From the IMG/VR virus record IMGVR_UViG_3300005096_000058, positions 46,148 to 110,147 of that record: DNA of 64,000 nucleotides. One strand, 5' to 3'. Each line of letters opens with the position of its first letter. Position 1 is the stretch's first letter. A program made the position numbers and the translations under genes. This document shows positions 1 through 64,000 of the stretch, in pieces. Under the pieces are notes generated by a model that had not been told where the DNA came from, ran no database searches, and was given only the letters and a program-made list of their open reading frames with translations. The stretch is from a virus.

Positions 1-403
1 GAGCGCCCCCACCAGGTTTGATGTCGGCGTTGCGTGCGACATGGGCAGCTCGCGCCTGGTTGAGTTGATCGACATTGAAATTGTAGCCGTTCGCGTTCGC
101 GACGGTCTTCAGGAGCTCGGAGAAGGTTTGGCACACCTCGCACTGCGCTTGCAGGGCTGGCTGGGCTGCCACCAACTGCACAAACGCTTTGGCGCTTGAG
201 ATCGAGGGTTTGGGGACGGTGGGGGTGCCCCGACGCGTGGCCTTCGTCTGGATGACATCTTCGGTCCAGCCACAAGCTAAAGCCTTGTTGGCATTGACCT
301 CGTCCTCAACGTCGATACACAAGTCAGCTCCGACTGCGTACGACGTGCCGTTGATGTCGATGGATTTACCCTTCAAGTGCGCGGAGCGTGTCTGGAGCAG
401 CAT
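1..403 (-). CDS. Nif11-like domain protein, C-terminus cut by window edge
   Basis: The ATG at 403 follows a GGAAG-type ribosome site and the frame runs off the left edge, so 134 residues are visible. Residues 1-65 are a beta-rich stretch I do not recognise. Residues about 68-120 resemble the helical Nif11 domain: KAFVQLVAAQPALQAQ, a short helix, then NANGYNFNVDQL, matching the family pattern of an AF..l..dP.L helix followed by a Gly-Tyr-x-Phe turn. Nif11 domains are best known as leader peptides of ribosomal natural products and as small proteins near nitrogenase genes. Here the gene directly follows the major capsid gene, so a virion or assembly role is more likely. The domain call is a pattern match only. 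Confidence 0.6.
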   Translation of the reverse strand, partial: MLLQTRSAHLKGKSIDINGTSYAVGADLCIDVEDEVNANKALACGWTEDVIQTKATRRGTPTVPKPSISSAKAFVQLVAAQPALQAQCEVCQTFSELLKTVANANGYNFNVDQLNQARAAHVARNADIKPGGGA

Positions 404-522
404 CTGATTTCTTCCTTGTTTCGGGGGAAACGATCGGCCCCAAAAGAAGAAGGGGCGCGCGACCATCATAAGTCGTACACCCCTTCTATTCCAGACACCC
501 GGTCCCCGCTAGGGGTTAGGCG

Positions 523-1959
523 TTAGGGCTGCCCTTTGAAGTTGGGAGCGCGGCCGATGTTTTTGATCAGCACGGCTTTCCCGGGGGCGTAGAGCACCGG
601 CACGCCGTAGACCAACTGCATCCAACGGATGGACGTGTTGATCGTGGCCAACGGTACTTTGAGGAATGGCGCCAGCTGTTTCCAGCTGAGACATTCCAAG
701 TTTTGCTGCCAGAGGATCGCGATCGACGTGAACGGCAGACGATCGTTGAGATCCGTGACGGTGTGTTCACCGGCACCAGACGTGTTGGGGATGCGCGCGA
801 TGAGCCGTTGTTTGCCAACGGGGCCATCTTTGCGCGTGCGGTAGAGCTCGTACCACTTCACACCGATGGCAGACCCGGGGGTCACACCAAACGTCATGGA
901 GTCACCAGCGGCAACCGCGATGGCACCACCGCTGACCGCGACTGCGACACTGCGACCGGAATCGTTGTGCGCAGAAACGCTGTAGAAGTAGCTGCCCGCA
1001 TCGTCCGCTCCGAAGAGTGATCCGACGTCGACAGGGGTCGTGGCACCCGTGGAGATCGTCGGGGTGGCTGGCCGTAGCGCAGCATCACCCGCGGCGGTGG
1101 TCTTGGGGGCACCACCGTCGTTGACGAACACGTTGGGTTCGAATTTGACGTCACCAGCGGGGCTGGTGAAGCCAGACACGTCGAGGCCCACCATCCCATC
1201 TTTGCGCTTGTCCAGAAGGTCATAACGGCCTTTCGGGAAGAAGCTTTTGATGAGGTCGGCTTTGATCTTCGGATTCAGATGCAGATGCGTCGGAATGCCG
1301 TAGTTGGGCTCATCGGAAATGGTCAGTGCGGCGTCGATGAGAATGTCCTCGTCGAGCGGCTGACCACGTTGGTCGATGATGTTGTCAGCCGGCGCATTGT
1401 CGGTGATCAACTTTTCATAGCCATCGAACTGGATGTTCGACAGCGAAGAGTCCGCATAGAACATCGCGCGCTCGACGATGCGGAGAAGCCACATCGTTCC
1501 GGCCACGGTTTCGTTCGCGATGACATTGCCGTGAGCCGGGCGAATCAAGCTCATGACATGGGACACGCTGCGTGTCGTTCCGAGGAACTTCACGGCGGCG
1601 TAGCGTCGGGCGTAGGTGGAGTCGTCTTCGGTCGGCAACGCCCCTTCCGAAATGAACCCTTCAAGACCCTCGCCGTAGCTCGAAATCTCATTGTGCTCTT
1701 CTACTGTGTTGTACGCAGCCAATTTTGGGATCGCTTTGAACAGCCGAATGTGCTCCATGCGGTAGGTGACGTTTTTCAACGTCTGCTCCAAGGACTCCAC
1801 GCGGAGCGGGAAGCCTTGCCCGGGCGCAGCACCGGGGTTGTTGATGTCGCCGCCCGCAGTGAGCGCCTTGTTGAGGTGGTCGAGGTCGGTCGAGGAGAAT
1901 TGCCCGTCGCCGAATCCGTCCACCCCGTCGTAATCTTTCCAGGAAACTTGGTTCATCAT
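523..1959 (-). CDS. major capsid protein, HK97-like fold with Ig/FnIII-like insertion
   Basis: 478 residues, expected to form the icosahedral shell. The start is ATG 1959 (an ATG-ATG pair) with GGAGGG about 10 nt upstream. Position after protease and scaffold-like genes is the classic head order. The N-terminal arm (about 40-100, including LEQTLKNVTYRMEH) is followed by a capsid-like core with TRSVSHVMSLIRP and GYEKLITDNAPADNIIDQRG. Residues about 300-400 look inserted: a Gly/Thr/Ser/Val-rich beta segment with SYFYSVSAHNDSG and VKWYELYRTRKDG, typical of fibronectin-III/Ig-like domains that decorate capsids. The chain returns to the core with LYGVP-like hydrophobic strands near the end. The N-terminal arm has a partial copy encoded at 13764-14192. 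Confidence 0.82.
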   Translation of the reverse strand: MMNQVSWKDYDGVDGFGDGQFSSTDLDHLNKALTAGGDINNPGAAPGQGFPLRVESLEQTLKNVTYRMEHIRLFKAIPKLAAYNTVEEHNEISSYGEGLEGFISEGALPTEDDSTYARRYAAVKFLGTTRSVSHVMSLIRPAHGNVIANETVAGTMWLLRIVERAMFYADSSLSNIQFDGYEKLITDNAPADNIIDQRGQPLDEDILIDAALTISDEPNYGIPTHLHLNPKIKADLIKSFFPKGRYDLLDKRKDGMVGLDVSGFTSPAGDVKFEPNVFVNDGGAPKTTAAGDAALRPATPTISTGATTPVDVGSLFGADDAGSYFYSVSAHNDSGRSVAVAVSGGAIAVAAGDSMTFGVTPGSAIGVKWYELYRTRKDGPVGKQRLIARIPNTSGAGEHTVTDLNDRLPFTSIAILWQQNLECLSWKQLAPFLKVPLATINTSIRWMQLVYGVPVLYAPGKAVLIKNIGRAPNFKGQP

Positions 1960-2035
1960 TTTGATGTCCCTCCTTCAGGTTTTTTGTCTGGACAAAGGTT
2001 TTGAGCCCGTTAGGCCCGTGGGTGAAGCAGTTGGC

Positions 2036-2722
2036 TCAGGCCCGCTGCGGAGAAGCGCGTTGCACCTTGGCGACGTCCAGAACCTCTTTGGCGAGGCCCT
2101 TGGAAATCTCGTTGGTGATCTCGTACTTCGCGATGGCGGTGCTCATGTTCTCGCCGCTCTTCGCGAAGCCACTATTGTCTTCGGAGATCGTCTGCATGAT
2201 CTCCATGACCTGCGACTTCGAAAGCTTGTTGCCCTCAGCCGGTTGGCCCGCGAGACTTTTCTCAATCGGGGTAGCGGCGGGAGCGTTCACGCCGGCACTG
2301 CGAACAGGGCCAGCCGGTTGTCCAGACAGCGCGGCCACTTGGTCAGAAAGGCTCTTCACGAGCTCACCCATCTGAACCACGGAGGTGGCGAGCGCGACCC
2401 GGAACTGGTGCTCCGATCCTTCGCTTTTCTCGATGCGATTGGCGAGGGTGGCAAGCCCTGCGACGACCGCGCCGTGTTGCTCTTTGATGTACGGGCTGAC
2501 GTCGATGGATTTCACCATCGCGTCAGACTGCAGCGGGGCGGTGACATCAGCGGCGAGGCCGCCACCTCCGCCCAAGCTTTTCACGAGCTCGTCGCGTTCT
2601 TCGCCGGTGATGGTGCCTTCGTTGGCTTTGGCGAAAAGCAACTTCGATCGCGCAGCGGGATTGCTGGCTTCTGCTGCAGCCGTGAGGGCATCCAAGCCCG
2701 TCTGGAGTTGATTCTGGTCCAT
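2036..2722 (-). CDS. scaffold-like head assembly protein
   Basis: 228 residues, Ala/Lys/Glu/Ser-rich and strongly helical, with no Trp and only two Tyr. It lies between the prohead protease and the major capsid gene, where tailed phages normally carry the scaffold. A Gly run around residue 52 (GGGGG) separates a short helical N-domain from the long helical body. The C-terminal quarter (KLSKSQVMEIMQTISEDN) may bind capsid. ATG 2722 follows AAGGAGAACC. Function is inferred from position and composition; a capsid-associated structural protein is the alternative. Confidence 0.55.
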   Translation of the reverse strand: MDQNQLQTGLDALTAAAEASNPAARSKLLFAKANEGTITGEERDELVKSLGGGGGLAADVTAPLQSDAMVKSIDVSPYIKEQHGAVVAGLATLANRIEKSEGSEHQFRVALATSVVQMGELVKSLSDQVAALSGQPAGPVRSAGVNAPAATPIEKSLAGQPAEGNKLSKSQVMEIMQTISEDNSGFAKSGENMSTAIAKYEITNEISKGLAKEVLDVAKVQRASPQRA

Positions 2723-2733
2723 GGTGGTTCTCC

Positions 2734-3576
2734 TTAGAGCATTCCCTGCTCTGCCAAGGTGGTGAGCACGCCGTAAGCGTGCTCGACGAAAGACGCGTCG
2801 GCTCCGGGGAACCGCGCGCGAATGGTGGTGATCGCTACGCTTTTGCTCAGCTGCTCATCCTGTGTGGCAGCGAGATCTTTCTTGTCGCGTTCCAATGACT
2901 GCGGGGACAGGATGCGACCTGCGCCCTCCCCCGTTGTGGGGCCCTGTGAGCTCGGATGCGTGCCTGCGGGTGCGGCGGCCCCGGTGGTAGCCGTCATGGC
3001 CTTGCTTGCCTCTTCAGCAGCTTCCTCGTCGCCCTCTTCCACGGCTACCAGGCTCTTGGCTAGACATTCCAGACGAGTGCCATAGCCGACCGGGCAATTG
3101 GTGATCGCGGTGTGCTTCACGACTGCTTCAGCGATCGTCTTGTTGTTAGGGCCGGTGCGGCGGACCACGTCGCCCTCAATTGAGAAGCCCAAGCGGCGCT
3201 CATTGCCGGCTTTGGCGAAAGCCAGTCCCAGGTCCCAGATGCGATTTGCGCGTGGGGTGTCGAGCATCCAGCCTTCAGCCCAGGTGCCGTTCGTGGAGGC
3301 GGTCGCGCCATCTGGGAGGCGATCGCCCTTCTGGAACCTCCGCACCTCTGTGGGGTAACCAAGCGGGCTGTCTGTATCTTTGCTGTGGTTGTCGTTGAAG
3401 AACCCAGTCTCCAAGAACGGCTTGAAATTGAGTCCCCTCTGGATCACCACCTCGCCTTGCTTGTCGAGAATGTTTGTGGAGATCACGCCCGCAATCCTCC
3501 TCCGTTGCCCACGCGCGCCGTCCGCCTTCTCAAAAAAGGACAGAGGGGCGAAGAACTTGAAGGGGTTGCTGCCCAC
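2734..3576 (-). CDS. prohead (capsid maturation) protease
   Basis: 280 residues, GTG start at 3576 with a GGAG site upstream. The domain at about 25-140 follows the pattern of phage prohead proteases related to the herpesvirus assemblin/HK97 gp4 group: GVISTNILDKQGEVV, then NDNHSKDTDSPLGYP with candidate catalytic His64, then RRLGFSIEGDVV with candidate catalytic Ser132. It would cleave scaffold and capsid N-termini during maturation. The Ala/Glu/Pro/Gly-rich tail (190-235) ends in a helical C-domain that may act as built-in scaffold. The neighbouring scaffold-like and capsid genes support the role. Confidence 0.75.
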   Translation of the reverse strand: MGSNPFKFFAPLSFFEKADGARGQRRRIAGVISTNILDKQGEVVIQRGLNFKPFLETGFFNDNHSKDTDSPLGYPTEVRRFQKGDRLPDGATASTNGTWAEGWMLDTPRANRIWDLGLAFAKAGNERRLGFSIEGDVVRRTGPNNKTIAEAVVKHTAITNCPVGYGTRLECLAKSLVAVEEGDEEAAEEASKAMTATTGAAAPAGTHPSSQGPTTGEGAGRILSPQSLERDKKDLAATQDEQLSKSVAITTIRARFPGADASFVEHAYGVLTTLAEQGML

Positions 3577-3710
3577 GTTTCGTCTCCAGAAATAGAAAAA
3601 GGCGAAGTCCAGACGAAGCAGACTGCTTCCTCCGTGACCTCGCCCCTACTCGAACCCTAAAAGCGGTTCCTAATCGGGCCTCACGCTGACGCGCTCGGTT
3701 GTGCTTCAGA

Positions 3711-3737
3711 TTTATAGGTCCGTCTGGACTGAGTCAA
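3711..3737 (-). promoter_or_regulatory. weak candidate promoter before the protease-scaffold-capsid genes
   Basis: On the minus strand TTGACT (3737-3732) is followed after 15 nt by TATAAA (3716-3711), within the 165-nt gap upstream of the protease gene. The spacer is short and contains a TCCAGAC word. The gap also holds a small hairpin, GAAGCA-n3-TGCTTC. Box quality is moderate, so this is only a candidate. Confidence 0.28.
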
Positions 3738-3742
3738 GGAGC

Positions 3743-3943
3743 CTACTCGCGCACAACGTAGCGCTCGGGAGCCAATTCCACGCCCTCATCCAAGCTGATC
3801 GGGAGGGTGACCGTCTTCTTGCACCAATGGCAGGAGGCTTCCGCCTTGCCGTCTGGATCGAAACGCACGACGCCAGTGATGCGTAGGCGCGTTTCGTCGC
3901 CGCTCTTCTGCAGAAGGCGGCCTTTGCAATGCGGGCATCTCAA
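3743..3943 (-). CDS. Com-like zinc-ribbon miniprotein
   Basis: 66 residues from a TTG codon at 3943 whose last two bases overlap the TGA of the preceding gene, with AGGA five bases upstream. A longer reading of this frame would overlap that gene by over 120 nt and is less likely. The protein starts directly with RCPHCKGRLLQ and later has ASCHWCKKTV, giving two CxxC pairs about 30 residues apart. This is the layout of small zinc ribbons such as the phage Mu Com translational activator. RNA or DNA binding is inferred. Confidence 0.6.
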   Translation of the reverse strand: MRCPHCKGRLLQKSGDETRLRITGVVRFDPDGKAEASCHWCKKTVTLPISLDEGVELAPERYVVRE

Positions 3944-4293
3944 AGGATGTCCTGGAAGAGCTTGCCCAGATTCGTCTGGATGTCCGCTTCGTTCTCGGGC
4001 TTTGGAAAGATGGAGGGACGCCACGCGGGCGACAAGATCTTGTAGTAGCGATCCATCGTCGGCCAAAGAAGCGTCACCAAGCCACCCGCCGCAGGGAGTC
4101 GCACAATGCCCTCCTCTTCGTCGTCGAGGAAGTCAGGATGCTCGTCGAGGATAGGTAGCGTGACCGCCCCGTTACCTGGGATGTTCCTCAGATAGATGTC
4201 GCCCTGAGAGAAAAAAGGACGGACGACGTCAGTTAAGCGTCGATGAGGATTTGGGCGGCCGTCGAGGGCTAAATAGAAATGGTCGTATTTCAT
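3940..4293 (-). CDS. hypothetical protein in head gene cluster
   Basis: 117 residues, ATG at 4293, sharing four bases (ATGA) with the stop of the giant gene upstream, so the two are translationally coupled. The protein is acidic in the middle (DEHPDFLDDEEEG) with aromatic N- and C-terminal stretches. I do not recognise the family. Location among head genes suggests a minor structural or assembly role. Confidence 0.6.
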   Translation of the reverse strand: MKYDHFYLALDGRPNPHRRLTDVVRPFFSQGDIYLRNIPGNGAVTLPILDEHPDFLDDEEEGIVRLPAAGGLVTLLWPTMDRYYKILSPAWRPSIFPKPENEADIQTNLGKLFQDIL

Positions 4294-7200
4294 GGGGCAG
4301 GCACCTTCAAGCCTTTGCAGGCCTTGTTGATGGAGGCGTTATTCTGCGTTGGGCTGGTGAAGAAGAAATCAGCGACGGGGATGTTGTTGATCTCAGTCTT
4401 CCCCGCTGACGTCAGCGTCTCAATCAATCCAGATCTGACTTGGTCGGAAGCACACCACACACCTGCAATGTCCTCGTGTGCGACACCATGCTCAAACAAG
4501 ACTTCATGGCTACTAGAATTCAAATTGAGTGTGTCAGGTTTTGACTTAGCCGGTGCTTGCGATCCGTAACCGTCGTGGTTGTGGGCCCAATAATCAGCCC
4601 GCTTCAGAATGCGAGGTCGATAGATATAGCGCACGGTAGAACCCGTATTGTAGCCATGCACACCGCTCGCCTGAGGACCACCTTTGCGTGCGATCCTCGT
4701 GAACACGCCTGCTGCGCCACCGGTATTCACGTCGGAGCCCGCCTGTGACGAGTAGGGTGCGGTGCCGGTTGTGTACCCCTGCTTCCGAGAGGGGACGCCA
4801 GTTTCTTGGAGCAGAAAGGCTGTGGCCGCACCGGGTGAATCGGCACCCGTGTGCACAAATTGCACGTCTTTGAGATCAGCATCGGTGATTTGATCAAATT
4901 CAACGGTGTGGGCGCCGCCCGCGCCCACCTTGATGCGGGCTGTGTCGACGTACTTGTCGAATCCAGATTTCTTGAGTTGGGAGTCGAGCCAAACTTCGTT
5001 GTCGTAGTTTTTCCGAGAAGCGCCCCAGTAACCCTTAGCCCCTAACGAGTTTCGCACAAGCTGCGATTTGATGAATAGCCGCTCAGCTTGTCCATCATGC
5101 GCGCTGGCAGCTAGCGCGGGCGCGATTCCCGCCAGCTGCAAGCCTTGTTGAAGTTCCGTTTGCACATCTTTTGACGCGGGGATACGCGCAACGAAGCGGT
5201 TCCGCATCGCCAACCCCCCATGGGCTTCAGGGGCTAGATCGCCGTTGTGCGCCACGCCTACGTAGGACCCCCCGTCCGTGAGCCCATCAAAACCAAACCA
5301 GCCCCCCTCAATGACGTTGTCTCCTTTTTTGTGGAGCCCAGTGTCCTCGTCATATACGTCGTACACCGCCCCACCAGCTTCATCCGTGGTGGAGGTGTAT
5401 TTGATCTTCCCTTTAGAAAGCTTGGATTTCTGCGGGTTGAAATTAAGCAGGTCGCCCGTGACCTCAAAGAAATCCTCGCCGTCTGGATTCGCAACACGGC
5501 GGACGCTGATCTGGCTGTTGATCCAGAGTCCCGCGCCGCCATGCCTAATCGTGTGACCCCAATGCCCCATCTTGATCGCATCGAGAGCACCGAGGTCAGC
5601 CTCGTTGTTGATGGCAAGCTCGCCTTGCTTCTGCGGCCCAAGAGCAAACGGGGGGGCCGACTGCGCAAAAGCAGGAGGCAGATCGGGAAGCTTGGGCGTA
5701 GTCACCGTCGTGGTTTCCACCGCGACGTCAAGGTCCGCTTTTGTCACGGTGAACACCGTGTTGGTGGCCACCATGGGCTCGCCGTGAACAGTGATGCTCT
5801 TGTCTGCAAGATATTGTTTGGCGGCTGCTTGCGCCTCGTTGGTAATCCCGCCGAATTTGATGACAATTTTATCACTGTCCGTGTCGTGCGGCTTGATCTT
5901 TTTAGGCTTCCCGAGGCCCTCTTCCGAAAACCCAGACACGAAATCAGCGACCACCTCATGTTTGACTGTTTTGGTGGTCACTTCCGTCTGCTCAAACGTG
6001 GTGCCCGCAGGGTAGTCAACGTTGTCTGGACCCTTGATCGTTTGCGTGCCTGGGAAGCGGTTGGCGAGTTCGTCCTTGCTCACGCCGAGCATGTCCCCAA
6101 GAGGAGAGGTTACGTCCGTCGACGGGGGCATACTTTGCCAGTTGGCCACCGCCTCTTTGAACTTCGCTGAATCCTTGCCGGCAATCAGGAAGTTACCTTC
6201 CCCATCGTCGTGCACGTGCAGCCCACCCTCGTAGCCCAGGCCAGCTAGCTTCTCCTGCAAGAAGGACAGGGTGAGGAGGTCCGAAGCCTTGTTGGATTGG
6301 GGGTGGGACTTCACCCAAGCTGCCCACGCCTTGGCCTTCTTCACTTTTTCAGAGTCAACACTTGGTTTTTTTACCGTCGGCGCGAGAGGTTTAGGTTTCT
6401 TCTTCTTTTTGACCGGGTCACCAGGCCACTGCACAGAAGCACCACCGGCCTCCTGAATCATCGAGGCCGCTTTTTTGGCGGTGAACCCCTCGCTGAGGGT
6501 GACGCCCTGTTTGTTCGTGACGCTGAACATGGGGTTCAACGCATTGGCTCCTGGACCGAGTGAGCTAAGCGTTTCCCCCCACTTGGTGTGTAGCTTCACG
6601 CCTGCCGGGAGGGCGTAAATCTTATCTATGACCGTCGTCAGTTTCAAATTGGAAGGAAGTGACTTCAGTTTCTTCTTGCCAGCGTCTGGACCCGGGGAAT
6701 CGAGGTCGGCATGGTCTACATACGGAGGCTGTGCAGCCGACTCAGCCACTGTGGTTTCGGCGGCGTACAGTTTGGAGGAAACGTCGGCGTCTGTGGGTAC
6801 GTCGGCCCACGCACCGCTGCTAGGCCCGGGCCCAAAGAATTCGACTTCCCAATCGAGCGCGTGGTCAGCTAGAAACGACGCTAGGGCCTCTGTAGGGGCC
6901 GCGCTCAAACCTTGTTTCGCATAACAATACAGTGAGTCATCTTCTAAATTAAATTCAGCCGCATATTTCTCTTGCACAGACGCGAGCGCGACGTACTCGG
7001 CTAGCGGTAGTTTGTCGACGACGACTTTGTTCTTCTGCTCCGGTGGGATGTCCTGCGGGTGAACGCCGATCGCTTCACCTGCGGTGGGCAAAGCCTTGTA
7101 CGTAGCAAACGAAACGTCTTGAGGGAAAGACGCATCAACGAGTTTGAATGCCGCCTTCACCTCGGCAATTGTCAGATTATAGATACCCATGAGATCTGCG

Positions 7201-10200
7201 AGCGCGTAATCCAATGCGAGAGCGGACGACGACGACTCAGCCCCATGGACAATCTTTCCATCCTCGTCGATCGCCACAAACTTCAGTGTCGGCGAAGCGT
7301 CTCCGTCCTCGCCGTACCCGGTCGCCGATGGGGTGATCCAGATCTTCTCACCGTGCAGCACCCCTTCGAGCCAAACACCCATCGGAGGCACCCACGACGC
7401 CCAATGCGGGGATTTCATCCCGAAAGTCTTGTTGGGCTTGCCCGGGACAGGTAATCCAGACAGCTTGGTGGCATTGCTCCAGACAACATCTTTGTCGGGG
7501 AAATCTGGCAGCGCTTCCTTTGTCGTGACCACGGTGGGTCCGATGTCCCCTGTGATGCTCGGGGTGGCTGGCTCCGGGTCAAGGTTGGGCGGACCTCCTG
7601 CGAGGAGCAGCTCCAAGGTGGTTGGATCTTTGGCCTCGACGGGTTGGCCGCCCTTGAGGTCGACGGACCACTCAACCGACTCAGAAGAGAGCCATTCCGC
7701 CGTGTAAACCATGTCCAGCTTGGGGTTCAGCCACTTACCTTGCGGGAAGTCTTTGTGGCTTATTTTCGTGAAGGTGTCTATTCCGTCGTTGATCTCAGCG
7801 TCAACGGGGAGCGCGTCTAGCTCAGCCACCGTGAGGGGCTTGGTCCCCGACGTGTCTGGAGATCCGGGCTGGTCCTCGATACTCAGCGCATGTTCGATCA
7901 TGTCGCTGACTGTGTAGCTGGCACCGCTGATGGTCTGGAAAGCTCCAGACAGCTGCTTCTTGTATTGGTAGCCCGCCACGTCCTTCAGCACCGTGCCAAA
8001 AACCAAAGCTTTAAGCTGTGCTGCGGTGGGCACCTTCGATCCCTGCCACGCGAGAGAACTCGGGGGTGGTGGCGGCTCACCGATTGAATTCACCTTCAGA
8101 CCACCAAAGCCCGAAGCGGCGTCCTCAGCAACGTCCGCACTCAACTCTGTGGCAGTGAGTGCTGTAGTCATCGACCCACCCATAGGCTTCCACCCGTCAG
8201 GGTGTTTGACCCAGCCCTCACCCTCAGGGTCAGAGTTGGGGAAGGGCTTAGCGACCGGGTCGCCATAACCCAGCACAGAGCCTATGGGGAGCTCGTCGAG
8301 CTCATCCGCGGTGGGACTCTTCCAACCATCCCAGCCAGGTTCTCCGGGTGGCTGTAGGGCTGCTTCCGCCGTGGTCGCGATGACGTTGGCGAACTCCATG
8401 AACTCGCCCGTCTTGGGCTTCACACCGAAGAACTTCCAGCCGCCTCCTGAAGCGATCTTCGTTTTGCCCGTCTTGGCTTTGTAATCGGCTTTGCCGAGAT
8501 AGCCCTTCTGGACGAGCCAAACGTGATCACTGGCCGCGCTCAGGCTTTTGTGTTTGGTGACGTCGTCGCCCTTTGGGGCCTTGATCGTGACCTCAAATCC
8601 CTCCTCCAAAACTTCCAGCTGCACCTTGAGTTCCCCGAGGTGATCAAAAGGCTTGGTGAGCTCGTGCTTATGACCAATAGGGAGGGGACCACCCTTCTTC
8701 GGGTATTTCACCTCTTTGGGCGTCTGGACTTTCTTAGCTGCGGGGGTCACTTCAGCTTGAGGCGCTGGACCTGCCGGGAGCGGCTTTGGCTTTGGTTGCT
8801 TGGCGGTTTGCGTCGCCTTGGCGGCAGCAACTACCGACGGGAGAGCGAGGACGGACTTCAAACTTTGGGATGCAGGGTGCGTTGACCCGAAGACCACGGG
8901 GACACCAGTTGAGGGCACTGTGACGTTTTTGAGCAGCGGGGCACCGCCTTCGGCGGCCTGATGGACGACCCAGATGTCGAACGTTCCATCCGCGCTGAGA
9001 ATTTTGATGACGCTGCCAGGCAGAGGGAGCGTTTTTGGCCAATCATGCGGGACGGATATTGCAGCATGCTCCATCGCGAACGTCAGGGCCGCTGGGGGAA
9101 TGAGCGTGGAGTCGGTGACGATCCCATCTTCAACCGCGGCCAGCATCTCGTGCAGCGTGATCTCTTTCTTCTCGGGGGCTAGGCCCAGCTCAGCCATGAG
9201 TTCGTCAGCGCTCATGCTCCCGATCGTTGGCTCCGATGTGGTGCCTGCGGCCTGGAACTCCCCTTCAAATTGCTTCAGCGCGAAAAGCTTGGTGGCCGGG
9301 TAGGCGATGCCTTTGGCTTTCTTTTCCGTCGAACCCATGTCTAGAGGCAAACCCTTGTTGAACAGCTGCGTGCTGTCCGCAGCCGCTGCGGGGGAGGGGT
9401 AGATCTTTGTGGTCCCGTTGGGGAAAAGCACTGCGATCGCAGGCTTCCCATCGACGGAATCAAAGCCAAACTCAAAAACGTTGCCCGCCATCTTAACCGC
9501 GGCCTGGTATCCGGGGCCGGGGTATTTGGTGGGCCAGCCGGGGGGATGCTCACCACCAGGGGCGTGCACAGTCACGTTCCCCTTGGTGACGGGCCAGCCG
9601 GGTGTCTGGACGAAGTCGACGATCTTCTCGGTCTTATCCTCGACGGGGGTGATCGCAGGCTCATCTGCGGCTGACGGGATCGTGACTTTGTCCCCCGTCA
9701 TCTCAGAGAGGAATGTCTCCCAGTTGCTGCGGAGATCTTTGAACCGCTTCTCAATCAGCGCCCATTTTTTCTTCGGCTCAAAGTCTTCCAGACCCTGCGC
9801 GGCGTCTTCCAGATAGGGGGCCACGATGCTGTGGTACTGCTCCACGGACAGGTTCTTCTCGATACTGAGCAACACCTCCGTGACAGCTTTGATGGGGTCG
9901 CCTTTGATTTCCCCGTTTTGGAAGAGCTTCCACATTGCATTGTACGCGGGAGAACTCGCGTTCAATTTATAGCTGGTGCTGAGCTTGTCTGCGCCGATCG
10001 CTTTGAACGCTTGGCCTTTATCAATAGCGGCGAGGTCACCACCGAGCGTCTCGACGAAGTTGGCCCCGTGGCTATCGTGGTTGGACATCATCCAATCCAG
10101 CACTTGGTGCTGCACTAGCCGCTCAAAATGTTTTTGAAGCTTGGCTTTAGTGGTCCCGTGATCACCACTGACCTCGTTGCCGATGGTACCTTTATTGTCG

Positions 10201-10970
10201 ACCCACGACAGGAGCACCCCTTGGTCGCCAGCGTGCTCAATCATCTCCGCGTCTGGATATAGACCCTCCTTGGGGAAGACGAGAGAAGCCACTCGGTTGA
10301 ACGCCTCTTCAGCACGGCTCACCCAAGTTTGACCTCCGTTGGTTTTCCAGGCGTACTGGTTCCCATTTTTGTCCTCGACGATCTTACCGCCGTGGCTGCC
10401 CCCCAGGTTTCCCTTGAGTTTGAGCGTCGCAAGCAAGCTGTCTGGAAACGGAGGATCAGCGTCAGCCCCCGAGGCCCCTTTGGCCGACCACGCGGTGATC
10501 TCGTGCGGAGGGGGCACCAACGGTTCCCCAACGTGCTGCCAAAGTTCAGACGCTTTGAACTTGACCAAGCCGCCGATGCCAGCGGACTTGAGCCCGGGGA
10601 AAGAAGCCAGCAACAGCTGGGCGTCGCTGGCGCTGACGACGAAGATGCCTGCAAAACCCCCACCTTTCGATTGGATGCCCACGTCCTCTAACCACTCCCA
10701 AATTTGAGAGGCATGATCGGAGTCTTTTGGGTGGAGAGGTGGCGCGCCCTTGGTGGCCTTGGCCGCGTCTTTTTTGGCTTTGAGCTTCTTGGCGGCAGAG
10801 GACCCACCGTAGACCGGTTTGCCGTGCACCCAACCGACGATCTTGCCCCCTTTGGGGCCGATCGCCAGCACGACCATGCCGTTCGCAAACCCGAGCTTGG
10901 GCTTGGGCGTCTTAGCTTTTACGGCCTTGGAAAGGGCCGCAGGTTGGATTGCTAGCGCCGTCTGGAACAT
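4290..10970 (-). CDS. giant multidomain virion-type protein: kinase-like domain, repeats, possible ADP-ribosyltransferase C-terminus
   Basis: 2226 residues, ATG 10970 with GGGAG just upstream. Residues about 185-330 look like an atypical (HipA/PI3K/fragmin-type) kinase: a Gly-rich loop GNLGGSHGGKIVED near 188, a candidate nucleotide Lys around 209, catalytic-loop-like SNHDSHGANF (296-305) and DxG-like AAIDKGQAF (314-322). The middle about 1500 residues are Pro/Lys/Thr/Ala-rich linkers with repeated short modules such as TADELDELPIGSVL and TVAELDALPVDAEI. The last 200 residues contain FVHTG (His2041), a Gly/Ser/Thr segment and SSHEVLFEHG (Glu2156), an order recalling the H-Y-E core of ADP-ribosyltransferases found at the ends of phage head proteins. 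It sits next to a Mu-F/gp7-like gene, so packaging in the head and ejection with DNA is plausible. Kinase-like: fairly sure. ART: tentative. Confidence 0.7.
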   Translation of the reverse strand: MFQTALAIQPAALSKAVKAKTPKPKLGFANGMVVLAIGPKGGKIVGWVHGKPVYGGSSAAKKLKAKKDAAKATKGAPPLHPKDSDHASQIWEWLEDVGIQSKGGGFAGIFVVSASDAQLLLASFPGLKSAGIGGLVKFKASELWQHVGEPLVPPPHEITAWSAKGASGADADPPFPDSLLATLKLKGNLGGSHGGKIVEDKNGNQYAWKTNGGQTWVSRAEEAFNRVASLVFPKEGLYPDAEMIEHAGDQGVLLSWVDNKGTIGNEVSGDHGTTKAKLQKHFERLVQHQVLDWMMSNHDSHGANFVETLGGDLAAIDKGQAFKAIGADKLSTSYKLNASSPAYNAMWKLFQNGEIKGDPIKAVTEVLLSIEKNLSVEQYHSIVAPYLEDAAQGLEDFEPKKKWALIEKRFKDLRSNWETFLSEMTGDKVTIPSAADEPAITPVEDKTEKIVDFVQTPGWPVTKGNVTVHAPGGEHPPGWPTKYPGPGYQAAVKMAGNVFEFGFDSVDGKPAIAVLFPNGTTKIYPSPAAAADSTQLFNKGLPLDMGSTEKKAKGIAYPATKLFALKQFEGEFQAAGTTSEPTIGSMSADELMAELGLAPEKKEITLHEMLAAVEDGIVTDSTLIPPAALTFAMEHAAISVPHDWPKTLPLPGSVIKILSADGTFDIWVVHQAAEGGAPLLKNVTVPSTGVPVVFGSTHPASQSLKSVLALPSVVAAAKATQTAKQPKPKPLPAGPAPQAEVTPAAKKVQTPKEVKYPKKGGPLPIGHKHELTKPFDHLGELKVQLEVLEEGFEVTIKAPKGDDVTKHKSLSAASDHVWLVQKGYLGKADYKAKTGKTKIASGGGWKFFGVKPKTGEFMEFANVIATTAEAALQPPGEPGWDGWKSPTADELDELPIGSVLGYGDPVAKPFPNSDPEGEGWVKHPDGWKPMGGSMTTALTATELSADVAEDAASGFGGLKVNSIGEPPPPPSSLAWQGSKVPTAAQLKALVFGTVLKDVAGYQYKKQLSGAFQTISGASYTVSDMIEHALSIEDQPGSPDTSGTKPLTVAELDALPVDAEINDGIDTFTKISHKDFPQGKWLNPKLDMVYTAEWLSSESVEWSVDLKGGQPVEAKDPTTLELLLAGGPPNLDPEPATPSITGDIGPTVVTTKEALPDFPDKDVVWSNATKLSGLPVPGKPNKTFGMKSPHWASWVPPMGVWLEGVLHGEKIWITPSATGYGEDGDASPTLKFVAIDEDGKIVHGAESSSSALALDYALADLMGIYNLTIAEVKAAFKLVDASFPQDVSFATYKALPTAGEAIGVHPQDIPPEQKNKVVVDKLPLAEYVALASVQEKYAAEFNLEDDSLYCYAKQGLSAAPTEALASFLADHALDWEVEFFGPGPSSGAWADVPTDADVSSKLYAAETTVAESAAQPPYVDHADLDSPGPDAGKKKLKSLPSNLKLTTVIDKIYALPAGVKLHTKWGETLSSLGPGANALNPMFSVTNKQGVTLSEGFTAKKAASMIQEAGGASVQWPGDPVKKKKKPKPLAPTVKKPSVDSEKVKKAKAWAAWVKSHPQSNKASDLLTLSFLQEKLAGLGYEGGLHVHDDGEGNFLIAGKDSAKFKEAVANWQSMPPSTDVTSPLGDMLGVSKDELANRFPGTQTIKGPDNVDYPAGTTFEQTEVTTKTVKHEVVADFVSGFSEEGLGKPKKIKPHDTDSDKIVIKFGGITNEAQAAAKQYLADKSITVHGEPMVATNTVFTVTKADLDVAVETTTVTTPKLPDLPPAFAQSAPPFALGPQKQGELAINNEADLGALDAIKMGHWGHTIRHGGAGLWINSQISVRRVANPDGEDFFEVTGDLLNFNPQKSKLSKGKIKYTSTTDEAGGAVYDVYDEDTGLHKKGDNVIEGGWFGFDGLTDGGSYVGVAHNGDLAPEAHGGLAMRNRFVARIPASKDVQTELQQGLQLAGIAPALAASAHDGQAERLFIKSQLVRNSLGAKGYWGASRKNYDNEVWLDSQLKKSGFDKYVDTARIKVGAGGAHTVEFDQITDADLKDVQFVHTGADSPGAATAFLLQETGVPSRKQGYTTGTAPYSSQAGSDVNTGGAAGVFTRIARKGGPQASGVHGYNTGSTVRYIYRPRILKRADYWAHNHDGYGSQAPAKSKPDTLNLNSSSHEVLFEHGVAHEDIAGVWCASDQVRSGLIETLTSAGKTEINNIPVADFFFTSPTQNNASINKACKGLKVPAP

Positions 10971-11002
10971 GCTCCCACCCTACTCGGGAAGCTGCGACCG
11001 GG

Positions 11003-11275
11003 CTACTGGACAACGTAGAGCTCAACCGCTTTTTTCTGTGGAGCGCCGAAGCTTTTAGCCAAGGCGGATTCAAGGTCGGCAGCGTCAGGGAGCGCGTGCC
11101 TGGCCGCGAGCTCGCCGTCTGCACGGATGTCGTAGAACGTCCCCGTGAGCTCGGGGCTGTTACGCTCGATCTCCAGGTTGCGCTTTCCAGACACCCAAGC
11201 CCGCGCGTACGCGCCAAGCACTTGCATACCAAAGTCCGTGAACGATCCGTCTGCGTTTTCAGTTGGTAAGGTCAT
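11003..11275 (-). CDS. hypothetical small protein between two polyvalent head genes
   Basis: 90 residues starting at ATG 11275, which overlaps the TGA of the preceding gene (ATGA), giving tight coupling. The product is acidic with a helical C-terminal half (DLESALAKSFGAPQKK). No family recognised. Its position between two large head proteins suggests an accessory or chaperone role, but nothing in the sequence proves it. Confidence 0.6.
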   Translation of the reverse strand: MTLPTENADGSFTDFGMQVLGAYARAWVSGKRNLEIERNSPELTGTFYDIRADGELAARHALPDAADLESALAKSFGAPQKKAVELYVVQ

Positions 11276-13767
11276 AGCCAACTCTTTTCATCTTCCAGTT
11301 CGAGTAGGTGGGTGACGGGGCTGTCTTCACCTAAAAATTTCACAGCCACCGCTAAACGTTCCTCGTCGTCGGTAGCATTTCCCCAGGCGGACCATCCTTC
11401 CTCACCCATCTGCTCATCAGGAATGACTACAATAGGGACAGACACACCGGCCGCCTTGGCCGCAGCAACTCTATGCGAACCGGTCCAAGCGTCTGGGCGG
11501 ACAGGATCGCCAGAAACCACGACGGGGGCGCCCACAAATTCACCTTGGGCGCGGAAGCGGCGCTCAATCGATTTTAATTTGTCCTGGTCGCGTACCTCGT
11601 GGAGGGGGTTGATCCGACTAGCTTGTATACTGCGCTGGCGCCTAATTGCGTGGCCTTTTAGATTCGAAAAATCAGCTGTATCTTTCGTATAGGGGATCGT
11701 GTGCTGTGGGTCGGCCCACTTGCCCCCTCGCGGTCCCAAGAACAAAGCCTTGTCTAGTAGATCGTCGCCACTCTTAGTGCCGAGGTCAATCGGTTTGCGT
11801 TCCTCGTCGTTCTCAATGATCCGCGCTGAATCATCTTCGATGGGCCAACGGGGCCTGCCCTCTTGCTGCGTCGGGTGCCACTGGCCTTCGGGCTGACGGA
11901 CAGCGCCGCGGTTGGTAGGTACGTCGCGCATCTGGAAACTGATCCGCGCCACCTCACGCTTGTGCTCTTCCGCGCGGTTCTCCGTCTCGTCGGGTGTGAT
12001 GATGTTCTTGGTGTTCTTGTAGGCATCGGCGATCGCGTAAATCTGCGTGTCGACACCCGCCCCAAAAACATAGATGCTGGGGTCGCGGCGGACGATGACA
12101 TCGCCATGATGTTGCGCCCCTTGGAGGTATTCGCGGACACCTGCGACGTCATGAGGGTTGTGCGGCTTGGCCGGTAGCTCGGCCTGAATGTTGACCCCGC
12201 CGCCGCTGCCTTCTTTGAGGATGAACTGCCCGCCGCCAACGGCGAAAGCTGTACCGCTCACACCCTCGACGTAGGGGACACCCTTCCGCATGAGGGTCAC
12301 CGCTCGTCTGCGGATCTTAGGCCGAATTGTGAACCGCGCGTCTGGACGGAGAGGAGGAGGCACCGGCTCCACGTAGTTGGGGTTGGGCACCACGAACTCA
12401 GGGGTGGCTTTTGACAACTTGCGCGGGTTGGCCAACGTGGTGGTGAGCTTGTCTTTGAGCTTGCCCACGCTCATCGTCGTCATGCTTCCGAAAAAACCTT
12501 CGTCATCGTAGTTGGCGAGATAGGCCGCTTTGGCCTCCCCTGCCGACGAAAAACCAAGCATAACCTTGTCCTCGTCGTAGCCCTCAAACTTCCCCTCTAA
12601 GGTGCGCTTGCGTTGGTGCACGACGTACGCCTTCGATGCAAGGGGGTTGGGTCCGACGAAGCAATCGACGTGATCACCGTCGACACCAAGCGTGCGCCGG
12701 ATGTAGCCGTAGGGCCAAAGCATCACGCTGGCCCCTGAAGTCTTGTTCTTGTGGTCCTTCCAAAAGCGCAGTCCACCCGCGCCGTTCTCGATGGCGATGT
12801 CCATGCCTTGGAATTGCAGCTCCCCGTCCAGACGGTACGCCTTCACCAGCGCGTCCATATGCTGGTCTTCTGCTCGCAGCGCTTTCTCCACGTCGTCAGC
12901 AGCACCCTCGTACTCAACACCAAACTCGCCGCCTGGCACCATCGTACCATCTTCGTCGTAGCCCCATCCTGCGGGGACGCGAACAGCCTGGCACTGGCAA
13001 TTGGGATGAATTGAGCCAATGCTTGGTACCCAGTCCGCTGCTTTCTTCCCCACGTTGGACCCGGGGGCGCCCAACTGAGACAGCTTGAAGATGATCGGGG
13101 CACCGTCGGGGCCTAAACTCAATCTGAGGCAGTGTTTGCAGGCGTCGGGCATGGCGATCAGAGAGACCCGGGCGTCCTCACCATATTGTTTGCGGAAACC
13201 GTCGGCGACGCCTTCCTGCATGACGTTGTGCTTCTCCGTGACGGCAATGCGGTCGAGGTTGCGGGTCCAGTCCTGCATGGCGTGCCCGAGCTTGCTCTTG
13301 AGCGTACCCACCGTGCTGCGGCTAGCCACATTCTCAGAGGTGCTCGTCTGGATGTCAGCTTGAAGTTTTTTGCGCTGGGCCTGGTCAGCTTCGATCAGGA
13401 GCTTGCCCGTCTGGATGTCGATCGTGTTCCCCAGCCCCTGCACGTACTGGGCGGCATTGATCTTAGCCGTCTGGATGGCCTGCTCCTCGACGGCAGACAA
13501 TGGGATGGGGTTTTTGGCGAGTTCAGCCTTGACCTTGTCGAGGTCCCAGGTAGGCATATTTGGATCTTGAAGCTTGGCCACCAGCTGGCCGTAGGTGTAC
13601 GCGGTTTCAAATAGATCTTCGTGGCCCTCTAGCAGCCCCGCGCTCTTCAGATCAGCCACAACTCCAGCCGGAATAGCAGTCGGACCAAAGACGTCGACGA
13701 CAAAAGCAGCGTTGTGCTTCTGGATGACCTCCTTCACCAACTGCATGAGTTCCGGGGTGAGCTTCAT
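11272..13767 (-). CDS. polyvalent minor head protein: Mu-F/SPP1 gp7-like, pyrophosphatase-like and ParB-like domains
   Basis: 831 residues. ATG 13767 overlaps the preceding stop as ATGA. The helical N-domain ends with DACKHCLRL (near 208-216) and SIHPNCQCQA (near 252-261), the Cys/His signature of Mu gpF/SPP1 gp7 head-morphogenesis proteins that act at the portal. Around 330-450 an inorganic-pyrophosphatase-like domain is indicated by YGYIRRTLGVDGDHVDCFVG. A Gly-rich spacer and the motif GPRGGKWADPQHTIPY (678-693) follow. The C-terminus (about 710-790) resembles a ParB/sulfiredoxin fold with VVVSGDP and TGSHRVAAAKAAG. Such fusions are known as polyvalent proteins, ejected with the genome to protect it or alter the host. 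The domain order is visible; the ejected role is inferred. Confidence 0.75.
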   Translation of the reverse strand: MKLTPELMQLVKEVIQKHNAAFVVDVFGPTAIPAGVVADLKSAGLLEGHEDLFETAYTYGQLVAKLQDPNMPTWDLDKVKAELAKNPIPLSAVEEQAIQTAKINAAQYVQGLGNTIDIQTGKLLIEADQAQRKKLQADIQTSTSENVASRSTVGTLKSKLGHAMQDWTRNLDRIAVTEKHNVMQEGVADGFRKQYGEDARVSLIAMPDACKHCLRLSLGPDGAPIIFKLSQLGAPGSNVGKKAADWVPSIGSIHPNCQCQAVRVPAGWGYDEDGTMVPGGEFGVEYEGAADDVEKALRAEDQHMDALVKAYRLDGELQFQGMDIAIENGAGGLRFWKDHKNKTSGASVMLWPYGYIRRTLGVDGDHVDCFVGPNPLASKAYVVHQRKRTLEGKFEGYDEDKVMLGFSSAGEAKAAYLANYDDEGFFGSMTTMSVGKLKDKLTTTLANPRKLSKATPEFVVPNPNYVEPVPPPLRPDARFTIRPKIRRRAVTLMRKGVPYVEGVSGTAFAVGGGQFILKEGSGGGVNIQAELPAKPHNPHDVAGVREYLQGAQHHGDVIVRRDPSIYVFGAGVDTQIYAIADAYKNTKNIITPDETENRAEEHKREVARISFQMRDVPTNRGAVRQPEGQWHPTQQEGRPRWPIEDDSARIIENDEERKPIDLGTKSGDDLLDKALFLGPRGGKWADPQHTIPYTKDTADFSNLKGHAIRRQRSIQASRINPLHEVRDQDKLKSIERRFRAQGEFVGAPVVVSGDPVRPDAWTGSHRVAAAKAAGVSVPIVVIPDEQMGEEGWSAWGNATDDEERLAVAVKFLGEDSPVTHLLELEDEKSWL

Positions 13768-14192
13768 CCCAGGCGGCCACGCGGCGTTGGGCACGTGATG
13801 GCCCGGTCGTGGTCAAGCGGGAACGCCTTGAGCACGATCTTCGGCTTACTAAAAAAGAACTCACGGATGCGCTGCTTGAGAGGTGGTCGGTACGCGGGCA
13901 GACCGGAAGCGATGCGGTGGTGCTCATCAAGGGTGTTAAACATGGGCGCCTGCTTAATGTCACGCCAGAACTCCACGTGCTCCATCTTAAAACTGACGCT
14001 GCGTAGCGTCAGCTCCAACGGCTCCGCGCGCCAGCCCACGCCTTGGGGGGGTAACGTGAGCGCCTCAAGTACCTCACCATGTGTCAACCGCGTGACCGGC
14101 TTGTACCCGAGGTCCAGGTTAGCTGCGAGCATGGCACCAGCAATACCAATACCAAGCTTCTTAAAGAATCCGCGACGTGTATCTGACATCAT
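13764..14192 (-). CDS. capsid-arm paralogue with Tat-like N-terminal signal
   Basis: 142 residues, ATG-ATG at 14192 overlapping the upstream TGA. The N-terminus reads DTRRGFFKKLGIGIAGAMLAA, a twin-arginine motif followed by a hydrophobic stretch, as in Tat signal peptides or an anchor. Residues about 45-90 resemble the N-arm of the major capsid protein: LELTLRSVSFKMEH here against LEQTLKNVTYRMEH there, followed by FNTLDEHHRIAS against YNTVEEHNEISS. The capsid core is absent. It could be an arm-mimicking assembly factor or the remnant of a capsid duplication. Confidence 0.6.
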   Translation of the reverse strand: MMSDTRRGFFKKLGIGIAGAMLAANLDLGYKPVTRLTHGEVLEALTLPPQGVGWRAEPLELTLRSVSFKMEHVEFWRDIKQAPMFNTLDEHHRIASGLPAYRPPLKQRIREFFFSKPKIVLKAFPLDHDRAITCPTPRGRLG

Positions 14193-14650
14193 TTTGAGTC
14201 TGCTTTCTTTGTCGACTCCGTGAACAGATCGCGGAGCTCGTTGACGCTCATGCCGTAAAGCGGGCCGCCTTCTTCGAAGTCTTCCGGGGTGTAACCCTGA
14301 CCAATGAGCGCAGCCTGCATCTTGTCATAGGCAGCTTGCTCCTCGTCGACCATTTTGGCCGTGTAATCTGGGCTCGCTGTTGCGCTCTTGACCATGTGGC
14401 CGTCCACCGTCTGGACAATCTCTGTGATCATGCGATCGAAACCGCGTTGGGCTCGGGCGCGCATTTTCGTGTGGAGGTCGCGAAGCGCCTGGTGCTTGAG
14501 GACGGGTTCGTGCGCGGGGGCCGTGGCCGCCTTCTGCAGCCGGTCAGCGAGCGCAGGAGCATCCTCCCCGAGCGCTTTGGCCATCGCGTCGAGCAACTCC
14601 GACCCACGCTCACGCAGCTCCTCAGGCGTAGCTTCCAGACGCAATTTCAC
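14189..14650 (-). CDS. helical hypothetical head-cluster protein
   Basis: 153 residues from GTG 14650, whose GTGA overlaps the stop of the preceding gene. A longer in-frame ATG start at 14728 would overlap that gene by 82 nt and is unlikely. The product is mostly alpha-helical and charged, starting KLRLEATPEELRERG and ending with an acidic segment (EDFEEGGPLYGMSV). No family recognised. Position between portal and minor head genes suggests an assembly or scaffold-like role. Confidence 0.6.
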   Translation of the reverse strand: MKLRLEATPEELRERGSELLDAMAKALGEDAPALADRLQKAATAPAHEPVLKHQALRDLHTKMRARAQRGFDRMITEIVQTVDGHMVKSATASPDYTAKMVDEEQAAYDKMQAALIGQGYTPEDFEEGGPLYGMSVNELRDLFTESTKKADSK

Positions 14651-15048
14651 GGCAGCGCGTCTCCCCACACAGCCCAGATGAGACGGAGGTCTGCGATCGG
14701 GGTGACGATCAAAGCGGAGACGTCGCATTCCATAAAAACTTTAGACTCAGCAAACACGGCAGCGCTGGCCCCTGTTGCCCCGCGCCGCACCTGGAACGGG
14801 CCGGCGCCGTTGATCAACAGATCGAAGTCCCCTGTGGCGCGAAGGAAGAAACCTTTACCCACCGTCACCACTGCGCCAAACGGGACGGTGAACGCACCAT
14901 CTGACGAGAGCAGATTTTTGGCGTCGCTGGTCTGTGAGGTGAACCCATCGAGGATCGCCTCAGAGAGGGCATCGTCCAGACCCAGCAACACGTTCTTGCC
15001 GTCCGCGTCTTCGGTGATCTTGGGATTAACTGTGTGCCTGATACGCAT
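14647..15048 (-). CDS. beta-rich hypothetical head protein
   Basis: 133 residues, ATG 15048 with AGGAGGG nearby. The sequence alternates short hydrophobic strands and glycines (GAVVTVGKGFFLRATGDFD, LLINGAGPFQVRRG), which suggests a small beta-sandwich. It follows the portal gene by 9 nt. Decoration, head-completion or spike-like roles would fit, but no family is recognisable. Confidence 0.6.
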   Translation of the reverse strand: MRIRHTVNPKITEDADGKNVLLGLDDALSEAILDGFTSQTSDAKNLLSSDGAFTVPFGAVVTVGKGFFLRATGDFDLLINGAGPFQVRRGATGASAAVFAESKVFMECDVSALIVTPIADLRLIWAVWGDALP

Positions 15049-15057
15049 GACGCCCTC

Positions 15058-18000
15058 CTATAGGTCGAGGTCGATGCTCACAATACCCGGCACCGCCGCT
15101 GGTGTCCCCTGCCCCCCCAAAGCCTGTGAGGACCAGCTGCCTTTGCCGAATGGATTTCCTCCCCCAGACGAGCCCTTCTTGGCTTCCTCATCGGAGGTGG
15201 CAGCTGCGCCGTCCTCAGCATCTGCTGCGTTCTCGTTTTGGATGCCATCGAGTTCACCACCGAATGCGGCGTCCGTGCCGTCGTCCTCCGCAAAGTCTCC
15301 GGTGCCCATCTCCTGCTGCGCCGCCATCGTCTTGTTTTGCATCCAGACAGCGTGGAGAATGACTTGCCCCTCTCCGTCTGGAAGCGGCGGGAGATCTTCC
15401 TCGGCACGCACCTCGTCGACCATCTTGTACGATGTCACCTGCTTTGTATTGAGGTCAGCGAGCTCGTCTGGGGTTTGCGCGTCCAGACCGACAAAAGCGA
15501 ATTCGAAATCTTCGTCGATGCGGTGAACGAGGAAGGAGGACAACCGGTGCTGGATAAATCGGAGAAGGGGCTGCAGCCCTTTGTCTTTGGACTGCGCCAG
15601 CTTTTGCTTGTTGCTCGACTCAAACATCGAGCCGCCGCTGCCCCCGCTGTCCCCATATTTGAAGTTGATCTCCATCGGATCCATGCCGTAGATCGCGCAC
15701 GCCACCTTGATCAGGAAATCAAACCACGCGCTGAATTCCATGTCGCGGTTGGATTGCTGCAGGTTGATGTATTGGAGCTCCTCCGCATTTGTGATCGGAG
15801 TTTTGAATGCGTTCTCGACGCCAGCGACCATCGAATACCAATGACGGCGAAAAGCGCGCAGCTGTTTCTCAGGCACGGCACCTTTGAAGTTGATGATGCC
15901 TTTGGTCGACGTGCCTTGGCTGTTGTGCACGGCCATGTGGTTGAGCACGAACAGGTGCTCGTCGTTGAAAACCTCGACATCGAACATCTCACGATCTTCG
16001 TCGGCGTGACCAACAACCTCAACCGGCACCTGTAGGTAGCGCAGCCACGCGGGCTCCTCAGCACCGAGGCGTTGCAGAAGGTGGATTGCGTAGGCGCGGC
16101 TCATCGTCACGCGTCCCCCCGACGCTTTGCGGGCCATGTCGCGCTCCGCAACAGAGAGGGACTTGTAGTTGTCGTGCTTCCAGACGTGCGTACCAAGGTT
16201 GCGGCTCAAGTGCGGGTGCAACCGGTCCCAGCGATCGCGCTGAGCAGGACTGCGTTCAATCCCCTCGTTTTTGTACGCCTGCAAATAACCCACGGACGAC
16301 GTGAAAGAGGCGATGTCCTGCACGGTGATGGTACCGTGTCGGCTCGCAGCTGTGCCTCCACCCACAAGGTTTGAAGCCACGCCCACCGACCACAAACACT
16401 TGAGGATGTCCTGCGCCAGAGCCGGATCGGAGGAATGCACGCTTGGGGTACGGTAACCTGTGGCGTGTGTGGCGGTGCAGCCATCAGCACTGAAGATGCC
16501 GCGGAGCAAAGCGGCACGGATGTGCGCTGGCTGGCGGTAGACACTTTCAGGGATGCGCTTACCCTCACGAGACGGGCGGAAACCAATGTCACGCAGCCAG
16601 CGGTGGAACGCTGTGTGGCATATTTGCAACGCTGGGTAACCAAACTCGCCATCGCTACGCTCGATGGTTTTGTTGATCACACGGTCGGTGCAATGAATAC
16701 CATGCCTCACGCAAACAGCCTTAAACCGTTCGAAGAGATCAGCATCACGAGAATAGTGCGGGAAGACTTGCAACCAGCTGGGGGTGTCTCGCCCTTCATC
16801 GGGGAAGTACCCATCACCTAGCGCGAAGCCCATGAACTCCCAAAATTCAGGGTCCTCAATGAGCGCTTTCGTGGGGCGGAAGTCGCGTCCTGTTTTTCGA
16901 TCGGTGTCGTAAACGCGGTCGACGAGGAGGGTCTCATAATCGAATTCAGGGTCGGAGCGCTCATAGCTGACCAAGGCGAAATCGCCGGCCTGCAAGTCTT
17001 CTTGGCGGACCCATTCGGGATCACCATCACGGGAGCTCGCTGGGATCACGCGGTACCTATGGTCGGGACTGGTGGTGAGCTCCAGCCCATTCCACAATGT
17101 GGTGACCGCGGTGACCTTCTTGCCTGTGGGGAAAGCGCGCGCCTCCCCCCAAGTGCCTGGGCCAGTGCTGGCCACGAAGTTTTTTCCAGACAGATCCCTC
17201 AAAGGGATCAACCCTTCTGATGTGGTCACCAGCCCGTCGCCATCCGCACAAAAGAATTTCTGATTATAGTCCCATGACCAAAGTAACGACGTCACCGTCG
17301 AGATCAACATCTCTGTTTCGGCAATCCCGTACCCTTGGTTTCGGATGTCCGTGACCGGATTGCGAACACCAAAACACATCTGATCAGCGCCATATTCGGC
17401 TGTGACCAGGCCGTCGTAGATCTGGACGTAGCGGGTCTCTTCGGGTGTGCCTTGGTAGTAAAGCTTGGTTGTGTCCGCGATGCGCAGCGTGGCGCCGTCA
17501 ACGGCGTAGAAGTCGTAAGGCTTGTCACCACGATCTTCCCGCACCTCGAAACCCAGTTGGTCATAGGTCAATGCGTCGCGCACGATCTTGCGCAAGAACG
17601 TCTCAAAATTGTCGCGAGCATTGGGTGTGCCGCGGTCGTTGACCTTGCCCGTTGTCATCACCCAGTTGGTGATCTCTTTGCTCTTCTTTTCGCTGGCCTT
17701 AGAGGGGGAAGCCTTGCGATCACGCAACTGGATGCGAAAGCCTGTCTGGAACTTGTCCTCCTGCGGCAGACTGAAATTGGCCATCTGGTCGGTGCGCGTC
17801 TTGATGATCGCCTGGATGATCGGCATGCGGAAGACCATCGCCGACAACGTCGAGTAACTGATTGAGCTTGGCCGCTCTTTGTATCCGAGCGCGTCAATGA
17901 CTGAGAACGGATCCCAGAACAAGGCTTTGGGATCGCTGACCGGATCACCAATTTCTGACGGGTGTGGACCGGCCGTTGCGGGCGTGTCCGTAGTGGGTTG

Positions 18001-18099
18001 TGCGCCGTCGTCACCCTCATCCTGCGCCTTGGACAGCACATCGAGAGCCGCCGTAGAGGCGGCTCCCGCTGCTTCCCTCACTGTGTCGAAGAGCCCCAC
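15058..18099 (-). CDS. portal protein, interrupted by an intein
   Basis: 1013 residues as translated; removing the intein (residues 284-726) leaves about 570, a normal portal size. GTG start at 18099. The extein shows portal-type features: PSSISYSTLSAMVFRMPIIQ near the N-terminus, FRIQLRD, DQLGFEVRED, and a splice junction joining DYNQKFF to SQGTSTKGIINFKG, the usual portal segment where a Gly-rich loop follows a QxF sequence. The C-terminus carries an acidic low-complexity tail. The protein forms the DNA entry ring at one capsid vertex and docks the terminase. It sits two genes downstream of TerL and just upstream of head-morphogenesis genes, the expected order. Confidence 0.85.
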   Translation of the reverse strand: MGLFDTVREAAGAASTAALDVLSKAQDEGDDGAQPTTDTPATAGPHPSEIGDPVSDPKALFWDPFSVIDALGYKERPSSISYSTLSAMVFRMPIIQAIIKTRTDQMANFSLPQEDKFQTGFRIQLRDRKASPSKASEKKSKEITNWVMTTGKVNDRGTPNARDNFETFLRKIVRDALTYDQLGFEVREDRGDKPYDFYAVDGATLRIADTTKLYYQGTPEETRYVQIYDGLVTAEYGADQMCFGVRNPVTDIRNQGYGIAETEMLISTVTSLLWSWDYNQKFFCADGDGLVTTSEGLIPLRDLSGKNFVASTGPGTWGEARAFPTGKKVTAVTTLWNGLELTTSPDHRYRVIPASSRDGDPEWVRQEDLQAGDFALVSYERSDPEFDYETLLVDRVYDTDRKTGRDFRPTKALIEDPEFWEFMGFALGDGYFPDEGRDTPSWLQVFPHYSRDADLFERFKAVCVRHGIHCTDRVINKTIERSDGEFGYPALQICHTAFHRWLRDIGFRPSREGKRIPESVYRQPAHIRAALLRGIFSADGCTATHATGYRTPSVHSSDPALAQDILKCLWSVGVASNLVGGGTAASRHGTITVQDIASFTSSVGYLQAYKNEGIERSPAQRDRWDRLHPHLSRNLGTHVWKHDNYKSLSVAERDMARKASGGRVTMSRAYAIHLLQRLGAEEPAWLRYLQVPVEVVGHADEDREMFDVEVFNDEHLFVLNHMAVHNSQGTSTKGIINFKGAVPEKQLRAFRRHWYSMVAGVENAFKTPITNAEELQYINLQQSNRDMEFSAWFDFLIKVACAIYGMDPMEINFKYGDSGGSGGSMFESSNKQKLAQSKDKGLQPLLRFIQHRLSSFLVHRIDEDFEFAFVGLDAQTPDELADLNTKQVTSYKMVDEVRAEEDLPPLPDGEGQVILHAVWMQNKTMAAQQEMGTGDFAEDDGTDAAFGGELDGIQNENAADAEDGAAATSDEEAKKGSSGGGNPFGKGSWSSQALGGQGTPAAVPGIVSIDLDL
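15922..17250 (-). other. intein (443 aa) with LAGLIDADG endonuclease inside the portal gene
   Basis: Portal residues 284-726. The first residue is Cys in CADGDGLVTTSEG (block A). Block B has TSPDHRYRVI. The homing endonuclease shows two LAGLIDADG-type helices, WEFMGFALGDGYF (about 420-432) and LLRGIFSADG (531-540). The C-terminal splice blocks are MFDVEVFNDEHLFVLN and HMAVHN, followed by Ser as the first C-extein residue. All catalytic splice residues (Cys1, His in block B, penultimate His, final Asn, +1 Ser) are present, so it should splice. The domain is in frame and appears intact. Confidence 0.9.
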
Positions 18100-18107
18100 A
18101 AGGCCGC

Positions 18108-20642
18108 CTAGTCGTCGAAGGTGAGCCCACCGGGCGCGAGAAGGTCACGACCTGGTACGGGGCGGCGCAGGCCGGGGCCCTTGCTGTGCGTCTGCGGAAT
18201 GTCAGCTTGGGCCTCTGCGGTAAAGCCCTTCTGGAGGGAGCCGCCCATGCGATCCACGCCGCACGCGGGACATTTGGTGAGCGCCTTCATCACGCGCGTG
18301 CCGCACGCGGGGCACGCAAGACTCTTGGTGAGGTCGTTCCCCATATCGAAGCCAGGTTGGCGGCCGTGATACCCGAAGTTGTCTTCGCTGCTCTTGAGCA
18401 GCGCGACACAAGCCCGATCAGAAATGTCCGTCATGATGATCCCACCCTTCATCATGACCCGCACCGGTTGGCTCTGCAGCGGAGCTTCTTGCCCAACACT
18501 TTCCCGGACACCGAGGCCCATGACGATGTCGTCTCCACCCTTGCGCAGCGCGCTCACAGCTGCAGCATGGGATCGCTGCTCTGAGATCGTCTCTTGATCT
18601 GCGTGCAGAGGCATGCCGGTTTGCGCATCGATCTCAGCTTTGCTGAACAGCTTGGAGGAACTTTCGTTCTGATGCAGGCCAGGGGCGCCAGTTTGTGGGT
18701 TACTTCCAGACGGAGCTCCGGGGCTGGCTCCAGACGCGCCACCTTGAGGGTCGTGCGTGCTGGCGCGCATGGATTGTTGGTTGCCGGTGTGGTTGGAGCC
18801 ATAGGCAGGTCCGCCTTGGCTGCGCTTCTCGCCGATGCCAGCGGCTCCCGTTTGGGGATTGCTTCCAGACGCCGCTGCGGAGCTCGGTGCTCCAGGCATG
18901 GGCGCGGTGGCGTCGCCGTAAGCATTACCGCCTTGGCTCGCTGCGGAGCGCTGAGCACCCTGCGCTCCGTAGGCGCCAGCGGGCGCGCCGGGCATGGAGA
19001 TCATCCCCAGTTTCGACTTCATTTTGTCGGTGTCGTTGGGGTCGTCGGGGGTGAACTGGTCGGTCTTGCCCGCACCGGTCATCTTTGTCGTGGATTGCAT
19101 GTTCGCCATTCCTCCATCGGATTTTCCAGACGTGGCACCGACACCGTCCAGCTTACCACCATCTTCGCCACGGCTCACTCCGACGTTTCCGGTGTAGCCG
19201 TTGCGCTCATCCAAGCCACCACGCACTCCCTTGGGGAGGGGTTTGCCCGCAGTGCCGCCGCCGTAGTTGCCGGTGCCGGGACCAACAGCCTTACTGAGCC
19301 AGTTGTGCGGATCGCTGAGCCAATCCCCAAGCGCGCCGTCACCAGCGAAACTTTTGGACATAGATGGTCCATGCAGCTCTTTCAGCGATTTGCCTTTGTG
19401 TTTCTTTGGCACGCGGTCGTCGTGCTCGCCGGACATGGCTTCGTCGTGGAATTGGTCAGCCATCACTTTGGCAGCGGCTTGTCTAGTCGGCACATCATGC
19501 GCGGGAGCTCCGCCTGACATCTTTTTCGAAGAGGCGGTGGTGAGGTGCGTGAAGAGTTTGGTGGCTTGTGCGTGGTCGTACTTGCCCGCTGCCATTTTGC
19601 GCGCGAGGTTGTCACGGATGGGTTCGTGTTGTTGCTGGTGGAGATCGCCGTCGTTCTCGGTGGTGAGCACGAGATCGCGGGCACCCTCAGGGTCGTGCTT
19701 CTTCGCCGTTGGGGCATTTTTGCCTGCGTGCTTCTTGTCGTTCCACGGGATCTTGTGCGCGGCGTCGGCCCACTTGCCGCCGCGGACACCGATGAACGGG
19801 CCGCCCGCCTTGCTGATCTCCGATTTCTTGAGGGGACTACCGCCCGCTTTTTTGCTGTGGTGTTGGGCTGATCGCAACTGGAAGTTGGCAGCCTCTTCGT
19901 GCTCGCTATCCCCACTTTCTTTGTGCGCCTGTGTGTACGCTTCTGATGCGTTCGCATGGTGCTCAGCCATTTTGGCGTGCATCTCTTTCTTCGCTTTACC
20001 CCGCAAACTTTGACTGCGCATAGATAGGTTCGCCGCCTGTTGCGCGTGCTGCTTGGCCTGCTCATAGATCGGTTTTCCAGACGCAGAATGACCTACAACG
20101 TTGCCTCCACGGGTTCCTTCACCCTCCCCCTTCTCGACGAGGTCATCGTAGCTTTTGGAGAATGTGTCCTCAGCAGCAAGGTCGAGAATGTCGTCCTCTC
20201 CACGATCGGAAAGCCAAGCGTTCAAACCGCCCTTGTTCATGTCCGAATAGTCGTCCATGTTCTTCGCCATGGGTGGCCCCTCATTCGCTTCCGACCCCTC
20301 TTCTTTCGCGGCCTCAGCTTCAGACTCGTCGGGCTCGTCATCGGAACCACCTTCGGCGGTGACATCGACCTGCTCAGCGGGCTTGTCGGTGCCGGCCTTG
20401 CTCAGCTGGGCTGAGCGGGAGTCATGCCATTCGTGCCGGGACTGGTGCCCAGACGTCTGGGGATCGTCGACGAGGCCCATCTGGAGTTCATCAAGCTGAC
20501 CGGTGCTCTTCGCCAATTCGCGGGACGCGTCGCGGGCGAGTGCATGGGCGGCCGACGCGCTCTTGTGTAACGCGGGCGTGTTCTCCTTCTCGGCCTGGGT
20601 GGAGGCATCAAAGGCAGCTTTTGCGAGGTCGTTGTAATTCAT
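18108..20642 (-). CDS. large low-complexity head-cluster protein with C-terminal zinc ribbon
   Basis: 844 residues, ATG 20642, between portal and the 354-residue gene. The N-terminal 280 residues are charged and helical (AKQHAQQAANLSMRSQ). Near 285 is GVRGGKWADAAHKIPW, a motif also present in the 831-residue polyvalent protein. Residues 480-680 are Gly/Ser/Ala/Gln/Asn-rich with imperfect repeats of SGSNPQTGA. Near the C-terminus CPACGTRV (777) and CPACGVDR (791) form a zinc ribbon. I do not recognise a family. A virion linker, ejection or decoration protein is possible. The ribosome site is weak, so the start is less sure. Confidence 0.6.
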   Translation of the reverse strand: MNYNDLAKAAFDASTQAEKENTPALHKSASAAHALARDASRELAKSTGQLDELQMGLVDDPQTSGHQSRHEWHDSRSAQLSKAGTDKPAEQVDVTAEGGSDDEPDESEAEAAKEEGSEANEGPPMAKNMDDYSDMNKGGLNAWLSDRGEDDILDLAAEDTFSKSYDDLVEKGEGEGTRGGNVVGHSASGKPIYEQAKQHAQQAANLSMRSQSLRGKAKKEMHAKMAEHHANASEAYTQAHKESGDSEHEEAANFQLRSAQHHSKKAGGSPLKKSEISKAGGPFIGVRGGKWADAAHKIPWNDKKHAGKNAPTAKKHDPEGARDLVLTTENDGDLHQQQHEPIRDNLARKMAAGKYDHAQATKLFTHLTTASSKKMSGGAPAHDVPTRQAAAKVMADQFHDEAMSGEHDDRVPKKHKGKSLKELHGPSMSKSFAGDGALGDWLSDPHNWLSKAVGPGTGNYGGGTAGKPLPKGVRGGLDERNGYTGNVGVSRGEDGGKLDGVGATSGKSDGGMANMQSTTKMTGAGKTDQFTPDDPNDTDKMKSKLGMISMPGAPAGAYGAQGAQRSAASQGGNAYGDATAPMPGAPSSAAASGSNPQTGAAGIGEKRSQGGPAYGSNHTGNQQSMRASTHDPQGGASGASPGAPSGSNPQTGAPGLHQNESSSKLFSKAEIDAQTGMPLHADQETISEQRSHAAAVSALRKGGDDIVMGLGVRESVGQEAPLQSQPVRVMMKGGIIMTDISDRACVALLKSSEDNFGYHGRQPGFDMGNDLTKSLACPACGTRVMKALTKCPACGVDRMGGSLQKGFTAEAQADIPQTHSKGPGLRRPVPGRDLLAPGGLTFDD

Positions 20643-20679
20643 GTCCAGAACCCTAACTGATAGATCTGCGTGAGTCTTC

Positions 20680-21744
20680 TCACGCTTTGGAAGGAGCGAG
20701 TTTGCCCGCCGTGTGTACGAGCTCGCCGGCCTTCACGGAGTCACGGATCGCGTCTTTGACGAGTTCATCGTCGTAGCCCCCGTAGCCCTTGAGATCATCG
20801 AGGGTGCATCCCTTGCCCACGCGTTTGGCTAAGCCCTCCCGGCATTTGCGCTTGAGGACGTCCCGTCCAGACACGTGCGCACCGTCTTGTTTTGCGTAGT
20901 CGTCTTCGTTGTAGAAATAGCGGTGCTTGCCCGTTTCTTTGTCGGTGACACGGCGGTGGTAGCTGCCCCCACGGGGTGAAGCCTTGCGCATTGACTCGTC
21001 AAAATCTGGATGTGAGTCGTCGCCGTCATTGTCCCACGCTTGTTGCGCCATCGCTCGGCCCGCCGCATCCATTGCGAGGCAATAGCGCACCCCTTGGTCA
21101 GCCTTGCGTAAACCGATTAGGCGGCGTTGCAAACGCTCGGCCTCATTCTGGTTGTTGCCGTGGTCTTGGTAATACCGGGAGGCACGTTGCACCACGGCAC
21201 GACGCTGCACGCTGTCCAGCTGCATGTACTGCAGCTTGTGGTTCAGTGAGGTGCGGTAGTTCACCTCGGGGTGATCCATGTTGGCTTGTACCAGCGCCTG
21301 AATTTCGTGCTCCTGCCCTTGCGAAAGGGCAAGTCCGCGGGTGATCCCTGCGGGGGTGAGCACCGGCTCGGTGAAGGCCAAAAGCTTGGCCACCGTGCGC
21401 CCGCCTTTTGGCATTGCCGTGAGCGAGCTCGGGATGCTCATACGTGGAATTTGGCCTGCGATGATGCCTGTGGCTTTACTGAGTCCACCGTTACCTTCGG
21501 TCATGGTCAGACGGTCATACTTCACGTCGACAGTCAAACCACTAGCGTCGTCGCTGCCCGCCATGGGCTGATTGTCCTCAACGAGGACGTGGAAGCACGC
21601 GCCCTTGGTGGTCTTGCTTGTAAAACCACCGCCCATCGTCTGGTAAATTCCAGACACATAGGCGTAGTTTTCGCCTTGCCCTTGTTTGGCGGCCTGCTCT
21701 TTGGCGCGGGCCCATTTGTCGTGGTCGGTGACGTTTGCCGGCAT
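20680..21744 (-). CDS. conserved phage-type hypothetical protein near terminase
   Basis: 354 residues, ATG 21744 preceded by AGAGGG. The first 36 residues, with DHDKWARAKEQAAKQG and NYAYVSGIYQTMGG, match a short helical module often seen in phage head-region proteins. The middle contains LLAFTEPVLTPAG and a helical part rich in Arg/Gln. The C-terminus has LKRKCREGLAKRVGKGCTLD followed by GYGGYDDELVKD. No enzymatic motif is visible. The product is probably structural or an assembly factor. Confidence 0.6.
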   Translation of the reverse strand: MPANVTDHDKWARAKEQAAKQGQGENYAYVSGIYQTMGGGFTSKTTKGACFHVLVEDNQPMAGSDDASGLTVDVKYDRLTMTEGNGGLSKATGIIAGQIPRMSIPSSLTAMPKGGRTVAKLLAFTEPVLTPAGITRGLALSQGQEHEIQALVQANMDHPEVNYRTSLNHKLQYMQLDSVQRRAVVQRASRYYQDHGNNQNEAERLQRRLIGLRKADQGVRYCLAMDAAGRAMAQQAWDNDGDDSHPDFDESMRKASPRGGSYHRRVTDKETGKHRYFYNEDDYAKQDGAHVSGRDVLKRKCREGLAKRVGKGCTLDDLKGYGGYDDELVKDAIRDSVKAGELVHTAGKLAPSKA

Positions 21745-21793
21745 TTAGGACCCTCTTCGAGTGCTCAGTGTGGCCTGCGTGAATGCCTGACGT

Positions 21794-24700
21794 CTACCAC
21801 TCGAAATCCTTGTTGCCGAGTCCAGGTAGATGCCTCCACGCCAGCTCGTCTGGATGGAGGAGTTCATCAGGGACCAAAGCGGCTTCACTCGCTGAACGTG
21901 TGGCCTTGGGTCCTACGAGGTTTTCCACTGTGAGGTTGGCTTGCAGGAACTCCTTGATCGCGTCTTTGGGCGCGTCCTCCAGCTCTACGTCGCCTCCCCA
22001 ATCTTTGAGCAAGTCCCCCACGGGGTCGTTACCCAACGCCGCGCTGTCCGGTTCAGCCATTTGCTGCTCAAGAAGTTCGTCCAGACTGAGGTCATCGTCG
22101 TCACCGAAAGAAAAGCCGAAGGCGCCAGCGCGCACAGCGCAGTTGGCAATCCAGAACGCCATCACGGTGTCATCGTGCGAACCCACCCCCTGGAGCTTGC
22201 CCTCCAGCCAAGTGAAGTGACGCATCTCCTTGATCCACTCGTCACCCTTTTCGACGCTTTCGCGATCGCCGCGGGGGATGCGCACCTTGGCGTTTTCGAG
22301 GAGCACGCGCAGCTGGGGCACTCCACCTTCCAAGGTGTTCTTGTTCATGGTGTGCGTGTTGCCTGTGGGCTGGCTGTTGTTGTTCTTCTTGGTTCCAGAC
22401 GTCACGAACTTGAAGATCGGCAGATCGGTTTCGCGGATGAGCTCGTCACCAAAGATCCGCTGCATCTGGTTCGACTCCAGATAGATGAGATCAGCGTCGT
22501 ACTTTTGGCCAAGAGCGTTGATCAGCCCCTTTTGTTGGTTGTAGGCCAGGCCGTGGTGACGCTGGATGTCGATCACCCAGCGGTTGCGAAACTGGTCAAC
22601 GCCAAGCACGAACCCGACGGTGTAATCGGCGCCCGTCGAGGTGGAGATTGCGAAGTCGAACCCGATGTAGAAACTCGTGATGCCGAGCTCTTCGTAATAG
22701 GCACGAGGCTGGCCCATCTTCACGCCGATTTGCTCGACGGGAGCCCCCTGGAACAGCTTGCCGGGGAACAGGCTCATCTCATCGCTGATTGGCTCGCACA
22801 TGAACTCGCGCGTGAAGCGCACGCTCTTGATCTCGATCTCACGCTCTTCCAGCGATTCGACGACGATGCCTTGTTCCAGATAGCGAAGACGTTCAGCTTT
22901 GGTCGCGCAGAAGCGCTCGGGCCACAAGGCTTTGCCTTCCGCATCACGGGCGGCATATTTACGGTAGCAATAACGTTTGTTCGTCGACAGGTCCGCGTAG
23001 AGGTCAGCCGCATGGAATGGCGTGCCGACGACGATGACCTGGCCACCGGGGTTCACCATGTTGGTGATCGCCGTGTAGAAATAGTCGATGTGCTTGGTGC
23101 GCACGAGCTCGGAGTACGCGTCCTCGTCGTTCAGCCCGTCGTCGACAACAATCCAATCCGGGTGGGCGCCGCGAATCTTGGTGCCGTAGCCTCGTGCATA
23201 GATTTTGTGACCGTTGGCCAACGTGATTTGCGTCTTGCTCCAGTTGCGCGCTTTGTTCTTTGGGTTGAGAAATGCGAGCTTCGGGTTGGACTCAATCTCC
23301 TCCTTGATGTCCTCCAAAATGCGCACGGCCTGGTCTTGGGTCGCCGAGAAAATGTAGCCGCGGCCCCCGGGCAGGTACGCTGCTTTCCAGATGGGGTAGG
23401 CGAAATCAAAATAAAACGTGTTGTGGTTGATGACGTCGTCGGAGACGTAGTTCACCAAACCAGGGACGTGCATCGACCAAGTTTCTTGCTCCCCAATATC
23501 CTCGATAGCGATGATCTCATCCCAAAGCACATCTGCGTCAGCAAGAGCCAACAGCTCGCTGTTGTTTTCCGCAACTGCGATCGCACGCAGCTTGGCTCGC
23601 GTCGGTTCGTACTGTGGGGTGGGGCGGGGATGTCCGCGGTCCCGAAACCAAGTCTCAGAATGTTCGACCTGCTCCCACACATCCCGAGGAAAGCGATCAA
23701 TGGCTGGGCCATGTGGGGGATCTTTGGCCTCCTGCATCTGGACCAGGGCCGCCAATTGCGTTGCCTTGCCCCCTCGCAAACTAATCTGCGCGGCAAGGCG
23801 CAAGACGTCTTGCCCCCTGACTGTGAGACGCCACGACCAATGATCTTTCGCGAGGTATTTGCCCTTTTTACGGCCCAGCACAGCCACCACGCCTAAGCGC
23901 ACAAGGAGGTGTTGCACGTCTCGTAGGAGTTGCTCCGAGACAGAATAAAACTCGACTGCGCCGCCCCCAGACAAGGCACAAGTACCATCGGCTTCCAGAT
24001 ACCCCGCAAGGAATTCAGCGATCGACGTGTCCGAGGCTGTGAACAACTCTTTAGGCACGCGCTTTTCATGCGCTGTGTGCCCCATGAGGCCAAGCGCTCG
24101 CATACGCTGCACGGGGCCACCCTCGCGAGCATAGTTGGCGTGCAGTCCATAAGTGATCGGGTCCGCGGGCCTGCGGGTGAGCCCCCACCCCAACCGAGCC
24201 GCTTCCTGTTTGACTGCCCCCAACGTAACGGCATCGGCCACGGTGATCGTGACCCCGGTTCCGGTAAGGCCGCCATCGCCAATCAACATCCCTAGAAGCC
24301 AAGCGTCATCCACCGTTTTGCTGGCGCTCGTTTGTAGCCTGCGGGGGACACCGATGCGCTGGCCCACCACCAGTTGATCAGCACGGAGCCAACGATCCAG
24401 CAACCTCAACGGATGATTTTCCGTGACGCGTACGCGGCGGCCCGTCTTCGTGGTGATCTCTAGGCAGCGCTTGTGCCCGTTGCGCCGGGACGCGGGCGCA
24501 TAGGTGGGCACGAGTTTGTGCGTGTCCTCGTCGTAAGCGATCACCTCGCCGCCTGACCAAGACTCGATCGGGATGCGGCGGCCATCAGCCGCATTTATGA
24601 GCGCACCCTCAACCTGGCACTTCCCATGATTCCGGGGGGCTAGCACGCAAATGCGATCCTGCTCCGCGACGAGATCATCCCATTCCATGTGATGATCTGC

Positions 24701-24997
24701 GACGACAAAATGGCCGTTGTAGGGAGCTTGTATTGGTCCAGACAGGAACTCACTGGCGAAAAACGCGCAGCTGTTCCTCATCATCTCTAAGGTGAACGCG
24801 TCCCACGCGTCATCGCCGCCTTCCACGGCGGCGTGTGCACGTTTCTCCACGTCGTTCTCATCCCACTCGGGGACTGAAGCACTGAAGAGGTCACGAAAGC
24901 CTGCGGTGGTCACAAGGCAAAGACTGGCGGCGATCGTCTGGAAAGTCCAGACGTCAGTGCACTGTGTCGAGCATACCCGCCTTGCGCATAGACTCAC
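21794..24997 (-). CDS. terminase large subunit, interrupted by an intein in the Walker A motif
   Basis: 1067 residues as translated, about 667 after removal of the intein (127-526). The extein ATPase P-loop is reconstituted as APRNHGK joined to TFYFDFAYP. Walker B is DWIVVDDGLND (614-624). The C-terminal RNase H-like nuclease is marked by FYIGFDFAISTSTGADYT and, further on, GSHDDTVMAFWIANC, supplying acidic metal ligands. It pumps and cuts DNA at the portal. The 5' end is uncertain: GTG 24997 overlaps the upstream gene by 44 nt with no clear ribosome site, and GTG 24913 is an alternative. Confidence 0.9.
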   Translation of the reverse strand: MSLCARRVCSTQCTDVWTFQTIAASLCLVTTAGFRDLFSASVPEWDENDVEKRAHAAVEGGDDAWDAFTLEMMRNSCAFFASEFLSGPIQAPYNGHFVVADHHMEWDDLVAEQDRICVLAPRNHGKCQVEGALINAADGRRIPIESWSGGEVIAYDEDTHKLVPTYAPASRRNGHKRCLEITTKTGRRVRVTENHPLRLLDRWLRADQLVVGQRIGVPRRLQTSASKTVDDAWLLGMLIGDGGLTGTGVTITVADAVTLGAVKQEAARLGWGLTRRPADPITYGLHANYAREGGPVQRMRALGLMGHTAHEKRVPKELFTASDTSIAEFLAGYLEADGTCALSGGGAVEFYSVSEQLLRDVQHLLVRLGVVAVLGRKKGKYLAKDHWSWRLTVRGQDVLRLAAQISLRGGKATQLAALVQMQEAKDPPHGPAIDRFPRDVWEQVEHSETWFRDRGHPRPTPQYEPTRAKLRAIAVAENNSELLALADADVLWDEIIAIEDIGEQETWSMHVPGLVNYVSDDVINHNTFYFDFAYPIWKAAYLPGGRGYIFSATQDQAVRILEDIKEEIESNPKLAFLNPKNKARNWSKTQITLANGHKIYARGYGTKIRGAHPDWIVVDDGLNDEDAYSELVRTKHIDYFYTAITNMVNPGGQVIVVGTPFHAADLYADLSTNKRYCYRKYAARDAEGKALWPERFCATKAERLRYLEQGIVVESLEEREIEIKSVRFTREFMCEPISDEMSLFPGKLFQGAPVEQIGVKMGQPRAYYEELGITSFYIGFDFAISTSTGADYTVGFVLGVDQFRNRWVIDIQRHHGLAYNQQKGLINALGQKYDADLIYLESNQMQRIFGDELIRETDLPIFKFVTSGTKKNNNSQPTGNTHTMNKNTLEGGVPQLRVLLENAKVRIPRGDRESVEKGDEWIKEMRHFTWLEGKLQGVGSHDDTVMAFWIANCAVRAGAFGFSFGDDDDLSLDELLEQQMAEPDSAALGNDPVGDLLKDWGGDVELEDAPKDAIKEFLQANLTVENLVGPKATRSASEAALVPDELLHPDELAWRHLPGLGNKDFEW
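23420..24619 (-). other. intein (400 aa) with LAGLIDADG endonuclease inside the terminase P-loop
   Basis: TerL residues 127-526. It begins with Cys (CQVEGALINAADGRRI), has block B TENHPLRLLD, and carries two LAGLIDADG-type helices, DAWLLGMLIGDGG (231-243) and EFLAGYLEADG (328-338). It ends with WSMHVPGLVNYVSDDVINHN, followed by Thr as first C-extein residue. Insertion falls exactly between Lys and Thr of the ATPase P-loop, so the ATPase is inactive until splicing. All splice residues are present. No GTCTGGA word was seen inside it, unlike most stretches of this length nearby. Confidence 0.9.
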
Positions 24998-25229
24998 GCA
25001 TGCGCTTGGCTACCGATCGCGCTTGAGCCTGGATCGTGGCTATATGCTTTGCGCTGATCTCAGACTCTTCGGCTGATTTGCGCCAGAACGCAGCGTTGGC
25101 CTCTGCTGCGAGAAGCTGAGCCTGCACATTGGGTTTCACCCCCTCGTGCTCGAACTCAACAGAAAGCCGCACGAGGTCAACGCTGAGATGACCTCCGAGT
25201 CCTTGTTGTTCTCGGCCGTGTTGAGACAT
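24954..25229 (-). CDS. small helical protein preceding TerL
   Basis: 91 residues; ATG 25229 lies just after a terminator, whereas a longer reading from 25286 would run through that hairpin. The product is helical with a charged heptad-like region (QLLAAEANAAFWRKSAEE) and a basic C-terminus (SVAKRMRESMRKAG). Being first in the packaging operon it could be a small terminase-type DNA-binding subunit, but no HTH is evident. Its 3' end overlaps the TerL reading frame. Confidence 0.55.
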   Translation of the reverse strand: MSQHGREQQGLGGHLSVDLVRLSVEFEHEGVKPNVQAQLLAAEANAAFWRKSAEESEISAKHIATIQAQARSVAKRMRESMRKAGMLDTVH

Positions 25230-25244
25230 TGACCGGATCGTAAC

Positions 25245-25273
25245 GAAAAAAGGCCGCAAGCGTAAACTTGCGA
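25245..25273 (-). terminator. rho-independent terminator ahead of the packaging operon
   Basis: On the minus strand CGCAAG pairs with CTTGCG across a 6-nt loop and is followed by GGCC and TTTTTT. It lies between the repeat-rich gene-free block and the first packaging gene. A terminator upstream of late genes suggests either the end of the accessory transcript or a control point for late expression. Confidence 0.6.
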
Positions 25274-25659
25274 CCCCTCCCCTCATGACCGGGTTTTACA
25301 CCCCGGGGGAAAGCCCCGAAAGGCTATTGAAGCGGTGTGGGGGTACAAGCCCCATCCTACTCCACCCGGGGCCTGCCCCCGGGCGCTCTGCGGCTTATCC
25401 ACGGCCCGCGGACCCAAAGGCCCAAACACCGCACCAAGCCCTCAGCCCCGTCGTCTTTGGCAGGGCTCGCCGTTGCCGGCTCACCCCTCGATGGGACTGA
25501 CCCTCACTAACCGGCCTCTATTTTGAGAGGATCGGCCAACTTTTGTTGTCCCCCGGGTCGGGGTGTTGCTATCCCCTCTAAGAGGGGGTCCCGTCAGCGA
25601 GTCGACTCGCTGCACAACGAGATTGTTGTCTCAAACAACCGTGGTTGCTGTCAACACAA
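25274..25659. other. gene-free inverted-repeat block, candidate packaging/origin/late-control region
   Basis: About 390 nt without a convincing gene; forward open frames here have no ribosome site and odd composition. It contains CCCCTCT-A-AGAGGGG (25574-25588), an 18-bp perfect palindrome (25595-25612), GTTGT-n5-ACAAC (25625-25639), CAACC-GT-GGTTG (25636-25647), several GGGG/CCCC pairs in the GC-rich left half and a minus-strand TTGACAGC (25654-25647) like the shared promoters but with no good -10. Lying upstream of TerL it could be a pac/cos site, an origin or a late leader RNA. Confidence 0.5.
25595..25612. repeat. 18-bp perfect palindrome
   Basis: The sequence CAGCGAGTCGACTCGCTG is its own reverse complement over all 18 bases. 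It lies next to the CCCCTCT/AGAGGGG hairpin in the gene-free block. It could be a dimeric protein site, a cruciform or an RNA stem. Confidence 0.85.
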
Positions 25660-25878
25660 TTAAGCGAGCGCGTGCTCGCCCGTGACCGGATCACCTTCCA
25701 CACTGTCTGCTGGGATCTGCGCGCGCATTGTGCGCGTCTTGCTCCTGATCCGTGCGAGCACTTTGCGTTTCTCTTCCCGTGTGGCGTCGAGCTCGTCGGT
25801 GCTGGGGCAGTCGACGCTTTCGCCGTCTTGCTCCCCCTCGTCGTCGCGGTGGAATAGCTTGGCCAAGAGTTTCACCAT
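25660..25878 (-). CDS. small charged hypothetical protein
   Basis: 72 residues, last gene before the gene-free block. Starts MVKLLAKLFHRDDEGEQDGE: a short amphipathic/hydrophobic helix, an acidic stretch, then a basic helix (REEKRKVLARIRSKTRTM). No family recognised. It lies 16 nt after a membrane-protein gene and may work with it. Confidence 0.55.
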   Translation of the reverse strand: MVKLLAKLFHRDDEGEQDGESVDCPSTDELDATREEKRKVLARIRSKTRTMRAQIPADSVEGDPVTGEHALA

Positions 25879-25894
25879 CGGAGTACGTCCTTGA

Positions 25895-26215
25895 TCATTT
25901 GTCGACTTTGGCCACCAGTTGGCCCAGTGATTTGTCGACGTTTTGGAGGGCGTGGATGATGTCTTTGTTGTCCGCTGTCTGATCGGTCACCAGCTTCGTG
26001 ATCGTAGCCGTGCGCGCTTCGAGCAAAACGGCAGCCTCTTTGCGCATGCCGTTCCCCCACTTCCAGACGATCCCCACCACGCCACCCATGGTTCCGACCG
26101 TGCTGATCAGGATCACCTCAAGCGCGGTCAGCCCTGCAATAGCAGTGAGCTTCACGGGCGGCGGTGCGTGCTGCGCAGCGACGTCAATCAGCAAGTAAAT
26201 CAAAGATAGGTCCAC
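25895..26215 (-). CDS. single-span membrane protein with coiled-coil tail (holin-like architecture)
   Basis: 106 residues. A hydrophobic segment (ALEVILISTVGTMGGVVGIV, about 31-50) is followed by a basic/aromatic junction (WKWGNGMRKE) and a long C-terminal helix with heptad spacing (IIHALQNVDKSLGQLVAKV). This layout fits small phage holins or membrane-anchored helical proteins. The endolysin is far away (about 29 kb), so a lysis role is only a suggestion. Confidence 0.55.
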   Translation of the reverse strand: MDLSLIYLLIDVAAQHAPPPVKLTAIAGLTALEVILISTVGTMGGVVGIVWKWGNGMRKEAAVLLEARTATITKLVTDQTADNKDIIHALQNVDKSLGQLVAKVDK

Positions 26216-26248
26216 GATCCGTACCCTAGCGGGTGCCGGGTCAGACTG

Positions 26249-26446
26249 TCAGCTAGCGCACCATCGGCGCGCGGCCACTTCGTGCAGCTCCACGGAACTC
26301 GCGTCCGTGAGGCCCTTCAGCTGATCAGCCGCATTGAACAATTTCCAGACGGTGCCCGTCCAGAACGCCCAACCACCGGGGCCAGCCAATTGCCTGTGCC
26401 CTGGAACCGTGTCCTGCTCCACAACCTCACATCCAGTTGCGCTCAC
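26249..26446 (-). CDS. small hypothetical protein
   Basis: 65 residues from GTG 26446, with GGAG seven bases upstream and 20 nt overlap with the preceding gene. Contains an aromatic patch (GPGGWAFWTGTVWKLFN) and a polar helical C-terminus. No family recognised. Confidence 0.5.
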   Translation of the reverse strand: MSATGCEVVEQDTVPGHRQLAGPGGWAFWTGTVWKLFNAADQLKGLTDASSVELHEVAARRWCAS

Positions 26447-26624
26447 GCGTCAGCTCCTCATTCGCCTTGCCCGTTGCCGCGTCTACCCGTTCCAAGAGCT
26501 TGTCACTTTCGATCAGGCTGCCCGTGGGCATGAGTTTCAATGCCGCCACAAATCTCTCCCGAAGCAGCTCCGTCGATTTCACCAGCTCCGCGCGCCAATC
26601 GCCTCTAATTTGGTCCTCTTCCAT
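26427..26624 (-). CDS. small helical hypothetical protein
   Basis: 65 residues; ATG 26624 sits five bases after AAGGAGG and is preferred over an upstream in-frame start. Acidic N-terminus (MEEDQIRGDWRAELVKS) and a helical body. No family recognised. Confidence 0.6.
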   Translation of the reverse strand: MEEDQIRGDWRAELVKSTELLRERFVAALKLMPTGSLIESDKLLERVDAATGKANEELTRERNWM

Positions 26625-26634
26625 TTTGTCCTCC

Positions 26635-27228
26635 TTAGACTTCTTCCGGCTCGCCCGTCCAGACGCCACTCAGCGCCCTCGTGACCATGCCTCCAAAAAT
26701 GTTGCCGAGCGCTACCCGGTGCTCCCACGGAATCTCCACGGGAGACGCGGGGAGCTCGGCGGGCTTAGCTGGCGTGTGGCAGGCGTCGGTACCTGGTAGG
26801 CGTCCGTCGTGCTCCTGCATGTGGGCCACAATGCCCCGGGAGCATTCGATCGCCTCGCGTTGGATCGTGACCGCCTCGACTTTGCTCATGCCGCCCTCTT
26901 TGACCAAACGACGCCAGACGCTGGCTAATTGCTCAGTGGCGGCGAGCGGTATCTGGGCAGGCACAAAATACACGCCGCCGTTGTCACCGATGAATTTGTC
27001 GACGACCTCCATCAATGCCGCGCTGAGTGCGTGCGCGCGGTCGTGCATCACGTCGAGAATAGCAACGTGCGCCTGCATGCAGCGTGCGTGTGCCGTGGTC
27101 ACGTCCTCCTGCGCCGCTACGGGTTGACCGGCCTCGATCGAGCGGGCGCAGAGCGGGCAGGGCCCGAGATCCTCAAGGGCAAGTCCAGACACCAGCTTTT
27201 CCACGTCCAGTCCTTCAATGAAATTCAT
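26635..27228 (-). CDS. hypothetical protein with CxxC motif
   Basis: 197 residues; ATG 27228 overlaps the upstream TGA as ATGA. Near the N-terminus LGPCPLCARSIEAG is followed by a TTAHARCMQAH segment, a likely Cys/His metal site. The rest is helical with aliphatic stretches (HALSAALMEVVDKFIG). No enzyme family is recognised. Confidence 0.6.
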   Translation of the reverse strand: MNFIEGLDVEKLVSGLALEDLGPCPLCARSIEAGQPVAAQEDVTTAHARCMQAHVAILDVMHDRAHALSAALMEVVDKFIGDNGGVYFVPAQIPLAATEQLASVWRRLVKEGGMSKVEAVTIQREAIECSRGIVAHMQEHDGRLPGTDACHTPAKPAELPASPVEIPWEHRVALGNIFGGMVTRALSGVWTGEPEEV

Positions 27229-27842
27229 GAGGTGCTTTCTGCGAGGACGAACGTGCCTTTGGGGCCGAGCACTTTCTCGCCGGGGAAGCAGCTTTTGAGT
27301 GCTTCGTAGATGTCGCGTTTGATCTTCGGGGTGGATTTGACCGCCCACCCCTTCCAGATCGATTTCTTAGCTTTAGTCGGCTTGTCTAGAAAGGCCCATA
27401 GGGCTTTGCGATCTTTCCACGGCACGCAGTTTTTAAGCTGATAGTTAAACTTCGATGTGGCGGGACCAAAGGGCGTCTGGACAATGAGCACGGGGAAGAC
27501 CTCCTCCCCGTGAAACTTCATCTCTGTGGCTGTGATCACGATCGTCTTCTTGGTGAACCGTTTGCGCACAATGTCGGCGAACAAGGGGAAGCCCAGTGCA
27601 GACACTTGATCAGCGAGCTCCAATTTCTGCGCGTTCGCGGTGGAGTCGAGGGCGGCAATAGCCACAAGCTTGTTGGCCTCCGTTCGCTGCGCCTCAGAGG
27701 CACCAAGATCTGCCGGCAGATATTTGTCCCGGCAGACGGGCCCGATCCCCAGCTCCACCGACACCGCGTCTAAGAGCGTGCGCCCGCAGCAAATGCAGTT
27801 AGACGCGGCGAGCTTTGCTACTTTGGCTTGCTCGTACCCCAT
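27225..27842 (-). CDS. DUF6011-like zinc-binding protein
   Basis: 205 residues from ATG 27842 (an adjacent GTG at 27845 is the alternative). The N-terminus has CICCGRTLLDAVSVELGIGP followed by VCRDKY, the pattern of a small zinc knuckle family common in phages and actinobacteria (C..CGR.L.d..S...GiGP.C). The C-terminal half contains PFGPATSKFNYQLKN and VPWKDRKALWAFLDKPT, without a known motif. The domain call is good, the function unknown. Confidence 0.65.
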   Translation of the reverse strand: MGYEQAKVAKLAASNCICCGRTLLDAVSVELGIGPVCRDKYLPADLGASEAQRTEANKLVAIAALDSTANAQKLELADQVSALGFPLFADIVRKRFTKKTIVITATEMKFHGEEVFPVLIVQTPFGPATSKFNYQLKNCVPWKDRKALWAFLDKPTKAKKSIWKGWAVKSTPKIKRDIYEALKSCFPGEKVLGPKGTFVLAESTS

Positions 27843-28120
27843 CACCCAACCTCACTGCCGAGGCGAAAAGGACCGTCGACCCAGCCGGTGCGACCATCCG
27901 ATAGTTGCACCTCGGTAGTGCTACCAGACTGCGAGAGTATCCTTGCGCGACAATCAAAAAGCCAAGAACCTGGGCCGTCAGTGTCGTTGGGCGCTGATTG
28001 GAGGAGGAGTTCCGACACATCCACCTGGCTGCCTGCGGGCAGGATAGGTAATTCAGGGCACCAGGCGTACCAAAGGTTCTCAACTTCTAATAGATCCAAG
28101 ATAGATGCGGTGTGGGCCAT
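27842..28120 (-). CDS. hypothetical protein, first gene of a shared-promoter operon
   Basis: 92 residues. ATG 28120 has AAGGAG six bases upstream and lies about 20 nt downstream of the expected transcription start of the promoter at 28148-28186; in-frame starts further up overlap the -10 box. The product contains WYAWCPELPILPAG and a DGRTGWVDGPF strand, reminiscent of small beta-barrel (Agenet/Tudor-like) proteins. No function assigned. Confidence 0.6.
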   Translation of the reverse strand: MAHTASILDLLEVENLWYAWCPELPILPAGSQVDVSELLLQSAPNDTDGPGSWLFDCRARILSQSGSTTEVQLSDGRTGWVDGPFRLGSEVG

Positions 28121-28147
28121 GCGGGGCTCCTTCGTGCTCATGAGTTC

Positions 28148-28186
28148 ATTATACACGCAGGCATATAGCTGTCAAGACATATGTCT
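28148..28186 (-). promoter_or_regulatory. shared-family promoter with 12-bp palindromic operator (copy 1)
   Basis: Minus-strand TTGACA (28175-28170), 16-nt spacer, perfect TATAAT (28153-28148). The palindrome AGACATATGTCT (28175-28186) overlaps the -35 box. Together with six similar sites it defines a promoter family; this is the copy with the best -10. It drives the run of genes from 28120 down to 25660. Confidence 0.85.
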
Positions 28187-28198
28187 AAGTTTGTTAGA

Positions 28199-28387
28199 TC
28201 AGCCTTCAGTTAAAAAGTAGCGGGTGGGTGTGCCGGCCTCGATGGAGAGTTCTGGGATAAACCCACCATTACCCACCCAGTCAGTGAGATTTTGAAGGGC
28301 TTCAGTGAGCTCCTCACGGACGCCGTCTGGATGATCTACGTCCGTGAGGAGGTGGAAGATGAGGGCGAGCGTAGCGTTGGGGTCCAT
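28199..28387 (-). CDS. small hypothetical protein
   Basis: 62 residues, ATG 28387, GGGAG upstream, starting one base after the preceding gene ends. Helical N-terminus (TLALIFHLLTDVDHPDG) and a Gly/aromatic C-terminus. Last gene of the operon that starts at the promoter near 30.0 kb. Family unknown. Confidence 0.55.
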   Translation of the reverse strand: MDPNATLALIFHLLTDVDHPDGVREELTEALQNLTDWVGNGGFIPELSIEAGTPTRYFLTEG

Positions 28388-28948
28388 TTATTTACTCCCT
28401 AGTTGTTGGCGACGTGCTCCTCGGGAGGGATCCCAGAACCAAACGTGCCGTTGTTTCGTCGAGACTAAAGCCCCATACGGCAGGTCGGATTCGCTCTTGC
28501 CGAATACCTCACTGCGGCTGCGGGCGGGCTCAAAGATCGCTGAGAAGTTGGAGACGAGGCCGCCATAGCAAATAGGGTGCGTGCGAGTGGCTAACACCGC
28601 TTCATAATCGTGGGCCATTTGCCTCCAAAAAGTATTGCGTAGGTCGCTGACCAGATCCTCGACCGGGCCGACACGTGCCCAGCAAAACGCAGACGCCCAC
28701 TGCAGCCAATCCGAAGTGTGATCAGCATAACGCTTGGTTAGTCTGAGTTTTCGGGCGCGAGCTAACTTCTCTTTGTGAGACTCTTCTCGATCTGTGTGTT
28801 CAACCAGCACTTCCTCCGGGCCATTAAAAAGACGGCGGCGCAGAGCTAAAAGCATGCTGCGGTACTCCTGGTTGAGGCTGTTTTCCCAGCGACAGTATTT
28901 GTGATCCAGAAGTTCGCCAGCCAAATAGTGGTGCTGTGGGTGCGTCAT
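28388..28948 (-). CDS. hypothetical protein
   Basis: 186 residues, rich in His, Trp, Arg and Glu, with start overlapping the upstream stop (ATGA). Helical middle (HKEKLARARKLRLTKRYAD) and several conserved-looking tryptophans (DWLQWASAFCWARVG). I do not recognise the family and see no catalytic motif. Confidence 0.55.
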   Translation of the reverse strand: MTHPQHHYLAGELLDHKYCRWENSLNQEYRSMLLALRRRLFNGPEEVLVEHTDREESHKEKLARARKLRLTKRYADHTSDWLQWASAFCWARVGPVEDLVSDLRNTFWRQMAHDYEAVLATRTHPICYGGLVSNFSAIFEPARSRSEVFGKSESDLPYGALVSTKQRHVWFWDPSRGARRQQLGSK

Positions 28949-29220
28949 TGGTCACACACGCGGTAGGCATCAATCAGCGCGTGGATGGGAGATTCGTCTG
29001 GACGGTTGGGTTTAAGGCCCAGCTGCTCTGTGATCTCTTCCTCGGCCAGACGCTTAACCTGCACCTCGTGCCTAAGCGCGTCGAGGTCACGCTCCATCTG
29101 GACAATCTGATTGACCAGGGCGTCGCCGTGTTCGTCCCAACGGGGGCCATCCCAGCGCACCTGCAAACAAAGCTTCCAGACTTTCTTTCGCTCTTTCACG
29201 GTCTGGTCGGAATAGGTCAT
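28945..29220 (-). CDS. coiled-coil hypothetical protein
   Basis: 91 residues. The N-terminal part has VKERKKVWKLCLQ and an aromatic loop, then a predicted coiled coil (VNQIVQMERDLDALRHEVQ). Its ATG overlaps the TGA of a 55-codon gene upstream. No family recognised. Confidence 0.55.
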   Translation of the reverse strand: MTYSDQTVKERKKVWKLCLQVRWDGPRWDEHGDALVNQIVQMERDLDALRHEVQVKRLAEEEITEQLGLKPNRPDESPIHALIDAYRVCDQ

Positions 29221-29384
29221 GGTTCCCCCTTAATGTGCCCGCCGCTGCGTTCCAGCTCGGTGATCTCATGTGCGAGTTTGGGGTGTGTGGTGCGGAGTAG
29301 TTCACGGAGTGCTCTAAGCGAAAAGCCCTTCACGTCAGCCTCCGACCAGTCCAAAGCTTTAGCTATACGGGTATGCAGGCTCAC
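29217..29384 (-). CDS. 55-residue helical miniprotein
   Basis: A short gene from GTG 29384, whose GTGA overlaps the stop of the upstream gene, to a TGA that overlaps the next ATG. Translation gives VSLHTRIAKALDWSEADVKG, then a helix with SLRALRELLRTTHPKLAHEI and a charged end. Perfect packing between its neighbours and a plausible helical product support it as real. Confidence 0.6.
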   Translation of the reverse strand: MSLHTRIAKALDWSEADVKGFSLRALRELLRTTHPKLAHEITELERSGGHIKGEP

Positions 29385-29962
29385 GCTTTGCTCCGGGTGA
29401 GGCCAGCCAAGGTGTGGCGGGCGGTGGTGCCGGCGTAATGGGCGGCCACCGACTCAACCCCATCCTCGAATTCGTCGTAGTCGAAATCACCCTCGACAAG
29501 TGCCTTAAACAGCTCTGCGTTGAGAAGCTTGGCTAGCGCGTGCCGGGTAGCGAGACAAGCCTTGTAGACTTTTTCTGCAGAACGGCTGTCATCGTCGTAA
29601 CCAAGATCGCTGGCCCAGTCCTCGAACGGTTGGTCCGTTCCAGATGCGTCAGAAACGAGGCTGAAAAGCACGTCGTCGGCTGTTGGTGGTTCAAAGTGCG
29701 CGCTCCCTTGGGAGAAGGTCTGCGCCGCCATCAGCCTGCCTTGGAACACGAGCGTGCACGCCCAATGTGATCCCCCCTTGAACGTTTCGTGCCGTTCGGC
29801 CGGAAGGGCATCGCCTTCCAGACGGCGAACAACCAAGCAGACTTTCTCCTTATCCTCGCCATCACGGATGCCTGCGGGGAGCTCCTGATAGGCCGCAGCC
29901 ATGTTGGCCTTGTTCTGCTCGAAATCGTAGATGGTGCGGGGGTTGTGGGTGGTGTTGAACAT
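29381..29962 (-). CDS. conserved phage hypothetical protein, first gene of a shared-promoter operon
   Basis: 193 residues, ATG 29962 with GGAG about 8 nt upstream and about 20 nt after the predicted transcription start. The C-terminal half contains FEDWASDLGYDDDSRSAEKV followed by YKACLATRHALAKLL, a motif seen in many unannotated phage proteins of early regions. The N-terminal half has a beta-rich segment (GSHWACTLVFQGRL). Function unknown. Confidence 0.6.
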   Translation of the reverse strand: MFNTTHNPRTIYDFEQNKANMAAAYQELPAGIRDGEDKEKVCLVVRRLEGDALPAERHETFKGGSHWACTLVFQGRLMAAQTFSQGSAHFEPPTADDVLFSLVSDASGTDQPFEDWASDLGYDDDSRSAEKVYKACLATRHALAKLLNAELFKALVEGDFDYDEFEDGVESVAAHYAGTTARHTLAGLTRSKA

Positions 29963-29989
29963 TGGCGGCTCCGTTTGGTTGATAGAGAC

Positions 29990-30029
29990 AGCCTAACAAG
30001 CGGGCATATGGCTGTCAAGACATATGTCT
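29990..30029 (-). promoter_or_regulatory. shared-family promoter with 12-bp palindromic operator (copy 2)
   Basis: Minus-strand TTGACA (30018-30013), 17-nt spacer GCCATATGCCCGCTTGT, TAGGCT (29995-29990). AGACATATGTCT (30018-30029) overlaps the -35. It starts directly after the Dcm gene and drives 29962 down to 28199. Confidence 0.85.
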
Positions 30030-30044
30030 GTGTTTATTTTCAGA

Positions 30045-31091
30045 TCACCAAAATAAAGTTGCAGCACGTGGTTGTGGTCGGCGGGCTAGGAAGGCGGCCA
30101 CGAACGCTGACGCTTGCGGAGCCACGATGGCGTTTCCGTAGGCGCGCAGGCGTCCCACTCGATTGGTAACCCCATGAGCCAACGGGAATGTGCCGGGTTC
30201 AACTGGCCGGGCTTTTCCGTCTGAGCACCTGAGCCACTCGGCTCCAGCCCAAGCACCATTTGTTTCAGCGCTTGGTCGCCTTGTCGGTTCGGAGGGGGCT
30301 GTGCGCCCGTCCCGTCGTTGGCCCTCGGGGTGGGCCAACCCTGGACCGTCTGGACTTGGAGGCTGAGGCTGGTAAGGCTCACGCCCAACTTTGATCCCTT
30401 CTGAATCGCCCGCCGTTTGCGCTCCAGAAATTGCTCCGGGGTGCCTCCCGCTTCGCGGGCTGCCGGCGTGGCCCAGGTTGCCAAGGCCGCTGAGTGTAGG
30501 TCTTGTGGGCCGCCCTTGCGGGCTGTCTCGCGTGCCGCTCCTGCGGCCGATCGGACGTTCTTGGTGCCGGCCGGCGATCTCGTCGTGGGCCACCCAATAA
30601 AGTCGCTTTCGTTGGTGCGGGGCACCGAAACCACAAGCCGCGGTAACGCTCGCCCCGACGGCGTAGCCTCCACTTTCCAAGTCTGACGATACAAGGTCGA
30701 ACCAAGCCTCTCCTGCTTTTCCCGCAACCTGCTCGCCAAAGATCGTGTGAGGCGCGCACTGTTCGACGAGCCAATGCCAGGAGGGCCAAAGGTGCCGCTC
30801 GTCGTCAAACCCAGCTCCTTTGCCTGCCGCGCTGAAAGGCTGGCACGGGCAGCTGCCTGTCCAGATGGGCCGGTCATCGGGCCACCCGGCATTGCGCAGC
30901 GCTAAACTCCAGACGCCAACACCCGCAAAGAAATGACATTGTACATAGCCTTTCAGATCGCTCGGGACGACGTCCTCGATGCTGCGCTCGTCGACGTCAC
31001 CGTGGGCGATCTGGCCAGCGTCGATAAGGTTGCGCAACCACTGCGCGGCGTAGGGATCGATCTCATTGTAATAGGCTGAGCGCAAGATCAT
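30045..31091 (-). CDS. dcm: DNA cytosine-5 methyltransferase (motif order II-I-IV)
   Basis: 348 residues. Catalytic motif IV is [13 protein letters not shown] with Cys83 as nucleophile; motif I is [13 protein letters not shown] (53-65); motif VIII is [13 protein letters not shown]; motif X is [15 protein letters not shown] at the C-terminus. Motif II ([12 protein letters not shown], 8-19) precedes motif I, so the order is permuted relative to classical enzymes, as in several phage enzymes. It methylates cytosine in DNA, probably to hide phage DNA from restriction. The region around 180-320 is Arg/Pro/Gly-rich and overlaps a second open frame (30086-30892). The start shares ATGA with the wHTH gene. 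Confidence 0.85.
30086..30892 (-). CDS. possible overlapping gene inside dcm (alternative frame)
   Basis: A 268-codon frame embedded in the methyltransferase gene on the same strand. Its product has [20 protein letters not shown], repeated WPTP/WATP motifs ([24 protein letters not shown]) and ends with [19 protein letters not shown] know this combination from phage and bacterial proteins encoded next to or overlapping Dcm genes, so the frame may be truly dual-coded. The matching Dcm stretch is low-complexity, as expected if constrained by a second frame. No strong ribosome site was found for it; expression is uncertain. Confidence 0.4.
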
Positions 31092-31465
31092 TCCCCCTCA
31101 AAAGCCTCTAGCATGTCGCCAAAGAAGGCATAGACCGGGGCGTCCATGTCCAGCTTGGCGCGGTCGTAGCCACCAAAGCGTTCGTCAATCTTCTTGAACA
31201 CGTCCATTCCTGGGGGCATCGGCGCGGATTTGGTCCCTGGTTTGTTCTCCAACAAGGTTTTGGGGCCATACCGGTAGTAAACGCCGCCCCGAGGCTGCGG
31301 GTGTGCCCAGCGGGCTATCAAGCCCAGCAGGAGCAGCGCGCGCAAATGTCCTGAGGTGGTTTTGGGTGTCAGGCCGGTCAAGGTTGCGATCTCGCTGCTG
31401 GTCGCGGGCTGGTCAAAGGCCAGCGTGATGTTCAGGGTGGTGCGTAGTCCAGGTGTAAGTTTCAT
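31088..31465 (-). CDS. winged-helix DNA-binding regulator
   Basis: 125 residues, starting in ATGA overlap with the 408-residue gene. Residues about 20-65 form a wHTH: ATSSEIATLTGLTPKTTSGH and LRALLLLGLIARWAHPQ, then a wing with GGVYYRYGP, as in ArsR/MarR-like proteins. The C-terminal half (DVFKKIDERFGGYDRAK) may dimerise. It is encoded in an operon controlled by one of the palindrome promoters, so it could bind that palindrome. Confidence 0.7.
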   Translation of the reverse strand: MKLTPGLRTTLNITLAFDQPATSSEIATLTGLTPKTTSGHLRALLLLGLIARWAHPQPRGGVYYRYGPKTLLENKPGTKSAPMPPGMDVFKKIDERFGGYDRAKLDMDAPVYAFFGDMLEAFEGE

Positions 31466-32688
31466 TGCGATCCTTCCTCAACATCAGCGCCGAGCTCGTG
31501 TGTGGTTTTCTCAGAGGTGGGGGCGTCTTGAGGTCCGCGCCAAAAGGGGTTGCGATACTTCCAGACGCGATCGATGCGGCCCTTGCCAGAAGCAAAGCGT
31601 TGCCAATGTCCAGACACCAGCGTGCGCGTGGTCAGCTGTGCGCGGGGGAGCGCATCTTTCTCAGTGGCCGTGGTGGGCATCGATCGATCCACCTGGATCG
31701 TCTTGCCCAAGAGGATCCGGGGTTGGTGCACTTGTTGTTTGTGCTGGATCACAAGCTTTGCGCGCTTCTTGTTGCCCTTCTTGGGTAGCGTCTGGATGCG
31801 GGCCCAGAGGCGTGCAGCGGTTGCGTTGGCCTCGATGGCGTGCAGCTCAGCGACAGGTGACGTCGTGTAGAAGATCAAATTCATGATCCAGCGGAACACG
31901 TTGACCCAAACGTCCGCCTGCCGATCCATCGCCGCTTCATCTTGCGGGAGGTTGAGATCTATGCGCGCTTGGTGTGACTGGCTGCGCATGTTTTCCAGCA
32001 CAGAGGTCAGCGTGGCTGCAATCGGCTGGTCAGCGATCAACGGCACGAAGAAATGCGAAAGAGAATCGTCGAGCTCATCGGTCTTGCCTGCAGCTGTGAG
32101 AAGCAGGCGCAAGCCACGGAACCCCTTGTGCACATCGGTGGCGACGTAGCAGCCTGTGACGTCGTGCCAGCCGGTGTGCCGATCGAACGTCTGGAATCCC
32201 AAGCTCTTGGGGAGCGTCACGTAGATCGTGTGGTAGGGCATCTGGAGGTCTGATCCGGTGATCCCTCGCAGCTCTGTGAGGAGCAGGCGTTGTGTCAGCC
32301 CCTCGCTGGGCACGTAGGTCTGGCGGCCGGCTGCGCGGAAGCGGGCTGACTGCCAAGCGACCATCGCCTGCGTGACACACTCCCCTTCCAAGCCGTTGGG
32401 ATCGAGTCCTGCGGCGTGCGCGAGCGCGGTGGTGGCTTGGTAGATCTCCTCCCCAGACAACGTGTTCTCCGACCACACATCGAAGGGCAGCGAGTCGGCG
32501 GTGTCCAGACCGCGTTGAGCCCACACGCTTTGCAGCGCGATCAGAGCTAACGCCCGATGTGGTGCGGTCTCAATCAGCTTGAGGGAGACACGACTGAGGG
32601 GGGCGTCTCCCCACTTTGTCGCGAACGCTTTGGCGAAAGGCAGCTGCGAGTCGATCACGCGTTCGTAATGGTGTTGGTTCTGAGTCAT
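31462..32688 (-). CDS. hypothetical protein, apparently leaderless first gene of its operon
   Basis: 408 residues. ATG 32688 lies only 6 nt after the -10 box of the promoter at 32695-32734 and has no ribosome site, so the mRNA would be leaderless. The C-terminal part has VSGHWQRFASGKGRIDRVWK followed by YRNPFWRGP, a pattern seen in mobile-element and phage proteins of unknown function. The middle is helical with TGSDLQMPYHTIYVTLP. No catalytic motif is visible. Confidence 0.6.
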   Translation of the reverse strand: MTQNQHHYERVIDSQLPFAKAFATKWGDAPLSRVSLKLIETAPHRALALIALQSVWAQRGLDTADSLPFDVWSENTLSGEEIYQATTALAHAAGLDPNGLEGECVTQAMVAWQSARFRAAGRQTYVPSEGLTQRLLLTELRGITGSDLQMPYHTIYVTLPKSLGFQTFDRHTGWHDVTGCYVATDVHKGFRGLRLLLTAAGKTDELDDSLSHFFVPLIADQPIAATLTSVLENMRSQSHQARIDLNLPQDEAAMDRQADVWVNVFRWIMNLIFYTTSPVAELHAIEANATAARLWARIQTLPKKGNKKRAKLVIQHKQQVHQPRILLGKTIQVDRSMPTTATEKDALPRAQLTTRTLVSGHWQRFASGKGRIDRVWKYRNPFWRGPQDAPTSEKTTHELGADVEEGSQ

Positions 32689-32694
32689 GTTTGC

Positions 32695-32734
32695 ATGCTA
32701 ATCAGCGGGCGTATGGCTGTCAAGACATATGTCT
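32695..32734 (-). promoter_or_regulatory. shared-family promoter with 12-bp palindromic operator (copy 3)
   Basis: Minus-strand TTGACA (32723-32718), 17-nt spacer GCCATACGCCCGCTGAT, TAGCAT (32700-32695). AGACATATGTCT (32723-32734) overlaps the -35. It drives 32688 down to 30045. The ATG lies at the expected +1. Confidence 0.85.
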
Positions 32735-32745
32735 GTGTTATTCTC

Positions 32746-32775
32746 AAAAAGAAAGCAAGACAACATCGCCTTGCT
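32746..32775 (-). terminator. weak rho-independent terminator
   Basis: On the minus strand AGCAAG (32775-32770) pairs with CTTGCT (32759-32754), followed by TTCTTTTT. It lies after the thermonuclease stop and just upstream of the next promoter, the expected place for an operon end. The stem is only 6 bp. Confidence 0.4.
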
Positions 32776-32841
32776 CCTTTCCGGGCCCCACACGACCCTG
32801 ACAACTCTCAGCTGCAGATCTTAATCCCCAACGGGGGAAGA

Positions 32842-33255
32842 TCAAGGCAGATATTCGACGGCGTGCCCGGTATTGATCAGCTCTTGGTTCAGGTTGATCC
32901 ACTCACCCATGAGGTTCGGATGCCAGATAGTGCACAGCCAGCGGCCGTATTTACCCGTCTTGTCCCGGTGGGTTTCAATGACGACTGCGGCACTGATCTG
33001 GACAAGATCCTCCAGCTCCTCCAGACCTTTGTAGAGCAGCCTGGCCTTCAACCAGTCACGGGCCGCGCGACCTTTGACCTTCTCCTCCTCATCTCCACGG
33101 AGTTCAGGCGTGTCGATCCCGAAAAGGCGCAACTTCTGCTTCGTCACCCAGGTACCTAAGCCGAGGTCGATGTCGGCCGTCACCGAATCCCCGTCGTAGA
33201 CCTTGGTGATGTTGGCGCGGTAGCGGTACAGCTGGTCGAGGATGTCCGTCGTCAT
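32842..33255 (-). CDS. thermonuclease-like (SNase/TNase) nuclease
   Basis: 137 residues from ATG 33255, in ATGA overlap with the upstream gene. Staphylococcal-nuclease motifs are clear: VYDGDSVTADIDLGLG (metal Asp residues near 21-23), KLRLFGIDTPELRG (Arg43 and Glu51), KGRAARDWLKARL and TGKYGRWLCTIW with the second catalytic Arg. It hydrolyses DNA or RNA phosphodiesters with Ca2+. No signal peptide is present, so it would act in the cytoplasm, perhaps on host DNA. Confidence 0.82.
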   Translation of the reverse strand: MTTDILDQLYRYRANITKVYDGDSVTADIDLGLGTWVTKQKLRLFGIDTPELRGDEEEKVKGRAARDWLKARLLYKGLEELEDLVQISAAVVIETHRDKTGKYGRWLCTIWHPNLMGEWINLNQELINTGHAVEYLP

Positions 33256-33869
33256 GAGAGGGGCACCTTCTTGGCGTTGTAAAGCTTGGTTGCGATAGCC
33301 TCTAGACCCAGAGGGACGCCCCAAAACCTTTGCGAGGCGTGCTTAAAGTCGTCACCGTCTGCTAGCTCCTGCATCTCGTGTGTGGCTTCGTGGTCGTATT
33401 CGATCTGCGTGAGGGTGAGTTCTGGACGCACGACCAGGTGGATCTCGTCCCCGTCGTGCCAGCCCGCAACATAGAGCGGTGTGCCTTCAGCGGTGGTACG
33501 CCCCCAAGGATCGCGGATGTGCTGGGCAGCGCGCCCATCTGATTCGGCCTCAACGCCAGGGTCGTAGGCGTACCAAACCACGCGGAGGTTGTTGCACTTC
33601 TGGATGGCGTCTTTGCGGTTGAGCCCCACCTCAACGGCGGCTTCAACCAAGCACTCGTTCATGAGAGCGATGTCCTCGACCGTGGCCTCAAATGGGGGCT
33701 TCCTTTCCAGACGCGTATCCCAGCCGGGCACCTTGACCGGGAAGCGCGCTTCATACGCGTTGCGCTGCAAGCGGGGAAAGAGCACGAGGGTGAATAGCGT
33801 AAAGGCTGCTGCGAAACCGACGATCGCCGTGGCCATCACGGCGAGGAGAATCAATTCAAATGTGCTCAT
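33252..33869 (-). CDS. membrane-anchored protein with HExxH motif
   Basis: 205 residues. An N-terminal membrane helix (about 6-31, LILLAVMATAIVGFAAAF) is followed by a soluble domain. Near the C-terminus IEYDHEATHEMQELADGDDF contains His160-Glu161-x-x-His164, the zinc metalloprotease signature, with possible third ligands Glu/Asp/His nearby. Zinc peptidase activity is plausible but other motif contexts are unfamiliar. It is coupled by ATGA to the thermonuclease gene. Confidence 0.6.
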   Translation of the reverse strand: MSTFELILLAVMATAIVGFAAAFTLFTLVLFPRLQRNAYEARFPVKVPGWDTRLERKPPFEATVEDIALMNECLVEAAVEVGLNRKDAIQKCNNLRVVWYAYDPGVEAESDGRAAQHIRDPWGRTTAEGTPLYVAGWHDGDEIHLVVRPELTLTQIEYDHEATHEMQELADGDDFKHASQRFWGVPLGLEAIATKLYNAKKVPLS

Positions 33870-34405
33870 TCCCTAGGCTCCTTGTCTGGATGATTCCACC
33901 ATTTTGGCAGCGTCATCCTCAGAGGTGAGATCGTACGGGGTAGCCACGGTTTGCTCCAGAGGCCAGCAAACACCCCCCGCATTGGCCACCACACATTCTG
34001 ATCGAAAGAGGCACCGACGAGGTGGCTATGGCCGAAGAGGCCGATGATGCAGCGGTGACCCACGACGGCGCAGCCAAACCAAGCGAGAGCGTTGACGAGC
34101 GCGAGCCCCCTGACCCCGTTCATCGTTGAGCACGCGCGCAACCAAAGGCGATCGACGTTGGACCAGCGCGGATCTTTCTGAGGTAGATGCTCTTCTCCCA
34201 CCGTCGCTGTGCCGGGATAACCGTGTCCCCAAAACTGTAGATCAACGTCGCTGCGGTCTGCGCAAGCGTCAAGGATGTCACCCCATGACCGGGCCTTCAC
34301 GACGACGTCAAACTTCCAGAAGAAAACCAGGGCGCCCAATCTCCAGAACGTCGCGACATTCCAAACGGGTGTGGGCGTGGCGTCATAGGCAAGGATCCGA
34401 GTCAT
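33866..34405 (-). CDS. protein with caspase/CHAT-like His-Cys dyad
   Basis: 179 residues. DLQFWGHGYPG (His61) and, 31 residues later, DRLWLRACSTMNG (Cys92) place a His-Gly after one hydrophobic strand and a Cys after the next, the arrangement of caspase-haemoglobinase-fold (clan CD) proteins. The following helix and strand (VNALAWFGCAVVGHRCIIG) fit the same fold. It could be a phage cysteine protease or an inactive relative. It overlaps the HExxH gene by four bases. Dyad and fold are inferred from the motif only. Confidence 0.55.
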   Translation of the reverse strand: MTRILAYDATPTPVWNVATFWRLGALVFFWKFDVVVKARSWGDILDACADRSDVDLQFWGHGYPGTATVGEEHLPQKDPRWSNVDRLWLRACSTMNGVRGLALVNALAWFGCAVVGHRCIIGLFGHSHLVGASFDQNVWWPMRGVFAGLWSKPWLPRTISPLRMTLPKWWNHPDKEPRE

Positions 34406-34499
34406 CTGGACTTCCTTTGATGAAACGTTGCCGGCAGCTCAAACTCCTGCCAGCGGCCATCCAGCTGCCATGTTCAGCGAAAGTTCCTACCACGGTGCG

Positions 34500-34916
34500 C
34501 TACCGTGGGTGCTCGGAGTCGTCGCCTTCAGCCCTGCGCACTCCGCTTTCCTGAGCGTCCTCAGGCGCGCGATGCGTGGGGGTGATGTCTGCTTGTACCC
34601 CTAAGGCCCCGAGCATGGTTAGGAGTCTTTGAAGAGATCCACGCTTGCGGGGATCTCGGGGCTTTGCCCTGGCCTCTGTGAGGCGTCTGTGGGCCTCATC
34701 ACGGGCGGCCTGTTTTGCGCGCTGCTTGGCCAACCTCTTCCGCACCGAGGCGTTGGGTTTCGGGGCTTTGCGTTTCAAGGTGGTCTCCTGCGCAAAGTCA
34801 GCTTCAATCGCAGCCCAGTCAGACGCGATAGCCTCCGCATCGCTTTTGGTGGGCTGAGGCGCGGGTGGGCCAAACGCAAGCGCATGCGTGAGGCCATAGG
34901 CGAAACCCTGAGTCAT
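34500..34916 (-). CDS. basic hypothetical protein
   Basis: 138 residues with a highly basic helical centre (VRKRLAKQRAKQAARDEAH, then RGSLQRLLTMLGALG). The acidic C-terminal tail ends with EGDDSEHPR. Nucleic-acid binding is possible. ATGA overlap with the next upstream gene. Family unknown. Confidence 0.5.
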   Translation of the reverse strand: MTQGFAYGLTHALAFGPPAPQPTKSDAEAIASDWAAIEADFAQETTLKRKAPKPNASVRKRLAKQRAKQAARDEAHRRLTEARAKPRDPRKRGSLQRLLTMLGALGVQADITPTHRAPEDAQESGVRRAEGDDSEHPR

Positions 34917-35155
34917 GCGGCGGTGGCGAGCTTTGCGCGAACGTGATCAGGCAGCTGCGTAATCGGTTGGCGAGCATCAAAGCCGGTTTGCGAGGCGATG
35001 TCGTGGAGCAGGAAGGCGAGGTTCCCCTCGTCGCGCTCCGCAATATCCTTGTGGGCCTTGCATGCCTCAGCCTCTTGCTGGGCGGAAGTGCAACGTGACT
35101 GCGCGTCGGCGAGCTCGTCTTCCAGACGGCGGATTTGGGCTTGGTGTTGGGTCAT
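34913..35155 (-). CDS. coiled-coil small protein
   Basis: 80 residues, ATG 35155 preceded by GGAGGAAA. The first 45 residues form a likely coiled coil (IRRLEDELADAQSRCTSAQQ). The rest has a short helix with FLLHDIASQTGFDARQP. It overlaps the tail of the upstream gene by 89 nt. Family unknown. Confidence 0.55.
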   Translation of the reverse strand: MTQHQAQIRRLEDELADAQSRCTSAQQEAEACKAHKDIAERDEGNLAFLLHDIASQTGFDARQPITQLPDHVRAKLATAA

Positions 35156-35516
35156 GGGTTTCCTCCGTGGTTGGGTGTCCAGACGAGTATATCGGCTCGG
35201 TCAACATCCTGCGCGCTGTGCGAGACATATCAGCCAAATCAAACATCGCCGTTCTGACTGCGTGAGAGACGGGAGCCACTTCCAAGAACGCTTCCAGACG
35301 TTCAGCTTGTTCCACCACGTAGCCCAGCACGCTGTCCAGCTGCTTCAGGCGCACCTCGGGATCCTCAGGAAAATGCTGAGGGCCGTCCTCTATTTTTGAC
35401 TCGTAGCCCATGCAGATCGTGCAGTCCGCATCGAAACAAAACAGCGCGTGATTGAGAATTCGATAGAGGGATTTCTCCCTCTTGGTTAGCTGCGTTGGTG
35501 TCCTGCCTTTGACCAC
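35067..35516 (-). CDS. hypothetical protein with Cys pair
   Basis: 149 residues. N-terminal helix with KREKSLYRILNHALFCFDAD and a CTICMGYES segment, possibly a metal site; central helices (LKQLDSVLGYVVEQAERLEA). The Pro/Arg-rich last 35 residues overlap the following gene and may be poorly constrained. Family unknown. Confidence 0.5.
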   Translation of the reverse strand: MVKGRTPTQLTKREKSLYRILNHALFCFDADCTICMGYESKIEDGPQHFPEDPEVRLKQLDSVLGYVVEQAERLEAFLEVAPVSHAVRTAMFDLADMSRTARRMLTEPIYSSGHPTTEETHDPTPSPNPPSGRRARRRAVTLHFRPARG

Positions 35517-35558
35517 GTGTGCACGGTAGGCCGTTCCCAGACGGACGTCCAGACCAAC

Positions 35559-35882
35559 TTATTCAGGGGGCGGGGGCTCCCCATCTGCTCCTGGCCGGTC
35601 CAGAAAGTCAAACGTCTTATCGCTGAGCACCCCGTTCTCCCCTTCTGTGGGGATGTGGGGTTTCCCCGCAGAATGTGAGGGTGTTTCCTGCGGGGGTTCG
35701 TCGAACTCCTCCAGACGTTTTTCCAGATGGGTGCCTACGTCCTCGATCAAGAGGAGCGTGCGCTCGATCGCGTGCTTGGTCCCGCGCGCTCCGCGGACAA
35801 AGAGTTCAGCGCCCACCTTGCCTCCGAGGGTGAGGCCGTCGAACAGCTTGTCAATGAGCGGGTGGTCTTCAGGATCGGTCAT
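35559..35882 (-). CDS. acidic hypothetical protein
   Basis: 107 residues. Helical N-half (GLTLGGKVGAELFVRGARG, then AIERTLLLIEDVGTHLEKRL) and a Pro/Glu-rich C-half ending in PPPPE. ATGA overlap with the upstream gene links it to the same operon. Function unknown. Confidence 0.5.
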   Translation of the reverse strand: MTDPEDHPLIDKLFDGLTLGGKVGAELFVRGARGTKHAIERTLLLIEDVGTHLEKRLEEFDEPPQETPSHSAGKPHIPTEGENGVLSDKTFDFLDRPGADGEPPPPE

Positions 35883-36175
35883 AAGCCTCCCGGCTGGACG
35901 CGGGCCAGGTCTGCCTTGTGGGTCGCGTCTCGATTATGGGCAGCCACCAGGCCATCGAGTTCAAGGATGAGCGTCCCCACCTTCAGGCGAGCCACATGCT
36001 CCTCGGACCTGCTCTGCTCCAATTGGATCAGAGCCCTGTCAGCATCCCTCCGTGCCAGAGCGGCATGTTCTTCCAGACGACCTATGGTGGCCCAGAGAAT
36101 GCGGACCATGTCCTTGTCTTTCGTGCCTGCGGGAAAGACCCGATCGAGTCTGCAATCGTCTGATAATGCGGTCAT
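35879..36175 (-). CDS. helical hypothetical protein
   Basis: 98 residues from ATG 36175, overlapping the preceding TGA; a longer in-frame start would overlap that gene heavily. Composition is that of a long helix (WATIGRLEEHAALARRDADR). Family unknown. Confidence 0.5.
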   Translation of the reverse strand: MTALSDDCRLDRVFPAGTKDKDMVRILWATIGRLEEHAALARRDADRALIQLEQSRSEEHVARLKVGTLILELDGLVAAHNRDATHKADLARVQPGGL

Positions 36176-36411
36176 GGTTTCACCCCTGGAGCGACATGAA
36201 AGTCGCATTCGCCAACGCAATCCTCGCCCCAATCGTCTGGATTTTCTGGACAACTTACGTGGTGGCCCGCCTCGCAGCCCAGGGCACAACCCTCATCACA
36301 CGGCGCGAGGTCTCCGATAAGGCAAGCGCATTGGCCGGGGTCGACCAAGCCGTCGTACCCGTCCGTGATCAAGCGCTGCCGGACAATATCTAAAACTATT
36401 AACGACGTCAC
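36172..36411 (-). CDS. cysteine-rich small phage protein
   Basis: 79 residues. Cys-rich core CACLIGDLAPCDEGCALGCE, then HHVSCPENPDD and GEDCVGECDFHV. Related patterns (C.C...DL.PC......C.pGy) occur in many phage small proteins of unknown function. Probably a zinc or Fe-S binding miniprotein. Confidence 0.55.
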   Translation of the reverse strand: MTSLIVLDIVRQRLITDGYDGLVDPGQCACLIGDLAPCDEGCALGCEAGHHVSCPENPDDWGEDCVGECDFHVAPGVKP

Positions 36412-36710
36412 GACCCCACCTCGGCATCGCCAATTCTCCCAGTGACAACGAGAATTATGTGCTCCTCTTGCCCGGGCGGGCCGCCCTTTGTTGTGAGGTA
36501 ACGCATGAGCAAGTCCTCCCTGGCTTTACTAACCTTTTCCAATTCCTCTTTGAATTCTGTACCTGGGTGGTTTGAGATATGCATACGCTTAATTCTACAC
36601 GCAACTTCAGCAGCCCTTTCAAGCTCGGCTTTATATTCCTCGACGGTGAAGATCTTGGCTTTGAGACAAAGCTTCAGCAGCGTTAGGTCGCCTACACTTT
36701 CGATATTCAT
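36408..36710 (-). CDS. helical hypothetical protein
   Basis: 100 residues, Glu/Lys-rich helices (EEYKAELERAAEVACRIKR, ELEKVSKAREDLLMRYL). AT-richer than neighbours around 36500-36700, which may reflect recent acquisition. ATGA overlaps on both sides. Family unknown. Confidence 0.5.
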   Translation of the reverse strand: MNIESVGDLTLLKLCLKAKIFTVEEYKAELERAAEVACRIKRMHISNHPGTEFKEELEKVSKAREDLLMRYLTTKGGPPGQEEHIILVVTGRIGDAEVGS

Positions 36711-38131
36711 GATTTCTCCTCGTCGCCTACGCCCTTTGCGCCGTGCATCTTGTCGGTGCCGGGTTTAGGCGTCGACTCGTCGGGTGTATTATGGCCTGGC
36801 ACTGGACATTCGCTGTCCCCGATTTCTTGATGGCATTGGCATTTTGGCTCGCCGGTCAACTCGACCATCGTCGGATTGATGAGCGCGTTCGTTGAGGCCC
36901 CGTCGTCGTCGTCGGCCGGTTTGCGCATGTGCTTGACGGCAGCACCGACGATTGCGCGCATTTCGGGCGTGTCAGGCAACGGGCTGAATGTTTTGACGTC
37001 GGACAGGTCGGCGTCGTCGGTCTTTTTGGCGTAGGGGTTTGCCATTGGTGAGTCAGGAGCTACCCCATCAATCTCCGCGTGATGCTGATGGGCCCAGTCG
37101 GTCCCGCCTGCCCTGTAGGCTTCATCCCAGACCTGCGCATCCCGCGCCCGCAGCGCTTCGGTGGGGGTAATCTTGAGGGAAGTCCTCAACACGTCTTCGA
37201 TGTGCGCGGAGACGCGCACCTCTCCTGCGTCAATCGCGCGAAGCAGTTCGACGAGCACAACCAAAAGCGGAGCATATTGTGCTTGCGTCGCGAGGTGTAG
37301 ATGATTCTCGGTAGCCAGCTTCGCCAACAAGGCTTCGCAGTTTTGGCAGGGGACCTCCTCTTGCTCAGGCACCGCGAGGTCAAAGGCTGATTCGGCAGCG
37401 TCGTCAATTGGCGACAATAGATCTTGCGTCCCCCACCGAGGCGTCCCGCCATCCGCTTTGGCGCTGTGCATACCGCCGTGTCCTTCCGGTAAGGCACAGT
37501 GGAGGTCGTTCAGGGTGGAGGTGCAGGGCTCGAATTCGGGGGGTCCAAGTGCTTCCGTTGTGGGCTCCGTTGTGGCGTCACAGGCGGAATCAAGCACCTT
37601 ACGCGCGTCACGCATCCGCCCGCTATAAAAGCTATCGCCGGTGACTCTGGGTCGATTTTCGTAGTCTTTTATCGTTTGCTCCCAAGCATTAAACGCTCCC
37701 ACCACCGTCGCCAGCTTCGCAGCCAGAGCAGCATTATCGCGCAATGCGCCGCTATAGAGATCCTCGGCGAAGTGCTTCTCGTTGAGGTGTGTAAGCGCCG
37801 ATTTTTTATGGGCGTCTGTGGCATCACGGAGGTTTTGGATCTCCACCAAAGCCTTGTCGCGCTCATGTCTGCAAGCGTCGTACTTTGCTTGTAAGCTACC
37901 AAGCGTTAGCTTTTGATTGAGCTTCTTTCTTTCGAGTAAAGTGGCGGCGCGTGAAGCAACGCCAAGTGCCTCGCCCATCCTGACTGATGTGTCGCTCGCC
38001 TGTTTGGCTGACAGCGCTACCAGCGCCATCTCGACTTCCAGACACGTGATCTTGTCCAGGGCCTTGTCCCTCTGGTTCTTGATCACGCGGATTGTCTCGC
38101 GGTTAACAGCCGCCATAGCGCCCTTACTCAT
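36707..38131 (-). CDS. large coiled-coil hypothetical protein
   Basis: 474 residues. The first 150 residues are helical coiled-coil (KALDKITCLEVEMALVALSA, HERDKALVEIQNLRDATD). The middle has cysteines (CTSTLNDLHCALPEGHGGMH, resembling a small phage zinc motif, and CQNCEALLAKLA) and the C-terminus is acidic and disordered with KCQCHQEIGDSECPVPGH. Looks like a fusion of small phage modules. Function unknown. Confidence 0.55.
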   Translation of the reverse strand: MSKGAMAAVNRETIRVIKNQRDKALDKITCLEVEMALVALSAKQASDTSVRMGEALGVASRAATLLERKKLNQKLTLGSLQAKYDACRHERDKALVEIQNLRDATDAHKKSALTHLNEKHFAEDLYSGALRDNAALAAKLATVVGAFNAWEQTIKDYENRPRVTGDSFYSGRMRDARKVLDSACDATTEPTTEALGPPEFEPCTSTLNDLHCALPEGHGGMHSAKADGGTPRWGTQDLLSPIDDAAESAFDLAVPEQEEVPCQNCEALLAKLATENHLHLATQAQYAPLLVVLVELLRAIDAGEVRVSAHIEDVLRTSLKITPTEALRARDAQVWDEAYRAGGTDWAHQHHAEIDGVAPDSPMANPYAKKTDDADLSDVKTFSPLPDTPEMRAIVGAAVKHMRKPADDDDGASTNALINPTMVELTGEPKCQCHQEIGDSECPVPGHNTPDESTPKPGTDKMHGAKGVGDEEKS

Positions 38132-38472
38132 GGTGTAGCTCGTGCGATGCCTAGCAAGAACTCAAAAACCGGAATGGGGCCGCCGCGAGGGCAAACACTC
38201 GCGGTCACCTCGCCCCCCTCCCTAACAGGTAGCTGCGCTGGCTGGACCATCGTAAATGTGCCTTCGTCGTCGGTAATCGTGTACCGCTGGTTGGCCGCGT
38301 ACAATTGGTCGTTCGCCCCTAACGTAGTGAGCACTACCCAGGTACCACTGCCGTCATCAGGTGCTTCCGCAACATCAGAGCAAACCACCTCGTAGGTCTC
38401 CCAAACGATGGGCGTGTCTGGAACTCCGCAGGCCGCGGTGGTCAGGGCTAAGGCCAGAATGAGTTTGCGCAT
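38128..38472 (-). CDS. putative lipoprotein, first gene of a shared-promoter operon
   Basis: 114 residues from ATG 38472 with GGAGG upstream, about 12 nt after the predicted start of transcription. The N-terminus MRKLILALALTTAACG is a short signal peptide with a lipobox-like end at Cys15. The mature part is beta-rich (GTWVVLTTLGAND, RYTITDDEGTFTMVQP). It may coat the host envelope for exclusion of other phages. The lipobox (TAAC) is a near match. Confidence 0.6.
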   Translation of the reverse strand: MRKLILALALTTAACGVPDTPIVWETYEVVCSDVAEAPDDGSGTWVVLTTLGANDQLYAANQRYTITDDEGTFTMVQPAQLPVREGGEVTASVCPRGGPIPVFEFLLGIARATP

Positions 38473-38490
38473 GAGGAGCCTCCAGACAAG

Positions 38491-38519
38491 AGCGTAAGCA
38501 GCGGGCATATAGCTGTCAA
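38491..38519 (-). promoter_or_regulatory. shared-family promoter lacking the palindrome (copy 4)
   Basis: Minus-strand TTGACA (38519-38514), 17-nt spacer GCTATATGCCCGCTGCT, TACGCT (38496-38491). The spacer is the family sequence but the upstream region reads GAATGAGGC instead of AGACATATGTCT, so this copy may escape the common operator. It drives 38472 down to 32842. Confidence 0.75.
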
Positions 38520-38522
38520 GCC

Positions 38523-38930
38523 TCATTCGGCGAAAGTGATGATCCCACCACGCTTGGCTGCACCCTCAAACTCAGGCTCAGCCTCTGTGCCGGTGACGAT
38601 CGGACCCCCGCGGATGAGGTTGTTGCGTTTGTCTGGATCAAGGGCCACGGCGGTGACCGGGGTGACCTCTGCGCATTCCTCTTTGCTGAGCACACGGTTG
38701 AGGTGTTGGGGTCCAACGTTGATGTGGCTGACGTTCATGCCGAAGCATTCCCCATCTGGACGGATGCCTAGATCTCGCACACGATCCTCCGCTTGACGCA
38801 CGTTGCCCGCTTGCACGATGACCACGCCGCGGAACACGTCGTCATCCATGAAGCTGAGCCACCAAGTTTGTGCCCCGGTGACGTAACCCGTGGACGGTTT
38901 GTCGCTGCCGATGTCAAGTGTTTTTGTCAT
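38523..38930 (-). CDS. hypothetical phage protein
   Basis: 135 residues. N-half contains AQTWWLSFMDDDVFRGVVIV and a helix with RQAEDRVRDLGIRPDGE, a ferredoxin-like pattern common in small phage proteins. C-half is LNRVLSKEECAEV followed by a Gly/Glu-rich tail. Last gene of the long operon that starts at 50.2 kb. Function unknown. Confidence 0.55.
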   Translation of the reverse strand: MTKTLDIGSDKPSTGYVTGAQTWWLSFMDDDVFRGVVIVQAGNVRQAEDRVRDLGIRPDGECFGMNVSHINVGPQHLNRVLSKEECAEVTPVTAVALDPDKRNNLIRGGPIVTGTEAEPEFEGAAKRGGIITFAE

Positions 38931-39129
38931 CTTCGATCTCGATGTCCGGTTGTAGTTCGAGCAGCTCTTCCAGACGCCGCACTAACTTTGTTTGAGAACG
39001 TCCAGCGCCAGAGCGGCGCCATCGACCGCCATTTATTCGCACCCACAACGATGACGAAGCAGGCCATTGCCCTTTGGCTCCCGGTGGGCCGCCGTGCGAA
39101 CTCGACTCAATTTCAATCGTCGTCTTCAC
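38914..39129 (-). CDS. small basic hypothetical protein
   Basis: 71 residues from GTG 39129, overlapping the preceding stop by 17 nt and preceded by GGGCGAAG. Basic Gly/Arg-rich middle (LWVRINGGRWRRSGAGRSQ), then a helix with LVRRLEELLELQPDIEIED. Nucleic-acid binding is possible. Start and reality less sure. Confidence 0.45.
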   Translation of the reverse strand: MKTTIEIESSSHGGPPGAKGQWPASSSLWVRINGGRWRRSGAGRSQTKLVRRLEELLELQPDIEIEDDKNT

Positions 39130-39646
39130 GTGCCACTTCGCCCTGCATGAAGCCCCACAACTGGTCGACAAGGGCCTCGATCTTGGCTGGTGCTGGATGC
39201 CCCTGTGGGAACACCGCTGATCTCAGCATAGCGATCCCCTCGATGACAGCGCTGTGTGGCCTATCGCTCCGCCCCATTGCGGCCACGTCCTCCAGACGGC
39301 TGAGCGGGGTGCCGTGCTCGTCGATGTCGCTGTAGCTAGCGAAGTTGATGCCCTTGACCAACTTGTCAAAGCACGACGGGCAGAAGTCCCACTCCCATTC
39401 GCCAAACGCTTGGAAAAGCTTCGGGTTCTCAGGGTCATCGCGATTGATGGCTGAGAGCCCGCTGCGCTTGGTCACCGTCGTCGTGTAAAACTCTACTTCG
39501 CGCCGGACCCCTTCTTCATGGGCTCGGCTCCACCCTTGTCCATGGCGCGTGTGGTGCCCGCCGTCGCGGTCCTCCTTGCCGCACTTGTCGCAACGGAGGC
39601 CGATCGTCGGGCGTTGTGGATGCTCAAGGTTGACCAGTTTTGCCAT
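39113..39646 (-). CDS. zinc-ribbon hypothetical protein
   Basis: 177 residues. LRCDKCGKEDRDGG near the N-terminus and DFCPSCFDKLVKG about 65 residues later make a split zinc ribbon. The C-half is helical and acidic. Family unknown but typical of phage accessory genes. Confidence 0.6.
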   Translation of the reverse strand: MAKLVNLEHPQRPTIGLRCDKCGKEDRDGGHHTRHGQGWSRAHEEGVRREVEFYTTTVTKRSGLSAINRDDPENPKLFQAFGEWEWDFCPSCFDKLVKGINFASYSDIDEHGTPLSRLEDVAAMGRSDRPHSAVIEGIAMLRSAVFPQGHPAPAKIEALVDQLWGFMQGEVAREDDD

Positions 39647-39964
39647 TCAAACCACCTGCCTAAACACGTGGGCAACGAGGCCGCGATGATCGTCAACGGC
39701 TGAGCCCACGTGTTCGAAGCCATTGCCCACAAACTCAAAGCCGGTGCCCACGATGCCGAAGGTTTCCGTCTCCAAGTGTTCGTGCGTGTCGGTACGCACG
39801 AGGCACCAAACACAAAGCTTCCCTCGTTGCACACCGACGTGCAGCGTATGATGCAGACTCATTTGAAGCTCGACCACGTGGATCGGCCCAATGTGTGCAA
39901 TCTCGCAGAGCTCATATTTCCAGACAGCAAGTTTGCTGTCTGGCTCACCATTGGCGTTCTTCAT
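39647..39964 (-). CDS. DUF7352-like small phage protein
   Basis: 105 residues. Pattern KLAVWKYEL, then a strand with LHVGVQRGKLCVWCLV and IVGTGFEFVG, similar to small phage proteins that share W-K-Y-x-L, a VQ...LW strand and a GTG motif. Repeats of GNGFEHVGSA follow. ATGA overlap upstream. The family match is from memory. Confidence 0.5.
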   Translation of the reverse strand: MKNANGEPDSKLAVWKYELCEIAHIGPIHVVELQMSLHHTLHVGVQRGKLCVWCLVRTDTHEHLETETFGIVGTGFEFVGNGFEHVGSAVDDHRGLVAHVFRQVV

Positions 39965-40215
39965 GATTCCATGCTCCGTTCTTCGTATTGCCCAAGGAAC
40001 GTGCGCACCTTCTGGACGTCGTCAGTCTCGGTGGTGCTCTTGCGCCCGAGCCTGAACAGGTATTTCCAGACGTTGCCCAAGTAGAAGTCCTTCTTGGCCG
40101 CAGCGTCGATGAGGTCAAAGCATTCGACGGTGACCAACTGCCGGTTGCCGTTGGCCAACGTCGCCATCACCACCACCTTGTAGTAGTTGGGGCGAAGTTC
40201 TTCAGACTTGGCCAC
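39961..40215 (-). CDS. DUF3310-like protein
   Basis: 84 residues from GTG 40215, 14 nt overlap with the preceding gene and AAGGAAG upstream. The core is VECFDLIDAAAKKDFYLGNV followed by WKYLFRLGRKS, matching the phage DUF3310 pattern (GNv.KYi.R...K). These small helical proteins are widespread near nucleotide-metabolism genes; function unknown. Confidence 0.65.
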   Translation of the reverse strand: MAKSEELRPNYYKVVVMATLANGNRQLVTVECFDLIDAAAKKDFYLGNVWKYLFRLGRKSTTETDDVQKVRTFLGQYEERSMES

Positions 40216-40513
40216 GCAGCTTCCTTTCCAGCACACCAACCTCGCTGAGCTTGGATTTGAGTTGATCCTCCAGCTCTTGCACGCGCTCCATCTGGACGCG
40301 CATTTGCGGAGGGATCGGAACGTCTGCGGCGTTGGGTAGCAGGCCGGACGCGGTCAGGAGCTCGTAGACGTCAAGCTTCTGAAGCTTGTCGGCTGCGCGG
40401 TCGTCGCCTTGTTGGTGGAGTGCTTTGGCTTGCACGTCCTGCACACGCTCAACGAGGTTGCGGAGTTCTCCGAGAATAGAGGCGGCGAGGCGTTCATTCA
40501 GTTTTTGAGACAT
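40202..40513 (-). CDS. coiled-coil hypothetical protein
   Basis: 103 residues from ATG 40513 (20 nt overlap with upstream gene). Helices with RLAASILGELRNLVERVQD and a C-terminal coiled coil (VQMERVQELEDQLKSKLSEV). Family unknown. Confidence 0.5.
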   Translation of the reverse strand: MSQKLNERLAASILGELRNLVERVQDVQAKALHQQGDDRAADKLQKLDVYELLTASGLLPNAADVPIPPQMRVQMERVQELEDQLKSKLSEVGVLERKLRGQV

Positions 40514-41126
40514 GGACAGTGATCTCCTTGGTGCTGGGTTCCAGACGGCGTAGCGCGACATCAGGAACACGTGAAGGGGGTAGCGGTGTTGCTGTCATCA
40601 CAATGGGGGCGAACACCCGATCATGACGCTTGAGGAGTTCAGAGCGGGCCTCTGCGACCGTCTTGAAAAACACCCGACCGCAGAGCATGCGCTGCCACAA
40701 TTGCCACTGAGCTTCTACTCCGGTCTCAACAAGCACCACGGGGAGGCAATCGCCTAGGAGCTTGAGCAAGCCCTCGTTCGGGTCGCGGCTCCAGATCTCA
40801 AAGCGGCCTGAGATCTTAGGTCGTGCTCCGGTTGGATACGGCAGCGCGAGCTTTTGTTCACGGCGGGCGGTTGCGTCTGGAAAGCGGAAGCCCAGCTCCA
40901 GCTTGCCGTGTTTCTTGAGCACGTAGCGCAGATGGCTGGTGGTCTGCATGTCTGGAGGTCGTGGTCGCAGATAAATGTCTTGGCCGCCAACGTAATGGCC
41001 TTCGTAGTCTTGTTTGGCCACCGTCTGTGCGGCGGCGCCATAGATGTTGTCAGCCTCGACGGCTTGGCGCCTGGATTGCCACTTGCCTTGTGTGGTGACG
41101 ACGATGTCTTCGGAGACTTTGATCAT
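40494..41126 (-). CDS. hypothetical protein
   Basis: 210 residues. Mixed alpha/beta with KWQSRRQAVEADNIYGAAA, HLRYVLKKHGKLELGFRF and a C-terminal strand-rich part (LRRLEPSTKEITVHV). No motif recognised. Embedded in the long operon with ATGA coupling to the zinc-ribbon gene upstream. Confidence 0.55.
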   Translation of the reverse strand: MIKVSEDIVVTTQGKWQSRRQAVEADNIYGAAAQTVAKQDYEGHYVGGQDIYLRPRPPDMQTTSHLRYVLKKHGKLELGFRFPDATARREQKLALPYPTGARPKISGRFEIWSRDPNEGLLKLLGDCLPVVLVETGVEAQWQLWQRMLCGRVFFKTVAEARSELLKRHDRVFAPIVMTATPLPPSRVPDVALRRLEPSTKEITVHVSKTE

Positions 41127-41398
41127 GGGCGCTTCTCCATCCGTTCCGCTACGGCTGTTTTATACGCGACGTAATCGGTGGGGTCTTCGCCCTTGCTGAC
41201 CATGACAGCCGCAACTGCGCGGCTCACTGCGCGCGTCCATGGTGCCCAAGTAGCGTTGACGCAGTCCTCCCGGATCTTCACCGTCCTGTAAACCCCCAAC
41301 TGCACATCTGGTGGTACGAGGGACCAACACCCACGGCACATGAGGTGCGCCGGTGGGCACGCGTTCGAGCAGCCTGGTTGGTGGCAAGTGTGTTTCAC
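41123..41398 (-). CDS. small Cys/His zinc protein of phages
   Basis: 91 residues. CHQPGCSNACPPAHLMCRGC followed by WSLVPPDVQLGVYRTV matches a phage family with CxxPGC...p...C..HW..lP..l...iw. Probably a zinc-binding miniprotein. ATGA overlaps on both sides. Confidence 0.65.
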   Translation of the reverse strand: MKHTCHQPGCSNACPPAHLMCRGCWSLVPPDVQLGVYRTVKIREDCVNATWAPWTRAVSRAVAAVMVSKGEDPTDYVAYKTAVAERMEKRP

Positions 41399-41883
41399 GA
41401 CAACGTCTCCTTATCAACAACGAGCACTGCTTTTGGTAGCTTGTCGGACAGCACCTTGAGTTTGCGTTTCATCGCTTGGTTTTCCCGCACGATCTTGCCA
41501 TTGAAATGCCGGCAGCCCTCGTAGGGGCACGACGTGTTGCCGTAGGGAAATTCAGCGCACATCTTCGGCCTGTCCTCGTAGTCCAGACAGTTGCGTGTCT
41601 CGCCGTCAAAGTATTTGCAGGTGAAGAAGTTTGCGCGTCCGCTGCCTAGGCGATCGGGACGCACGGGGTTGTCGACACGCTTGCCAAGGGGAATGACCAT
41701 GTCCGCAATCTTCTGGAGGTCGCGCCAGCGCTCGTGAGCATCTGACCAAGCCTTGTCGGTGTGATAGTCGGCCCACTTGGGCTCTGCCTCCTCGCGAGCC
41801 ATCTTCCGCAACGCCGTCATCGACATGGGCAGCGTGAAGGCGGCGCAACAATAACCTTTGCACGCGTTCCGTTTAGTCGACAT
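41395..41883 (-). CDS. YkgJ-like cysteine-cluster protein
   Basis: 162 residues from ATG 41883 (11 nt overlap upstream). Cysteines: CKGYCCAAFTLPMS at the start, ANFFTCKYFDGETRNCLDYE, DRPKMCAEFPYGNTSCPYEG. This order (CC, then C......C.iY..RP..C..fP) is the YkgJ/UPF0153 zinc or iron cluster family. Its biochemical role is unknown. Confidence 0.72.
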   Translation of the reverse strand: MSTKRNACKGYCCAAFTLPMSMTALRKMAREEAEPKWADYHTDKAWSDAHERWRDLQKIADMVIPLGKRVDNPVRPDRLGSGRANFFTCKYFDGETRNCLDYEDRPKMCAEFPYGNTSCPYEGCRHFNGKIVRENQAMKRKLKVLSDKLPKAVLVVDKETLS

Positions 41884-42139
41884 TGAGAAACCTATCTGCC
41901 TGGGCAAGCCACTCGCGCACCTTCACCGTGCGCACGGGTTGGTTGGGGTGCTGGATACTGGCTCGACTTACGACAGCTTTCGAGTCGTGTTCTAAGAGAA
42001 ACACAGCGTCATCAACAATGTCTCTGGCGTGCGCCTTCTTAGTCCTCAGATAGGTGACATATTCGCGCACAGCGTTCTCTTTGCAGCCGTCAGCCGCCTC
42101 CAGCGCAGCAAGCCAAGCATCGAAATGAAGGTCATCCAT
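41873..42139 (-). CDS. small hypothetical protein
   Basis: 88 residues, acidic N-terminus (DDLHFDAWLAALEAADG), helical centre with a Lys/His cluster, and a C-terminal helix ending RFLNVD. Family unknown. Confidence 0.5.
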   Translation of the reverse strand: MDDLHFDAWLAALEAADGCKENAVREYVTYLRTKKAHARDIVDDAVFLLEHDSKAVVSRASIQHPNQPVRTVKVREWLAQADRFLNVD

Positions 42140-42380
42140 GGGTGTTTCTTTCCGCCCAACTCGACAAACTGAGCAGCGTCGTCTCAGTGCGGTCCATCTG
42201 TTGTCCGTGCGTAGAGATCAAGGCACGGAGCGCTTCCCCCTCGTCTCTGAAGGTCGGCGGGTATAAGACGGAGGGCACCACCCACCGCTTACCGCGGAGA
42301 TAAGCGAGTTCCCCAGAGGGCAGGTGCAGGTGTACAACGGGAGAGCCGCTCCACGTCGTGTAGGTTACGAATTCACCCAT
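42132..42380 (-). CDS. small hypothetical protein
   Basis: 82 residues from ATG 42380. Beta-rich start (GEFVTYTTWSGSPVVHLHLP, GELAYLRGKRWVVPSVLY), then a helix (EGEALRALISTHGQQM). Short overlaps with both neighbours. Family unknown. Confidence 0.5.
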   Translation of the reverse strand: MGEFVTYTTWSGSPVVHLHLPSGELAYLRGKRWVVPSVLYPPTFRDEGEALRALISTHGQQMDRTETTLLSLSSWAERNTHG

Positions 42381-42936
42381 GACCAATCTGTTCCCCTAGA
42401 TTTTGGATCATGTCGTCGGCCAATTTCACCTGCTTGGTCATGGCCTTGAGCAGGAACGGCCTCATCGGTTCCCACTCGTCTTTCGCCTCGTCGAAATCGC
42501 GTTCTTCGTTCTCACTGTGCCAGACGGTTGCTCCCAGAAACTCGACCCAAGAAACCACACCATCGCTGGAGAAAGTTAGCAGCATGGCCGCTTCTTCGGG
42601 CTCGCCATAAGCTTCTCTAATGGCGTCATTGACGATGGCTACAGCCTGAAAGGCTTCCTTCGATTTCCCGTTGCAGTCGGCGAGGATGTTAGCGTGTAAT
42701 TCGGCGGTGGTGATTCCTTCGGGCCTCCACCCGTCTTTTCTCGCACGAGCCAAGAGATCCCAGGGCGGACCGCTCCGTTGATGGTGCAGCACACCCTTAG
42801 CCACATCCCTCAACGCTATCCGCGCCGACGCACCGTCTTGGCTGATGACGAAGCACCCATCCGTTGGTAGCCACTCTTTGGCGGGGGCGCTGACATACCA
42901 ATGGCCGTCGTTGGTTGTGAAATCTGCGGTCATCAT
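42373..42936 (-). CDS. hypothetical protein
   Basis: 187 residues from ATG 42936, which overlaps the upstream TGA; a longer in-frame start is not credible. Contains DGHWYVSAPAKEWLPTDG and a domain with ILADCNGKSKEAFQAVAIVN. No motif identified. Confidence 0.55.
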   Translation of the reverse strand: MMTADFTTNDGHWYVSAPAKEWLPTDGCFVISQDGASARIALRDVAKGVLHHQRSGPPWDLLARARKDGWRPEGITTAELHANILADCNGKSKEAFQAVAIVNDAIREAYGEPEEAAMLLTFSSDGVVSWVEFLGATVWHSENEERDFDEAKDEWEPMRPFLLKAMTKQVKLADDMIQNLGEQIGHG

Positions 42937-43322
42937 GGCGTGAGGTTTCCTTTGGGGATTGGGTGGTTGGCGACGTCGCGTTTGGCGGCGGGTTTCCAGC
43001 GCGCCTTGATCACGCGGCGCGATATGACACGGCGGGGGATGATTTCCATTTGTGTGCGGCGGAGACCTGCACCGTTGCCCGCAAGCCATCCAGAGAAAAG
43101 GGCCAGGGTCGGCTCGGAACCGCCTCTGGTGCTATAATGGATCTCCCAAAACCAGTAGGCGGCGTCGCGCTCGACGCTGCGGAGAAGTTGGCCGCGCTCC
43201 CATATGGCGGCACCACTGACGTTCACTCGCACGGCGCGGGGGCCATTTTGCCAAGCGATGCACTCAACAGGGTTGCCCCAGATCTGGATCGGGGCGCGAA
43301 CCATCAAGAATGTTTGGATCAT
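42933..43322 (-). CDS. basic hypothetical protein
   Basis: 129 residues. N-half strand-rich (MVRAPIQIWGNPVECIAWQ, RAVRVNVSGAAIWERG), C-half basic (IIPRRVISRRVIKARWKPA) and probably nucleic-acid binding. ATGA coupling on both sides. Confidence 0.5.
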   Translation of the reverse strand: MIQTFLMVRAPIQIWGNPVECIAWQNGPRAVRVNVSGAAIWERGQLLRSVERDAAYWFWEIHYSTRGGSEPTLALFSGWLAGNGAGLRRTQMEIIPRRVISRRVIKARWKPAAKRDVANHPIPKGNLTP

Positions 43323-43555
43323 GATTTGGCCTCGTCGCGGAAGAAGCCGTCAGCTTCTTCGGTCGCGGTGAGTTCGCACGTGACTTTGTAGAAGGTGCGT
43401 GGCCCAAGGGTGCGGACCAAGACGCGGGTTTCCCGGTCCGGCGCTCCTGCTTCTCTGACGGCTTTCTCCGCCGCTTGGGTGGGGGTTTCTGCGCCGACGT
43501 GGACGTGCCCTTGATGGCCCTTGCCGTAGTCGAGCACGCAAAGAAATTCAGTCAT
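43319..43555 (-). CDS. small hypothetical protein
   Basis: 78 residues, alpha/beta: FLCVLDYGKGHQGHVHVGAE, a helix TQAAEKAVREAG, then TRVLVRTLGPRTFYKVTCEL. Resembles small ferredoxin-like phage proteins. Function unknown. Confidence 0.5.
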   Translation of the reverse strand: MTEFLCVLDYGKGHQGHVHVGAETPTQAAEKAVREAGAPDRETRVLVRTLGPRTFYKVTCELTATEEADGFFRDEAKS

Positions 43556-43580
43556 TTTGGCTCTCCTTTAGCACTACCCA

Positions 43581-44057
43581 CTACAACACCTGAGGGTTGG
43601 GTTTTTCCAATGGCTGCTGAAACTTTTTGCGCCGTCTGGACATCTCGCGCAAAGCCCGCGGGGTGAGGCTCACGATCGCGCGGGGGCCCCTGTGGTTCTT
43701 AGTTCGGTGGATGGCTGCACGGTTTGCTTGCACCATGCTGCTGACCAGCTCACTCACGGTTGTTTGCGTCATGCCCAGATGCTTGCGGATCTCCTGGTAG
43801 GACATGCGGCTGGTGCCGATCAGGAGCATGAGCACGAAATGCTGCAGCGGAATGACATCCACGCGAATGATGGGGAGAGCTTCGTAGAGGCGGCGTGCGA
43901 GCTCGCGATCTGCCTTGCGGCCTCTATGTGTCGGAATGCCTCTTCGCGCCCTAGCGGCGTACACGGCCTGCACAGATACACCCAGCTGAAGGGCTAGCGT
44001 GCTGTCAGGCACCTGGCCTAGCAGCTGTTTGTTCCAGACAATGTGTTTCTTCGCCAC
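43581..44057 (-). CDS. HTH transcriptional regulator
   Basis: 158 residues, GTG 44057 with GGGGAG upstream. Two HTH-like units: VPDSTLALQLGVSVQAVYAA with a basic RGIPTHRGRK tail, and a MarR-like one, MSYQEIRKHLGMTQTTVSEL followed by VSSMVQANRAAIHR. The basic C-terminus also fits DNA binding. It sits in the middle of the operon controlled by the shared promoter at 50.2 kb and is a good candidate for binding the palindromic operator. Confidence 0.7.
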   Translation of the reverse strand: MAKKHIVWNKQLLGQVPDSTLALQLGVSVQAVYAARARRGIPTHRGRKADRELARRLYEALPIIRVDVIPLQHFVLMLLIGTSRMSYQEIRKHLGMTQTTVSELVSSMVQANRAAIHRTKNHRGPRAIVSLTPRALREMSRRRKKFQQPLEKPNPQVL

Positions 44058-44129
44058 GGGCTCCCCTACGTGCAGCTTTGGTTTGGTGATTGACGATCAG
44101 TCTAACTCACCTACTCCACACAGTTTTTT

Positions 44130-44411
44130 CTATTTTTGAGGTTTTAGGCTGATAGCACGCACCTGATTGGCTCGTTCAGCCCTCACCCGCACCGACTGCA
44201 ACACCTCAGCGCGCTTAGCTGCGGCTGCGTTATCGAGGCTTACGGCCTTGTTGAGCTTCTGCCGTTCACTGGGTAGGAGGATGAGTGTTCGCTCGTCTGG
44301 ACAGATGTAGCAGCTTGGTGGTGGGTTGTTTGGTGCCGGGGAGAGTCTCGACTGGCCGCCGCATTTTGGGCACATGAGGGATCTGGTTTCGATAGGTGGG
44401 GACTTAGCCAT
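44130..44411 (-). CDS. zinc-ribbon small protein
   Basis: 93 residues. SLMCPKCGGQSRLSP and PSCYICPDERTLIL give two Cys pairs, then a helical basic tail (AAKRAEVLQSVRVRAERANQ). Start overlaps the preceding stop by 8 nt. Followed by a 72-nt AT-rich gap before the regulator gene. Confidence 0.6.
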   Translation of the reverse strand: MAKSPPIETRSLMCPKCGGQSRLSPAPNNPPPSCYICPDERTLILLPSERQKLNKAVSLDNAAAAKRAEVLQSVRVRAERANQVRAISLKPQK

Positions 44412-44928
44412 CGTGGATCACCCGCTCCAACGTGCGGCTGATCGTGTCCTTGATCCTGCCTGATTGTTCTGGGTGTAGCGCCTTCAAGAACCGGGAGGCC
44501 ACAGCCTTCGCTTGCGCGTTCTGCACGTCTTCGTGCGTGACGTGTTGGCTGTACCCGAGTCGATCATTGGCGGGTTCTTCCAGACACATTTGGCGCACCT
44601 CCTGCCATTGGACGTTGTTGTGTCCAGACGCCACATAGATACGGGGGCTGCTCAGGTTGTGGCTGTGCTGGTCGATAAACTGTTGGGCAGCTTGTCTAGT
44701 GAAGAACGGTTGCACCCACTTCCAGATGTCTTTGTAGCCAACAGTTTCGTCAGCGTCGTAGTCGTTGGGGTCGCATTCGTCCCGGTCGCGGTTGAGGTGG
44801 ACACGTCCTTCAGCGTGGTCATGGTCCATGCCGTAGACACGGAGGCGCTCCTCGACGATGAAAATGGGGTGAGCGGTGATGTGCTCTTTGGGGTCGTTGC
44901 GGACGTCTTCTGAGAATGAAGGTTTCAT
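44404..44928 (-). CDS. conserved phage hypothetical protein
   Basis: 174 residues. FIVEERLRVYGMDHDHAEG, a DYKDIWKWVQPFFTRQAA-like segment (GYKDIWKWVQPFFTRQAAQQ) and SSPRIYVASGHNNVQWQEVR are typical of a phage family with R.YG.d, FfT and PRIYV.S..rN.eW motifs. No function known. Asp/His-rich. Confidence 0.6.
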   Translation of the reverse strand: MKPSFSEDVRNDPKEHITAHPIFIVEERLRVYGMDHDHAEGRVHLNRDRDECDPNDYDADETVGYKDIWKWVQPFFTRQAAQQFIDQHSHNLSSPRIYVASGHNNVQWQEVRQMCLEEPANDRLGYSQHVTHEDVQNAQAKAVASRFLKALHPEQSGRIKDTISRTLERVIHDG

Positions 44929-45143
44929 GGTGTCGTCTGGATGTGTTGGAGGGCGTTGTGCTCACGGAAGTATTTGCGCACGACCTCTGAGCTCGTCTTG
45001 GCTCGTTGGGAGATAACGGAAATGGTCATGGGGTTGCCGCCATTCTTGAGGCTGGAGAGGATGCGGGCGAGACGCTCATCACGCGCTTGCGTTCTGGATT
45101 GAACGCAGCCGGTCTTGAACACTTTGTGTGAGGTGGCGGTCAT
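44925..45143 (-). CDS. small HTH-like protein
   Basis: 72 residues. RDERLARILSSLKNGGNPMT followed by ISVISQRAKTSSEVVRKYF looks like a winged or simple HTH with the recognition helix around SSEVVRKYFREH. It may be a local regulator. ATGA overlaps on both sides. Confidence 0.55.
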   Translation of the reverse strand: MTATSHKVFKTGCVQSRTQARDERLARILSSLKNGGNPMTISVISQRAKTSSEVVRKYFREHNALQHIQTTP

Positions 45144-45859
45144 TGTGGTTTCCGTGGTGGGGTTGTCCGGGGTGTACGTATGAGTCCCTCCGGCCCTGGA
45201 AACTGCTCCTCGGGGATTGGCCCTAGGGCCATGCGTGACCTGATCGCGTTCAGCTTATAAGCGAGTTCTTCTTTGGTGAGTAAGCCGCGGTCTCGTTGTG
45301 CGAGCACTACCCGCATCTCGTCTAGGCTGGCCTCGCTGCCGGCGCCTTCAACCATTTGTAGGTGGCTGCCGGTCTCTGCGTCGTTTGGGTTGATGGGGAT
45401 GTCGAGGTCAGAGCGGCCTTTGCGCGCGTTCACCTCGTTAAACTTCTGGACGATGGCTGCCCCCAGATCAATGCCCAGCTTTTCAGCGAGCAGGTCGCAG
45501 TAGGTGATGACATCGGACAGCTCTTTGCCAATTTCCAGACATGCGGCGTCATCTGTCAGTGCTCCTTGGCGATGTTTGTTGATCACCTTGATCACCTCTC
45601 CGGCTTCGCCCGCAATGAGGGCTGCCCATTCAAGATCTGTGTTCCGGTCGATGATGTGGAAGGCTTCTTCACAACGGTTGGCATTGTGCTTGCGGAAAGC
45701 GCGGAATGTGAGGTCCCAGCTTAGTGCTTCCGCCGATCGGGTGGCAGCGTCATAAGCGCACATCACGTCATAAGCCGCATGGATGGCCCCTGCATCGAGC
45801 AGCACCGAAGCCGCCGCAAGAGCCGATGAAAACAGGTCGAGTTGTTTGTCGGTGGGCAT
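45140..45859 (-). CDS. MazG-like nucleotide pyrophosphohydrolase
   Basis: 239 residues. A helical domain at about 90-165 has LEWAALIAGEAGEVIKVINK and GKELSDVITYCDLLAEKLGI followed by AAIVQKFNEVNARKG, the all-alpha NTP pyrophosphatase layout with the E..E and E..D metal residues. It would clean up or adjust nucleotide pools, and phage MazG proteins can alter (p)ppGpp signalling. The C-terminal 80 residues hold another short helical domain (SLDEMRVVLAQRDRGLLTKE). Confidence 0.75.
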   Translation of the reverse strand: MPTDKQLDLFSSALAAASVLLDAGAIHAAYDVMCAYDAATRSAEALSWDLTFRAFRKHNANRCEEAFHIIDRNTDLEWAALIAGEAGEVIKVINKHRQGALTDDAACLEIGKELSDVITYCDLLAEKLGIDLGAAIVQKFNEVNARKGRSDLDIPINPNDAETGSHLQMVEGAGSEASLDEMRVVLAQRDRGLLTKEELAYKLNAIRSRMALGPIPEEQFPGPEGLIRTPRTTPPRKPQ

Positions 45860-45860
45860 C

Positions 45861-46304
45861 TCAGCCTCCCATCACCCCGAGCTCGTCGTCGGTGGGCTCG
45901 GGTGTGAGTTTTTGTTGTTTGGTGACGACGCGGATTTCCGCACCCGCAAGCACGTGACGGGACCGGGCCACGGCGGCGATTTGTTTCTCTTCGGTGTCGA
46001 TGTCGATGTCGCGCAACGACGTGTTGGCTCCGAGGCGACTGAGCACCTCAGCAATGTACGCGGCTGCTGCTGTTTTTCCAGCCTTCGCGGGGCCCTCGAC
46101 GGTGATGGTGATCATGAGATCCCTCCTCTGGTGTTTCTTGTTGAATTTTGCCGCCGCAGCTTCAGCTACGACTGGACACATGATGTCGTGTTGACCCACG
46201 ACGAGGTGCCCATGGTCGGGACTTTTGCAGGCGTCGCATGGCGGGTCCATCTGGGGCCAGGTGTCGATGTGGATAACGTTCATGTCATCCTGGGTCATAT
46301 TCAT
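45861..46304 (-). CDS. small P-loop protein with N-terminal Cys motif
   Basis: 147 residues from ATG 46304, 20 nt overlap with the MT-A70 gene. The N-terminus has CDACKSPDHGHLVVGQH and IMCPVV, a possible zinc site. ITITVEGPAKAGKTAAAAYI carries a Walker A motif (71-78) in a small NTPase of the kind often seen in phages. A second start at ATG 46115, with GGAGGG seven bases upstream, would make a shorter NTPase alone, so two products are possible. Confidence 0.6.
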   Translation of the reverse strand: MNMTQDDMNVIHIDTWPQMDPPCDACKSPDHGHLVVGQHDIMCPVVAEAAAAKFNKKHQRRDLMITITVEGPAKAGKTAAAAYIAEVLSRLGANTSLRDIDIDTEEKQIAAVARSRHVLAGAEIRVVTKQQKLTPEPTDDELGVMGG

Positions 46305-46839
46305 CCCCGTGCCCGTCCCAGCCTTCTGGAATCTTGCCGCGGGCGAAAAGTTCAATGCGCGGGCGATCGCCAAGTAGCTCGACGATGCGATCGCGCACTT
46401 CGGGGGGCTTAGTCGAATGCTTCCCAGGCAATGGCTTCGGAGCAAAAACCGTCTGGACAATCTTCTCGCTCAACAGCGGAAAAACGCGCTTGTCCTTCGT
46501 CGAGTAAACAAGGCAGAATTCAGTGAGAGGCTTAACCGTGCGCGGACGGACACCACTGGCCTTGAGCGGAGTACCGTCCAGCTTGGTCTTCACCCAAACG
46601 AAGGCCACGCCTTGGTAGATCAAGCCTTGTTTCTTCCAGCGTTCGCCGCAGCGAAGAGCCAGGTCCAACTTCGGGCAGGTCACCCATGAGAAGACGATCG
46701 CATCTTTCGCGAGGAAGAGGGACCAATCGAAGTTGGAGATCTCCTCCTCAGTCATTTGCTTGTACGTGAGCTTGGCCGTGCCGAATTTTGTGTACGTCCA
46801 TGGGAAATCAGTGAGGACAATTTCGTAACGCTTGGTCAT
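46285..46839 (-). CDS. MT-A70-family adenine N6-methyltransferase
   Basis: 184 residues. Catalytic DFPW (11-14, for DPPW) in EIVLTDFPWTYTKFGTA, then YKQMTEEEI, LIYQGVAFVWVKTK, HSTKPPEVRDRIVELLG and PRIELFARGKIPEGWD: the full MT-A70 signature. It methylates adenine in DNA (or RNA) using SAM. Phe in the second catalytic position is a variant. Likely protects phage DNA from restriction, alongside the Dam and Dcm genes. Confidence 0.82.
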   Translation of the reverse strand: MTKRYEIVLTDFPWTYTKFGTAKLTYKQMTEEEISNFDWSLFLAKDAIVFSWVTCPKLDLALRCGERWKKQGLIYQGVAFVWVKTKLDGTPLKASGVRPRTVKPLTEFCLVYSTKDKRVFPLLSEKIVQTVFAPKPLPGKHSTKPPEVRDRIVELLGDRPRIELFARGKIPEGWDGHGDEYDPG

Positions 46840-48476
46840 TCTGTTCCCCAGTCGTACTTGTCTAGCTGCATCATCTGCTCGTGCGTGACAAGGGAAAGTT
46901 GATTTGCGCTGAGGTAATTGTGGAGGGCAGCCTCAAAGGCGGTTTGGAACGCGGGGCCTTCGGGCTGCAACGTTGCCACATCCAGCCCCACGTTGGTGGG
47001 AAGCACGATTGTATGTGTCTGGACGTTCTGCCCGAGCATCCACTCGTCAATGTCCTTGGCAAGAAGGCCCAACCCTTTGACGTGTGTGCCAGAGAAGCTG
47101 GGTCCGTAACGAAGGTGGATAAGGAAAGTGCTGGGTCCGGCAGCGTGGACGACTGGTGGGTGCGCTTGGATCTCCTCCATCTTGGGTCCAGGAGGGATCA
47201 GATTTGTGAGTGCTGTTTTTAAGTCTTGTTCAAACTGCGCCAGAGCCTTGTCGGTGATGGTGTGGTGGTGGTCCTCAATGGTGATATTGCTGCTCTGGCT
47301 CGGCCCCACAAACCCACCAGTCGGTCCCCAGGGGACTGGTGAGTAGGGGATCGGCTTTGCTGGGGTAGCCGCTACTTGCTTGGACCAAGCCAAAGCCTTG
47401 TCGTTAAGACTCTGGCGGGCGCCGGTAACGACGTTGTCGCTCGGGATCGGTTCCTTAGGCACCTGCTGCACGTTGTGGGTGACACAATCATCCCAAGTGA
47501 AGGTCAGATCCGGTAACAGCATGCTGACCGCCATCATAAATTGCTCTAGCTGCGCCTCTGCTCCCCACGTCGCAGCCTTTGTGGTGGTGACGTGGCACGC
47601 CAATTTGAAATCTTGGTCGAATTTCGTTTCGACAGACACCACCTCGAACGCAAGGCCGGCCCCAGCATCGTCCAGCCACTCGTGCAATTGCCCCGATGAC
47701 GGGGTACTACTTTTTCCCCATGGGGGAGGAAGCAGCGATTTGGCGTACGTGTCGTCCCAGACGCAAACCACTTCTCCAACCCACGGGGATGCGTGGCTTA
47801 ACACGTCGTGGATGCAGTTTTGTATGCTGGTCAGATCCACGTGAAGGTTTGGGTTCGCAAACGTGATCAATAAAGTCTTCTTGTTCTTGGGGAAGCCAAG
47901 AGAGGCTACCGATAAGACAAACAGACCGATCGATTTGGCGAGATCTTTGACCCACTTCCTGACTCCGCTGATGGTCGCAAAGTCCCAGGCTGCCGATGGT
48001 GCTGTGGGCGGCCAGACGGACGCCGTTGGGTGCCATGCCTGCCCATACTTCTGCTGCATAATTGCCAGGGGCGTGGCTAGCGGGAACTCCTTCGGTGATT
48101 CATCAATGATGGCGGTGGTCAGCGAGGGCCCTTTGATCGGGTCTTCGTTGGCCCTATCCTCTGCCAATTTCTTAGCGAGTTTGGTATCGGCGAGAGCGTA
48201 CTCGGCAGCTGTGTAGACGGACCCAGCGTCGGCGACGACTTTCAACTCTTGGTGGGAGACTGTAAGTTGTTGAGCCGTCCAGACAGGCCCTGACGGCATG
48301 ATCTTCCCGTTGAAATACGCTGATTTGAAACCCGGATCTTGCTCGTGCTTCTTCTTCAGCGCAAGCATCTGTTCATCATCCAGAAGGAGGATGCCTGGGC
48401 CTGTCCCCGCGTAATTTAGCCGGTCGATCGTCACGTCCAGAGCAGGGTTGAACAGGCTGATGGGTTTTCCAGACAC
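46836..48476 (-). CDS. large orphan protein
   Basis: 546 residues with no recognised family. N-half has a hydrophobic stretch (SIGLFVLSVASLGFP, about 187-201), mid-part contains VGEVVCVWDDTYAKSLLPPP and several long helices, C-part has PSTFLIHLRYGPSFSGTHV. Trp, Pro and His are frequent. No signal peptide. It is the largest gene of the operon 50.2-38.5 kb and may be an unknown host-takeover factor. Confidence 0.55.
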   Translation of the reverse strand: MSGKPISLFNPALDVTIDRLNYAGTGPGILLLDDEQMLALKKKHEQDPGFKSAYFNGKIMPSGPVWTAQQLTVSHQELKVVADAGSVYTAAEYALADTKLAKKLAEDRANEDPIKGPSLTTAIIDESPKEFPLATPLAIMQQKYGQAWHPTASVWPPTAPSAAWDFATISGVRKWVKDLAKSIGLFVLSVASLGFPKNKKTLLITFANPNLHVDLTSIQNCIHDVLSHASPWVGEVVCVWDDTYAKSLLPPPWGKSSTPSSGQLHEWLDDAGAGLAFEVVSVETKFDQDFKLACHVTTTKAATWGAEAQLEQFMMAVSMLLPDLTFTWDDCVTHNVQQVPKEPIPSDNVVTGARQSLNDKALAWSKQVAATPAKPIPYSPVPWGPTGGFVGPSQSSNITIEDHHHTITDKALAQFEQDLKTALTNLIPPGPKMEEIQAHPPVVHAAGPSTFLIHLRYGPSFSGTHVKGLGLLAKDIDEWMLGQNVQTHTIVLPTNVGLDVATLQPEGPAFQTAFEAALHNYLSANQLSLVTHEQMMQLDKYDWGTE

Positions 48477-48479
48477 GAA

Positions 48480-48818
48480 TCAGACGCCTTTCAGATGACT
48501 GAAAAGCACCGTTTCAATCTGGGCAAAACCCACGTCATCTAGGTTCAGCACCACGGTCGTGCGCAGCTCAGCCATGATCGTGTCCGCGACGTCACCATTG
48601 ATCGCCTTTTCAGCGCGCAGATCATGGGCCAGCTGCTCGTATTTGGTCGCGAGGGTGTGCATGCGCGTCTGGACGTTCTCGTGTTTGGTCCGTTCTGCAT
48701 CGGCGTATGCCTTCAGTTTGTCGAAGCGCTCACCTAAGTTGGAGAGTTCCCGTTCCTCCTCCGCACGCGCTTCGTTGATGAGGTTGAACGCTATCTGGAT
48801 TTTGTCGTCAGAGGGCAT
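48480..48818 (-). CDS. coiled-coil protein
   Basis: 112 residues. Charged helical central part (EEERELSNLGERFDKLKAYA, then TLATKYEQLAHDLRAEKA) and a C-terminal alpha/beta segment (AELRTTVVLNLDDVGFAQIE). Family unknown. Confidence 0.5.
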   Translation of the reverse strand: MPSDDKIQIAFNLINEARAEEERELSNLGERFDKLKAYADAERTKHENVQTRMHTLATKYEQLAHDLRAEKAINGDVADTIMAELRTTVVLNLDDVGFAQIETVLFSHLKGV

Positions 48819-48822
48819 GGGC

Positions 48823-49053
48823 TTATCTCCTGGGCAGAAGGGCTGTGAGCTTCACACCAAGGGCGTCGGCGATCGTGCGCATCGTACCAAGGGTTGGTTT
48901 CCTGTCCCCTCGTTCAAGCTTGAGAATGGCGTCGTAATGCAAGCCGCACGTGTCCGCGAACTCAGCGCGTGTTTGCTTTCGTTTCAGACGCGCTTTGGTG
49001 AGGCGTTCACCAAACCCATCAAGGGCTTCGGCGTTGTATTCGGCGTTTGTCAT
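48823..49053 (-). CDS. XRE-family HTH regulator
   Basis: 76 residues from ATG 49053, GGGGAG eight bases upstream. Classic Cro/CI-type HTH: FGERLTKARLKRKQTRAEFA, DTCGLHYDAILKLERGDRKP and TLGTMRTIADALGVKLTAL. Small single-domain repressor-like protein, possibly controlling the shared palindrome promoters or host genes. Confidence 0.8.
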   Translation of the reverse strand: MTNAEYNAEALDGFGERLTKARLKRKQTRAEFADTCGLHYDAILKLERGDRKPTLGTMRTIADALGVKLTALLPRR

Positions 49054-49057
49054 AGGA

Positions 49058-49840
49058 TCACTCCCCAAATGGTTGCGTGGCGTCGAGATCGTCTAGCCAG
49101 CCTGGGTATTGTTCGTAAGAGGGGAGCAGCGCTGCCTGTTTCGCGTGTCTTTTGCGCGGAAAACTTCCTCGTCTTGCCGTGAACTTGTTGCGCTCGGATG
49201 CCACACGGGCGTGATCAACACACGCCCGGAAGTTGCCCGCGTGCAGGGCTGCACAGAGGTCATGATCATCCTCGATCACCCGGTCGAACTCGGTCCATGC
49301 GATGCCAATCATGCCGGCCCAATGTGCATCCGAGCCCCCGGTGATGGGTAGGCCCATTCGTTGGGCCGCTCCGCGTGCGAGAGCGTTTGTCTCGGGCGAT
49401 CGGGTTTCCACCTGCCCGTTGTAGCCCTCGATAGCAGCGAGCCCCTGAAGGCCTGTAACGTGGTCCTTGGCTGCGCGAGCGTAGCCTTTGTAAGGGTGGG
49501 GCACGACGCAGGCGCCGCCCATGGCGTTCACCTCGTCAATAACGGCCTGGATGTTGGGGTACATGCCCCAGGCCAGCGCGGGGACGGGGACGTCGATCCC
49601 GAAAATGAGCAGGTGGTTCATCTCCGTGCTGTACTCAACACCTACGAACGCGCGCACGCCCACCGCCTCCAGGGCCTCAGCCACCCGGTGCACCTCCGCA
49701 TTGTCCCCCACCGTGTTGGTGTGGTGGTCCGTGAGACAAAGCCCATCGAGGCCCGCAGCCTTAGCCGCGTGGGCAATGTCGACGGGGGAGCTCATGCCGT
49801 CGGAGCCCTTTGTGTGGCTGTGCATATCGAGCTTGAACAT
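49058..49840 (-). CDS. PHP-domain phosphoesterase
   Basis: 260 residues. Metal-binding motifs in order: KLDMHSHTKGSDG (HxH), LCLTDHHTN, VGVEYSTEMNHLLIFG, CVVPHPYKG, IEGYNGQ, and GGSDAHWAG. This is the PHP family used by DNA polymerase proofreading domains and by nucleotide phosphatases such as RNase AM. Free-standing proteins of this size usually hydrolyse nucleotide or oligonucleotide phosphates. The start is two bases after the upstream stop. Confidence 0.8.
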   Translation of the reverse strand: MFKLDMHSHTKGSDGMSSPVDIAHAAKAAGLDGLCLTDHHTNTVGDNAEVHRVAEALEAVGVRAFVGVEYSTEMNHLLIFGIDVPVPALAWGMYPNIQAVIDEVNAMGGACVVPHPYKGYARAAKDHVTGLQGLAAIEGYNGQVETRSPETNALARGAAQRMGLPITGGSDAHWAGMIGIAWTEFDRVIEDDHDLCAALHAGNFRACVDHARVASERNKFTARRGSFPRKRHAKQAALLPSYEQYPGWLDDLDATQPFGE

Positions 49841-49841
49841 C

Positions 49842-50189
49842 TCAGCTACCGATCAATTTGGTGTTGGTGGTGGGGAGAGCGAAGCCGTGGTTTCCAGACG
49901 CGAGGGCCAAACCGAAATCCTGTGCGCCAATGCACGCGATCCAATGCTTGCTGCCCTTGGTGATTTTGGTGAGCGAGGTCAGGCCGGCGCTCTTCATGGC
50001 TTCCAGAAGGCGTTTCTTACTTACACACTTGAACACGAGGAGAGCAGGGTTGGAGGTGTGGGGCTTCACTTTGATGTTGGCGTCCGTGAACGAGCCATCA
50101 CCCGTATCGAGGAGCATCACGTGCTTGATTTTGAGGCCCTTGTGCGTTTTGCTTTTGGTCAGCGTGTTTTTGTTCGTCTTCACCAGCAT
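49842..50189 (-). CDS. hypothetical protein, first gene of the longest shared-promoter operon
   Basis: 115 residues from ATG 50189; GGAGG lies six bases upstream, whereas the ATG at 50201 has no site. Basic N-terminus (LVKTNKNTLTKSKTHKGLKI) and beta-rich body (KHWIACIGAQDFGLALASG). The gene begins about 20 nt after the predicted transcription start. Family unknown. Confidence 0.55.
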   Translation of the reverse strand: MLVKTNKNTLTKSKTHKGLKIKHVMLLDTGDGSFTDANIKVKPHTSNPALLVFKCVSKKRLLEAMKSAGLTSLTKITKGSKHWIACIGAQDFGLALASGNHGFALPTTNTKLIGS

Positions 50190-50216
50190 TTGAGCCTCCA
50201 TTTGGTCGGTAAAGAC

Positions 50217-50256
50217 AGCTTAACAAGCGGGCTATGTGCTGTCAAGACATATGTCT
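50217..50256 (-). promoter_or_regulatory. shared-family promoter with 12-bp palindromic operator (copy 5)
   Basis: Minus-strand TTGACA (50245-50240), 17-nt spacer GCACATAGCCCGCTTGT, TAAGCT (50222-50217). AGACATATGTCT (50245-50256) overlaps the -35. Drives the run from 50189 down to 38523, the longest operon of the accessory region. Confidence 0.85.
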
Positions 50257-50260
50257 GTGT

Positions 50261-50548
50261 TTAACGTCTTTTTTTGTCCAGCCGAGTTAAACGAGCACTA
50301 CACACGTTGAGCGCGGTTTCCAAGCGGATCTCTGTGATCTCGCACTGCTCGATGATCTTGTGGCCTGTCTCCAGACAACGATCTGTTAGATGGCTTTCCA
50401 CCGACAAAAGACCACGCAAAAGATCGTTCACCTCGCGCACGTTGGCCAACTCATTCGGGCGCCGCAACGACTCGCAGCTCGACGTAGAAGCGGCAAACGT
50501 TATGGCCAAGAGCGCAATAGACGCATTGATCAGTAAGAACGCACGCAC
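50261..50548 (-). CDS. small membrane-anchored or lipoprotein-like protein
   Basis: 95 residues from GTG 50548, one base after the upstream stop; a long in-frame ATG start would overlap that gene fully. N-terminus is RAFLLINASIALLAITFAAS followed by TSSCESL, a signal/anchor with a possible lipobox Cys. The rest is helical with three cysteines. It could be spanin-like, but the endolysin is about 4.4 kb away. Confidence 0.5.
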   Translation of the reverse strand: MRAFLLINASIALLAITFAASTSSCESLRRPNELANVREVNDLLRGLLSVESHLTDRCLETGHKIIEQCEITEIRLETALNVCSARLTRLDKKRR

Positions 50549-50549
50549 G

Positions 50550-50801
50550 TCAGGGGGACCGGTTGGCGAGCGCGCTTGTGGCGATCTGTTGTGCGACTTC
50601 AAGGGTCGGCGCGCGTTGGACTGCTTCCAACGAAATCTTGCGGCAGGCGAGTTCCGCAAGCAGCGCCCGGCCGACGTCGCTATCGAGAAATATGGCTTGG
50701 GCTGCATGGGTGCCGCACAACGTCTGGAGATCGGCGTCAATCTCCGACAACTCGCGGGACACTGCTGTGACCTTTAGACGCTTTGTTTTTCTTTTTGCCA
50801 T
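50550..50801 (-). CDS. small basic/helical hypothetical protein
   Basis: 83 residues, Lys/Arg-rich start (AKRKTKRLKVTAVS), helices with LQTLCGTHAAQAIFLDSDVG and LEVAQQIATSALA. Overlaps the upstream gene by 65 nt, which is unusually long here; both frames look coding. Family unknown. Confidence 0.45.
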   Translation of the reverse strand: MAKRKTKRLKVTAVSRELSEIDADLQTLCGTHAAQAIFLDSDVGRALLAELACRKISLEAVQRAPTLEVAQQIATSALANRSP

Positions 50802-51072
50802 GGCCGTCCATCACCTTCTGCATGCGTTGCTTCAAAGATTTCAGAGGTCGCAGAGCCTTCTCCAGCTCCTCAATCCGATTAAGCAATAAGGCTTCGTATT
50901 CACCCTCTTCAGAGTCGCCTTCATTCTGAAAACATTCCCCCTCATCATTGTCATGGGTGGCATAGGCTTCGTCTAGCTCCTGCTCCGCATCATCCAAAGC
51001 TTCACGAAGTCCAGACGGGCCACCAAGGCGGACCTTCTCTTCACGAAGGCGGCGCCGGAGCCATGGGGTCAC
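50737..51072 (-). CDS. acidic helical hypothetical protein
   Basis: 111 residues. Acidic centre (ECFQNEGDSEEGEYEALLL) and coiled coil (RIEELEKALRPLKSLKQRMQ), basic C-terminus. Family unknown. Confidence 0.5.
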   Translation of the reverse strand: MTPWLRRRLREEKVRLGGPSGLREALDDAEQELDEAYATHDNDEGECFQNEGDSEEGEYEALLLNRIEELEKALRPLKSLKQRMQKVMDGHGKKKNKASKGHSSVPRVVGD

Positions 51073-51395
51073 GGGGTGACGATCGGGACTGGGATCTCTT
51101 GCACCTTGGCTACGAGGGCGGCGAGCACACGCAACTGGAGTTCGTCTGCCAATGCGGTGGGGATACGCCTGGCCTTGTGCATGGCAGCGATCGCCCCCTG
51201 CACTGACCCTGCGGCCATCAGGAACGCTTGGGAAGCTTGCTGCGCCTTGAGGGCCGATCCTTTGTGGTTAGGGTCGATCGCTTCGATCAGCTGCCTTTTG
51301 AGGGGGAGCTCTGCGACCATCTCCAAGATCCAATTCTTGGCCTCGTCGTCAGTCTCCAGGAACCACCCTGGAGCTTGCTCTAACTTTGCGAACAT
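51069..51395 (-). CDS. helical hypothetical protein
   Basis: 108 residues. Helical bundle-like sequence with AKNWILEMVAELPLKRQLIE, AQQASQAFLMAAGSVQGAIA and a C-terminal hydrophobic helix (LRVLAALVAKVQEIPVP). ATGA overlap downstream. Family unknown. Confidence 0.5.
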   Translation of the reverse strand: MFAKLEQAPGWFLETDDEAKNWILEMVAELPLKRQLIEAIDPNHKGSALKAQQASQAFLMAAGSVQGAIAAMHKARRIPTALADELQLRVLAALVAKVQEIPVPIVTP

Positions 51396-51399
51396 TCAT

Positions 51400-52233
51400 T
51401 CACCCCACTGCCAACAATTCGTTGACGTCTGTACGGCCGGCGCCATCGGTGTTGACTACATATTTGGTGGTCAGCGTCTGGATTTTTGCGTCTGGCCAGA
51501 TGAGTTGAAACAACGGGCCAAGGGCGGGGTCACAGCTGTTGCTATAGATCACCGTCGCGCCTGCGTTGCGCCACTTCCAGATCTGGCAGAGGAGCTCGAC
51601 GTGGTCCGCGTGATCAAAGCCCCCAGCCGTGTACCCGGCAAAGGCTCCGTAGTAGGGCGGATCGACGTAGACGCAGGCCCCTGGGGCTACCTCCAGCTCT
51701 TGGTAGCTCCCCGTGCGCAGCTCGACGTACTGTAACGCTTGGTGCCATTCGTCGATGTTGTCGTTGTCAGGGAGAGCGATGCTCTTGTATTTGCCCCAGG
51801 AAGCGTTCAGTTTGTCTTGGCGGTTCACGCGCCAGAGTCCGTTGAATGTGGTTTGTTTCAGGAACACGAAGCGCGCAGGATCACGTCCTTTTTCGCTTTC
51901 ATTCCAGAGGCGTCTGGACTCCAAGAACATTTGGGCGCGATCTTCCTGGGTCCCGTCGTCGTACTGCTCACGGTAGACCGACAATGCGGCTTTCAACCTC
52001 TGCACCCCCCGGGGGTCCTGCACCATTTGGTAGAGGGACATCAGGTGAGGGTTGATGTCCCCCAGCGACACGCGTTGGCACGTGTCCAGATCTCCAGCGT
52101 TGACCAGCTCGCAGAAGAGCGCGGCGCCCCCTGCAAACGGCTCGTGATATTCGGTCACGACGAGAGGGACATGCTCCGCAATGTCGGGGGCCAACCGGGT
52201 TTTCCCTCCGACGTATTTGGTCAATGGGCGCAT
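51400..52233 (-). CDS. dam: Dam/D12-class adenine N6-methyltransferase
   Basis: 277 residues from ATG 52233 (TGATG overlap with a tiny zinc-ribbon gene). Motif X KYVGGKTRLAP, motif I EPFAGGAALFCELV, region with FVFLKQTTFNGLWRVN and catalytic DPPYYGAF (Asp191-Tyr194) identify the D12/Dam family. It transfers methyl from SAM to adenine N6, commonly in GATC. It likely protects phage DNA or alters host regulation. Confidence 0.88.
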   Translation of the reverse strand: MRPLTKYVGGKTRLAPDIAEHVPLVVTEYHEPFAGGAALFCELVNAGDLDTCQRVSLGDINPHLMSLYQMVQDPRGVQRLKAALSVYREQYDDGTQEDRAQMFLESRRLWNESEKGRDPARFVFLKQTTFNGLWRVNRQDKLNASWGKYKSIALPDNDNIDEWHQALQYVELRTGSYQELEVAPGACVYVDPPYYGAFAGYTAGGFDHADHVELLCQIWKWRNAGATVIYSNSCDPALGPLFQLIWPDAKIQTLTTKYVVNTDGAGRTDVNELLAVG

Positions 52234-52325
52234 CACCGCTCCTCACTGTAGCCGCACACCGTGCAACACCAAGAATTCTGAGTGAGACGGCGTAAGGCCT
52301 CCTCGTCGCAGTTTGGACACTTCAT
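52233..52325 (-). CDS. 30-residue zinc-ribbon miniprotein
   Basis: A short frame from ATG 52325 whose TGA overlaps the dam ATG. Reads KCPNCDEEALRRL, then WCCTVCGYSEER: a complete CxxC...CxxC ribbon. The ribosome site is weak, but the metal pattern and the TGATG junction argue that it is translated. Confidence 0.5.
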   Translation of the reverse strand: MKCPNCDEEALRRLTQNSWCCTVCGYSEER

Positions 52326-52344
52326 GATCTCAGGGGTAGGGGTT

Positions 52345-53382
52345 TCAGCTGTCTGGATACGGAGCGGCATGTGTGTCCCCTTTCATAAGGTAAAGCTGGC
52401 GGGCTGCAGACGCGGCGCGCATGAGTCTGCAAGCCAAGTGTTGTAGCTCCTCAGTCTTCTCCACGGCAATGACCCAGTCGAGGCGGATCTCCCCATAGCC
52501 CACGTACGCTCCTGCGAGTGCACCAGCGATGGCGGCAATGCTATCGCTGTCTCCGGGAGAATTGGCCCCCATGCGGACCACGGCTGTGTGCCCACCCACT
52601 TTGACGTAGCGGAGAAACACAAAGAGCGCAGCCGCCACGGCTTCGTGCCCGGCCCATCCGCGCCATTGGTCCAGCATAGCGGCTGTGGTGATCTTGCCGT
52701 CCTGAGCAGACGCTTCGGCGATCACGAGCATGTCCCCGGTGCCTTGGTCGTAACGGTAAGCGGCGTCTTGCATGCTGGAGGCGATGCGTGCGGGATCGTA
52801 GTTGCGTAAAGCTGACCAGACGCCAGCGGCCAGAGCGGCACTCGCAGCCATCGCCAACGGGGCGCCGTGGGTCAACCGGCTGTGCTCCGCTGCCACCTTG
52901 ATCGCGCGCGCACGATCGTCAAAGTAGAACAGCCCGTAAGGGTGCGCACGCATGACGCTACCGCAGCCACCCGCACCGTCGTTGGTGTTGGGTCCGCCGC
53001 ACTCCCACCAGGGAAGCTGGCCCTCGTCGAGCTTAGTGCACCCTGACATGCACGCGCCGCCTGGAGCCCGATTATTGTCTGGGCTTTTGTACCAAGCAAT
53101 GAACTCCTCAGCGACTTCAGAGGCGGCGTCATTCACCGTACCCACCTTGCCAGCTCGGATCAGGCCCTCGGCCACCGCGCGGGCCATCTGCGTGTCGTCG
53201 CTGTAGATTGCGCAGTTTTCTCCGTCGATCTCGCGTAGTTGCAGCGTCTGGATACCGGCAGAGCCAAAGCGTTTGTGTATGTCCGCCATGGACGAGAACT
53301 CGACGGTATAACCCAACGCATCCCCTATGGCGGACCCCAAAATGCACCCCATGAACTTGTCTTTCAGATCGATTGCAGGCAC
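52345..53382 (-). CDS. ADP-ribosylglycohydrolase
   Basis: 345 residues, GTG start at 53382 with AGGAGG upstream, first gene after a shared-family promoter. Motifs of the DraG/ARH family: GCILGSAIGDALGYTVEFS, YSDDTQMARAVAEG (Asp62, Asp63), NDGAGGCGSVMRAHPYGLF, HSRLTHGAPLAM and NSPGDSDSIAAIAGALAGA (Asp278, Asp280). The enzyme removes ADP-ribose from modified arginine or other targets using two Mg2+. In a phage it may undo ADP-ribosylation by host defence (DarT-like) or balance the phage's own transferase. Confidence 0.88.
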   Translation of the reverse strand: MPAIDLKDKFMGCILGSAIGDALGYTVEFSSMADIHKRFGSAGIQTLQLREIDGENCAIYSDDTQMARAVAEGLIRAGKVGTVNDAASEVAEEFIAWYKSPDNNRAPGGACMSGCTKLDEGQLPWWECGGPNTNDGAGGCGSVMRAHPYGLFYFDDRARAIKVAAEHSRLTHGAPLAMAASAALAAGVWSALRNYDPARIASSMQDAAYRYDQGTGDMLVIAEASAQDGKITTAAMLDQWRGWAGHEAVAAALFVFLRYVKVGGHTAVVRMGANSPGDSDSIAAIAGALAGAYVGYGEIRLDWVIAVEKTEELQHLACRLMRAASAARQLYLMKGDTHAAPYPDS

Positions 53383-53408
53383 GTGGCCCTCCTTTTGTGT
53401 CTGAAAGC

Positions 53409-53447
53409 ATGGTAAGGCATATTGCCCGCTCTGTCAAGACATTTGTC
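53409..53447 (-). promoter_or_regulatory. shared-family promoter with degenerate palindrome (copy 6)
   Basis: Minus-strand TTGACA (53437-53432), 17-nt spacer GAGCGGGCAATATGCCT, TACCAT (53414-53409). The operator is imperfect (AGACATTTGTC, 53437-53447). It starts right after the stop of the Ala/Lys protein and drives 53382 down to about 50261. Confidence 0.75.
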
Positions 53448-53452
53448 GTGCG

Positions 53453-54379
53453 CTATTGCTGTGGGACAAATCCATTAGGCGGAGGATAACCTGGGGGCAT
53501 CTGCTGTTGCGGGGGTGGGGACGACATCGGCATCTGCTGCGGCTGCATCTGTTGGGGGGGCTGTTGCAGCTGTTGTGGAGGCATTTGCTGCTGCGGCGGT
53601 GGCGGTGGCTGCATCTGTTGCGGCGGGGGGGCCGACATGGGCATTTGCTGCTGGGGAGGAGGGGTCGACATTGGGGCTAGTGGTGGTCCTCCAGGTGCCG
53701 GGCCCGGTACGCCTGCATAGCCTGGGGTGGGCGGTGGTGGTGTCGCGGCGGCGTTGGGGGCGGCAGGTTGTGGTGGGGCTTGGTTACTCAGCAACAGCTG
53801 CTCAAGGAGGCTGGTGATTTTTTGGAGTTCGGCGAGGGCTTGTTGGTCCATTTGTTCTTCCGTCCAGAAGGGAAGATCATCGGCGTTCAAAAGCGCCTCT
53901 GCCTCGTCTTCAGGGGGTTCGGGTTTATCGTCATCGTCGTTGGTAGCAACGTCGAGCTCTTGTTGAACCGGGGCGCCCGGTTCGGGAGGGGGCGGAGGTG
54001 GGGCTGTCTGGACAACGGCAGACTTTCCAGATTGGCAGCACCACTCTCCAGACGCGTCGCGGGAGGCGGCGAACAAGCCTGCGCCCGTGCGCATGATGAG
54101 ACCCTTTTCTTCCAGACCTTCCAGGATTTTGGCGGCGTCGACGGCGATGGCTCCCACGGTCATCTCTGCCTCACCTAAGGACAGCCCCCGGTGTGCGCAC
54201 GTCGTGGTCATTACTGAAAGTATGGAACTTTCAGCTTGTCCTGCGGGGGTGAGCCGGATCTCTTCGGGGGTGGGTGGATCCTTCTTGGCTGCTGCGCGCT
54301 TCTTGCGCGTGGTGGTGGCCTTTGTGGTGGCCACTTTCTTCTTGGCTGCGGCTTTCTTTTTCGTCGTGCGTGTAGCCAT
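53453..54379 (-). CDS. histone-like Ala/Lys N-terminus, winged-helix-like middle and Pro/Gln-rich tail
   Basis: 308 residues from ATG 54379 with AGGAGG upstream. The first 35 residues are a Lys/Ala/Thr-rich histone-H1/AlgP-like segment (TKKKAAAKKKVATTKATTTR). Residues 40-110 resemble a winged helix (SLGEAEMTVGAIAVDAAKIL followed by LEEKGLIMRTGAGLFAAS). A Pro/Gln/Met tail fills 200-308. It is flanked by a terminator upstream and a shared promoter downstream, giving a single-gene unit. DNA compaction or regulation is inferred. Confidence 0.6.
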   Translation of the reverse strand: MATRTTKKKAAAKKKVATTKATTTRKKRAAAKKDPPTPEEIRLTPAGQAESSILSVMTTTCAHRGLSLGEAEMTVGAIAVDAAKILEGLEEKGLIMRTGAGLFAASRDASGEWCCQSGKSAVVQTAPPPPPPEPGAPVQQELDVATNDDDDKPEPPEDEAEALLNADDLPFWTEEQMDQQALAELQKITSLLEQLLLSNQAPPQPAAPNAAATPPPPTPGYAGVPGPAPGGPPLAPMSTPPPQQQMPMSAPPPQQMQPPPPPQQQMPPQQLQQPPQQMQPQQMPMSSPPPQQQMPPGYPPPNGFVPQQ

Positions 54380-54425
54380 CGGGCTCACCTCCTGATCTAA
54401 GACAACAAACTCGTCGCCTTAATTT

Positions 54426-54463
54426 CCAAAAAATAAAAGAGGCACCGCGAAGGGTGCCTCTTT
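54426..54463 (-). terminator. strong rho-independent terminator
   Basis: Perfect 11-bp stem AAAGAGGCACC/GGTGCCTCTTT with a 6-nt loop, followed on the minus strand by TATTTTTT. It ends the transcript of the small acidic protein (54483-54857). It is the best terminator in the window. Confidence 0.9.
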
Positions 54464-54482
54464 CGAAAGTAGTTCCGCCGAC

Positions 54483-54857
54483 TTAGACGTCGAGGTCATC
54501 CTCGTCATCGCCGTCGTAGCCAGCCAGAGGCTCCTGAGCCACCTCAGGGGTCGGGGGAGGAGCGGTCAACCCCTCAGACGCCCATTCCGCGATGTCAGCA
54601 GCGGTGCCTCGGCTGATGACCGCGATCGCGTACTTGTGACCCTGGAACCGCTCGTTAACGAGCGTCATGATTTTCCCTGAAACTGTGTCCTCGCTGTGCC
54701 CGGCTGCGAGCAGGGTAGCACGTAGAACCATGTCGATAGCTTCAGGGTTTTTGCATTTGGCGACGATGTAGCCGTCATCGTCCTTGTGCGGCTGCAGCCG
54801 CAGCGTGGGCAGATTGTGAAGCTGAATGTAGATGCGAGACGCTTTGAGATTTTCCAT
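54483..54857 (-). CDS. small acidic-tailed protein, single-gene transcript
   Basis: 124 residues from ATG 54857 with GGGAG upstream; upstream in-frame starts lie inside the promoter. Contains YIQLHNLPTLRLQPHKDDDG and MTLVNERFQGHKYAIAVISR with an Asp/Glu tail (GYDGDDEDDLDV). An acidic C-terminal tail of this kind is typical of small ssDNA-binding or DNA-mimic proteins. Family unknown. It sits between a shared promoter and a strong terminator. Confidence 0.6.
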   Translation of the reverse strand: MENLKASRIYIQLHNLPTLRLQPHKDDDGYIVAKCKNPEAIDMVLRATLLAAGHSEDTVSGKIMTLVNERFQGHKYAIAVISRGTAADIAEWASEGLTAPPPTPEVAQEPLAGYDGDDEDDLDV

Positions 54858-54896
54858 TTGTTCTCCCTTTTCACCCGTTGTGGGTGGGTTGCTCGC

Positions 54897-54936
54897 AGCA
54901 TAGACGCCGGGCATATTGCCGTCAAGTGTTTTGTCT
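54897..54936 (-). promoter_or_regulatory. shared-family promoter, degenerate operator (copy 7)
   Basis: Minus-strand TTGACG (54925-54920), 17-nt spacer GCAATATGCCCGGCGTC, TATGCT (54902-54897). The upstream half reads ACAGACAAAACAC instead of the perfect palindrome. Drives a single gene ended by the strong terminator. Confidence 0.75.
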
Positions 54937-54943
54937 GTGTTTT

Positions 54944-55723
54944 TTATTCGGGAGGGAGGAGGCATTGCCCATCGAATGATTGATCTCGACGGCTGAACAA
55001 CTCTAGGGCGTCGTCGTCGACAGCCCCCACATCCATACCCGGAACAATTGGTCGTCGGAACGCCGCCGCTTTGATACGATCTCCCGGGAATAACGGACCA
55101 GGGTCCTGCTTCCGTCCCGGGCTCAAGAAGCTGTGATCAAGGATGCGGCCGGCGGTGATCGCTGGCGTGTCCTGCACCATAAGCCTGACCAGAAAGATGT
55201 TTGATTCGATCAGCTCCTCGGTGAACGGTTCCCACCATCGAGTGTGCCCGTCGTCGCCTATATGGCTCTGGGGTGCGGGGAGATCGGCCGGGTAGGGCCT
55301 GCCTTTGATCCAGCCTTGCCCTGACTTCTTCGGGACAAAGAATGACTTGGTTTTTTCGTCTCGGATCAGCCACCCGTAATTGCTGTTCTCGATGCCAACT
55401 GTGAATTCGTTGATTTCCGCCTTGGGGTCCATCAGGGGCCAGCGCCCTGAATTGAGGCCCGCTGCGTGGTAACACACCTCGTCGAGGTCAGCCTGCTGGA
55501 CGGTGTGACCATTCCGGTAGATTGTGAAATGCGCGAAGTATTTGGCCGGTGGGACCAGCTTACCCTTCCAGACAGATTTGCCCGCAACCCAGCGAACAAG
55601 GCTTCGGCCTGAGCCGCCGCCCGTGTAATGCTGCACAACGCCCGACAAAGGCAGCGTGCGTTTGTGGCGCACCAAGGCTGCGCGCACGTATTCGATTTTG
55701 GGGCTGAGAAGTTTGTACGTCAC
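54944..55723 (-). CDS. endolysin: N-acetylmuramoyl-L-alanine amidase
   Basis: 259 residues from GTG 55723, in GTGA overlap with the clamp gene. Amidase_2 motifs: VVQHYTGG (His32), VCYHAAGLNSGRWP, TVGIENSNYGW and ILDHSFLSPGRKQDPGPLFP (His197, Asp207). The family uses Zn to cut the amide between MurNAc and L-Ala in peptidoglycan. No signal peptide, so it needs a holin. The C-terminal 50 residues could bind cell wall. Confidence 0.85.
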   Translation of the reverse strand: MTYKLLSPKIEYVRAALVRHKRTLPLSGVVQHYTGGGSGRSLVRWVAGKSVWKGKLVPPAKYFAHFTIYRNGHTVQQADLDEVCYHAAGLNSGRWPLMDPKAEINEFTVGIENSNYGWLIRDEKTKSFFVPKKSGQGWIKGRPYPADLPAPQSHIGDDGHTRWWEPFTEELIESNIFLVRLMVQDTPAITAGRILDHSFLSPGRKQDPGPLFPGDRIKAAAFRRPIVPGMDVGAVDDDALELFSRRDQSFDGQCLLPPE

Positions 55724-56835
55724 TTGGGTGCCTCCACTTTGATGAGGGGCCAGACCGCCTCCACGAACCTGTCCGCTTCCAGACGAATGGGGTCCGTGGA
55801 GGTGGAATAGCACACGTTGACTAGGTCATCCGCGATATTGTGCAGCGCGTCCCAGAGGAGTTTGCCACGGTAGCGCGCGATGACGATGTCAGTGCTGGGG
55901 GCAGCTGGGAAGGGGAGCGTCTGGGCAAACTTGACCTCCCCGTCAGCCTCAATGCCTTGGATACTGAGGGCAGCATCGCCAAAGCGGAGTTCCACTTGCT
56001 GCGAAACGGTAGACGTTTGTGCGTGCTTCACAGCTTGTTTGAACGCCATTTTGTCGACGATAGAACGGTGGCCGAGGTGCTTGTCTGGGAGCATGGCAGA
56101 CAGGTCAAAATACGTACTTGCGTCCAGACATTTGGTGAAACGGAGTTCGCCTCCAGCCCAGAAAAAAGCGTGCTCGCCGTGCCATCCCACCGCGCACCCG
56201 AGCGCGTCATTTTTGCGGGCGGGCCATTGCGCGAAAATGCGTGCGGGAACCAACCGGGGCTCGTGCGTGAGCGCTAGCGACGTGCGGGCTACGCGGTACT
56301 GATCGCTGGCCTCGGTCCACTTGGGGTGGAAGTGCACACCTTGCAGTGCGGGGCGCTCGTGCCCGTCCTTGGTGTCCTTCTGCGCGGCGTGGAGCACGGC
56401 CTTGATATGCGGCCACCCTTCAAAGCGGTGGAGCTCAGGTGGCGCCTCAGGCAACGGCGGGAATTCTGATCCATGTGTGCACGGAACCACAAATTTGTTC
56501 CCTGATTGGAAATCGATCCGTGCTGTGCTGGGGCCGGTTGTTTTGATTTCAAAGCGCGTGGTTTTCTTGGTGCCCTTGAACGCGATCGCCAAGGAGGTTG
56601 CCCGCATGGTGAGATCAGGCACGACCTCGAAAGGGTCGATGGTGATCATCACGCCCGTGTCGCCGTCTGTGGCGGTCACATATCCTGGAAACGTGGGCCA
56701 CCAGCCCCCCGCGGCATCCTGCTGAAAGTCCGCGGGGGGCACGCAATGGACGCAGTGTATCGCGCGGATGGCTTGATCCTTAGCTTCCTTCGCCGCAAAT
56801 TTCGCAGCGCGAAGCAAAGCGTCACGTAGCAGCAT
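55720..56835 (-). CDS. DnaN-like DNA polymerase sliding clamp
   Basis: 371 residues, the size of bacterial beta clamps. Repeating alpha/beta elements include SIVDKMAFKQAVKHAQTSTV and a C-terminal domain with YRGKLLWDALHNIADDLVNV, CYSTSTDPIRLEADRF and VEAVWPLIK, similar to the final beta-clamp strands. It should ring DNA and tether the polymerase. Sequence is divergent, so the call rests on these patterns and the replication neighbourhood. Confidence 0.6.
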   Translation of the reverse strand: MLLRDALLRAAKFAAKEAKDQAIRAIHCVHCVPPADFQQDAAGGWWPTFPGYVTATDGDTGVMITIDPFEVVPDLTMRATSLAIAFKGTKKTTRFEIKTTGPSTARIDFQSGNKFVVPCTHGSEFPPLPEAPPELHRFEGWPHIKAVLHAAQKDTKDGHERPALQGVHFHPKWTEASDQYRVARTSLALTHEPRLVPARIFAQWPARKNDALGCAVGWHGEHAFFWAGGELRFTKCLDASTYFDLSAMLPDKHLGHRSIVDKMAFKQAVKHAQTSTVSQQVELRFGDAALSIQGIEADGEVKFAQTLPFPAAPSTDIVIARYRGKLLWDALHNIADDLVNVCYSTSTDPIRLEADRFVEAVWPLIKVEAPK

Positions 56836-57628
56836 CGTCTCCCCCTAAAGTTTTTTGTCGTCGTCGCTTGAGAATCGCCATAGCAGCGCTGCGTACCTCG
56901 TCGGTAGAAAGCTTGGGTTTGTCCAGACCCACTTGCGGAGTCAGGCCGGCAGCGGCCCCCATCCCATAACCCGGCTTCGTCGTGACGTGCATGATCGCCT
57001 CGGCCATCTCCTCGCGAACCTTGATCAGCTTGAGGAGCGCGTCGACCGCTTTGTCTCCTGACACGCCCAAAAAAGGATCGAGGTGCTGCATGCGGGTGAG
57101 TCCGCAGACTTTACAAATCTCGACAGGCTCAATGAGCTTGCCGGGATAATTGACGATGTCCCCGGCTTCCCAGTCGTGATCTAAGGGCATCAACCGCTTG
57201 AACAGCTGCGTCTGGATTTTTTCCATCTGGTCGACGAGGAGCATTTTGTGTTGAATGAGCCGATCGCCTACCCGGGCTTCTATCTGGGCACGCCAGCGAT
57301 CAAGGAGTTCGCGACGTCGTGGGCTCCAGTTATCTTTGAGGCTCCATTTTTCCATCGTCGACAACGGAACCGAGGCGAACATCGGGTCCTCACACAATGC
57401 GCGCACGCTGCGGCCATTCAAATCGGTGGTGTACTGGAGGCCAGCGGCATACCTCAACCAATTCTGGCTACCGTTGGCGTCGGTGGGGATCTCCACCTTG
57501 ACCACCTCGGGGGCCATGACCACTGCCTTGCGTGTTTTGACTTTGGGTTTGGATCTTTTCTTAGGTGGCGGACGCTTTTTAGGGGCGGGCGTCGTCATCA
57601 CCTTCTTTGCACGTTTTTTGGTCGCCAT
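56822..57628 (-). CDS. terminase small subunit-like HTH protein
   Basis: 268 residues from ATG 57628 (TGATG overlap). The N-terminal 40 residues are Lys/Pro/Arg-rich. Residues 70-115 have NGRSVRALCEDPMFASVPLS and TMEKWSLKDNWSPRRRELLD, the pattern of small terminase HTH domains where an S/T-rich helix is followed by W-K-x-W. A CKVCGLTRMQHLD motif and a helical C-domain follow. TerL lies about 32 kb away, so a TerS role would be unusual; a replication HTH protein is the alternative. Confidence 0.5.
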   Translation of the reverse strand: MATKKRAKKVMTTPAPKKRPPPKKRSKPKVKTRKAVVMAPEVVKVEIPTDANGSQNWLRYAAGLQYTTDLNGRSVRALCEDPMFASVPLSTMEKWSLKDNWSPRRRELLDRWRAQIEARVGDRLIQHKMLLVDQMEKIQTQLFKRLMPLDHDWEAGDIVNYPGKLIEPVEICKVCGLTRMQHLDPFLGVSGDKAVDALLKLIKVREEMAEAIMHVTTKPGYGMGAAAGLTPQVGLDKPKLSTDEVRSAAMAILKRRRQKTLGGDDAAT

Positions 57629-57927
57629 CAGATGCAGCCTGCACCTTCGCACCGCTTTCGGTACTCACGCATCGCAATCATGATCAACTGCCCGACGTGC
57701 TCGCGAATCCAATTGTGAGACTCTTTGAAATACTTGCCCCGCTGATCGCCAGGGCCAAGACTTGTCGGGACATGAAAGTTGATCTCAGGGACAAGGTGCC
57801 CCTCTTTGTTGTGCACAAGTTTGAGTTCCACCCATTCCTCCTTCAGCCCAAGCGACATAGCGATGCGGGTGCGGCACGCGTTCAGCGTTTCAAAGCGGAT
57901 GGAGTCTTGGTTGAGTAGAATGATCAT
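57628..57927 (-). CDS. hypothetical protein
   Basis: 99 residues from ATG 57927, starting 9 nt after the upstream stop. Alpha/beta with IILLNQDSIRFETLNACRTR and WVELKLVHNKEGHLVPEINF. Resembles small phage proteins with an amphipathic helix near the end (IREHVGQLIMIAMREYRKRC). Function unknown. Confidence 0.5.
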   Translation of the reverse strand: MIILLNQDSIRFETLNACRTRIAMSLGLKEEWVELKLVHNKEGHLVPEINFHVPTSLGPGDQRGKYFKESHNWIREHVGQLIMIAMREYRKRCEGAGCI

Positions 57928-57935
57928 GGGCGCTT

Positions 57936-58184
57936 TCAGAGGGGGAGGTGAGGGCCGTCGTCGACGGTGTAGGTCCACCCCGTGACCACTCGCGTAAGCC
58001 TAGCAGGCGCCATGTGGCCCGCCACGACGTAGGAACGCTTTATCGTCCCATTCGGGTGGAATTTGACTTGGGTAACTTCATGGGTAACGTCGTCGATCGA
58101 CGTTACCATCGACACTCTATGTCCGTCTCCGTCATAGACCTTGATTAGGTTAGCTAGCTGATGCACACCAACTTCAATGCGCAT
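57936..58184 (-). CDS. small beta-rich hypothetical protein
   Basis: 82 residues from ATG 58184 (11-nt overlap with the HNH gene). Strands: LANLIKVYDGDGHRVSMVTS, THEVTQVKFHPNGTIKRSYV. Family unknown. Confidence 0.5.
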   Translation of the reverse strand: MRIEVGVHQLANLIKVYDGDGHRVSMVTSIDDVTHEVTQVKFHPNGTIKRSYVVAGHMAPARLTRVVTGWTYTVDDGPHLPL

Positions 58185-58821
58185 GTTGTTTTTCCTTTGT
58201 TCTTCTTGCGGTGGCGATTTCACGTTCGCCAGTTGTTTTCACATCGGAACAGCTGCGGCACATCACCTGTAGGTTTTCGACCTCACAAAACATGGCCGCG
58301 ATGACGAGGTCCCAAGACACAAAGCCGATGGCTGGGTCTATGATCGGGAGGGTGTGGTCGACGATGACGTTGTTGATTCTCTTTTTCTTAGACTTGTGCC
58401 CCGGGGGTGTCGGTATCGACGAGGGCACCACCTTGCTGCAGACAGAGCAGCGGTACATCCCCCGGGACACCTTGGCAGCACGGCGTGCGTCTGCGATCGG
58501 GGCCCAACGCATGGACATCTGACGTAGCCCACCTTTGATAAAGGACACAAACCTGGCCTCGGTCCATTGGCCGCTGGCGCGCGTGCGCGGGACAAGTTGC
58601 CTACCCTTCGCTGGTTTCGGCGTCTTCGCGACTGGGGGCGATGGTGAGCGGGGGGCGGGCAGGGTCGGTGACGGCGTCGTCTTCTTCCTCGCTTTGGATT
58701 TCTGGGAAATCACTCGGTGGATCGTCACTGCCCTCTTCACCACTCGCTTCGCGGGCCGAGTCCGCGTTCGCGGTGACTGCACGGTTGACGAGGGCGGCTG
58801 CCAGTTTCTCGGGGTCTGCAT
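58174..58821 (-). CDS. HNH homing-type endonuclease
   Basis: Up to 215 residues; the first about 70 lie over the end of the preceding gene and are Lys/Pro/Thr-rich, so the true start is uncertain. The nuclease core is YRCSVCSKVVPSSIPTPPGH, then VIVDHTLPIIDPAIGFVSWD and VENLQVMCRSCSDVKTTGE: a zinc-bound HNH fold with the catalytic His in VDH. It is preceded by WTEARFVSFIKGGLRQ. It probably cuts DNA, for homing or packaging. Confidence 0.75.
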   Translation of the reverse strand: MQTPRNWQPPSSTVQSPRTRTRPAKRVVKRAVTIHRVISQKSKARKKTTPSPTLPAPRSPSPPVAKTPKPAKGRQLVPRTRASGQWTEARFVSFIKGGLRQMSMRWAPIADARRAAKVSRGMYRCSVCSKVVPSSIPTPPGHKSKKKRINNVIVDHTLPIIDPAIGFVSWDLVIAAMFCEVENLQVMCRSCSDVKTTGEREIATARRTKEKQHAH

Positions 58822-59179
58822 TTTCCACTCCCTTGAATGCAGCGGTGATCTCCTCTTTTGAGAGGGGGCCCTCGACGCGACAAAGCACGAGGTTGTTGGT
58901 CATGACGATCACTGGCTTGCCCAGCGAGTCCATCATGCGCTGCTCGATGCTGCGGGCCATGTCGTAGCTCGTCGTCGGCGGGACGGCCACGACAAGACAG
59001 TCCTTAAACGGGGTATCGATGATCTCAGACTTCGGGTGGTCCTGAATCAAAGTCTCCTTCACCGTCGGACCCAGCCCATCTTGTTGGTCGGCTTGTGCGA
59101 TCTCCATCGGAACCACGCGCCAAAAGGTGTGCTCCTTGGCGATGTGTCGTCGTGCTTTTCGTTTCTGCGTTGAGCTCAT
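58601..59179 (-). CDS. hypothetical recombination-cluster protein
   Basis: 192 residues. N-half alpha/beta with FKDCLVVAVPPTTSYDMARS and VIVMTNNLVLCRVEGPLSKE, C-half acidic and disordered (EEGSDDPPSDFPEIQSEEED). Overlaps the HNH gene by about 220 nt if that starts at its first ATG. Start shares ATGA with the SbcC-like gene. Family unknown. Confidence 0.55.
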   Translation of the reverse strand: MSSTQKRKARRHIAKEHTFWRVVPMEIAQADQQDGLGPTVKETLIQDHPKSEIIDTPFKDCLVVAVPPTTSYDMARSIEQRMMDSLGKPVIVMTNNLVLCRVEGPLSKEEITAAFKGVENADPEKLAAALVNRAVTANADSAREASGEEGSDDPPSDFPEIQSEEEDDAVTDPARPPLTIAPSREDAETSEG

Positions 59180-61074
59180 GCTTGTGCCTCTAAAATTCTG
59201 GATTCACCGTTGTGCTTCTGGACAACAATTGTTTCCGCAAACGTGCCTTGGAAACGGGGATCGTGGTCGATGACGAAGATGGAGCTCTTCTCTGCGGACA
59301 AGGCTTGCAGCATCTCAGCCACAGCCTCCTTGCCAGACTGGTCCAGATGTTTACCGAAGATCTCATCCAGAAAGAGCATGTCGTAGCTTTGCTCTGCCCG
59401 GTTGGCAACGAGGCGGGCCAGCCCAAAATCAATCCCTGACCCTACGCGTGCTTTTTCCCCGCCGCACCAAGATCGATAATTGCGGCCGATTTGGGTGCCG
59501 TCTGGATTGTGCCTAAACACCCGCACGGCAAATTTGTCGACGAGCTTTTCGGACTTTCCTTTGCCTGTTTTGGTCTGGGTTTCGAATCGCACCCAGATCG
59601 TGCCTCCAGTCAGCAACGACACCCAACGGTTGGCCTCGTCGGTCATCTCCTGCAGCCGGCTGTCCAGAATGTGGCTTTTGATGCCCCGCGGGCCAAACGC
59701 CTCCACCCAGAATTTGTAATACGGGATCTGGTCGTCCAGATGCGCGAGTTCGTGCTGGGCCCCATCCACTTCGGCGCTGAGCTCTTGGTACTTGTTCAGC
59801 CAAGCGTCAATGCGCGGTTGGTAGGGGTTCACTTGTGGGGGCTGTTGCTGTGCTGTCTGGTACGCGTTGAGGTCGCGCTGCACTTCGGCGTAGCGTGAAT
59901 TCAGCCTTGCGTGCCTATCGTTCTGTGCCGCGAGGGAGCGTAGCTGCTCCTGGTGCTGCTGCGTGCGTGCGAAGAAATCCGAATCAAGGTCGGCTTTGTG
60001 GGTCGCTATTTGTGCGGTGGTGGCCTGTGCCTCGACCAGTCGGTGCCGGGCAAGATCAGCGATGCCCTCTGCGTCGAGGTAGACCTGGGGGTCTGGTGGG
60101 TGATCCGGGGTAACGGGCTGTCCGCACGTTGGGCAGGTTCCAGACGCTGCCGCGGTTTGGGCTGCCTGTTGTAACGTCCCTATGGTGGAATTGGCGGCGC
60201 CCACCTCAAGGAGGCGGGTGTTCACCCAATCGTTGGCTTCAGCGAGATCAGAATTCACTCGGGCGAGCTCTGCGGCCGGTTGCGGCGGTGGAGGCACAGG
60301 CAGCGCGGGGCATACCTGCAGCTCTGCTGCGAGAGCCTGTAAGCCTTGTTGGTACTCGGTTATTTTGGAAGACAGATCAGCTGCATGCTGTGCGTCCCAC
60401 TCGGAAGCGAGAGGGCGTGGGTCAGATCCTGGTAGCAGGTCGAGCTCGCCCTTTTTGGTTACCACACGCAGTTGCAGCGCTTCAGCTTGTTCCGTCGCCT
60501 CAGCCAGCCGCAACTTTGCCGCGCACAACCACTCGTCGACGACAGCCAGCTCGGGTATTATTTTAGACAACAAGGCTTTGCGCTGCACGTCAGTAGCGTC
60601 AGCGAATTTCCATTCGTCGAACTGCGCGAAGAGGACAGCACTATGGAACACCGATCGATCCATGCCCAGCTGGGTTTCCAGCCGCCGCTGAGTTTCTGCG
60701 GTGTCGTGGGTGGTCAGCTCCTCGTCACCCACCCAGAAGCGGAGCCCGTCCTTCTCACCCTTCACCTTCCGGCAGCGGGTGATCGTGAGGATCACCCCGT
60801 CATCTTTACGCACGCGCACCGTGACTTTCGTGTCCCGGTTGGTTTTCTCGTTGATGACGGAATCTGCGACGTCCCCCCGAGGGACAACGCCCGTGAGGCA
60901 CCAATCCACTGCATCAGGGATCATGCTTTTGCCCGAGCCGTTGGAATTCATCTTGGGATCGTCTTTGTTGTCACCCAGAATTAAGCACAGTCCCCGAGAT
61001 TCCAGACGAAAGGGGGGGTGCGGGCCACAGAAACTGCCGTAGTTCTGAACTGTGACGTCGAGGAAGGCGCTCAT
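59176..61074 (-). CDS. SbcC/Rad50-like recombination ATPase
   Basis: 632 residues, shorter than bacterial SbcC, as in phages (gp46-type). Walker A MNSNGSGKS (42-50), AVLFAQFDEWKFADATDV (Q-loop region), long central coiled coil, zinc hook CPTCGQP (314-320), signature WCGGEKARVGSGIDFGLARL and Walker B MLFLDEIFGKHLD. It pairs with the SbcD/Mre11 phosphodiesterase next to it to process DNA ends during replication and recombination. ATGA overlap with that gene. Confidence 0.9.
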   Translation of the reverse strand: MSAFLDVTVQNYGSFCGPHPPFRLESRGLCLILGDNKDDPKMNSNGSGKSMIPDAVDWCLTGVVPRGDVADSVINEKTNRDTKVTVRVRKDDGVILTITRCRKVKGEKDGLRFWVGDEELTTHDTAETQRRLETQLGMDRSVFHSAVLFAQFDEWKFADATDVQRKALLSKIIPELAVVDEWLCAAKLRLAEATEQAEALQLRVVTKKGELDLLPGSDPRPLASEWDAQHAADLSSKITEYQQGLQALAAELQVCPALPVPPPPQPAAELARVNSDLAEANDWVNTRLLEVGAANSTIGTLQQAAQTAAASGTCPTCGQPVTPDHPPDPQVYLDAEGIADLARHRLVEAQATTAQIATHKADLDSDFFARTQQHQEQLRSLAAQNDRHARLNSRYAEVQRDLNAYQTAQQQPPQVNPYQPRIDAWLNKYQELSAEVDGAQHELAHLDDQIPYYKFWVEAFGPRGIKSHILDSRLQEMTDEANRWVSLLTGGTIWVRFETQTKTGKGKSEKLVDKFAVRVFRHNPDGTQIGRNYRSWCGGEKARVGSGIDFGLARLVANRAEQSYDMLFLDEIFGKHLDQSGKEAVAEMLQALSAEKSSIFVIDHDPRFQGTFAETIVVQKHNGESRILEAQA

Positions 61075-62048
61075 GCGTGCGTCACTTCTGCGAGCGCTTC
61101 CAGAAGTCCAGCCGAGTCGAGCTCCCCCGCATGCGTGAGGGCGTAGGCGCGGGCCGTCTCTGCTGCGGAGGCTGACGTGCCGAGGCCCAGCCGGTCCGCT
61201 CCGTAAGATTGCTTAGGAGGGTCGACAAACACCTCAGCGCCAGTCAGCGCTTTCACCTGCTTCACAGCCTCGACGGGGTCTAGCTCGGGATCGAGGGTGA
61301 GGTGTACGCGGTCGCCGGGAGAAGCCTCTGCGAGTTCAGGGTTTGGGGACCCTTTGGTCATCTGGACGCGGTGGTGTCTACGCCCAACCCTGATGGGCAC
61401 GTGCTCCCAGCCGTCATCATCTATCCAGATGAACCCCTTTTCCTGGCCGGCCTCGTCGGCGCGCGTCTGCCAAGGGCTGCCGACGTACACCACGTTAGCT
61501 ACCTCCTGGTGGCGGTGCCAATGTCCCGCAAACACGGTGTCAAAGCCCGAAAACACCGCAGGGGGGATACCGTCAAGTTCGCCCGCGACAACGTTGGTAT
61601 TCATCATGGCACCTTGAATTCCATGATGGAGCCACGCCACGTTAGGGCTGCTGTCTGGACGTGGTTGTGTCTGGACCACCTCAATGATCTCGGAAATGTT
61701 GCGACGAAAAGGCAGCCAAAGGCCGTGCTCGTTCCACGCCGGATCCGTCATGATCTGTGCGTGTGCTCGGAACACCTCCAGCGCATGACGGCCCGCAACG
61801 TCGTCCTGATCGTGGTTGCCGGGAAGGATCACCAGCTCGAAGCTTTGTCGTGCTCGCTCAACCCAGTCGAGGACACGATTTTGAAGTGCGATCGGCACCG
61901 TGTATCTCAAATCGTAGACGTCACCGAGGAGCACCAGCGTTTGCACGTTGTACTCCTCGGCCTTCTGCAGATAGACGTCCAGCACCTCAAAAACGATGTC
62001 GGCCGTTTCAGGTTTGAGGTGTAGATCTGCGGCGAGGAGGTAGCTCAC
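61071..62048 (-). CDS. SbcD/Mre11-like nuclease
   Basis: 325 residues. Calcineurin-like phosphoesterase motifs: LAADLHLKPE (Asp8, His10), LVLLGDVYD (Asp43), LPGNHDQDD (Asn78-His79), WLHHGIQGA and FAGHWHRHQE. Two metals are bound and DNA ends are cut, probably as dsDNA exo/endonuclease in complex with the adjacent Rad50-like ATPase (gp47/gp46 pair). The C-terminal 80 residues hold the partner-binding region. Confidence 0.88.
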   Translation of the reverse strand: MSYLLAADLHLKPETADIVFEVLDVYLQKAEEYNVQTLVLLGDVYDLRYTVPIALQNRVLDWVERARQSFELVILPGNHDQDDVAGRHALEVFRAHAQIMTDPAWNEHGLWLPFRRNISEIIEVVQTQPRPDSSPNVAWLHHGIQGAMMNTNVVAGELDGIPPAVFSGFDTVFAGHWHRHQEVANVVYVGSPWQTRADEAGQEKGFIWIDDDGWEHVPIRVGRRHHRVQMTKGSPNPELAEASPGDRVHLTLDPELDPVEAVKQVKALTGAEVFVDPPKQSYGADRLGLGTSASAAETARAYALTHAGELDSAGLLEALAEVTHA

Positions 62049-62293
62049 GAATCGCTGCGCTTCGCTGAAGTGCGGACGTTGTTCACGCGGTGCTTGGATC
62101 CATCCGCACCAATAGCGTGCATTCGGTATTTGCCTTTAGAGAAGTCGCGCGTCTGGATCAGCTCAGGAGCTCCGACGTGTCTGGACAGCTCACCACACTC
62201 TTTGCAGGACTCAACGAGGGTGTCTTTCTCGTTGTGTCTACAGAGCACTTCCTGTGTGTGGCCGGTGGCGCAGGTGAACGTGTAGATGGGCAA
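62045..62293 (-). CDS. small zinc-ribbon protein
   Basis: 82 residues, ATGA overlap with the SbcD-like gene. IYTFTCATGHTQEVLCRHNE and LVESCKECGELSRHVG give Cys and His pairs of an FmdB-like ribbon. Basic C-terminus. Function unknown. Confidence 0.6.
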   Translation of the reverse strand: MPIYTFTCATGHTQEVLCRHNEKDTLVESCKECGELSRHVGAPELIQTRDFSKGKYRMHAIGADGSKHRVNNVRTSAKRSDS

Positions 62294-62295
62294 CC

Positions 62296-62505
62296 TTAGC
62301 CCTCCTCAGCGTCTGGAATATGGGACCGCACAAAGCAGTCTTTCGCCTCCAGAAGTTTGCGCAGCGCAACGGTTTGTTCCGCGCGGTCAACCGATTCTGA
62401 ACCAGCAATGTGCTCAGCGAGATCAGCAAACGGCTTGCTGCGCGGTTGCAGGTGGTCGGGCAATTGTTTGTACGCAAAATAACGCAGAAGTCGGTGGCGG
62501 GTCAT
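62296..62505 (-). CDS. Acb2/Tad1-like small helical protein
   Basis: 69 residues from ATG 62505 with AAAGGAC upstream, just after the recA stop. RHRLLRYFAYKQLPDHLQPR, KPFADLAEHI and TVALRKLLEAKDCFVRSHI match a family of short phage proteins (RyF.y..LP..Lq..S..F..LA...ALRKLLEAKD), some of which I recall being named after the Acb2/Tad1 hairpin domain. Acb2 and Tad1 soak up cyclic nucleotide signals of CBASS and Thoeris defence. The match is by pattern only, so sponge activity is a hypothesis. Confidence 0.5.
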   Translation of the reverse strand: MTRHRLLRYFAYKQLPDHLQPRSKPFADLAEHIAGSESVDRAEQTVALRKLLEAKDCFVRSHIPDAEEG

Positions 62506-62518
62506 GGTGGAGTGTCCT

Positions 62519-63700
62519 TTAGGGTAAAGCGTTGTAGATGCGGATAGCGAGGTCATTTAGAGCGGGATCTTCATGCAGTTTTTGACCGAAACCGATGAAG
62601 CCTTGTTGAAAGCGCACTTTGTGCCCTTCCGTCGTGGCGAACGTGTACCAACCACCGCCCGAAGTGATGTAACTGTGTTCCGACAGTTTCCAAAACAGAG
62701 AAACAACATTGTCGATGCCCGTGCCCCACGTAATCGCGAATTTCTCGTTGAGCCACGGGGTGCCCACGTTGTTCTTGTTGAACTTCGCCAAGACTTCAAT
62801 GCCAACAAAGGTGCCATCAGAAAGCTTGATCGAGCCGGTGCGCACGAGCTCGATACGAAGGGTGGAGGCAAACCTCAACGCTAGGCCGCCGTAGGTGATC
62901 TTCTTTTCACCCTTCTGGAACTTAGCAGCGAACCCCGTGACTATTTTCGTGTAGACTTGGTTCACTGCCAGAAGCAAAGCATTGGCCCTAGCGAGCCTCT
63001 CAGGGAGCGTGCGCATTGCCCCTTTGATCAGCTTGGCGGCCTTCCCTGGGGCCTGGGCCTCGTCGGTGCCCTTGTCGAACTCGCTCTGTGTCGGGGTCTG
63101 CCCCACGCTGTCCCAGACCACAACGAGGGGAATGTTATTCAGCCCCCGAGAGATCCAATGATCTAGTCCGCGCTCCATAGCGTCGATGACAGCCTCAAAG
63201 GTGTGCCTCTCAGGCTGAATGACGACGAGCTTTTCGGGATCCACGCCAATACGTTTGATGTATGGAAGGTCCCACTTGTGCTCGACGTCCACGACCTGGG
63301 CAACGCCCCCCATCGCTTGTACCTGCGCAACCGCGTGGGCAACCACGGTGGTTTTGCCTACGGACTCCTCACCACTGATCTCAACGATACGTCCCCGAGG
63401 CCAACCGCCTATGCCTGTAGCCTTGTCGAGGGCAAGAGAACGGGACGAGATCGTACCGGCGCTGTGCCCGATCACATTCTCGTCGGAGAAGGTGAGCACC
63501 TCCACTGGGTTGAAATCACGCTTCTCCAGCTTCTTCTCGCTCTGCCCTACAATCGCCGTCTTGAAGTCGTCGAAGGAATAAACACCCTGCACCGGCTTTT
63601 TCGCCTTGGTCGTTTTGGGAACGGCCTTAGGCTTGGCTTTTGGCGGGGAGGATTTTGGGTCCGCCGTTACGGCTTTTTTTCGTGTTTTCTTCGCGGGCAT
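62519..63700 (-). CDS. RecA/UvsX-like recombinase
   Basis: 393 residues. The N-terminal 38 residues are Lys/Pro/Ala-rich. Walker A is GEESVGKTT (110-118), Walker B LVVVWDSVG (192-200), and the L2 region follows (ALLLAVNQVYTKIVTGFAAK). The central core is typical of phage RecA proteins, while the C-terminal part (HEDPALNDLAIRIYNALP) is short. It catalyses strand exchange, working with the SbcCD pair encoded downstream. Confidence 0.88.
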   Translation of the reverse strand: MPAKKTRKKAVTADPKSSPPKAKPKAVPKTTKAKKPVQGVYSFDDFKTAIVGQSEKKLEKRDFNPVEVLTFSDENVIGHSAGTISSRSLALDKATGIGGWPRGRIVEISGEESVGKTTVVAHAVAQVQAMGGVAQVVDVEHKWDLPYIKRIGVDPEKLVVIQPERHTFEAVIDAMERGLDHWISRGLNNIPLVVVWDSVGQTPTQSEFDKGTDEAQAPGKAAKLIKGAMRTLPERLARANALLLAVNQVYTKIVTGFAAKFQKGEKKITYGGLALRFASTLRIELVRTGSIKLSDGTFVGIEVLAKFNKNNVGTPWLNEKFAITWGTGIDNVVSLFWKLSEHSYITSGGGWYTFATTEGHKVRFQQGFIGFGQKLHEDPALNDLAIRIYNALP

Positions 63701-63715
63701 GAGTAGTCAGAGGGG

Positions 63716-64000
63716 TCAGCCCCGCATCTGGTCCTGTAACTGCTGCAGCTGCCCAGGTGTGTACGTGGGCTGTGGTTGCTGTTGGTAGGCGCCCCCAGGG
63801 GCCGGTTGCAGGGGAGCGACCGGCTGACCTGGGGTCTGTCCCACCGGGGCTGTCAGGGGGGATGCCCCGTATGGGCTCGGTGCCGGTGCGTTGGGCGTTG
63901 GTGCATACGCTTGTTGGGGCTGAAGTTGTTGCTGTTGGTAGCCTTGTTGGGGCTGAAGTTGTTGCTGTTGGTAGCCTTGTTGGGGCTGAAGTTGTTGCTG
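63716..64000 (-). CDS. Gln/Pro-rich protein, N-terminus cut by window edge
   Basis: 94 residues visible, ending QLQDQMRG then TGA, 15 nt upstream of recA. Composition is Gln, Pro, Ala, Tyr and Gly with in-frame repeats of the 11-mer LQPQQGYQQQQ near the edge. It looks like a disordered tail, of the type found on single-strand binding or virion proteins, but the domain it belongs to is outside the window. Confidence 0.55.
   Translation of the reverse strand, partial: QQQLQPQQGYQQQQLQPQQGYQQQQLQPQQAYAPTPNAPAPSPYGASPLTAPVGQTPGQPVAPLQPAPGGAYQQQPQPTYTPGQLQQLQDQMRG
63910..64000. repeat. 33-bp tandem repeats encoding LQPQQGYQQQQ
   Basis: Units start at 63910, 63943 and 63976 (the last cut by the edge) and are nearly identical in DNA, so they are recent. 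They are multiples of three and in frame with the Gln/Pro-rich protein. They are not a CRISPR: there is no unique spacer between them. Confidence 0.9.

Follow-up and report, generated by a model that had tools for sequence, protein, structure and literature searches.

Genome-wide DNA words of high density are rare (Chi, DUS and HIP1 are examples), and the way in which such words originate and change their spelling is an open question. The DUS and USS of Neisseriaceae and Pasteurellaceae are dense, dispersed chromosomal words that are read by a competence receptor and form lineage dialects on a conserved core, and HIP1 of cyanobacteria is a single fixed chromosomal palindrome of very high density per kb whose function is debated. 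Stoperators are 13-bp sites, present in about 30 copies per genome and oriented with transcription. In Cluster A mycobacteriophages these dispersed, phage-borne sites are bound by a phage protein, and their specificity diverges between relatives (PMC6550527). Chi sites also occur in phages, with the E. coli Chi GCTGGTGG described in P1 and lambdoids (Bobay et al., 2013, PMC3784561).

Here we analyzed a dispersed word, GTCTGGA/TCCAGAC, in a window of 64,000 nucleotides (contig positions 46148-110147) of the 110,147 bp viral contig IMGVR_UViG_3300005096_000058, referred to as G000, and found that it resembles each of these systems in part. Like Chi in phages, it is a short word, about 10-fold enriched and scattered over both strands, and the same scan recovers Chi from P1; unlike Chi in lambdoids, it is ten times denser and its flanks are graded, and a single phage family spells it in several ways, including two palindromes, with no matching host word known. 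It is as dense and dispersed as DUS and USS and shares their dialects around a conserved core, but it is carried by a tailed-phage genome, where a role in uptake is not obvious. HIP1 resembles the dense palindrome TTCCGGAA of one relative (G025), whereas the word described here belongs to a virus, is in most cases not a palindrome and changes its spelling from relative to relative. As in stoperators, the sites are phage-borne and their specificity diverges between relatives, but there are about 200-360 of them without orientation, and no repressor was recognized. Nor do they look like an operator or stoperator array, as the orientations are equal, 150 of the 197 copies on the contig lie inside called genes, and all genes are on one strand.

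Table 1. Features of the window that bear on the dispersed word (positions are those of the window)
Feature	Position	Strand	Remarks
Dispersed word GTCTGGA/TCCAGAC	246..62317	both (57 +, 70 -)	127 copies, 33 co-located (aligned) in sister phage G001
Example word pair, 60 bp spacing	13409..13475	+	words at 13409 and 13469, both kept in G001
Portal-gene insert, intein-like ends	15923..17251	-	missing in G001; two words (16179, 17185)
TerL intein	23423..24620	-	missing in G001; 0 GTCTGGA, two TCTGGA cores
C5-cytosine methylase domain	30045..31091	-
MT-A70-type methyltransferase	46285..46839	-	does not follow the word
DNA methyltransferase (phrog_56)	51400..52236	-	does not follow the word
Conserved 192-aa protein of unknown function, adjoins sbcCD	58601..59179	-	weak reader candidate
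SbcC-like subunit	59176..61074	-
SbcD-like subunit	61071..62048	-
Example word pair, 16 bp spacing, within sbcD gene	61653..61675	+	words at 61653 and 61669
RecA/UvsX-like recombinase	62519..63700	-	possible user of a recombination word; also in word-less relatives

GTCTGGA is the top 7-mer of the window (z = 37, order-2 Markov model), the 57 GTCTGGA and 70 TCCAGAC giving 127 copies against 9.8 expected. The original prediction of about 125 copies against about 8 was correct and, if anything, understated, since the whole contig carries 197 copies (94 and 103) against 16 expected. A reversed control word occurs 11 times on the contig. The density is about 1.8 per kb, so that each strand has a site every 1.1 kb or so. 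A proposed extension to YGTCTGGAH is real, with C74 T42 G9 A2 at the preceding base and A47 C42 T23 G15 at the following base. One-base variants had been placed near background, which is true for changes inside TCTGGA (observed/expected 0.88 once the word is masked in the Markov model) but not for changes of the first base, as ATCTGGA (34 versus 8.5) and TTCTGGA (33 versus 7.7) are enriched as well. An apparent depletion of near-cognates under a naive model vanished once the word was masked. There is no strong orientation bias, as had been noted, but the weak bias also claimed is absent from the contig (94/103; runs test z = -0.2), and orientation does not switch along the genome. Spacing is random (CV 0.9-1.1). 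A word-bearing probe sequence for this phage is CGTCTGGACG, and its counterpart for G025 is TTCCGGAA.

The word occurs in every codon frame and in unrelated genes, and protein sequence was indeed not its cause: synonymous shuffling predicts 11.4 + 18.8 (about 30) copies in coding DNA, where 78 + 72 (150) are observed, and the density is equal inside and outside called genes. Among peptides in coding DNA, 39 of 49 [FILV]QT and 17 of 22 VWx use the word as their spelling. The [FILV]QT peptide is itself in excess (49 versus 27), so that pressure for the word bends even the protein sequence. A coding explanation was rejected on the shuffle together with these peptide counts. In the sister phage G001 (71% nucleotide identity), 48 of 135 sites (36%) are shared compared with 7% for other 7-mers, and the Hamming distances are bimodal. 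Sharing about five times that of other 7-mers with so diverged a relative indicates that the word is maintained. These results support a functional, selected DNA word, the part of the original class assignment (a Chi-type signal, a DNA uptake word, a mark for packaging or replication, or a tag for a nuclease or methylase) that stood, while the methyltransferases are poor candidates for its reader.

Relatives of about 110 kb carry different spellings, or dialects, of one core, which is a new finding; in the open-licence papers searched, we found no report of the word or of the phage family. The spellings are YGTCTGGAM, TTTCTGGAA, ATCTGGAAAA, AGTCTGGA, TTCTGGA, AATTKCTGGA and the palindromic TCCGGA/TTCCGGAA, and other relatives lack the word. 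On full-length contigs, the counts were 148 versus 6.5 expected for TTTCTGGA in G007, 54 versus 0.8 for TCTGGAAA in G006, 336 versus 22 for TTCTGGA in G029, 319 versus 50 for TCCGGA in G015, and 155 versus 5.7 for TTCCGGAA in G025, and densities among dialects range from 1.8 to 3.3 per kb. The TCCGGA dialects occur in two separate TerL branches and run counter to the general avoidance of palindromes in these phages. The word is a perfect palindrome in G015 and G025 and quasi-symmetric in G000 and G007; TC-TG-GA is palindromic except for its asymmetric central step. It is asymmetric in three other relatives: G002 requires G at -1 (47/50) and leaves its right side free, G004 requires A to the right (43/55) and leaves -1 free, and in G011 T is preferred on both sides. 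Flank preferences of the dialects are graded, whereas Chi in P1 has sharp edges. Between dialects, word turnover is nearly complete (10 of 136 sites homologous), so that the evolution of a reader cannot be traced site by site. As TCCGGA is missing from G000 (0 versus 21 expected) while the contig has about 260 more TCTGGA than expected, we considered a decay of methylated TCCGGA into TCTGGA; we rejected it because a single one of the one-base counterparts between the sister phages is GTCCGGA, because core sites of G000 align with TCCGGA of G015 in only 8 of 131 cases, and because many palindromes are equally absent. Since this family includes eight or more dialects as well as several word-less members, separated by measurable distances, comparison can follow how a genome-wide word arises, switches and is lost.

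We tentatively favor, at somewhat less than even chances, a reading in which GTCTGGA is the core of a site that a sequence-specific protein, probably a dimer, binds throughout the genome, the specificity of this protein drifting along with the phage lineage. Recognition would take place in double-stranded DNA, and a dimer is suggested by the perfect palindromes TCCGGA/TTCCGGAA and the near-palindrome TC-TG-GA, a symmetry that is not general (G002, G004 and G011). Selection on the whole phage genome, rather than on the genes in which the sites happen to lie, would keep the word at its density; the reader may be phage-encoded or phage-used, and the genome would follow its drift through gain and loss of sites. 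As many interchangeable copies matter and individual positions do not, the likeliest job would be a genome-wide service to phage DNA, whether in recombination, replication, compaction or packaging (by loading or marking) or as a self-mark against a nuclease. It is conceivable, and we hold this equally tentatively, that this family of large phages possesses its own genome-identity word system of hundreds of short double-stranded sites and a phage-borne reader of evolving specificity, through which each lineage would recast the entire genome in a new dialect, TCTGGA and palindromic TCCGGA having been exchanged more than once. Such a system would stand apart from host Chi as the viral equivalent of DUS or HIP1, and a viral reader would represent an unrecognized class of DNA-handling protein in phages.

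RecA, SbcCD and three methyltransferases had been named as possible readers. All are present, and RecA and SbcCD are conserved, including in relatives without the word; we know of no sequence specificity of either. The methyltransferases are poor candidates because the two that were traced, g69 and g75, are missing from most word-bearing relatives, and both were dropped since their distribution does not follow the word. The 192-aa protein is found in most word-bearing full-length relatives and is missing from G029 and from the word-less G016. No gene was found to follow the dialects, save weak HNH and methyltransferase matches common to the two TCCGGA phages, and a gene-by-gene search for a protein that groups these two phages yielded mostly antisense shadow ORFs. 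When several dozen proteins were compared with Pfam and PHROGs, neither a RecBCD inhibitor nor an evident sequence-specific reader came to light, and no reader gene was identified.

The main rival, which we regard as unlikely but serious, is that the word is the Chi of a host RecBCD/AddAB-like enzyme and the dialects reflect different hosts, the phage excess serving to stop the enzyme from degrading linear DNA and to load recombinase. It keeps this place because the same scan on phage P1 recovers the E. coli Chi GCTGGTGG as top 8-mer (27 versus 2.5, both strands), host Chi thus producing the same statistical signature in that phage. Random orientation fits a linear genome entered from both ends, and CTGG(A) is common to most dialects. 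Chi is over-represented in lambdoid phages (PMC3784561), and the RecBCD Chi motifs GCTGGTGG and GCTGGCGC have GCTGG in common with differing ends (PMC5959072). However, none of eight published Chi motifs equals the word or is enriched like it, lambdoids carry Chi about ten times more sparsely (0.2 per kb, versus 1.8-3.3 per kb here), and flank preferences are graded. The dialects of G015 and G025 are palindromic and thus unlike any Chi known to us. The word lacks E. coli-type replication polarity, although Chi in P1 is itself strand-mixed (14/13) and not all Chi are polarized (PMC5959072). Gemmatimonadota are the only host lead: one Gemmatimonadetes MAG contig was the sole TerL relative among genome contigs. 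The word was not enriched in 150 Gemmatimonadota genomes, where YGTCTGGAM occurs at about 0.03 per kb versus 1.1 per kb in the phage. If the reader were nonetheless a host Chi enzyme, the word would predict the host Chi and offer a route to hosts of uncultured phages.

A modification or self tag, with a phage methyltransferase modifying the word and the mark protecting phage DNA or setting it apart from host DNA, appears improbable: the window holds three methyltransferase genes and these phages are under heavy restriction pressure, many palindromes being absent, but such pressure normally depletes sites rather than multiplying them, and g69 and g75 do not accompany the word. Quite improbable is a replication signal, i.e., a long recognition word of a phage primase or replication loader on either template strand. 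The phage encodes its own primase, DnaB-like helicase and PolA, and with about 1.1 kb per site on each strand, the spacing approximates Okazaki fragment length; however, known primases read about three bases, a palindromic dialect carries no strand information, the orientation switch is absent, and the word-less G016 has the same replication genes. We consider it very improbable that hundreds of sites act as a decoy titrating a host regulator or defense protein, which their number, lack of position or orientation and lineage-specific spelling might fit, as neither a host word nor a host regulator was identified and the positional maintenance exceeds the needs of pure titration. A word without function, arising from mutation bias, codon usage or protein repeats, is hardly credible and already contradicted by the shuffle, the equal density outside called genes, the background level of one-mismatch neighbors, positional maintenance and the independent TCCGGA dialects, and we found no point in its support.

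Dips in density at 57.2-59.5 kb and after 62.3 kb turned out to be at chance level, as about one gap of such length is expected among 126. The TerL intein is word-free over its 1.2 kb, as reported, but not significantly so (P about 0.12). Word-free tracts were discarded as a marker of new DNA, for the portal-gene insert holds two words, and new DNA is thus sometimes word-bearing.

The 7-base word GTCTGGA/TCCAGAC (orientations pooled) is the top 7-mer of the window: an order-2 Markov model, the source of the expected word counts here, predicts 9.8 copies and 127 are present, which confirms the over-representation noted originally. The whole contig (G000) carries 197 copies versus 16.3 expected; the favoured form is [CT]GTCTGGA[AC], and CGTCTGGA occurs 129 times versus 5.8 expected. 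One-base variants had been placed near background, which holds for substitutions within the TCTGGA core (observed/expected 0.88-0.93 in two sister phages, word masked from the model) but not for the preceding G, where A or T also gives approximately four-fold enrichment. Orientation is balanced and unstructured along the contig (94/103; runs z = -0.2), spacing is near random (CV 0.9-1.1), and chance can account for the low-density tracts originally noted in the window. Two longer word deserts lie outside the window (contig 14.8-19.3 and 36.0-40.3 kb), in baseplate or variable tail-region genes (second longest gap, P = 0.004).

As originally stated, protein sequence is not the explanation. Synonymous codon shuffling within genes left 11.4 and 18.8 coding-strand copies of the two orientations, whereas 78 and 72 were observed, and density outside called genes (47 copies in 25 kb; calls approximate, from a simple purpose-written gene caller) equals that inside, which together exclude a coding effect as the cause. 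Peptides permitting the word adopt its spelling far above codon-usage prediction (39 of 49 [FILV]QT, 17 of 22 VWx, 32 of 74 [CGRS]L[DE]). The [FILV]QT peptide is itself over-abundant (49 versus 27), which means that the pressure for the word extends to the protein.

The word is maintained in place between G000 and its sister phage G001 (TerL 91% identical; nucleotide alignment of 52 kb at 71% identity). Of 135 aligned sites, 48 (36%) carry it at a matching position in both phages, compared with 7% for other 7-mers. Each phage has kept about half of its copies, where 13% would be expected, and copies not retained mostly differ by more than one base.

Positions of features in the window (sign, strand; s, same aligned place in G001)
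Feature	Positions
Word	246+s 390+ 490-s 1986+s 2321- 2700+s 3068-s 3608-s 3722+ 3851+ 3974+ 5481+
Word	6024+ 6684+ 7455- 7478- 7854+ 7933+ 7944- 8722+ 9604+ 9787-
Word	10251+s 10440+ 10960+s 11186- 12340+ 12827-s 13346+ 13409+s 13469+s 14409+ 14634-s 14975-
Word	15342-s 15376+s 15482- 16179- 17185- 17744+s 18705-s 18729-s 18864- 19125-
Word	20076- 20866-s 21649- 21848+ 22080- 22394-s 24737- 24936+ 24946-
Word	26062- 26344- 26658- 27184- 27475+s 28325+ 28996+ 29175- 29817-
Word	30348+ 30908-s 31560-s 31609-s 31790+ 32189+ 32504- 33020- 33706- 33884+
Word	35121- 35178-s 35293- 35548- 35710-s 36072- 36235+ 38037- 38416+ 38481- 38631+ 38969- 39291- 39919-
Word	40065- 40540- 40875+s 40950+s 41582-s 43634+ 44033- 44295+ 44579- 44623- 44935+ 45534-
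Word	46451+ 47017+ 48278- 48468- 48667+ 49893- 50370- 50722+
Word	51010- 51476+s 51912+ 52351+s 53246+ 54006+s 54047- 54111-
Word	55567- 55778- 56123-s 56922- 57210+ 59500+s
Word	60139- 61001- 61653+ 61669+ 62151+ 62179+ 62311+
ACAAGGCTT, examples	5140 6284 11745 17919 22924 29557 46622 55596 62598
AGACATATGTCT	28177 30020 32725 50247
Intein-like insert in portal gene	15923-17251
ADP-ribosylglycohydrolase gene	52345-53382

More than 50 relatives were recovered from IMG/VR by TerL search, and among them the word takes lineage-specific spellings, or dialects. No dispersed word of this kind was found in relatives G005, G008, G016, G018 and G023.

Dispersed words in relatives (observed vs expected; long contigs unless marked)
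Phage	Word	Counts
G001	top, YGTCTGGAM	GTCTGGA 204 vs 16
G007	top, TTTCTGGAA	TTTCTGGA 148 vs 6.5
G006	top, ATCTGGAAAA	TCTGGAAA 54 vs 0.8
G029	top, TTCTGGA	336 vs 22
G011	top, AATT[TG]CTGGA	TTCTGGA 133 vs 26; AATTGCTGGA 28 vs 0.5
G009	top, looser [AT][AT]GCTGGA	TTGCTGGA 50 vs 3.6
G015	top, TCCGGA	319 vs 50
G025	top, palindromic TTCCGGAA	155 vs 5.7
G002 (shorter contig, few kilobases)	AGTCTGGA	
G004 (shorter contig, few kilobases)	TNTCTGGAAA	
G010 (shorter contig, few kilobases)	ACTCTGGAA	
L112/L113 (shorter contigs, few kilobases)	AGTCTGGAAA	

In the TerL tree, many forks of which are weak, the two TCCGGA phages are separate and each is closest to TCTGGA phages; the core has therefore changed at least twice. 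Homologous sites between dialects are few (10 of 136 for G000-G007, against 0.4 by chance): a change of dialect rewrites the word genome-wide. Besides its top word, CCTGGGC/GCCCAGG is also enriched in G025 (contig L110; 268 vs 56).

A protein reading the word would be indifferent to orientation and position, need many copies and shift in specificity within the phage family. The palindromic dialects, accumulated despite avoidance of most palindromes in these phages, point to a dimer recognising double-stranded DNA, and the TCTGGA dialects share their frame but have an asymmetric centre; since the dialects of G002, G004 and G011 are not symmetric, we only infer the dimer. No reader gene was identified, and no gene convincingly groups the two TCCGGA phages.

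The main rival, which we regard as less likely, is that the word is the Chi signal of the host. The same scan recovered E. coli Chi from phage P1 (27 vs 2.5, z 15.6). This shows that the scan picks up words with a function, and equally that a word read by the host can give a similar picture; 50-kb stretches of T4, SPO1, phiKZ and SPbeta yielded nothing comparable (strongest 8-mer, z 6-10). Phages over-represent Chi (PMC3784561), and the CTGG of most dialects is common to RecBCD Chi motifs (PMC5959072, PMC8022716). However, the density of the word, its palindromic dialects and its graded flank preferences argue against host Chi, eight published Chi motifs do not match it, and it is unenriched in 150 genomes of Gemmatimonadota, the sole, weak host lead. 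RecA and SbcCD, proposed as readers, are indeed encoded by G000 but also by the word-less G016, and the methyltransferases traced do not track the word across relatives.

G000 is a tailed phage that also encodes a family A DNA polymerase, primase, DnaB-like helicase and DNA polymerase processivity factor, with 85 of 85 called genes on the minus strand. The ends (1-91 and 110057-110147) of its 110,147-bp IMG/VR contig, of which the window covers 46148-110147, overlap exactly over 91 bp, with tandem repeats (CAACAAGGCTACC), which makes a complete, circularly permuted genome probable; end overlaps of 117-127 bp also occur in G009, G015 and G029. The ADP-ribosylglycohydrolase gene matches PF03747 (E = 9e-63). 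The portal insert is absent from G001, and TerL of relative G005 has two inserts.

Many palindromes are strongly avoided in G000 (CTCGAG 0/33 and TCCGGA 0/21, observed/expected) and relatives (GAGCTC 0/74 in G009, also CTCTTC 0/90; GGATCC 0/78 in G015), suggesting hosts rich in restriction systems. A second dispersed word of G000, ACAAGGCTT, mostly [AG]ACAAGGCTT, has 29 copies on the contig versus 1.25 expected (11 plus, 18 minus) and none in G001. The palindrome AGACATATGTCT overlaps TTGACA, and its four copies, upstream of predicted genes, are likely a shared promoter/operator of a small regulon. In the more distant relatives L120, L125, L126 and L127 (TerL about 42%), the recurrent word AGGATAAT(G) could be a promoter element, and in G009 and G021 GAGGAGAGCGA immediately upstream of start codons forms an unusually uniform ribosome-binding site.

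What the first reader, a model, noticed from the sequence alone, without database searches (positions are those of the whole stretch)
4290..10970. Giant head-region protein joining a kinase-like domain and a possible ADP-ribosyltransferase
Kinase-type motifs (SNHDSHGANF, AAIDKGQAF) near residues 296-322 and an H...E arrangement near 2041 and 2156 sit at opposite ends of about 1500 residues of repeats and linkers. A virion-carried enzyme able to modify host proteins at the moment of infection would be an unusual combination. The ADP-ribosylglycohydrolase encoded at 52.3-53.4 kb could later reverse the ADP-ribosyl mark.
Basis: inference. Interest (0 to 1): 0.7.

Follow-up and report, generated by a model that had tools for sequence, protein, structure and literature searches.

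The report
Phage head protein with two enzymes
A giant protein made from this virus's capsid gene cluster carries what look like two host-modifying enzymes, a kinase and a likely ADP-ribosyltransferase, and the same pair turns up with a gene that could erase the ADP-ribose mark both in other phages and on large Streptomyces plasmids.

Summary
The ORF is real (2226 aa) and lies in the head operon between a MuF/pyrophosphatase gene and the capsid protease.

Kinase half: supported. A confident model (pLDDT 86) has a PI4K/CtkA/HipA-type kinase fold (best Z 14.7). Lys209, Asp299 and Asp317 are invariant in 38 sequences. At least 102 viral contigs encode the domain. Pfam finds nothing in this copy.

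ART half: probable, not proven. Residues ~1973-2208 belong to an unnamed family with conserved His2040 (93%) and Glu2156 (100%). The structure model failed (pLDDT 44) and profile comparison had no power. Context favours an ART. Of 70 kinase-bearing proteins with intact ends, 42 end in this family, 26 in a canonical ART, none in both. Streptomyces plasmids encode kinase and this domain as adjacent genes, with the plasmid's only ADP-ribosylglycohydrolase (ARG) about 5-6 kb away (5/5).

ARG link: 8 of the 12 GenBank phage records with the kinase carry an ARG, against 30 of 50,697 overall; these are few lineages.

Virion-delivered ARTs, including MuF-ART fusions, are already published. The kinase partner, the unnamed C-terminal family and the ARG linkage appear new. 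Virion presence and activity are untested.

The parts
4290..10970 (-). giant head-region protein, 2226 aa
   Evidence: open frame with ATG start; 62% identical full-length relative in L004
9681..10445 (-). PI4K/HipA-type kinase-like domain, residues about 176-430; Lys209 codon 10344-10346, Asp299 codon 10074-10076, Asp317 codon 10020-10022
   Evidence: AF2 pLDDT 85.9; PI4KIIalpha Z 14.7 over 235 residues, CtkA 13.6; invariant residues
7659..8324 (-). three repeats of about 62 residues (883-944, 978-1039, 1043-1104), unknown role
   Evidence: local HMM; part also matches phrog_2021 of unknown function
4347..5054 (-). C-terminal His/Glu domain, residues about 1973-2208, probable ADP-ribosyltransferase; His2040 codon 4851-4853, Glu2156 codon 4503-4505
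   Evidence: local HMM family; no Pfam, NCBIfam or PDB match
11272..13794 (-). upstream MuF-like head protein with pyrophosphatase domain; MuF part about 12946-13371, InPase part about 12445-12837
   Evidence: phrog_115 minor head protein 6e-5 and PF18823 InPase 5.9e-31; CxxC...HPxCxC motif at residue 219
52345..53382 (-). ADP-ribosylglycohydrolase (ARG), 345 aa, candidate eraser of the mark
   Evidence: PF03747 8.8e-63; SDDT motif; co-occurrence with the kinase family
15058..18099 (-). portal protein (context)
2734..3576 (-). head maturation protease (context)
   Evidence: phrog_1028 1.5e-31
523..1959 (-). major capsid protein (context)
   Evidence: phrog_752 1.7e-83

Best explanation
The gene encodes a two-enzyme host-takeover effector made with the head proteins. 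Most likely it is packaged with the portal/MuF complex and released into the actinobacterial host with the DNA (inferred from gene position and MuF-fused relatives). There the C-terminal His/Glu domain, a divergent ART, would transfer ADP-ribose from NAD+ to host targets (inferred, about 0.65). The PI4K/HipA-type kinase would phosphorylate the same or other host targets (kinase fold shown by prediction, substrate unknown). Later the phage ARG, encoded with the DNA-metabolism genes, would remove the mark so that it does not harm virus production (inferred, about 0.5). The same kinase + ART-like + ARG set on large Streptomyces plasmids suggests a shared entry toolkit of phages and plasmids.
For: Kinase: model pLDDT 85.9; PI4KIIalpha Z 14.7, CtkA 13.6, HipA 10.7; viral structure hits include Onyinye 'ADP-ribosyltransferase' and portal fusions; Lys209, Asp299 and Asp317 invariant in 38 rows. 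ART-like domain: conserved His2040 and Glu2156; of 80 kinase loci 42 end in this family, 26 in an R-S-E ART, 0 in both, 2 in neither, 10 cut; PF03496 found independently in 19 of 28 members scanned. Operon form: the Streptomyces gene just upstream of the His/Glu gene carries the kinase domain at E 1e-56 to 1e-59. ARG: PF03747 in window and sister phage; 8 of 12 GenBank kinase records against 30 of 50,697 overall, and all 8 ARG mycobacteriophage records are kinase carriers; only ARG on 5 of 5 plasmids, about 5-6 kb from the His/Glu gene. Window and sister records show no PF03496 ART elsewhere. Head-cluster position; MuF or VG15 fusion in many relatives.
Against: No fold for the C-terminal domain (pLDDT 44) and no profile link to DarT, KptA or R-S-E ARTs, though those controls do not find each other either. 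Swappable C-termini are also typical of unrelated toxins. The metal-ligand Asn of the kinase is Gln or Ala in 24 of 38 relatives, so some members may be weak or inactive. Onyinye carries kinase and ART without an ARG. The ARG association rests on few lineages. No virion data.
Confidence: 0.58

Rival explanations
1. The C-terminal domain is a toxin or enzyme of another kind (for example a nuclease or other His/Glu enzyme) that merely occupies the swappable effector position. The ARG then acts on something else.
For: No fold or profile match to any ART. MuF effectors are known to carry many toxin types, more than half of them nucleases (PMC5576092).
Against: Across 30 non-redundant kinase-bearing proteins with an assigned intact end, only two end types were seen, one of them a canonical ART. 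ARG linkage is strong on plasmids and in the window phage, where no PF03496 ART was found. The H-to-E spacing of 116 residues fits His/Tyr/Glu ARTs (own knowledge).
Confidence: 0.27
2. The giant protein is mainly structural (portal plug or ejection protein). The kinase-like domain is a dead nucleotide-binding or scaffold module and the C-terminal domain is unused in infection.
For: Long linkers and repeats; Asn304 replaced in many relatives; encoded among head genes.
Against: The Lys/Asp/Asp set is invariant across very divergent relatives. Both domains persist as separate genes on Streptomyces plasmids that show no head genes in the regions examined.
Confidence: 0.1
3. The kinase serves as regulator or partner of the ART (for example it modifies it, or modifies its target to create an acceptor), not as an independent effector.
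For: The pair is conserved as a fusion and as adjacent genes, and kinase and C-terminus co-occur whatever the ART type.
Against: No direct evidence either way. Pan1 and DSL-LC01 carry the His/Glu domain in other architectures; whether Pan1 lacks the kinase was not checked.
Confidence: 0.3

Closest known systems
MuF polymorphic toxins of temperate phages (PMC5576092)
   Same: head-encoded, C-terminal effector; about 14% of 191 MuF toxins are putative ARTs; delivery with DNA proposed
   Different: the paper's main text does not mention a kinase; in the window MuF is a separate upstream gene with a pyrophosphatase
Polyvalent proteins of phages and conjugative elements (PMC5512222)
   Same: giant multidomain proteins near virion genes; kinase, ART and pyrophosphatase domains are all known there; shared by phages and plasmids
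   Different: the polyvalent kinases described are Ser/Thr/Tyr-type, lack the C-terminal subdomain and come from Verrucomicrobia/Chlamydia/Bacteroidetes; this one is PI4K/HipA-type with a helical C-lobe
T4 Alt, head-packaged injected ART (discussed in PMC5512222, PMC9503650)
   Same: virion ART modifying host proteins at entry is the working model
   Different: no kinase; R-S-E type ART; no ARG partner known to me
'Minor capsid and ADP-ribosyltransferase domain fusion protein' of M. abscessus prophages (BK061312 gp54) and Onyinye gp16
   Same: homologous kinase-like domain followed by a C-terminal ART; the prophages also carry an ARG
   Different: their ART is canonical PF03496; the kinase part is not annotated; no relation to the window outside the kinase region
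HipA / CtkA / PI4KII kinases
   Same: fold and D-x-H-x-x-N...D-x-G catalytic layout
   Different: about 12% identity; 'DKGQAFK' signature; fused to head proteins

Membership tests
PI3K/PI4K-HipA-like kinases | bilobal kinase fold | tested here: met
   AF2 pLDDT 85.9; PI4KIIalpha Z 14.7, rmsd 4.2 over 235 residues
PI3K/PI4K-HipA-like kinases | ATP Lys, catalytic Asp, metal Asp | tested here: met
   Lys209, Asp299, Asp317 in 38 of 38
PI3K/PI4K-HipA-like kinases | metal-ligand Asn after the catalytic Asp | tested here: met
   Asn304 in the window; but only 14 of 38 relatives keep Asn
PI3K/PI4K-HipA-like kinases | phosphotransfer activity | not testable with these tools
   needs biochemistry
Kinase domain of polyvalent proteins (Iyer et al. 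[quoted passage not shown]
   model has helices 122-141 and 189-272 of the C-lobe; definition read
ADP-ribosyltransferase superfamily | ART fold | tested here: inconclusive
   model pLDDT 44
ADP-ribosyltransferase superfamily | conserved catalytic His and Glu (H-Y-E clade) | tested here: inconclusive
   His2040 93%, Glu2156 100%, aromatic at 2090, but their roles are not shown
ADP-ribosyltransferase superfamily | sequence-profile match to known ARTs | tested here: inconclusive
   no match; ART controls also fail to match each other
ADP-ribosyltransferase superfamily | NAD+-dependent transfer | not testable with these tools
   needs biochemistry
Head-packaged MuF/polyvalent effectors | encoded among head genes or fused to MuF | tested here: met
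Head-packaged MuF/polyvalent effectors | present in the virion and ejected | not testable with these tools
   needs virion mass spectrometry
ADP-ribosylglycohydrolases | PF03747 match above cut-off | tested here: met
   213 bits against a 26.2 cut-off
Toxin-immunity pair | antidote gene next to the effector | tested here: inconclusive
   about 5-6 kb away on plasmids and three genes away in Phrappuccino, but over 40 kb away in the window

The most novel reading that the evidence does not exclude
A conserved 'write-and-erase' module: a PI4K/HipA-type kinase plus an ART (canonical R-S-E, or a new His/Glu ART family with no Pfam entry), paired with an ADP-ribosylglycohydrolase. Phages carry it in their heads and large Streptomyces plasmids carry it beside their transfer-like genes, so that both mark the new host's proteins on entry and later clear the mark.
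Probability: 0.35. Interest if true: 0.8.

Novelty: new variant of a known kind. Interest (0 to 1): 0.62.

Why it matters
If right, it adds a second enzyme (a PI4K/HipA-type kinase) and an eraser to the known theme of head-delivered ARTs, names a new candidate ART family spread across actinophages, a cyanophage and Streptomyces plasmids, and makes the question of how a phage limits its own ADP-ribosylation directly testable in M. smegmatis phages such as Phrappuccino.

Tried and rejected
Pfam, PHROGs and NCBIfam on the giant protein or its C-terminus: nothing informative. PDB sequence search with kinase and C-terminal profiles: nothing significant. AF2 of the C-terminal domain failed, probably because the alignment made before the viral relatives were recognised was thin and partly misaligned; both jobs were then used. 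That model was not fold-searched because it would mean nothing. hhalign against DarT, KptA and R-S-E ARTs was inconclusive because ART controls do not detect one another. Early scans with window + L004 only found no relatives; the Streptomyces plasmid hits opened the family. The ART-PolyVal family search in Actinomycetota gave only two weak genomes. A sample of 297 genomes of the Streptomyces class gave the C-terminal domain in 3, so it is rare in chromosomes. Four of six ARG-bearing Gordonia/Rhodococcus phages also carry a PF03496 ART, but no base-rate control was run, so this is not counted as evidence. Literature searches found no paper on a PI4K/HipA-type kinase in MuF or ART head proteins; the library holds open-licence papers only.

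Full report
What is there. The window is bases 46148-110147 of a 110 kb virus record. The ORF at 4290-10970 (-) encodes 2226 aa. In order of transcription the cluster reads terminase (21794-24997), portal (15058-18099), MuF-like protein with a pyrophosphatase domain (11272-13794), the giant protein, head maturation protease (2734-3576) and major capsid protein (523-1959). One close full-length relative is known: 2465 aa on a 107 kb viral contig, 62% identical in its best segment.

Kinase-like domain (residues about 176-430). BLAST links it to giant proteins of mycobacteriophages that are annotated as minor capsid/ADP-ribosyltransferase fusions. A profile scan of viral contigs found 102 relatives, of which 80 were kept. 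In 38 representatives Lys209, Asp292, Asp299, Asp317, Lys318, Gly319 and Gln320 are invariant. A few relatives match HipA_C (best 7.8e-5) and PI3_PI4_kinase (best 6e-4) weakly. The AlphaFold2 model (pLDDT 85.9, pTM 0.81) matches PI4KIIalpha (Z 14.7, rmsd 4.2, 235 residues), H. pylori CtkA (13.6), VPS34, MavQ and mTOR (about 11), actin-fragmin kinase (10.9) and HipA (10.7). Among predicted viral structures the best hit is Onyinye's 'ADP-ribosyltransferase', followed by a portal fusion, an archaeal virus protein named for a PI3K/PI4K domain and others. The kinase fold is therefore well supported; activity and substrate are unknown. The metal-ligand Asn is present in the window (Asn304) but is Gln in 20 and Ala in 4 of 38.

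C-terminal domain (residues about 1973-2208). No family library or PDB sequence matches it. tblastn found relatives on Streptomyces and Kitasatospora plasmids, and a profile found them on Streptomyces contigs. A local HMM built from the window, its sister and Streptomyces sequences then hit, without having been trained on them, the C-termini of many kinase-bearing phage proteins (E 1e-20 to 1e-27 for most). It also hit phage DSL-LC01's 3289-aa protein; tblastn with a viral member found Pseudanabaena phage Pan1's head morphogenesis protein. In 27 non-redundant members His2040 is kept in 93% and Asp2080, Gly2084, Gly2085, Asp2133 and Glu2156 in all.

Is it an ART? Direct tests were inconclusive: the AF2 model failed and hhalign has no power here, as known ART families do not find each other either. 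The case is contextual. (a) Of 80 kinase loci, 42 proteins end in this family, 26 in an R-S-E ART, none in both, 2 in neither and 10 are cut off. One of the two 'neither' cases, Phrappuccino, has by eye ART-like motifs in its tail. PF03496 was found independently in 19 of 28 scanned members. (b) On the plasmids inspected in detail the kinase and the His/Glu domain are two overlapping or abutting genes; the kinase-bearing gene lies immediately upstream in the Streptomyces contigs too. (c) Each of five plasmids of 287-452 kb has exactly one ADP-ribosylglycohydrolase gene, about 5-6 kb from the His/Glu gene. (d) The window phage and its sister carry an ARG but no PF03496 ART, so the His/Glu domain is the obvious candidate writer. 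I put the ART reading at about 0.65.

ARG association in phages. ARG matches occur in 30 of 50,697 GenBank phage records. Three different kinase queries return the same 12 records, and 8 of these carry an ARG (naive hypergeometric 3e-24). That p-value overstates the case: the 12 records form three lineages (M. abscessus/chelonae prophages, Phrappuccino/Settecandela, Onyinye/Leopard/Aikoy), of which the first two have ARGs. Onyinye has none. With the window pair, three of four lineages carry an ARG. In Phrappuccino the ARG gene is gp191 and the giant protein gp195. In IMG/VR, 7 of 34 records have it, mostly the longer ones.

Mechanism. Shown: gene order, kinase fold by prediction, conservation, co-occurrence. 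Inferred: packaging with the portal/MuF complex, ejection with DNA, ADP-ribosylation plus phosphorylation of host targets at entry, later clearing by ARG, whose gene sits beside a Dam-type methylase, in the same part of the genome as Rad50-like and RecA genes. The plasmids carry the same set near annotated ATP/GTP-binding, replication-relaxation, ParB and peptidoglycan-cleaving proteins, which fits the published idea that phages and conjugative elements share entry effectors (PMC5512222).

Compared with what is known. Head-delivered ARTs (T4 Alt), MuF-ART toxins (PMC5576092) and polyvalent proteins with kinase, ART and pyrophosphatase domains (PMC5512222, PMC9503650) are established as a theme, largely by computation. 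The kinases of PMC5512222 lack the C-terminal subdomain and come from other phyla; this one has a C-lobe and is PI4K/HipA-type. PMC9503650 reports ARGs as rare in viruses and sporadic in medium-sized actinophages. What appears new is the kinase as constant partner, the unnamed His/Glu family and the recurrent ARG. Hence 'new variant of a known kind'.

Limits. Loci from one collection are redundant; counts by non-redundant kinase domain are 20 R-S-E, 10 His/Glu, 2 neither, 5 cut. The R-S-E profile was built from family members. Domain borders are approximate.

Noticed in passing
21794-24997 and 15058-18099: Terminase and portal genes both appear to carry LAGLIDADG inteins: Intein_splicing 1e-13 (terminase) and 0.0045 (portal), LAGLIDADG_3 6.6e-14 and 7.7e-7.
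   Followed up: partly
residue 41 of the giant protein (about 10848-10850) and residue about 690 of the MuF/InPase protein: A short GP[KR]GGK motif recurs in head-cluster proteins of the window, L004 and L007; possibly a head-targeting or cleavage signal.
   Followed up: partly
12445-12837: Inorganic pyrophosphatase domain fused to the MuF-like protein just upstream, a known polyvalent-protein domain.
   Followed up: no
L093:3094-12963: Phage DSL-LC01's 3289-aa protein between portal and capsid protease has the His/Glu domain and, by eye, an R-S-E ART and another kinase-like segment; the C-terminal hit is, the rest unverified.
   Followed up: partly
L147:9541-21479: Streptomyces plasmid neighbourhood: kinase gene, His/Glu gene and, on the opposite strand, an ADP-ribosylglycohydrolase gene, beside transfer-like genes.
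   Followed up: yes
L132-L137 records: Four of six ARG-bearing Gordonia/Rhodococcus phages also encode a PF03496 ART, three of them in frames of about 970-1290 aa.
   Followed up: partly
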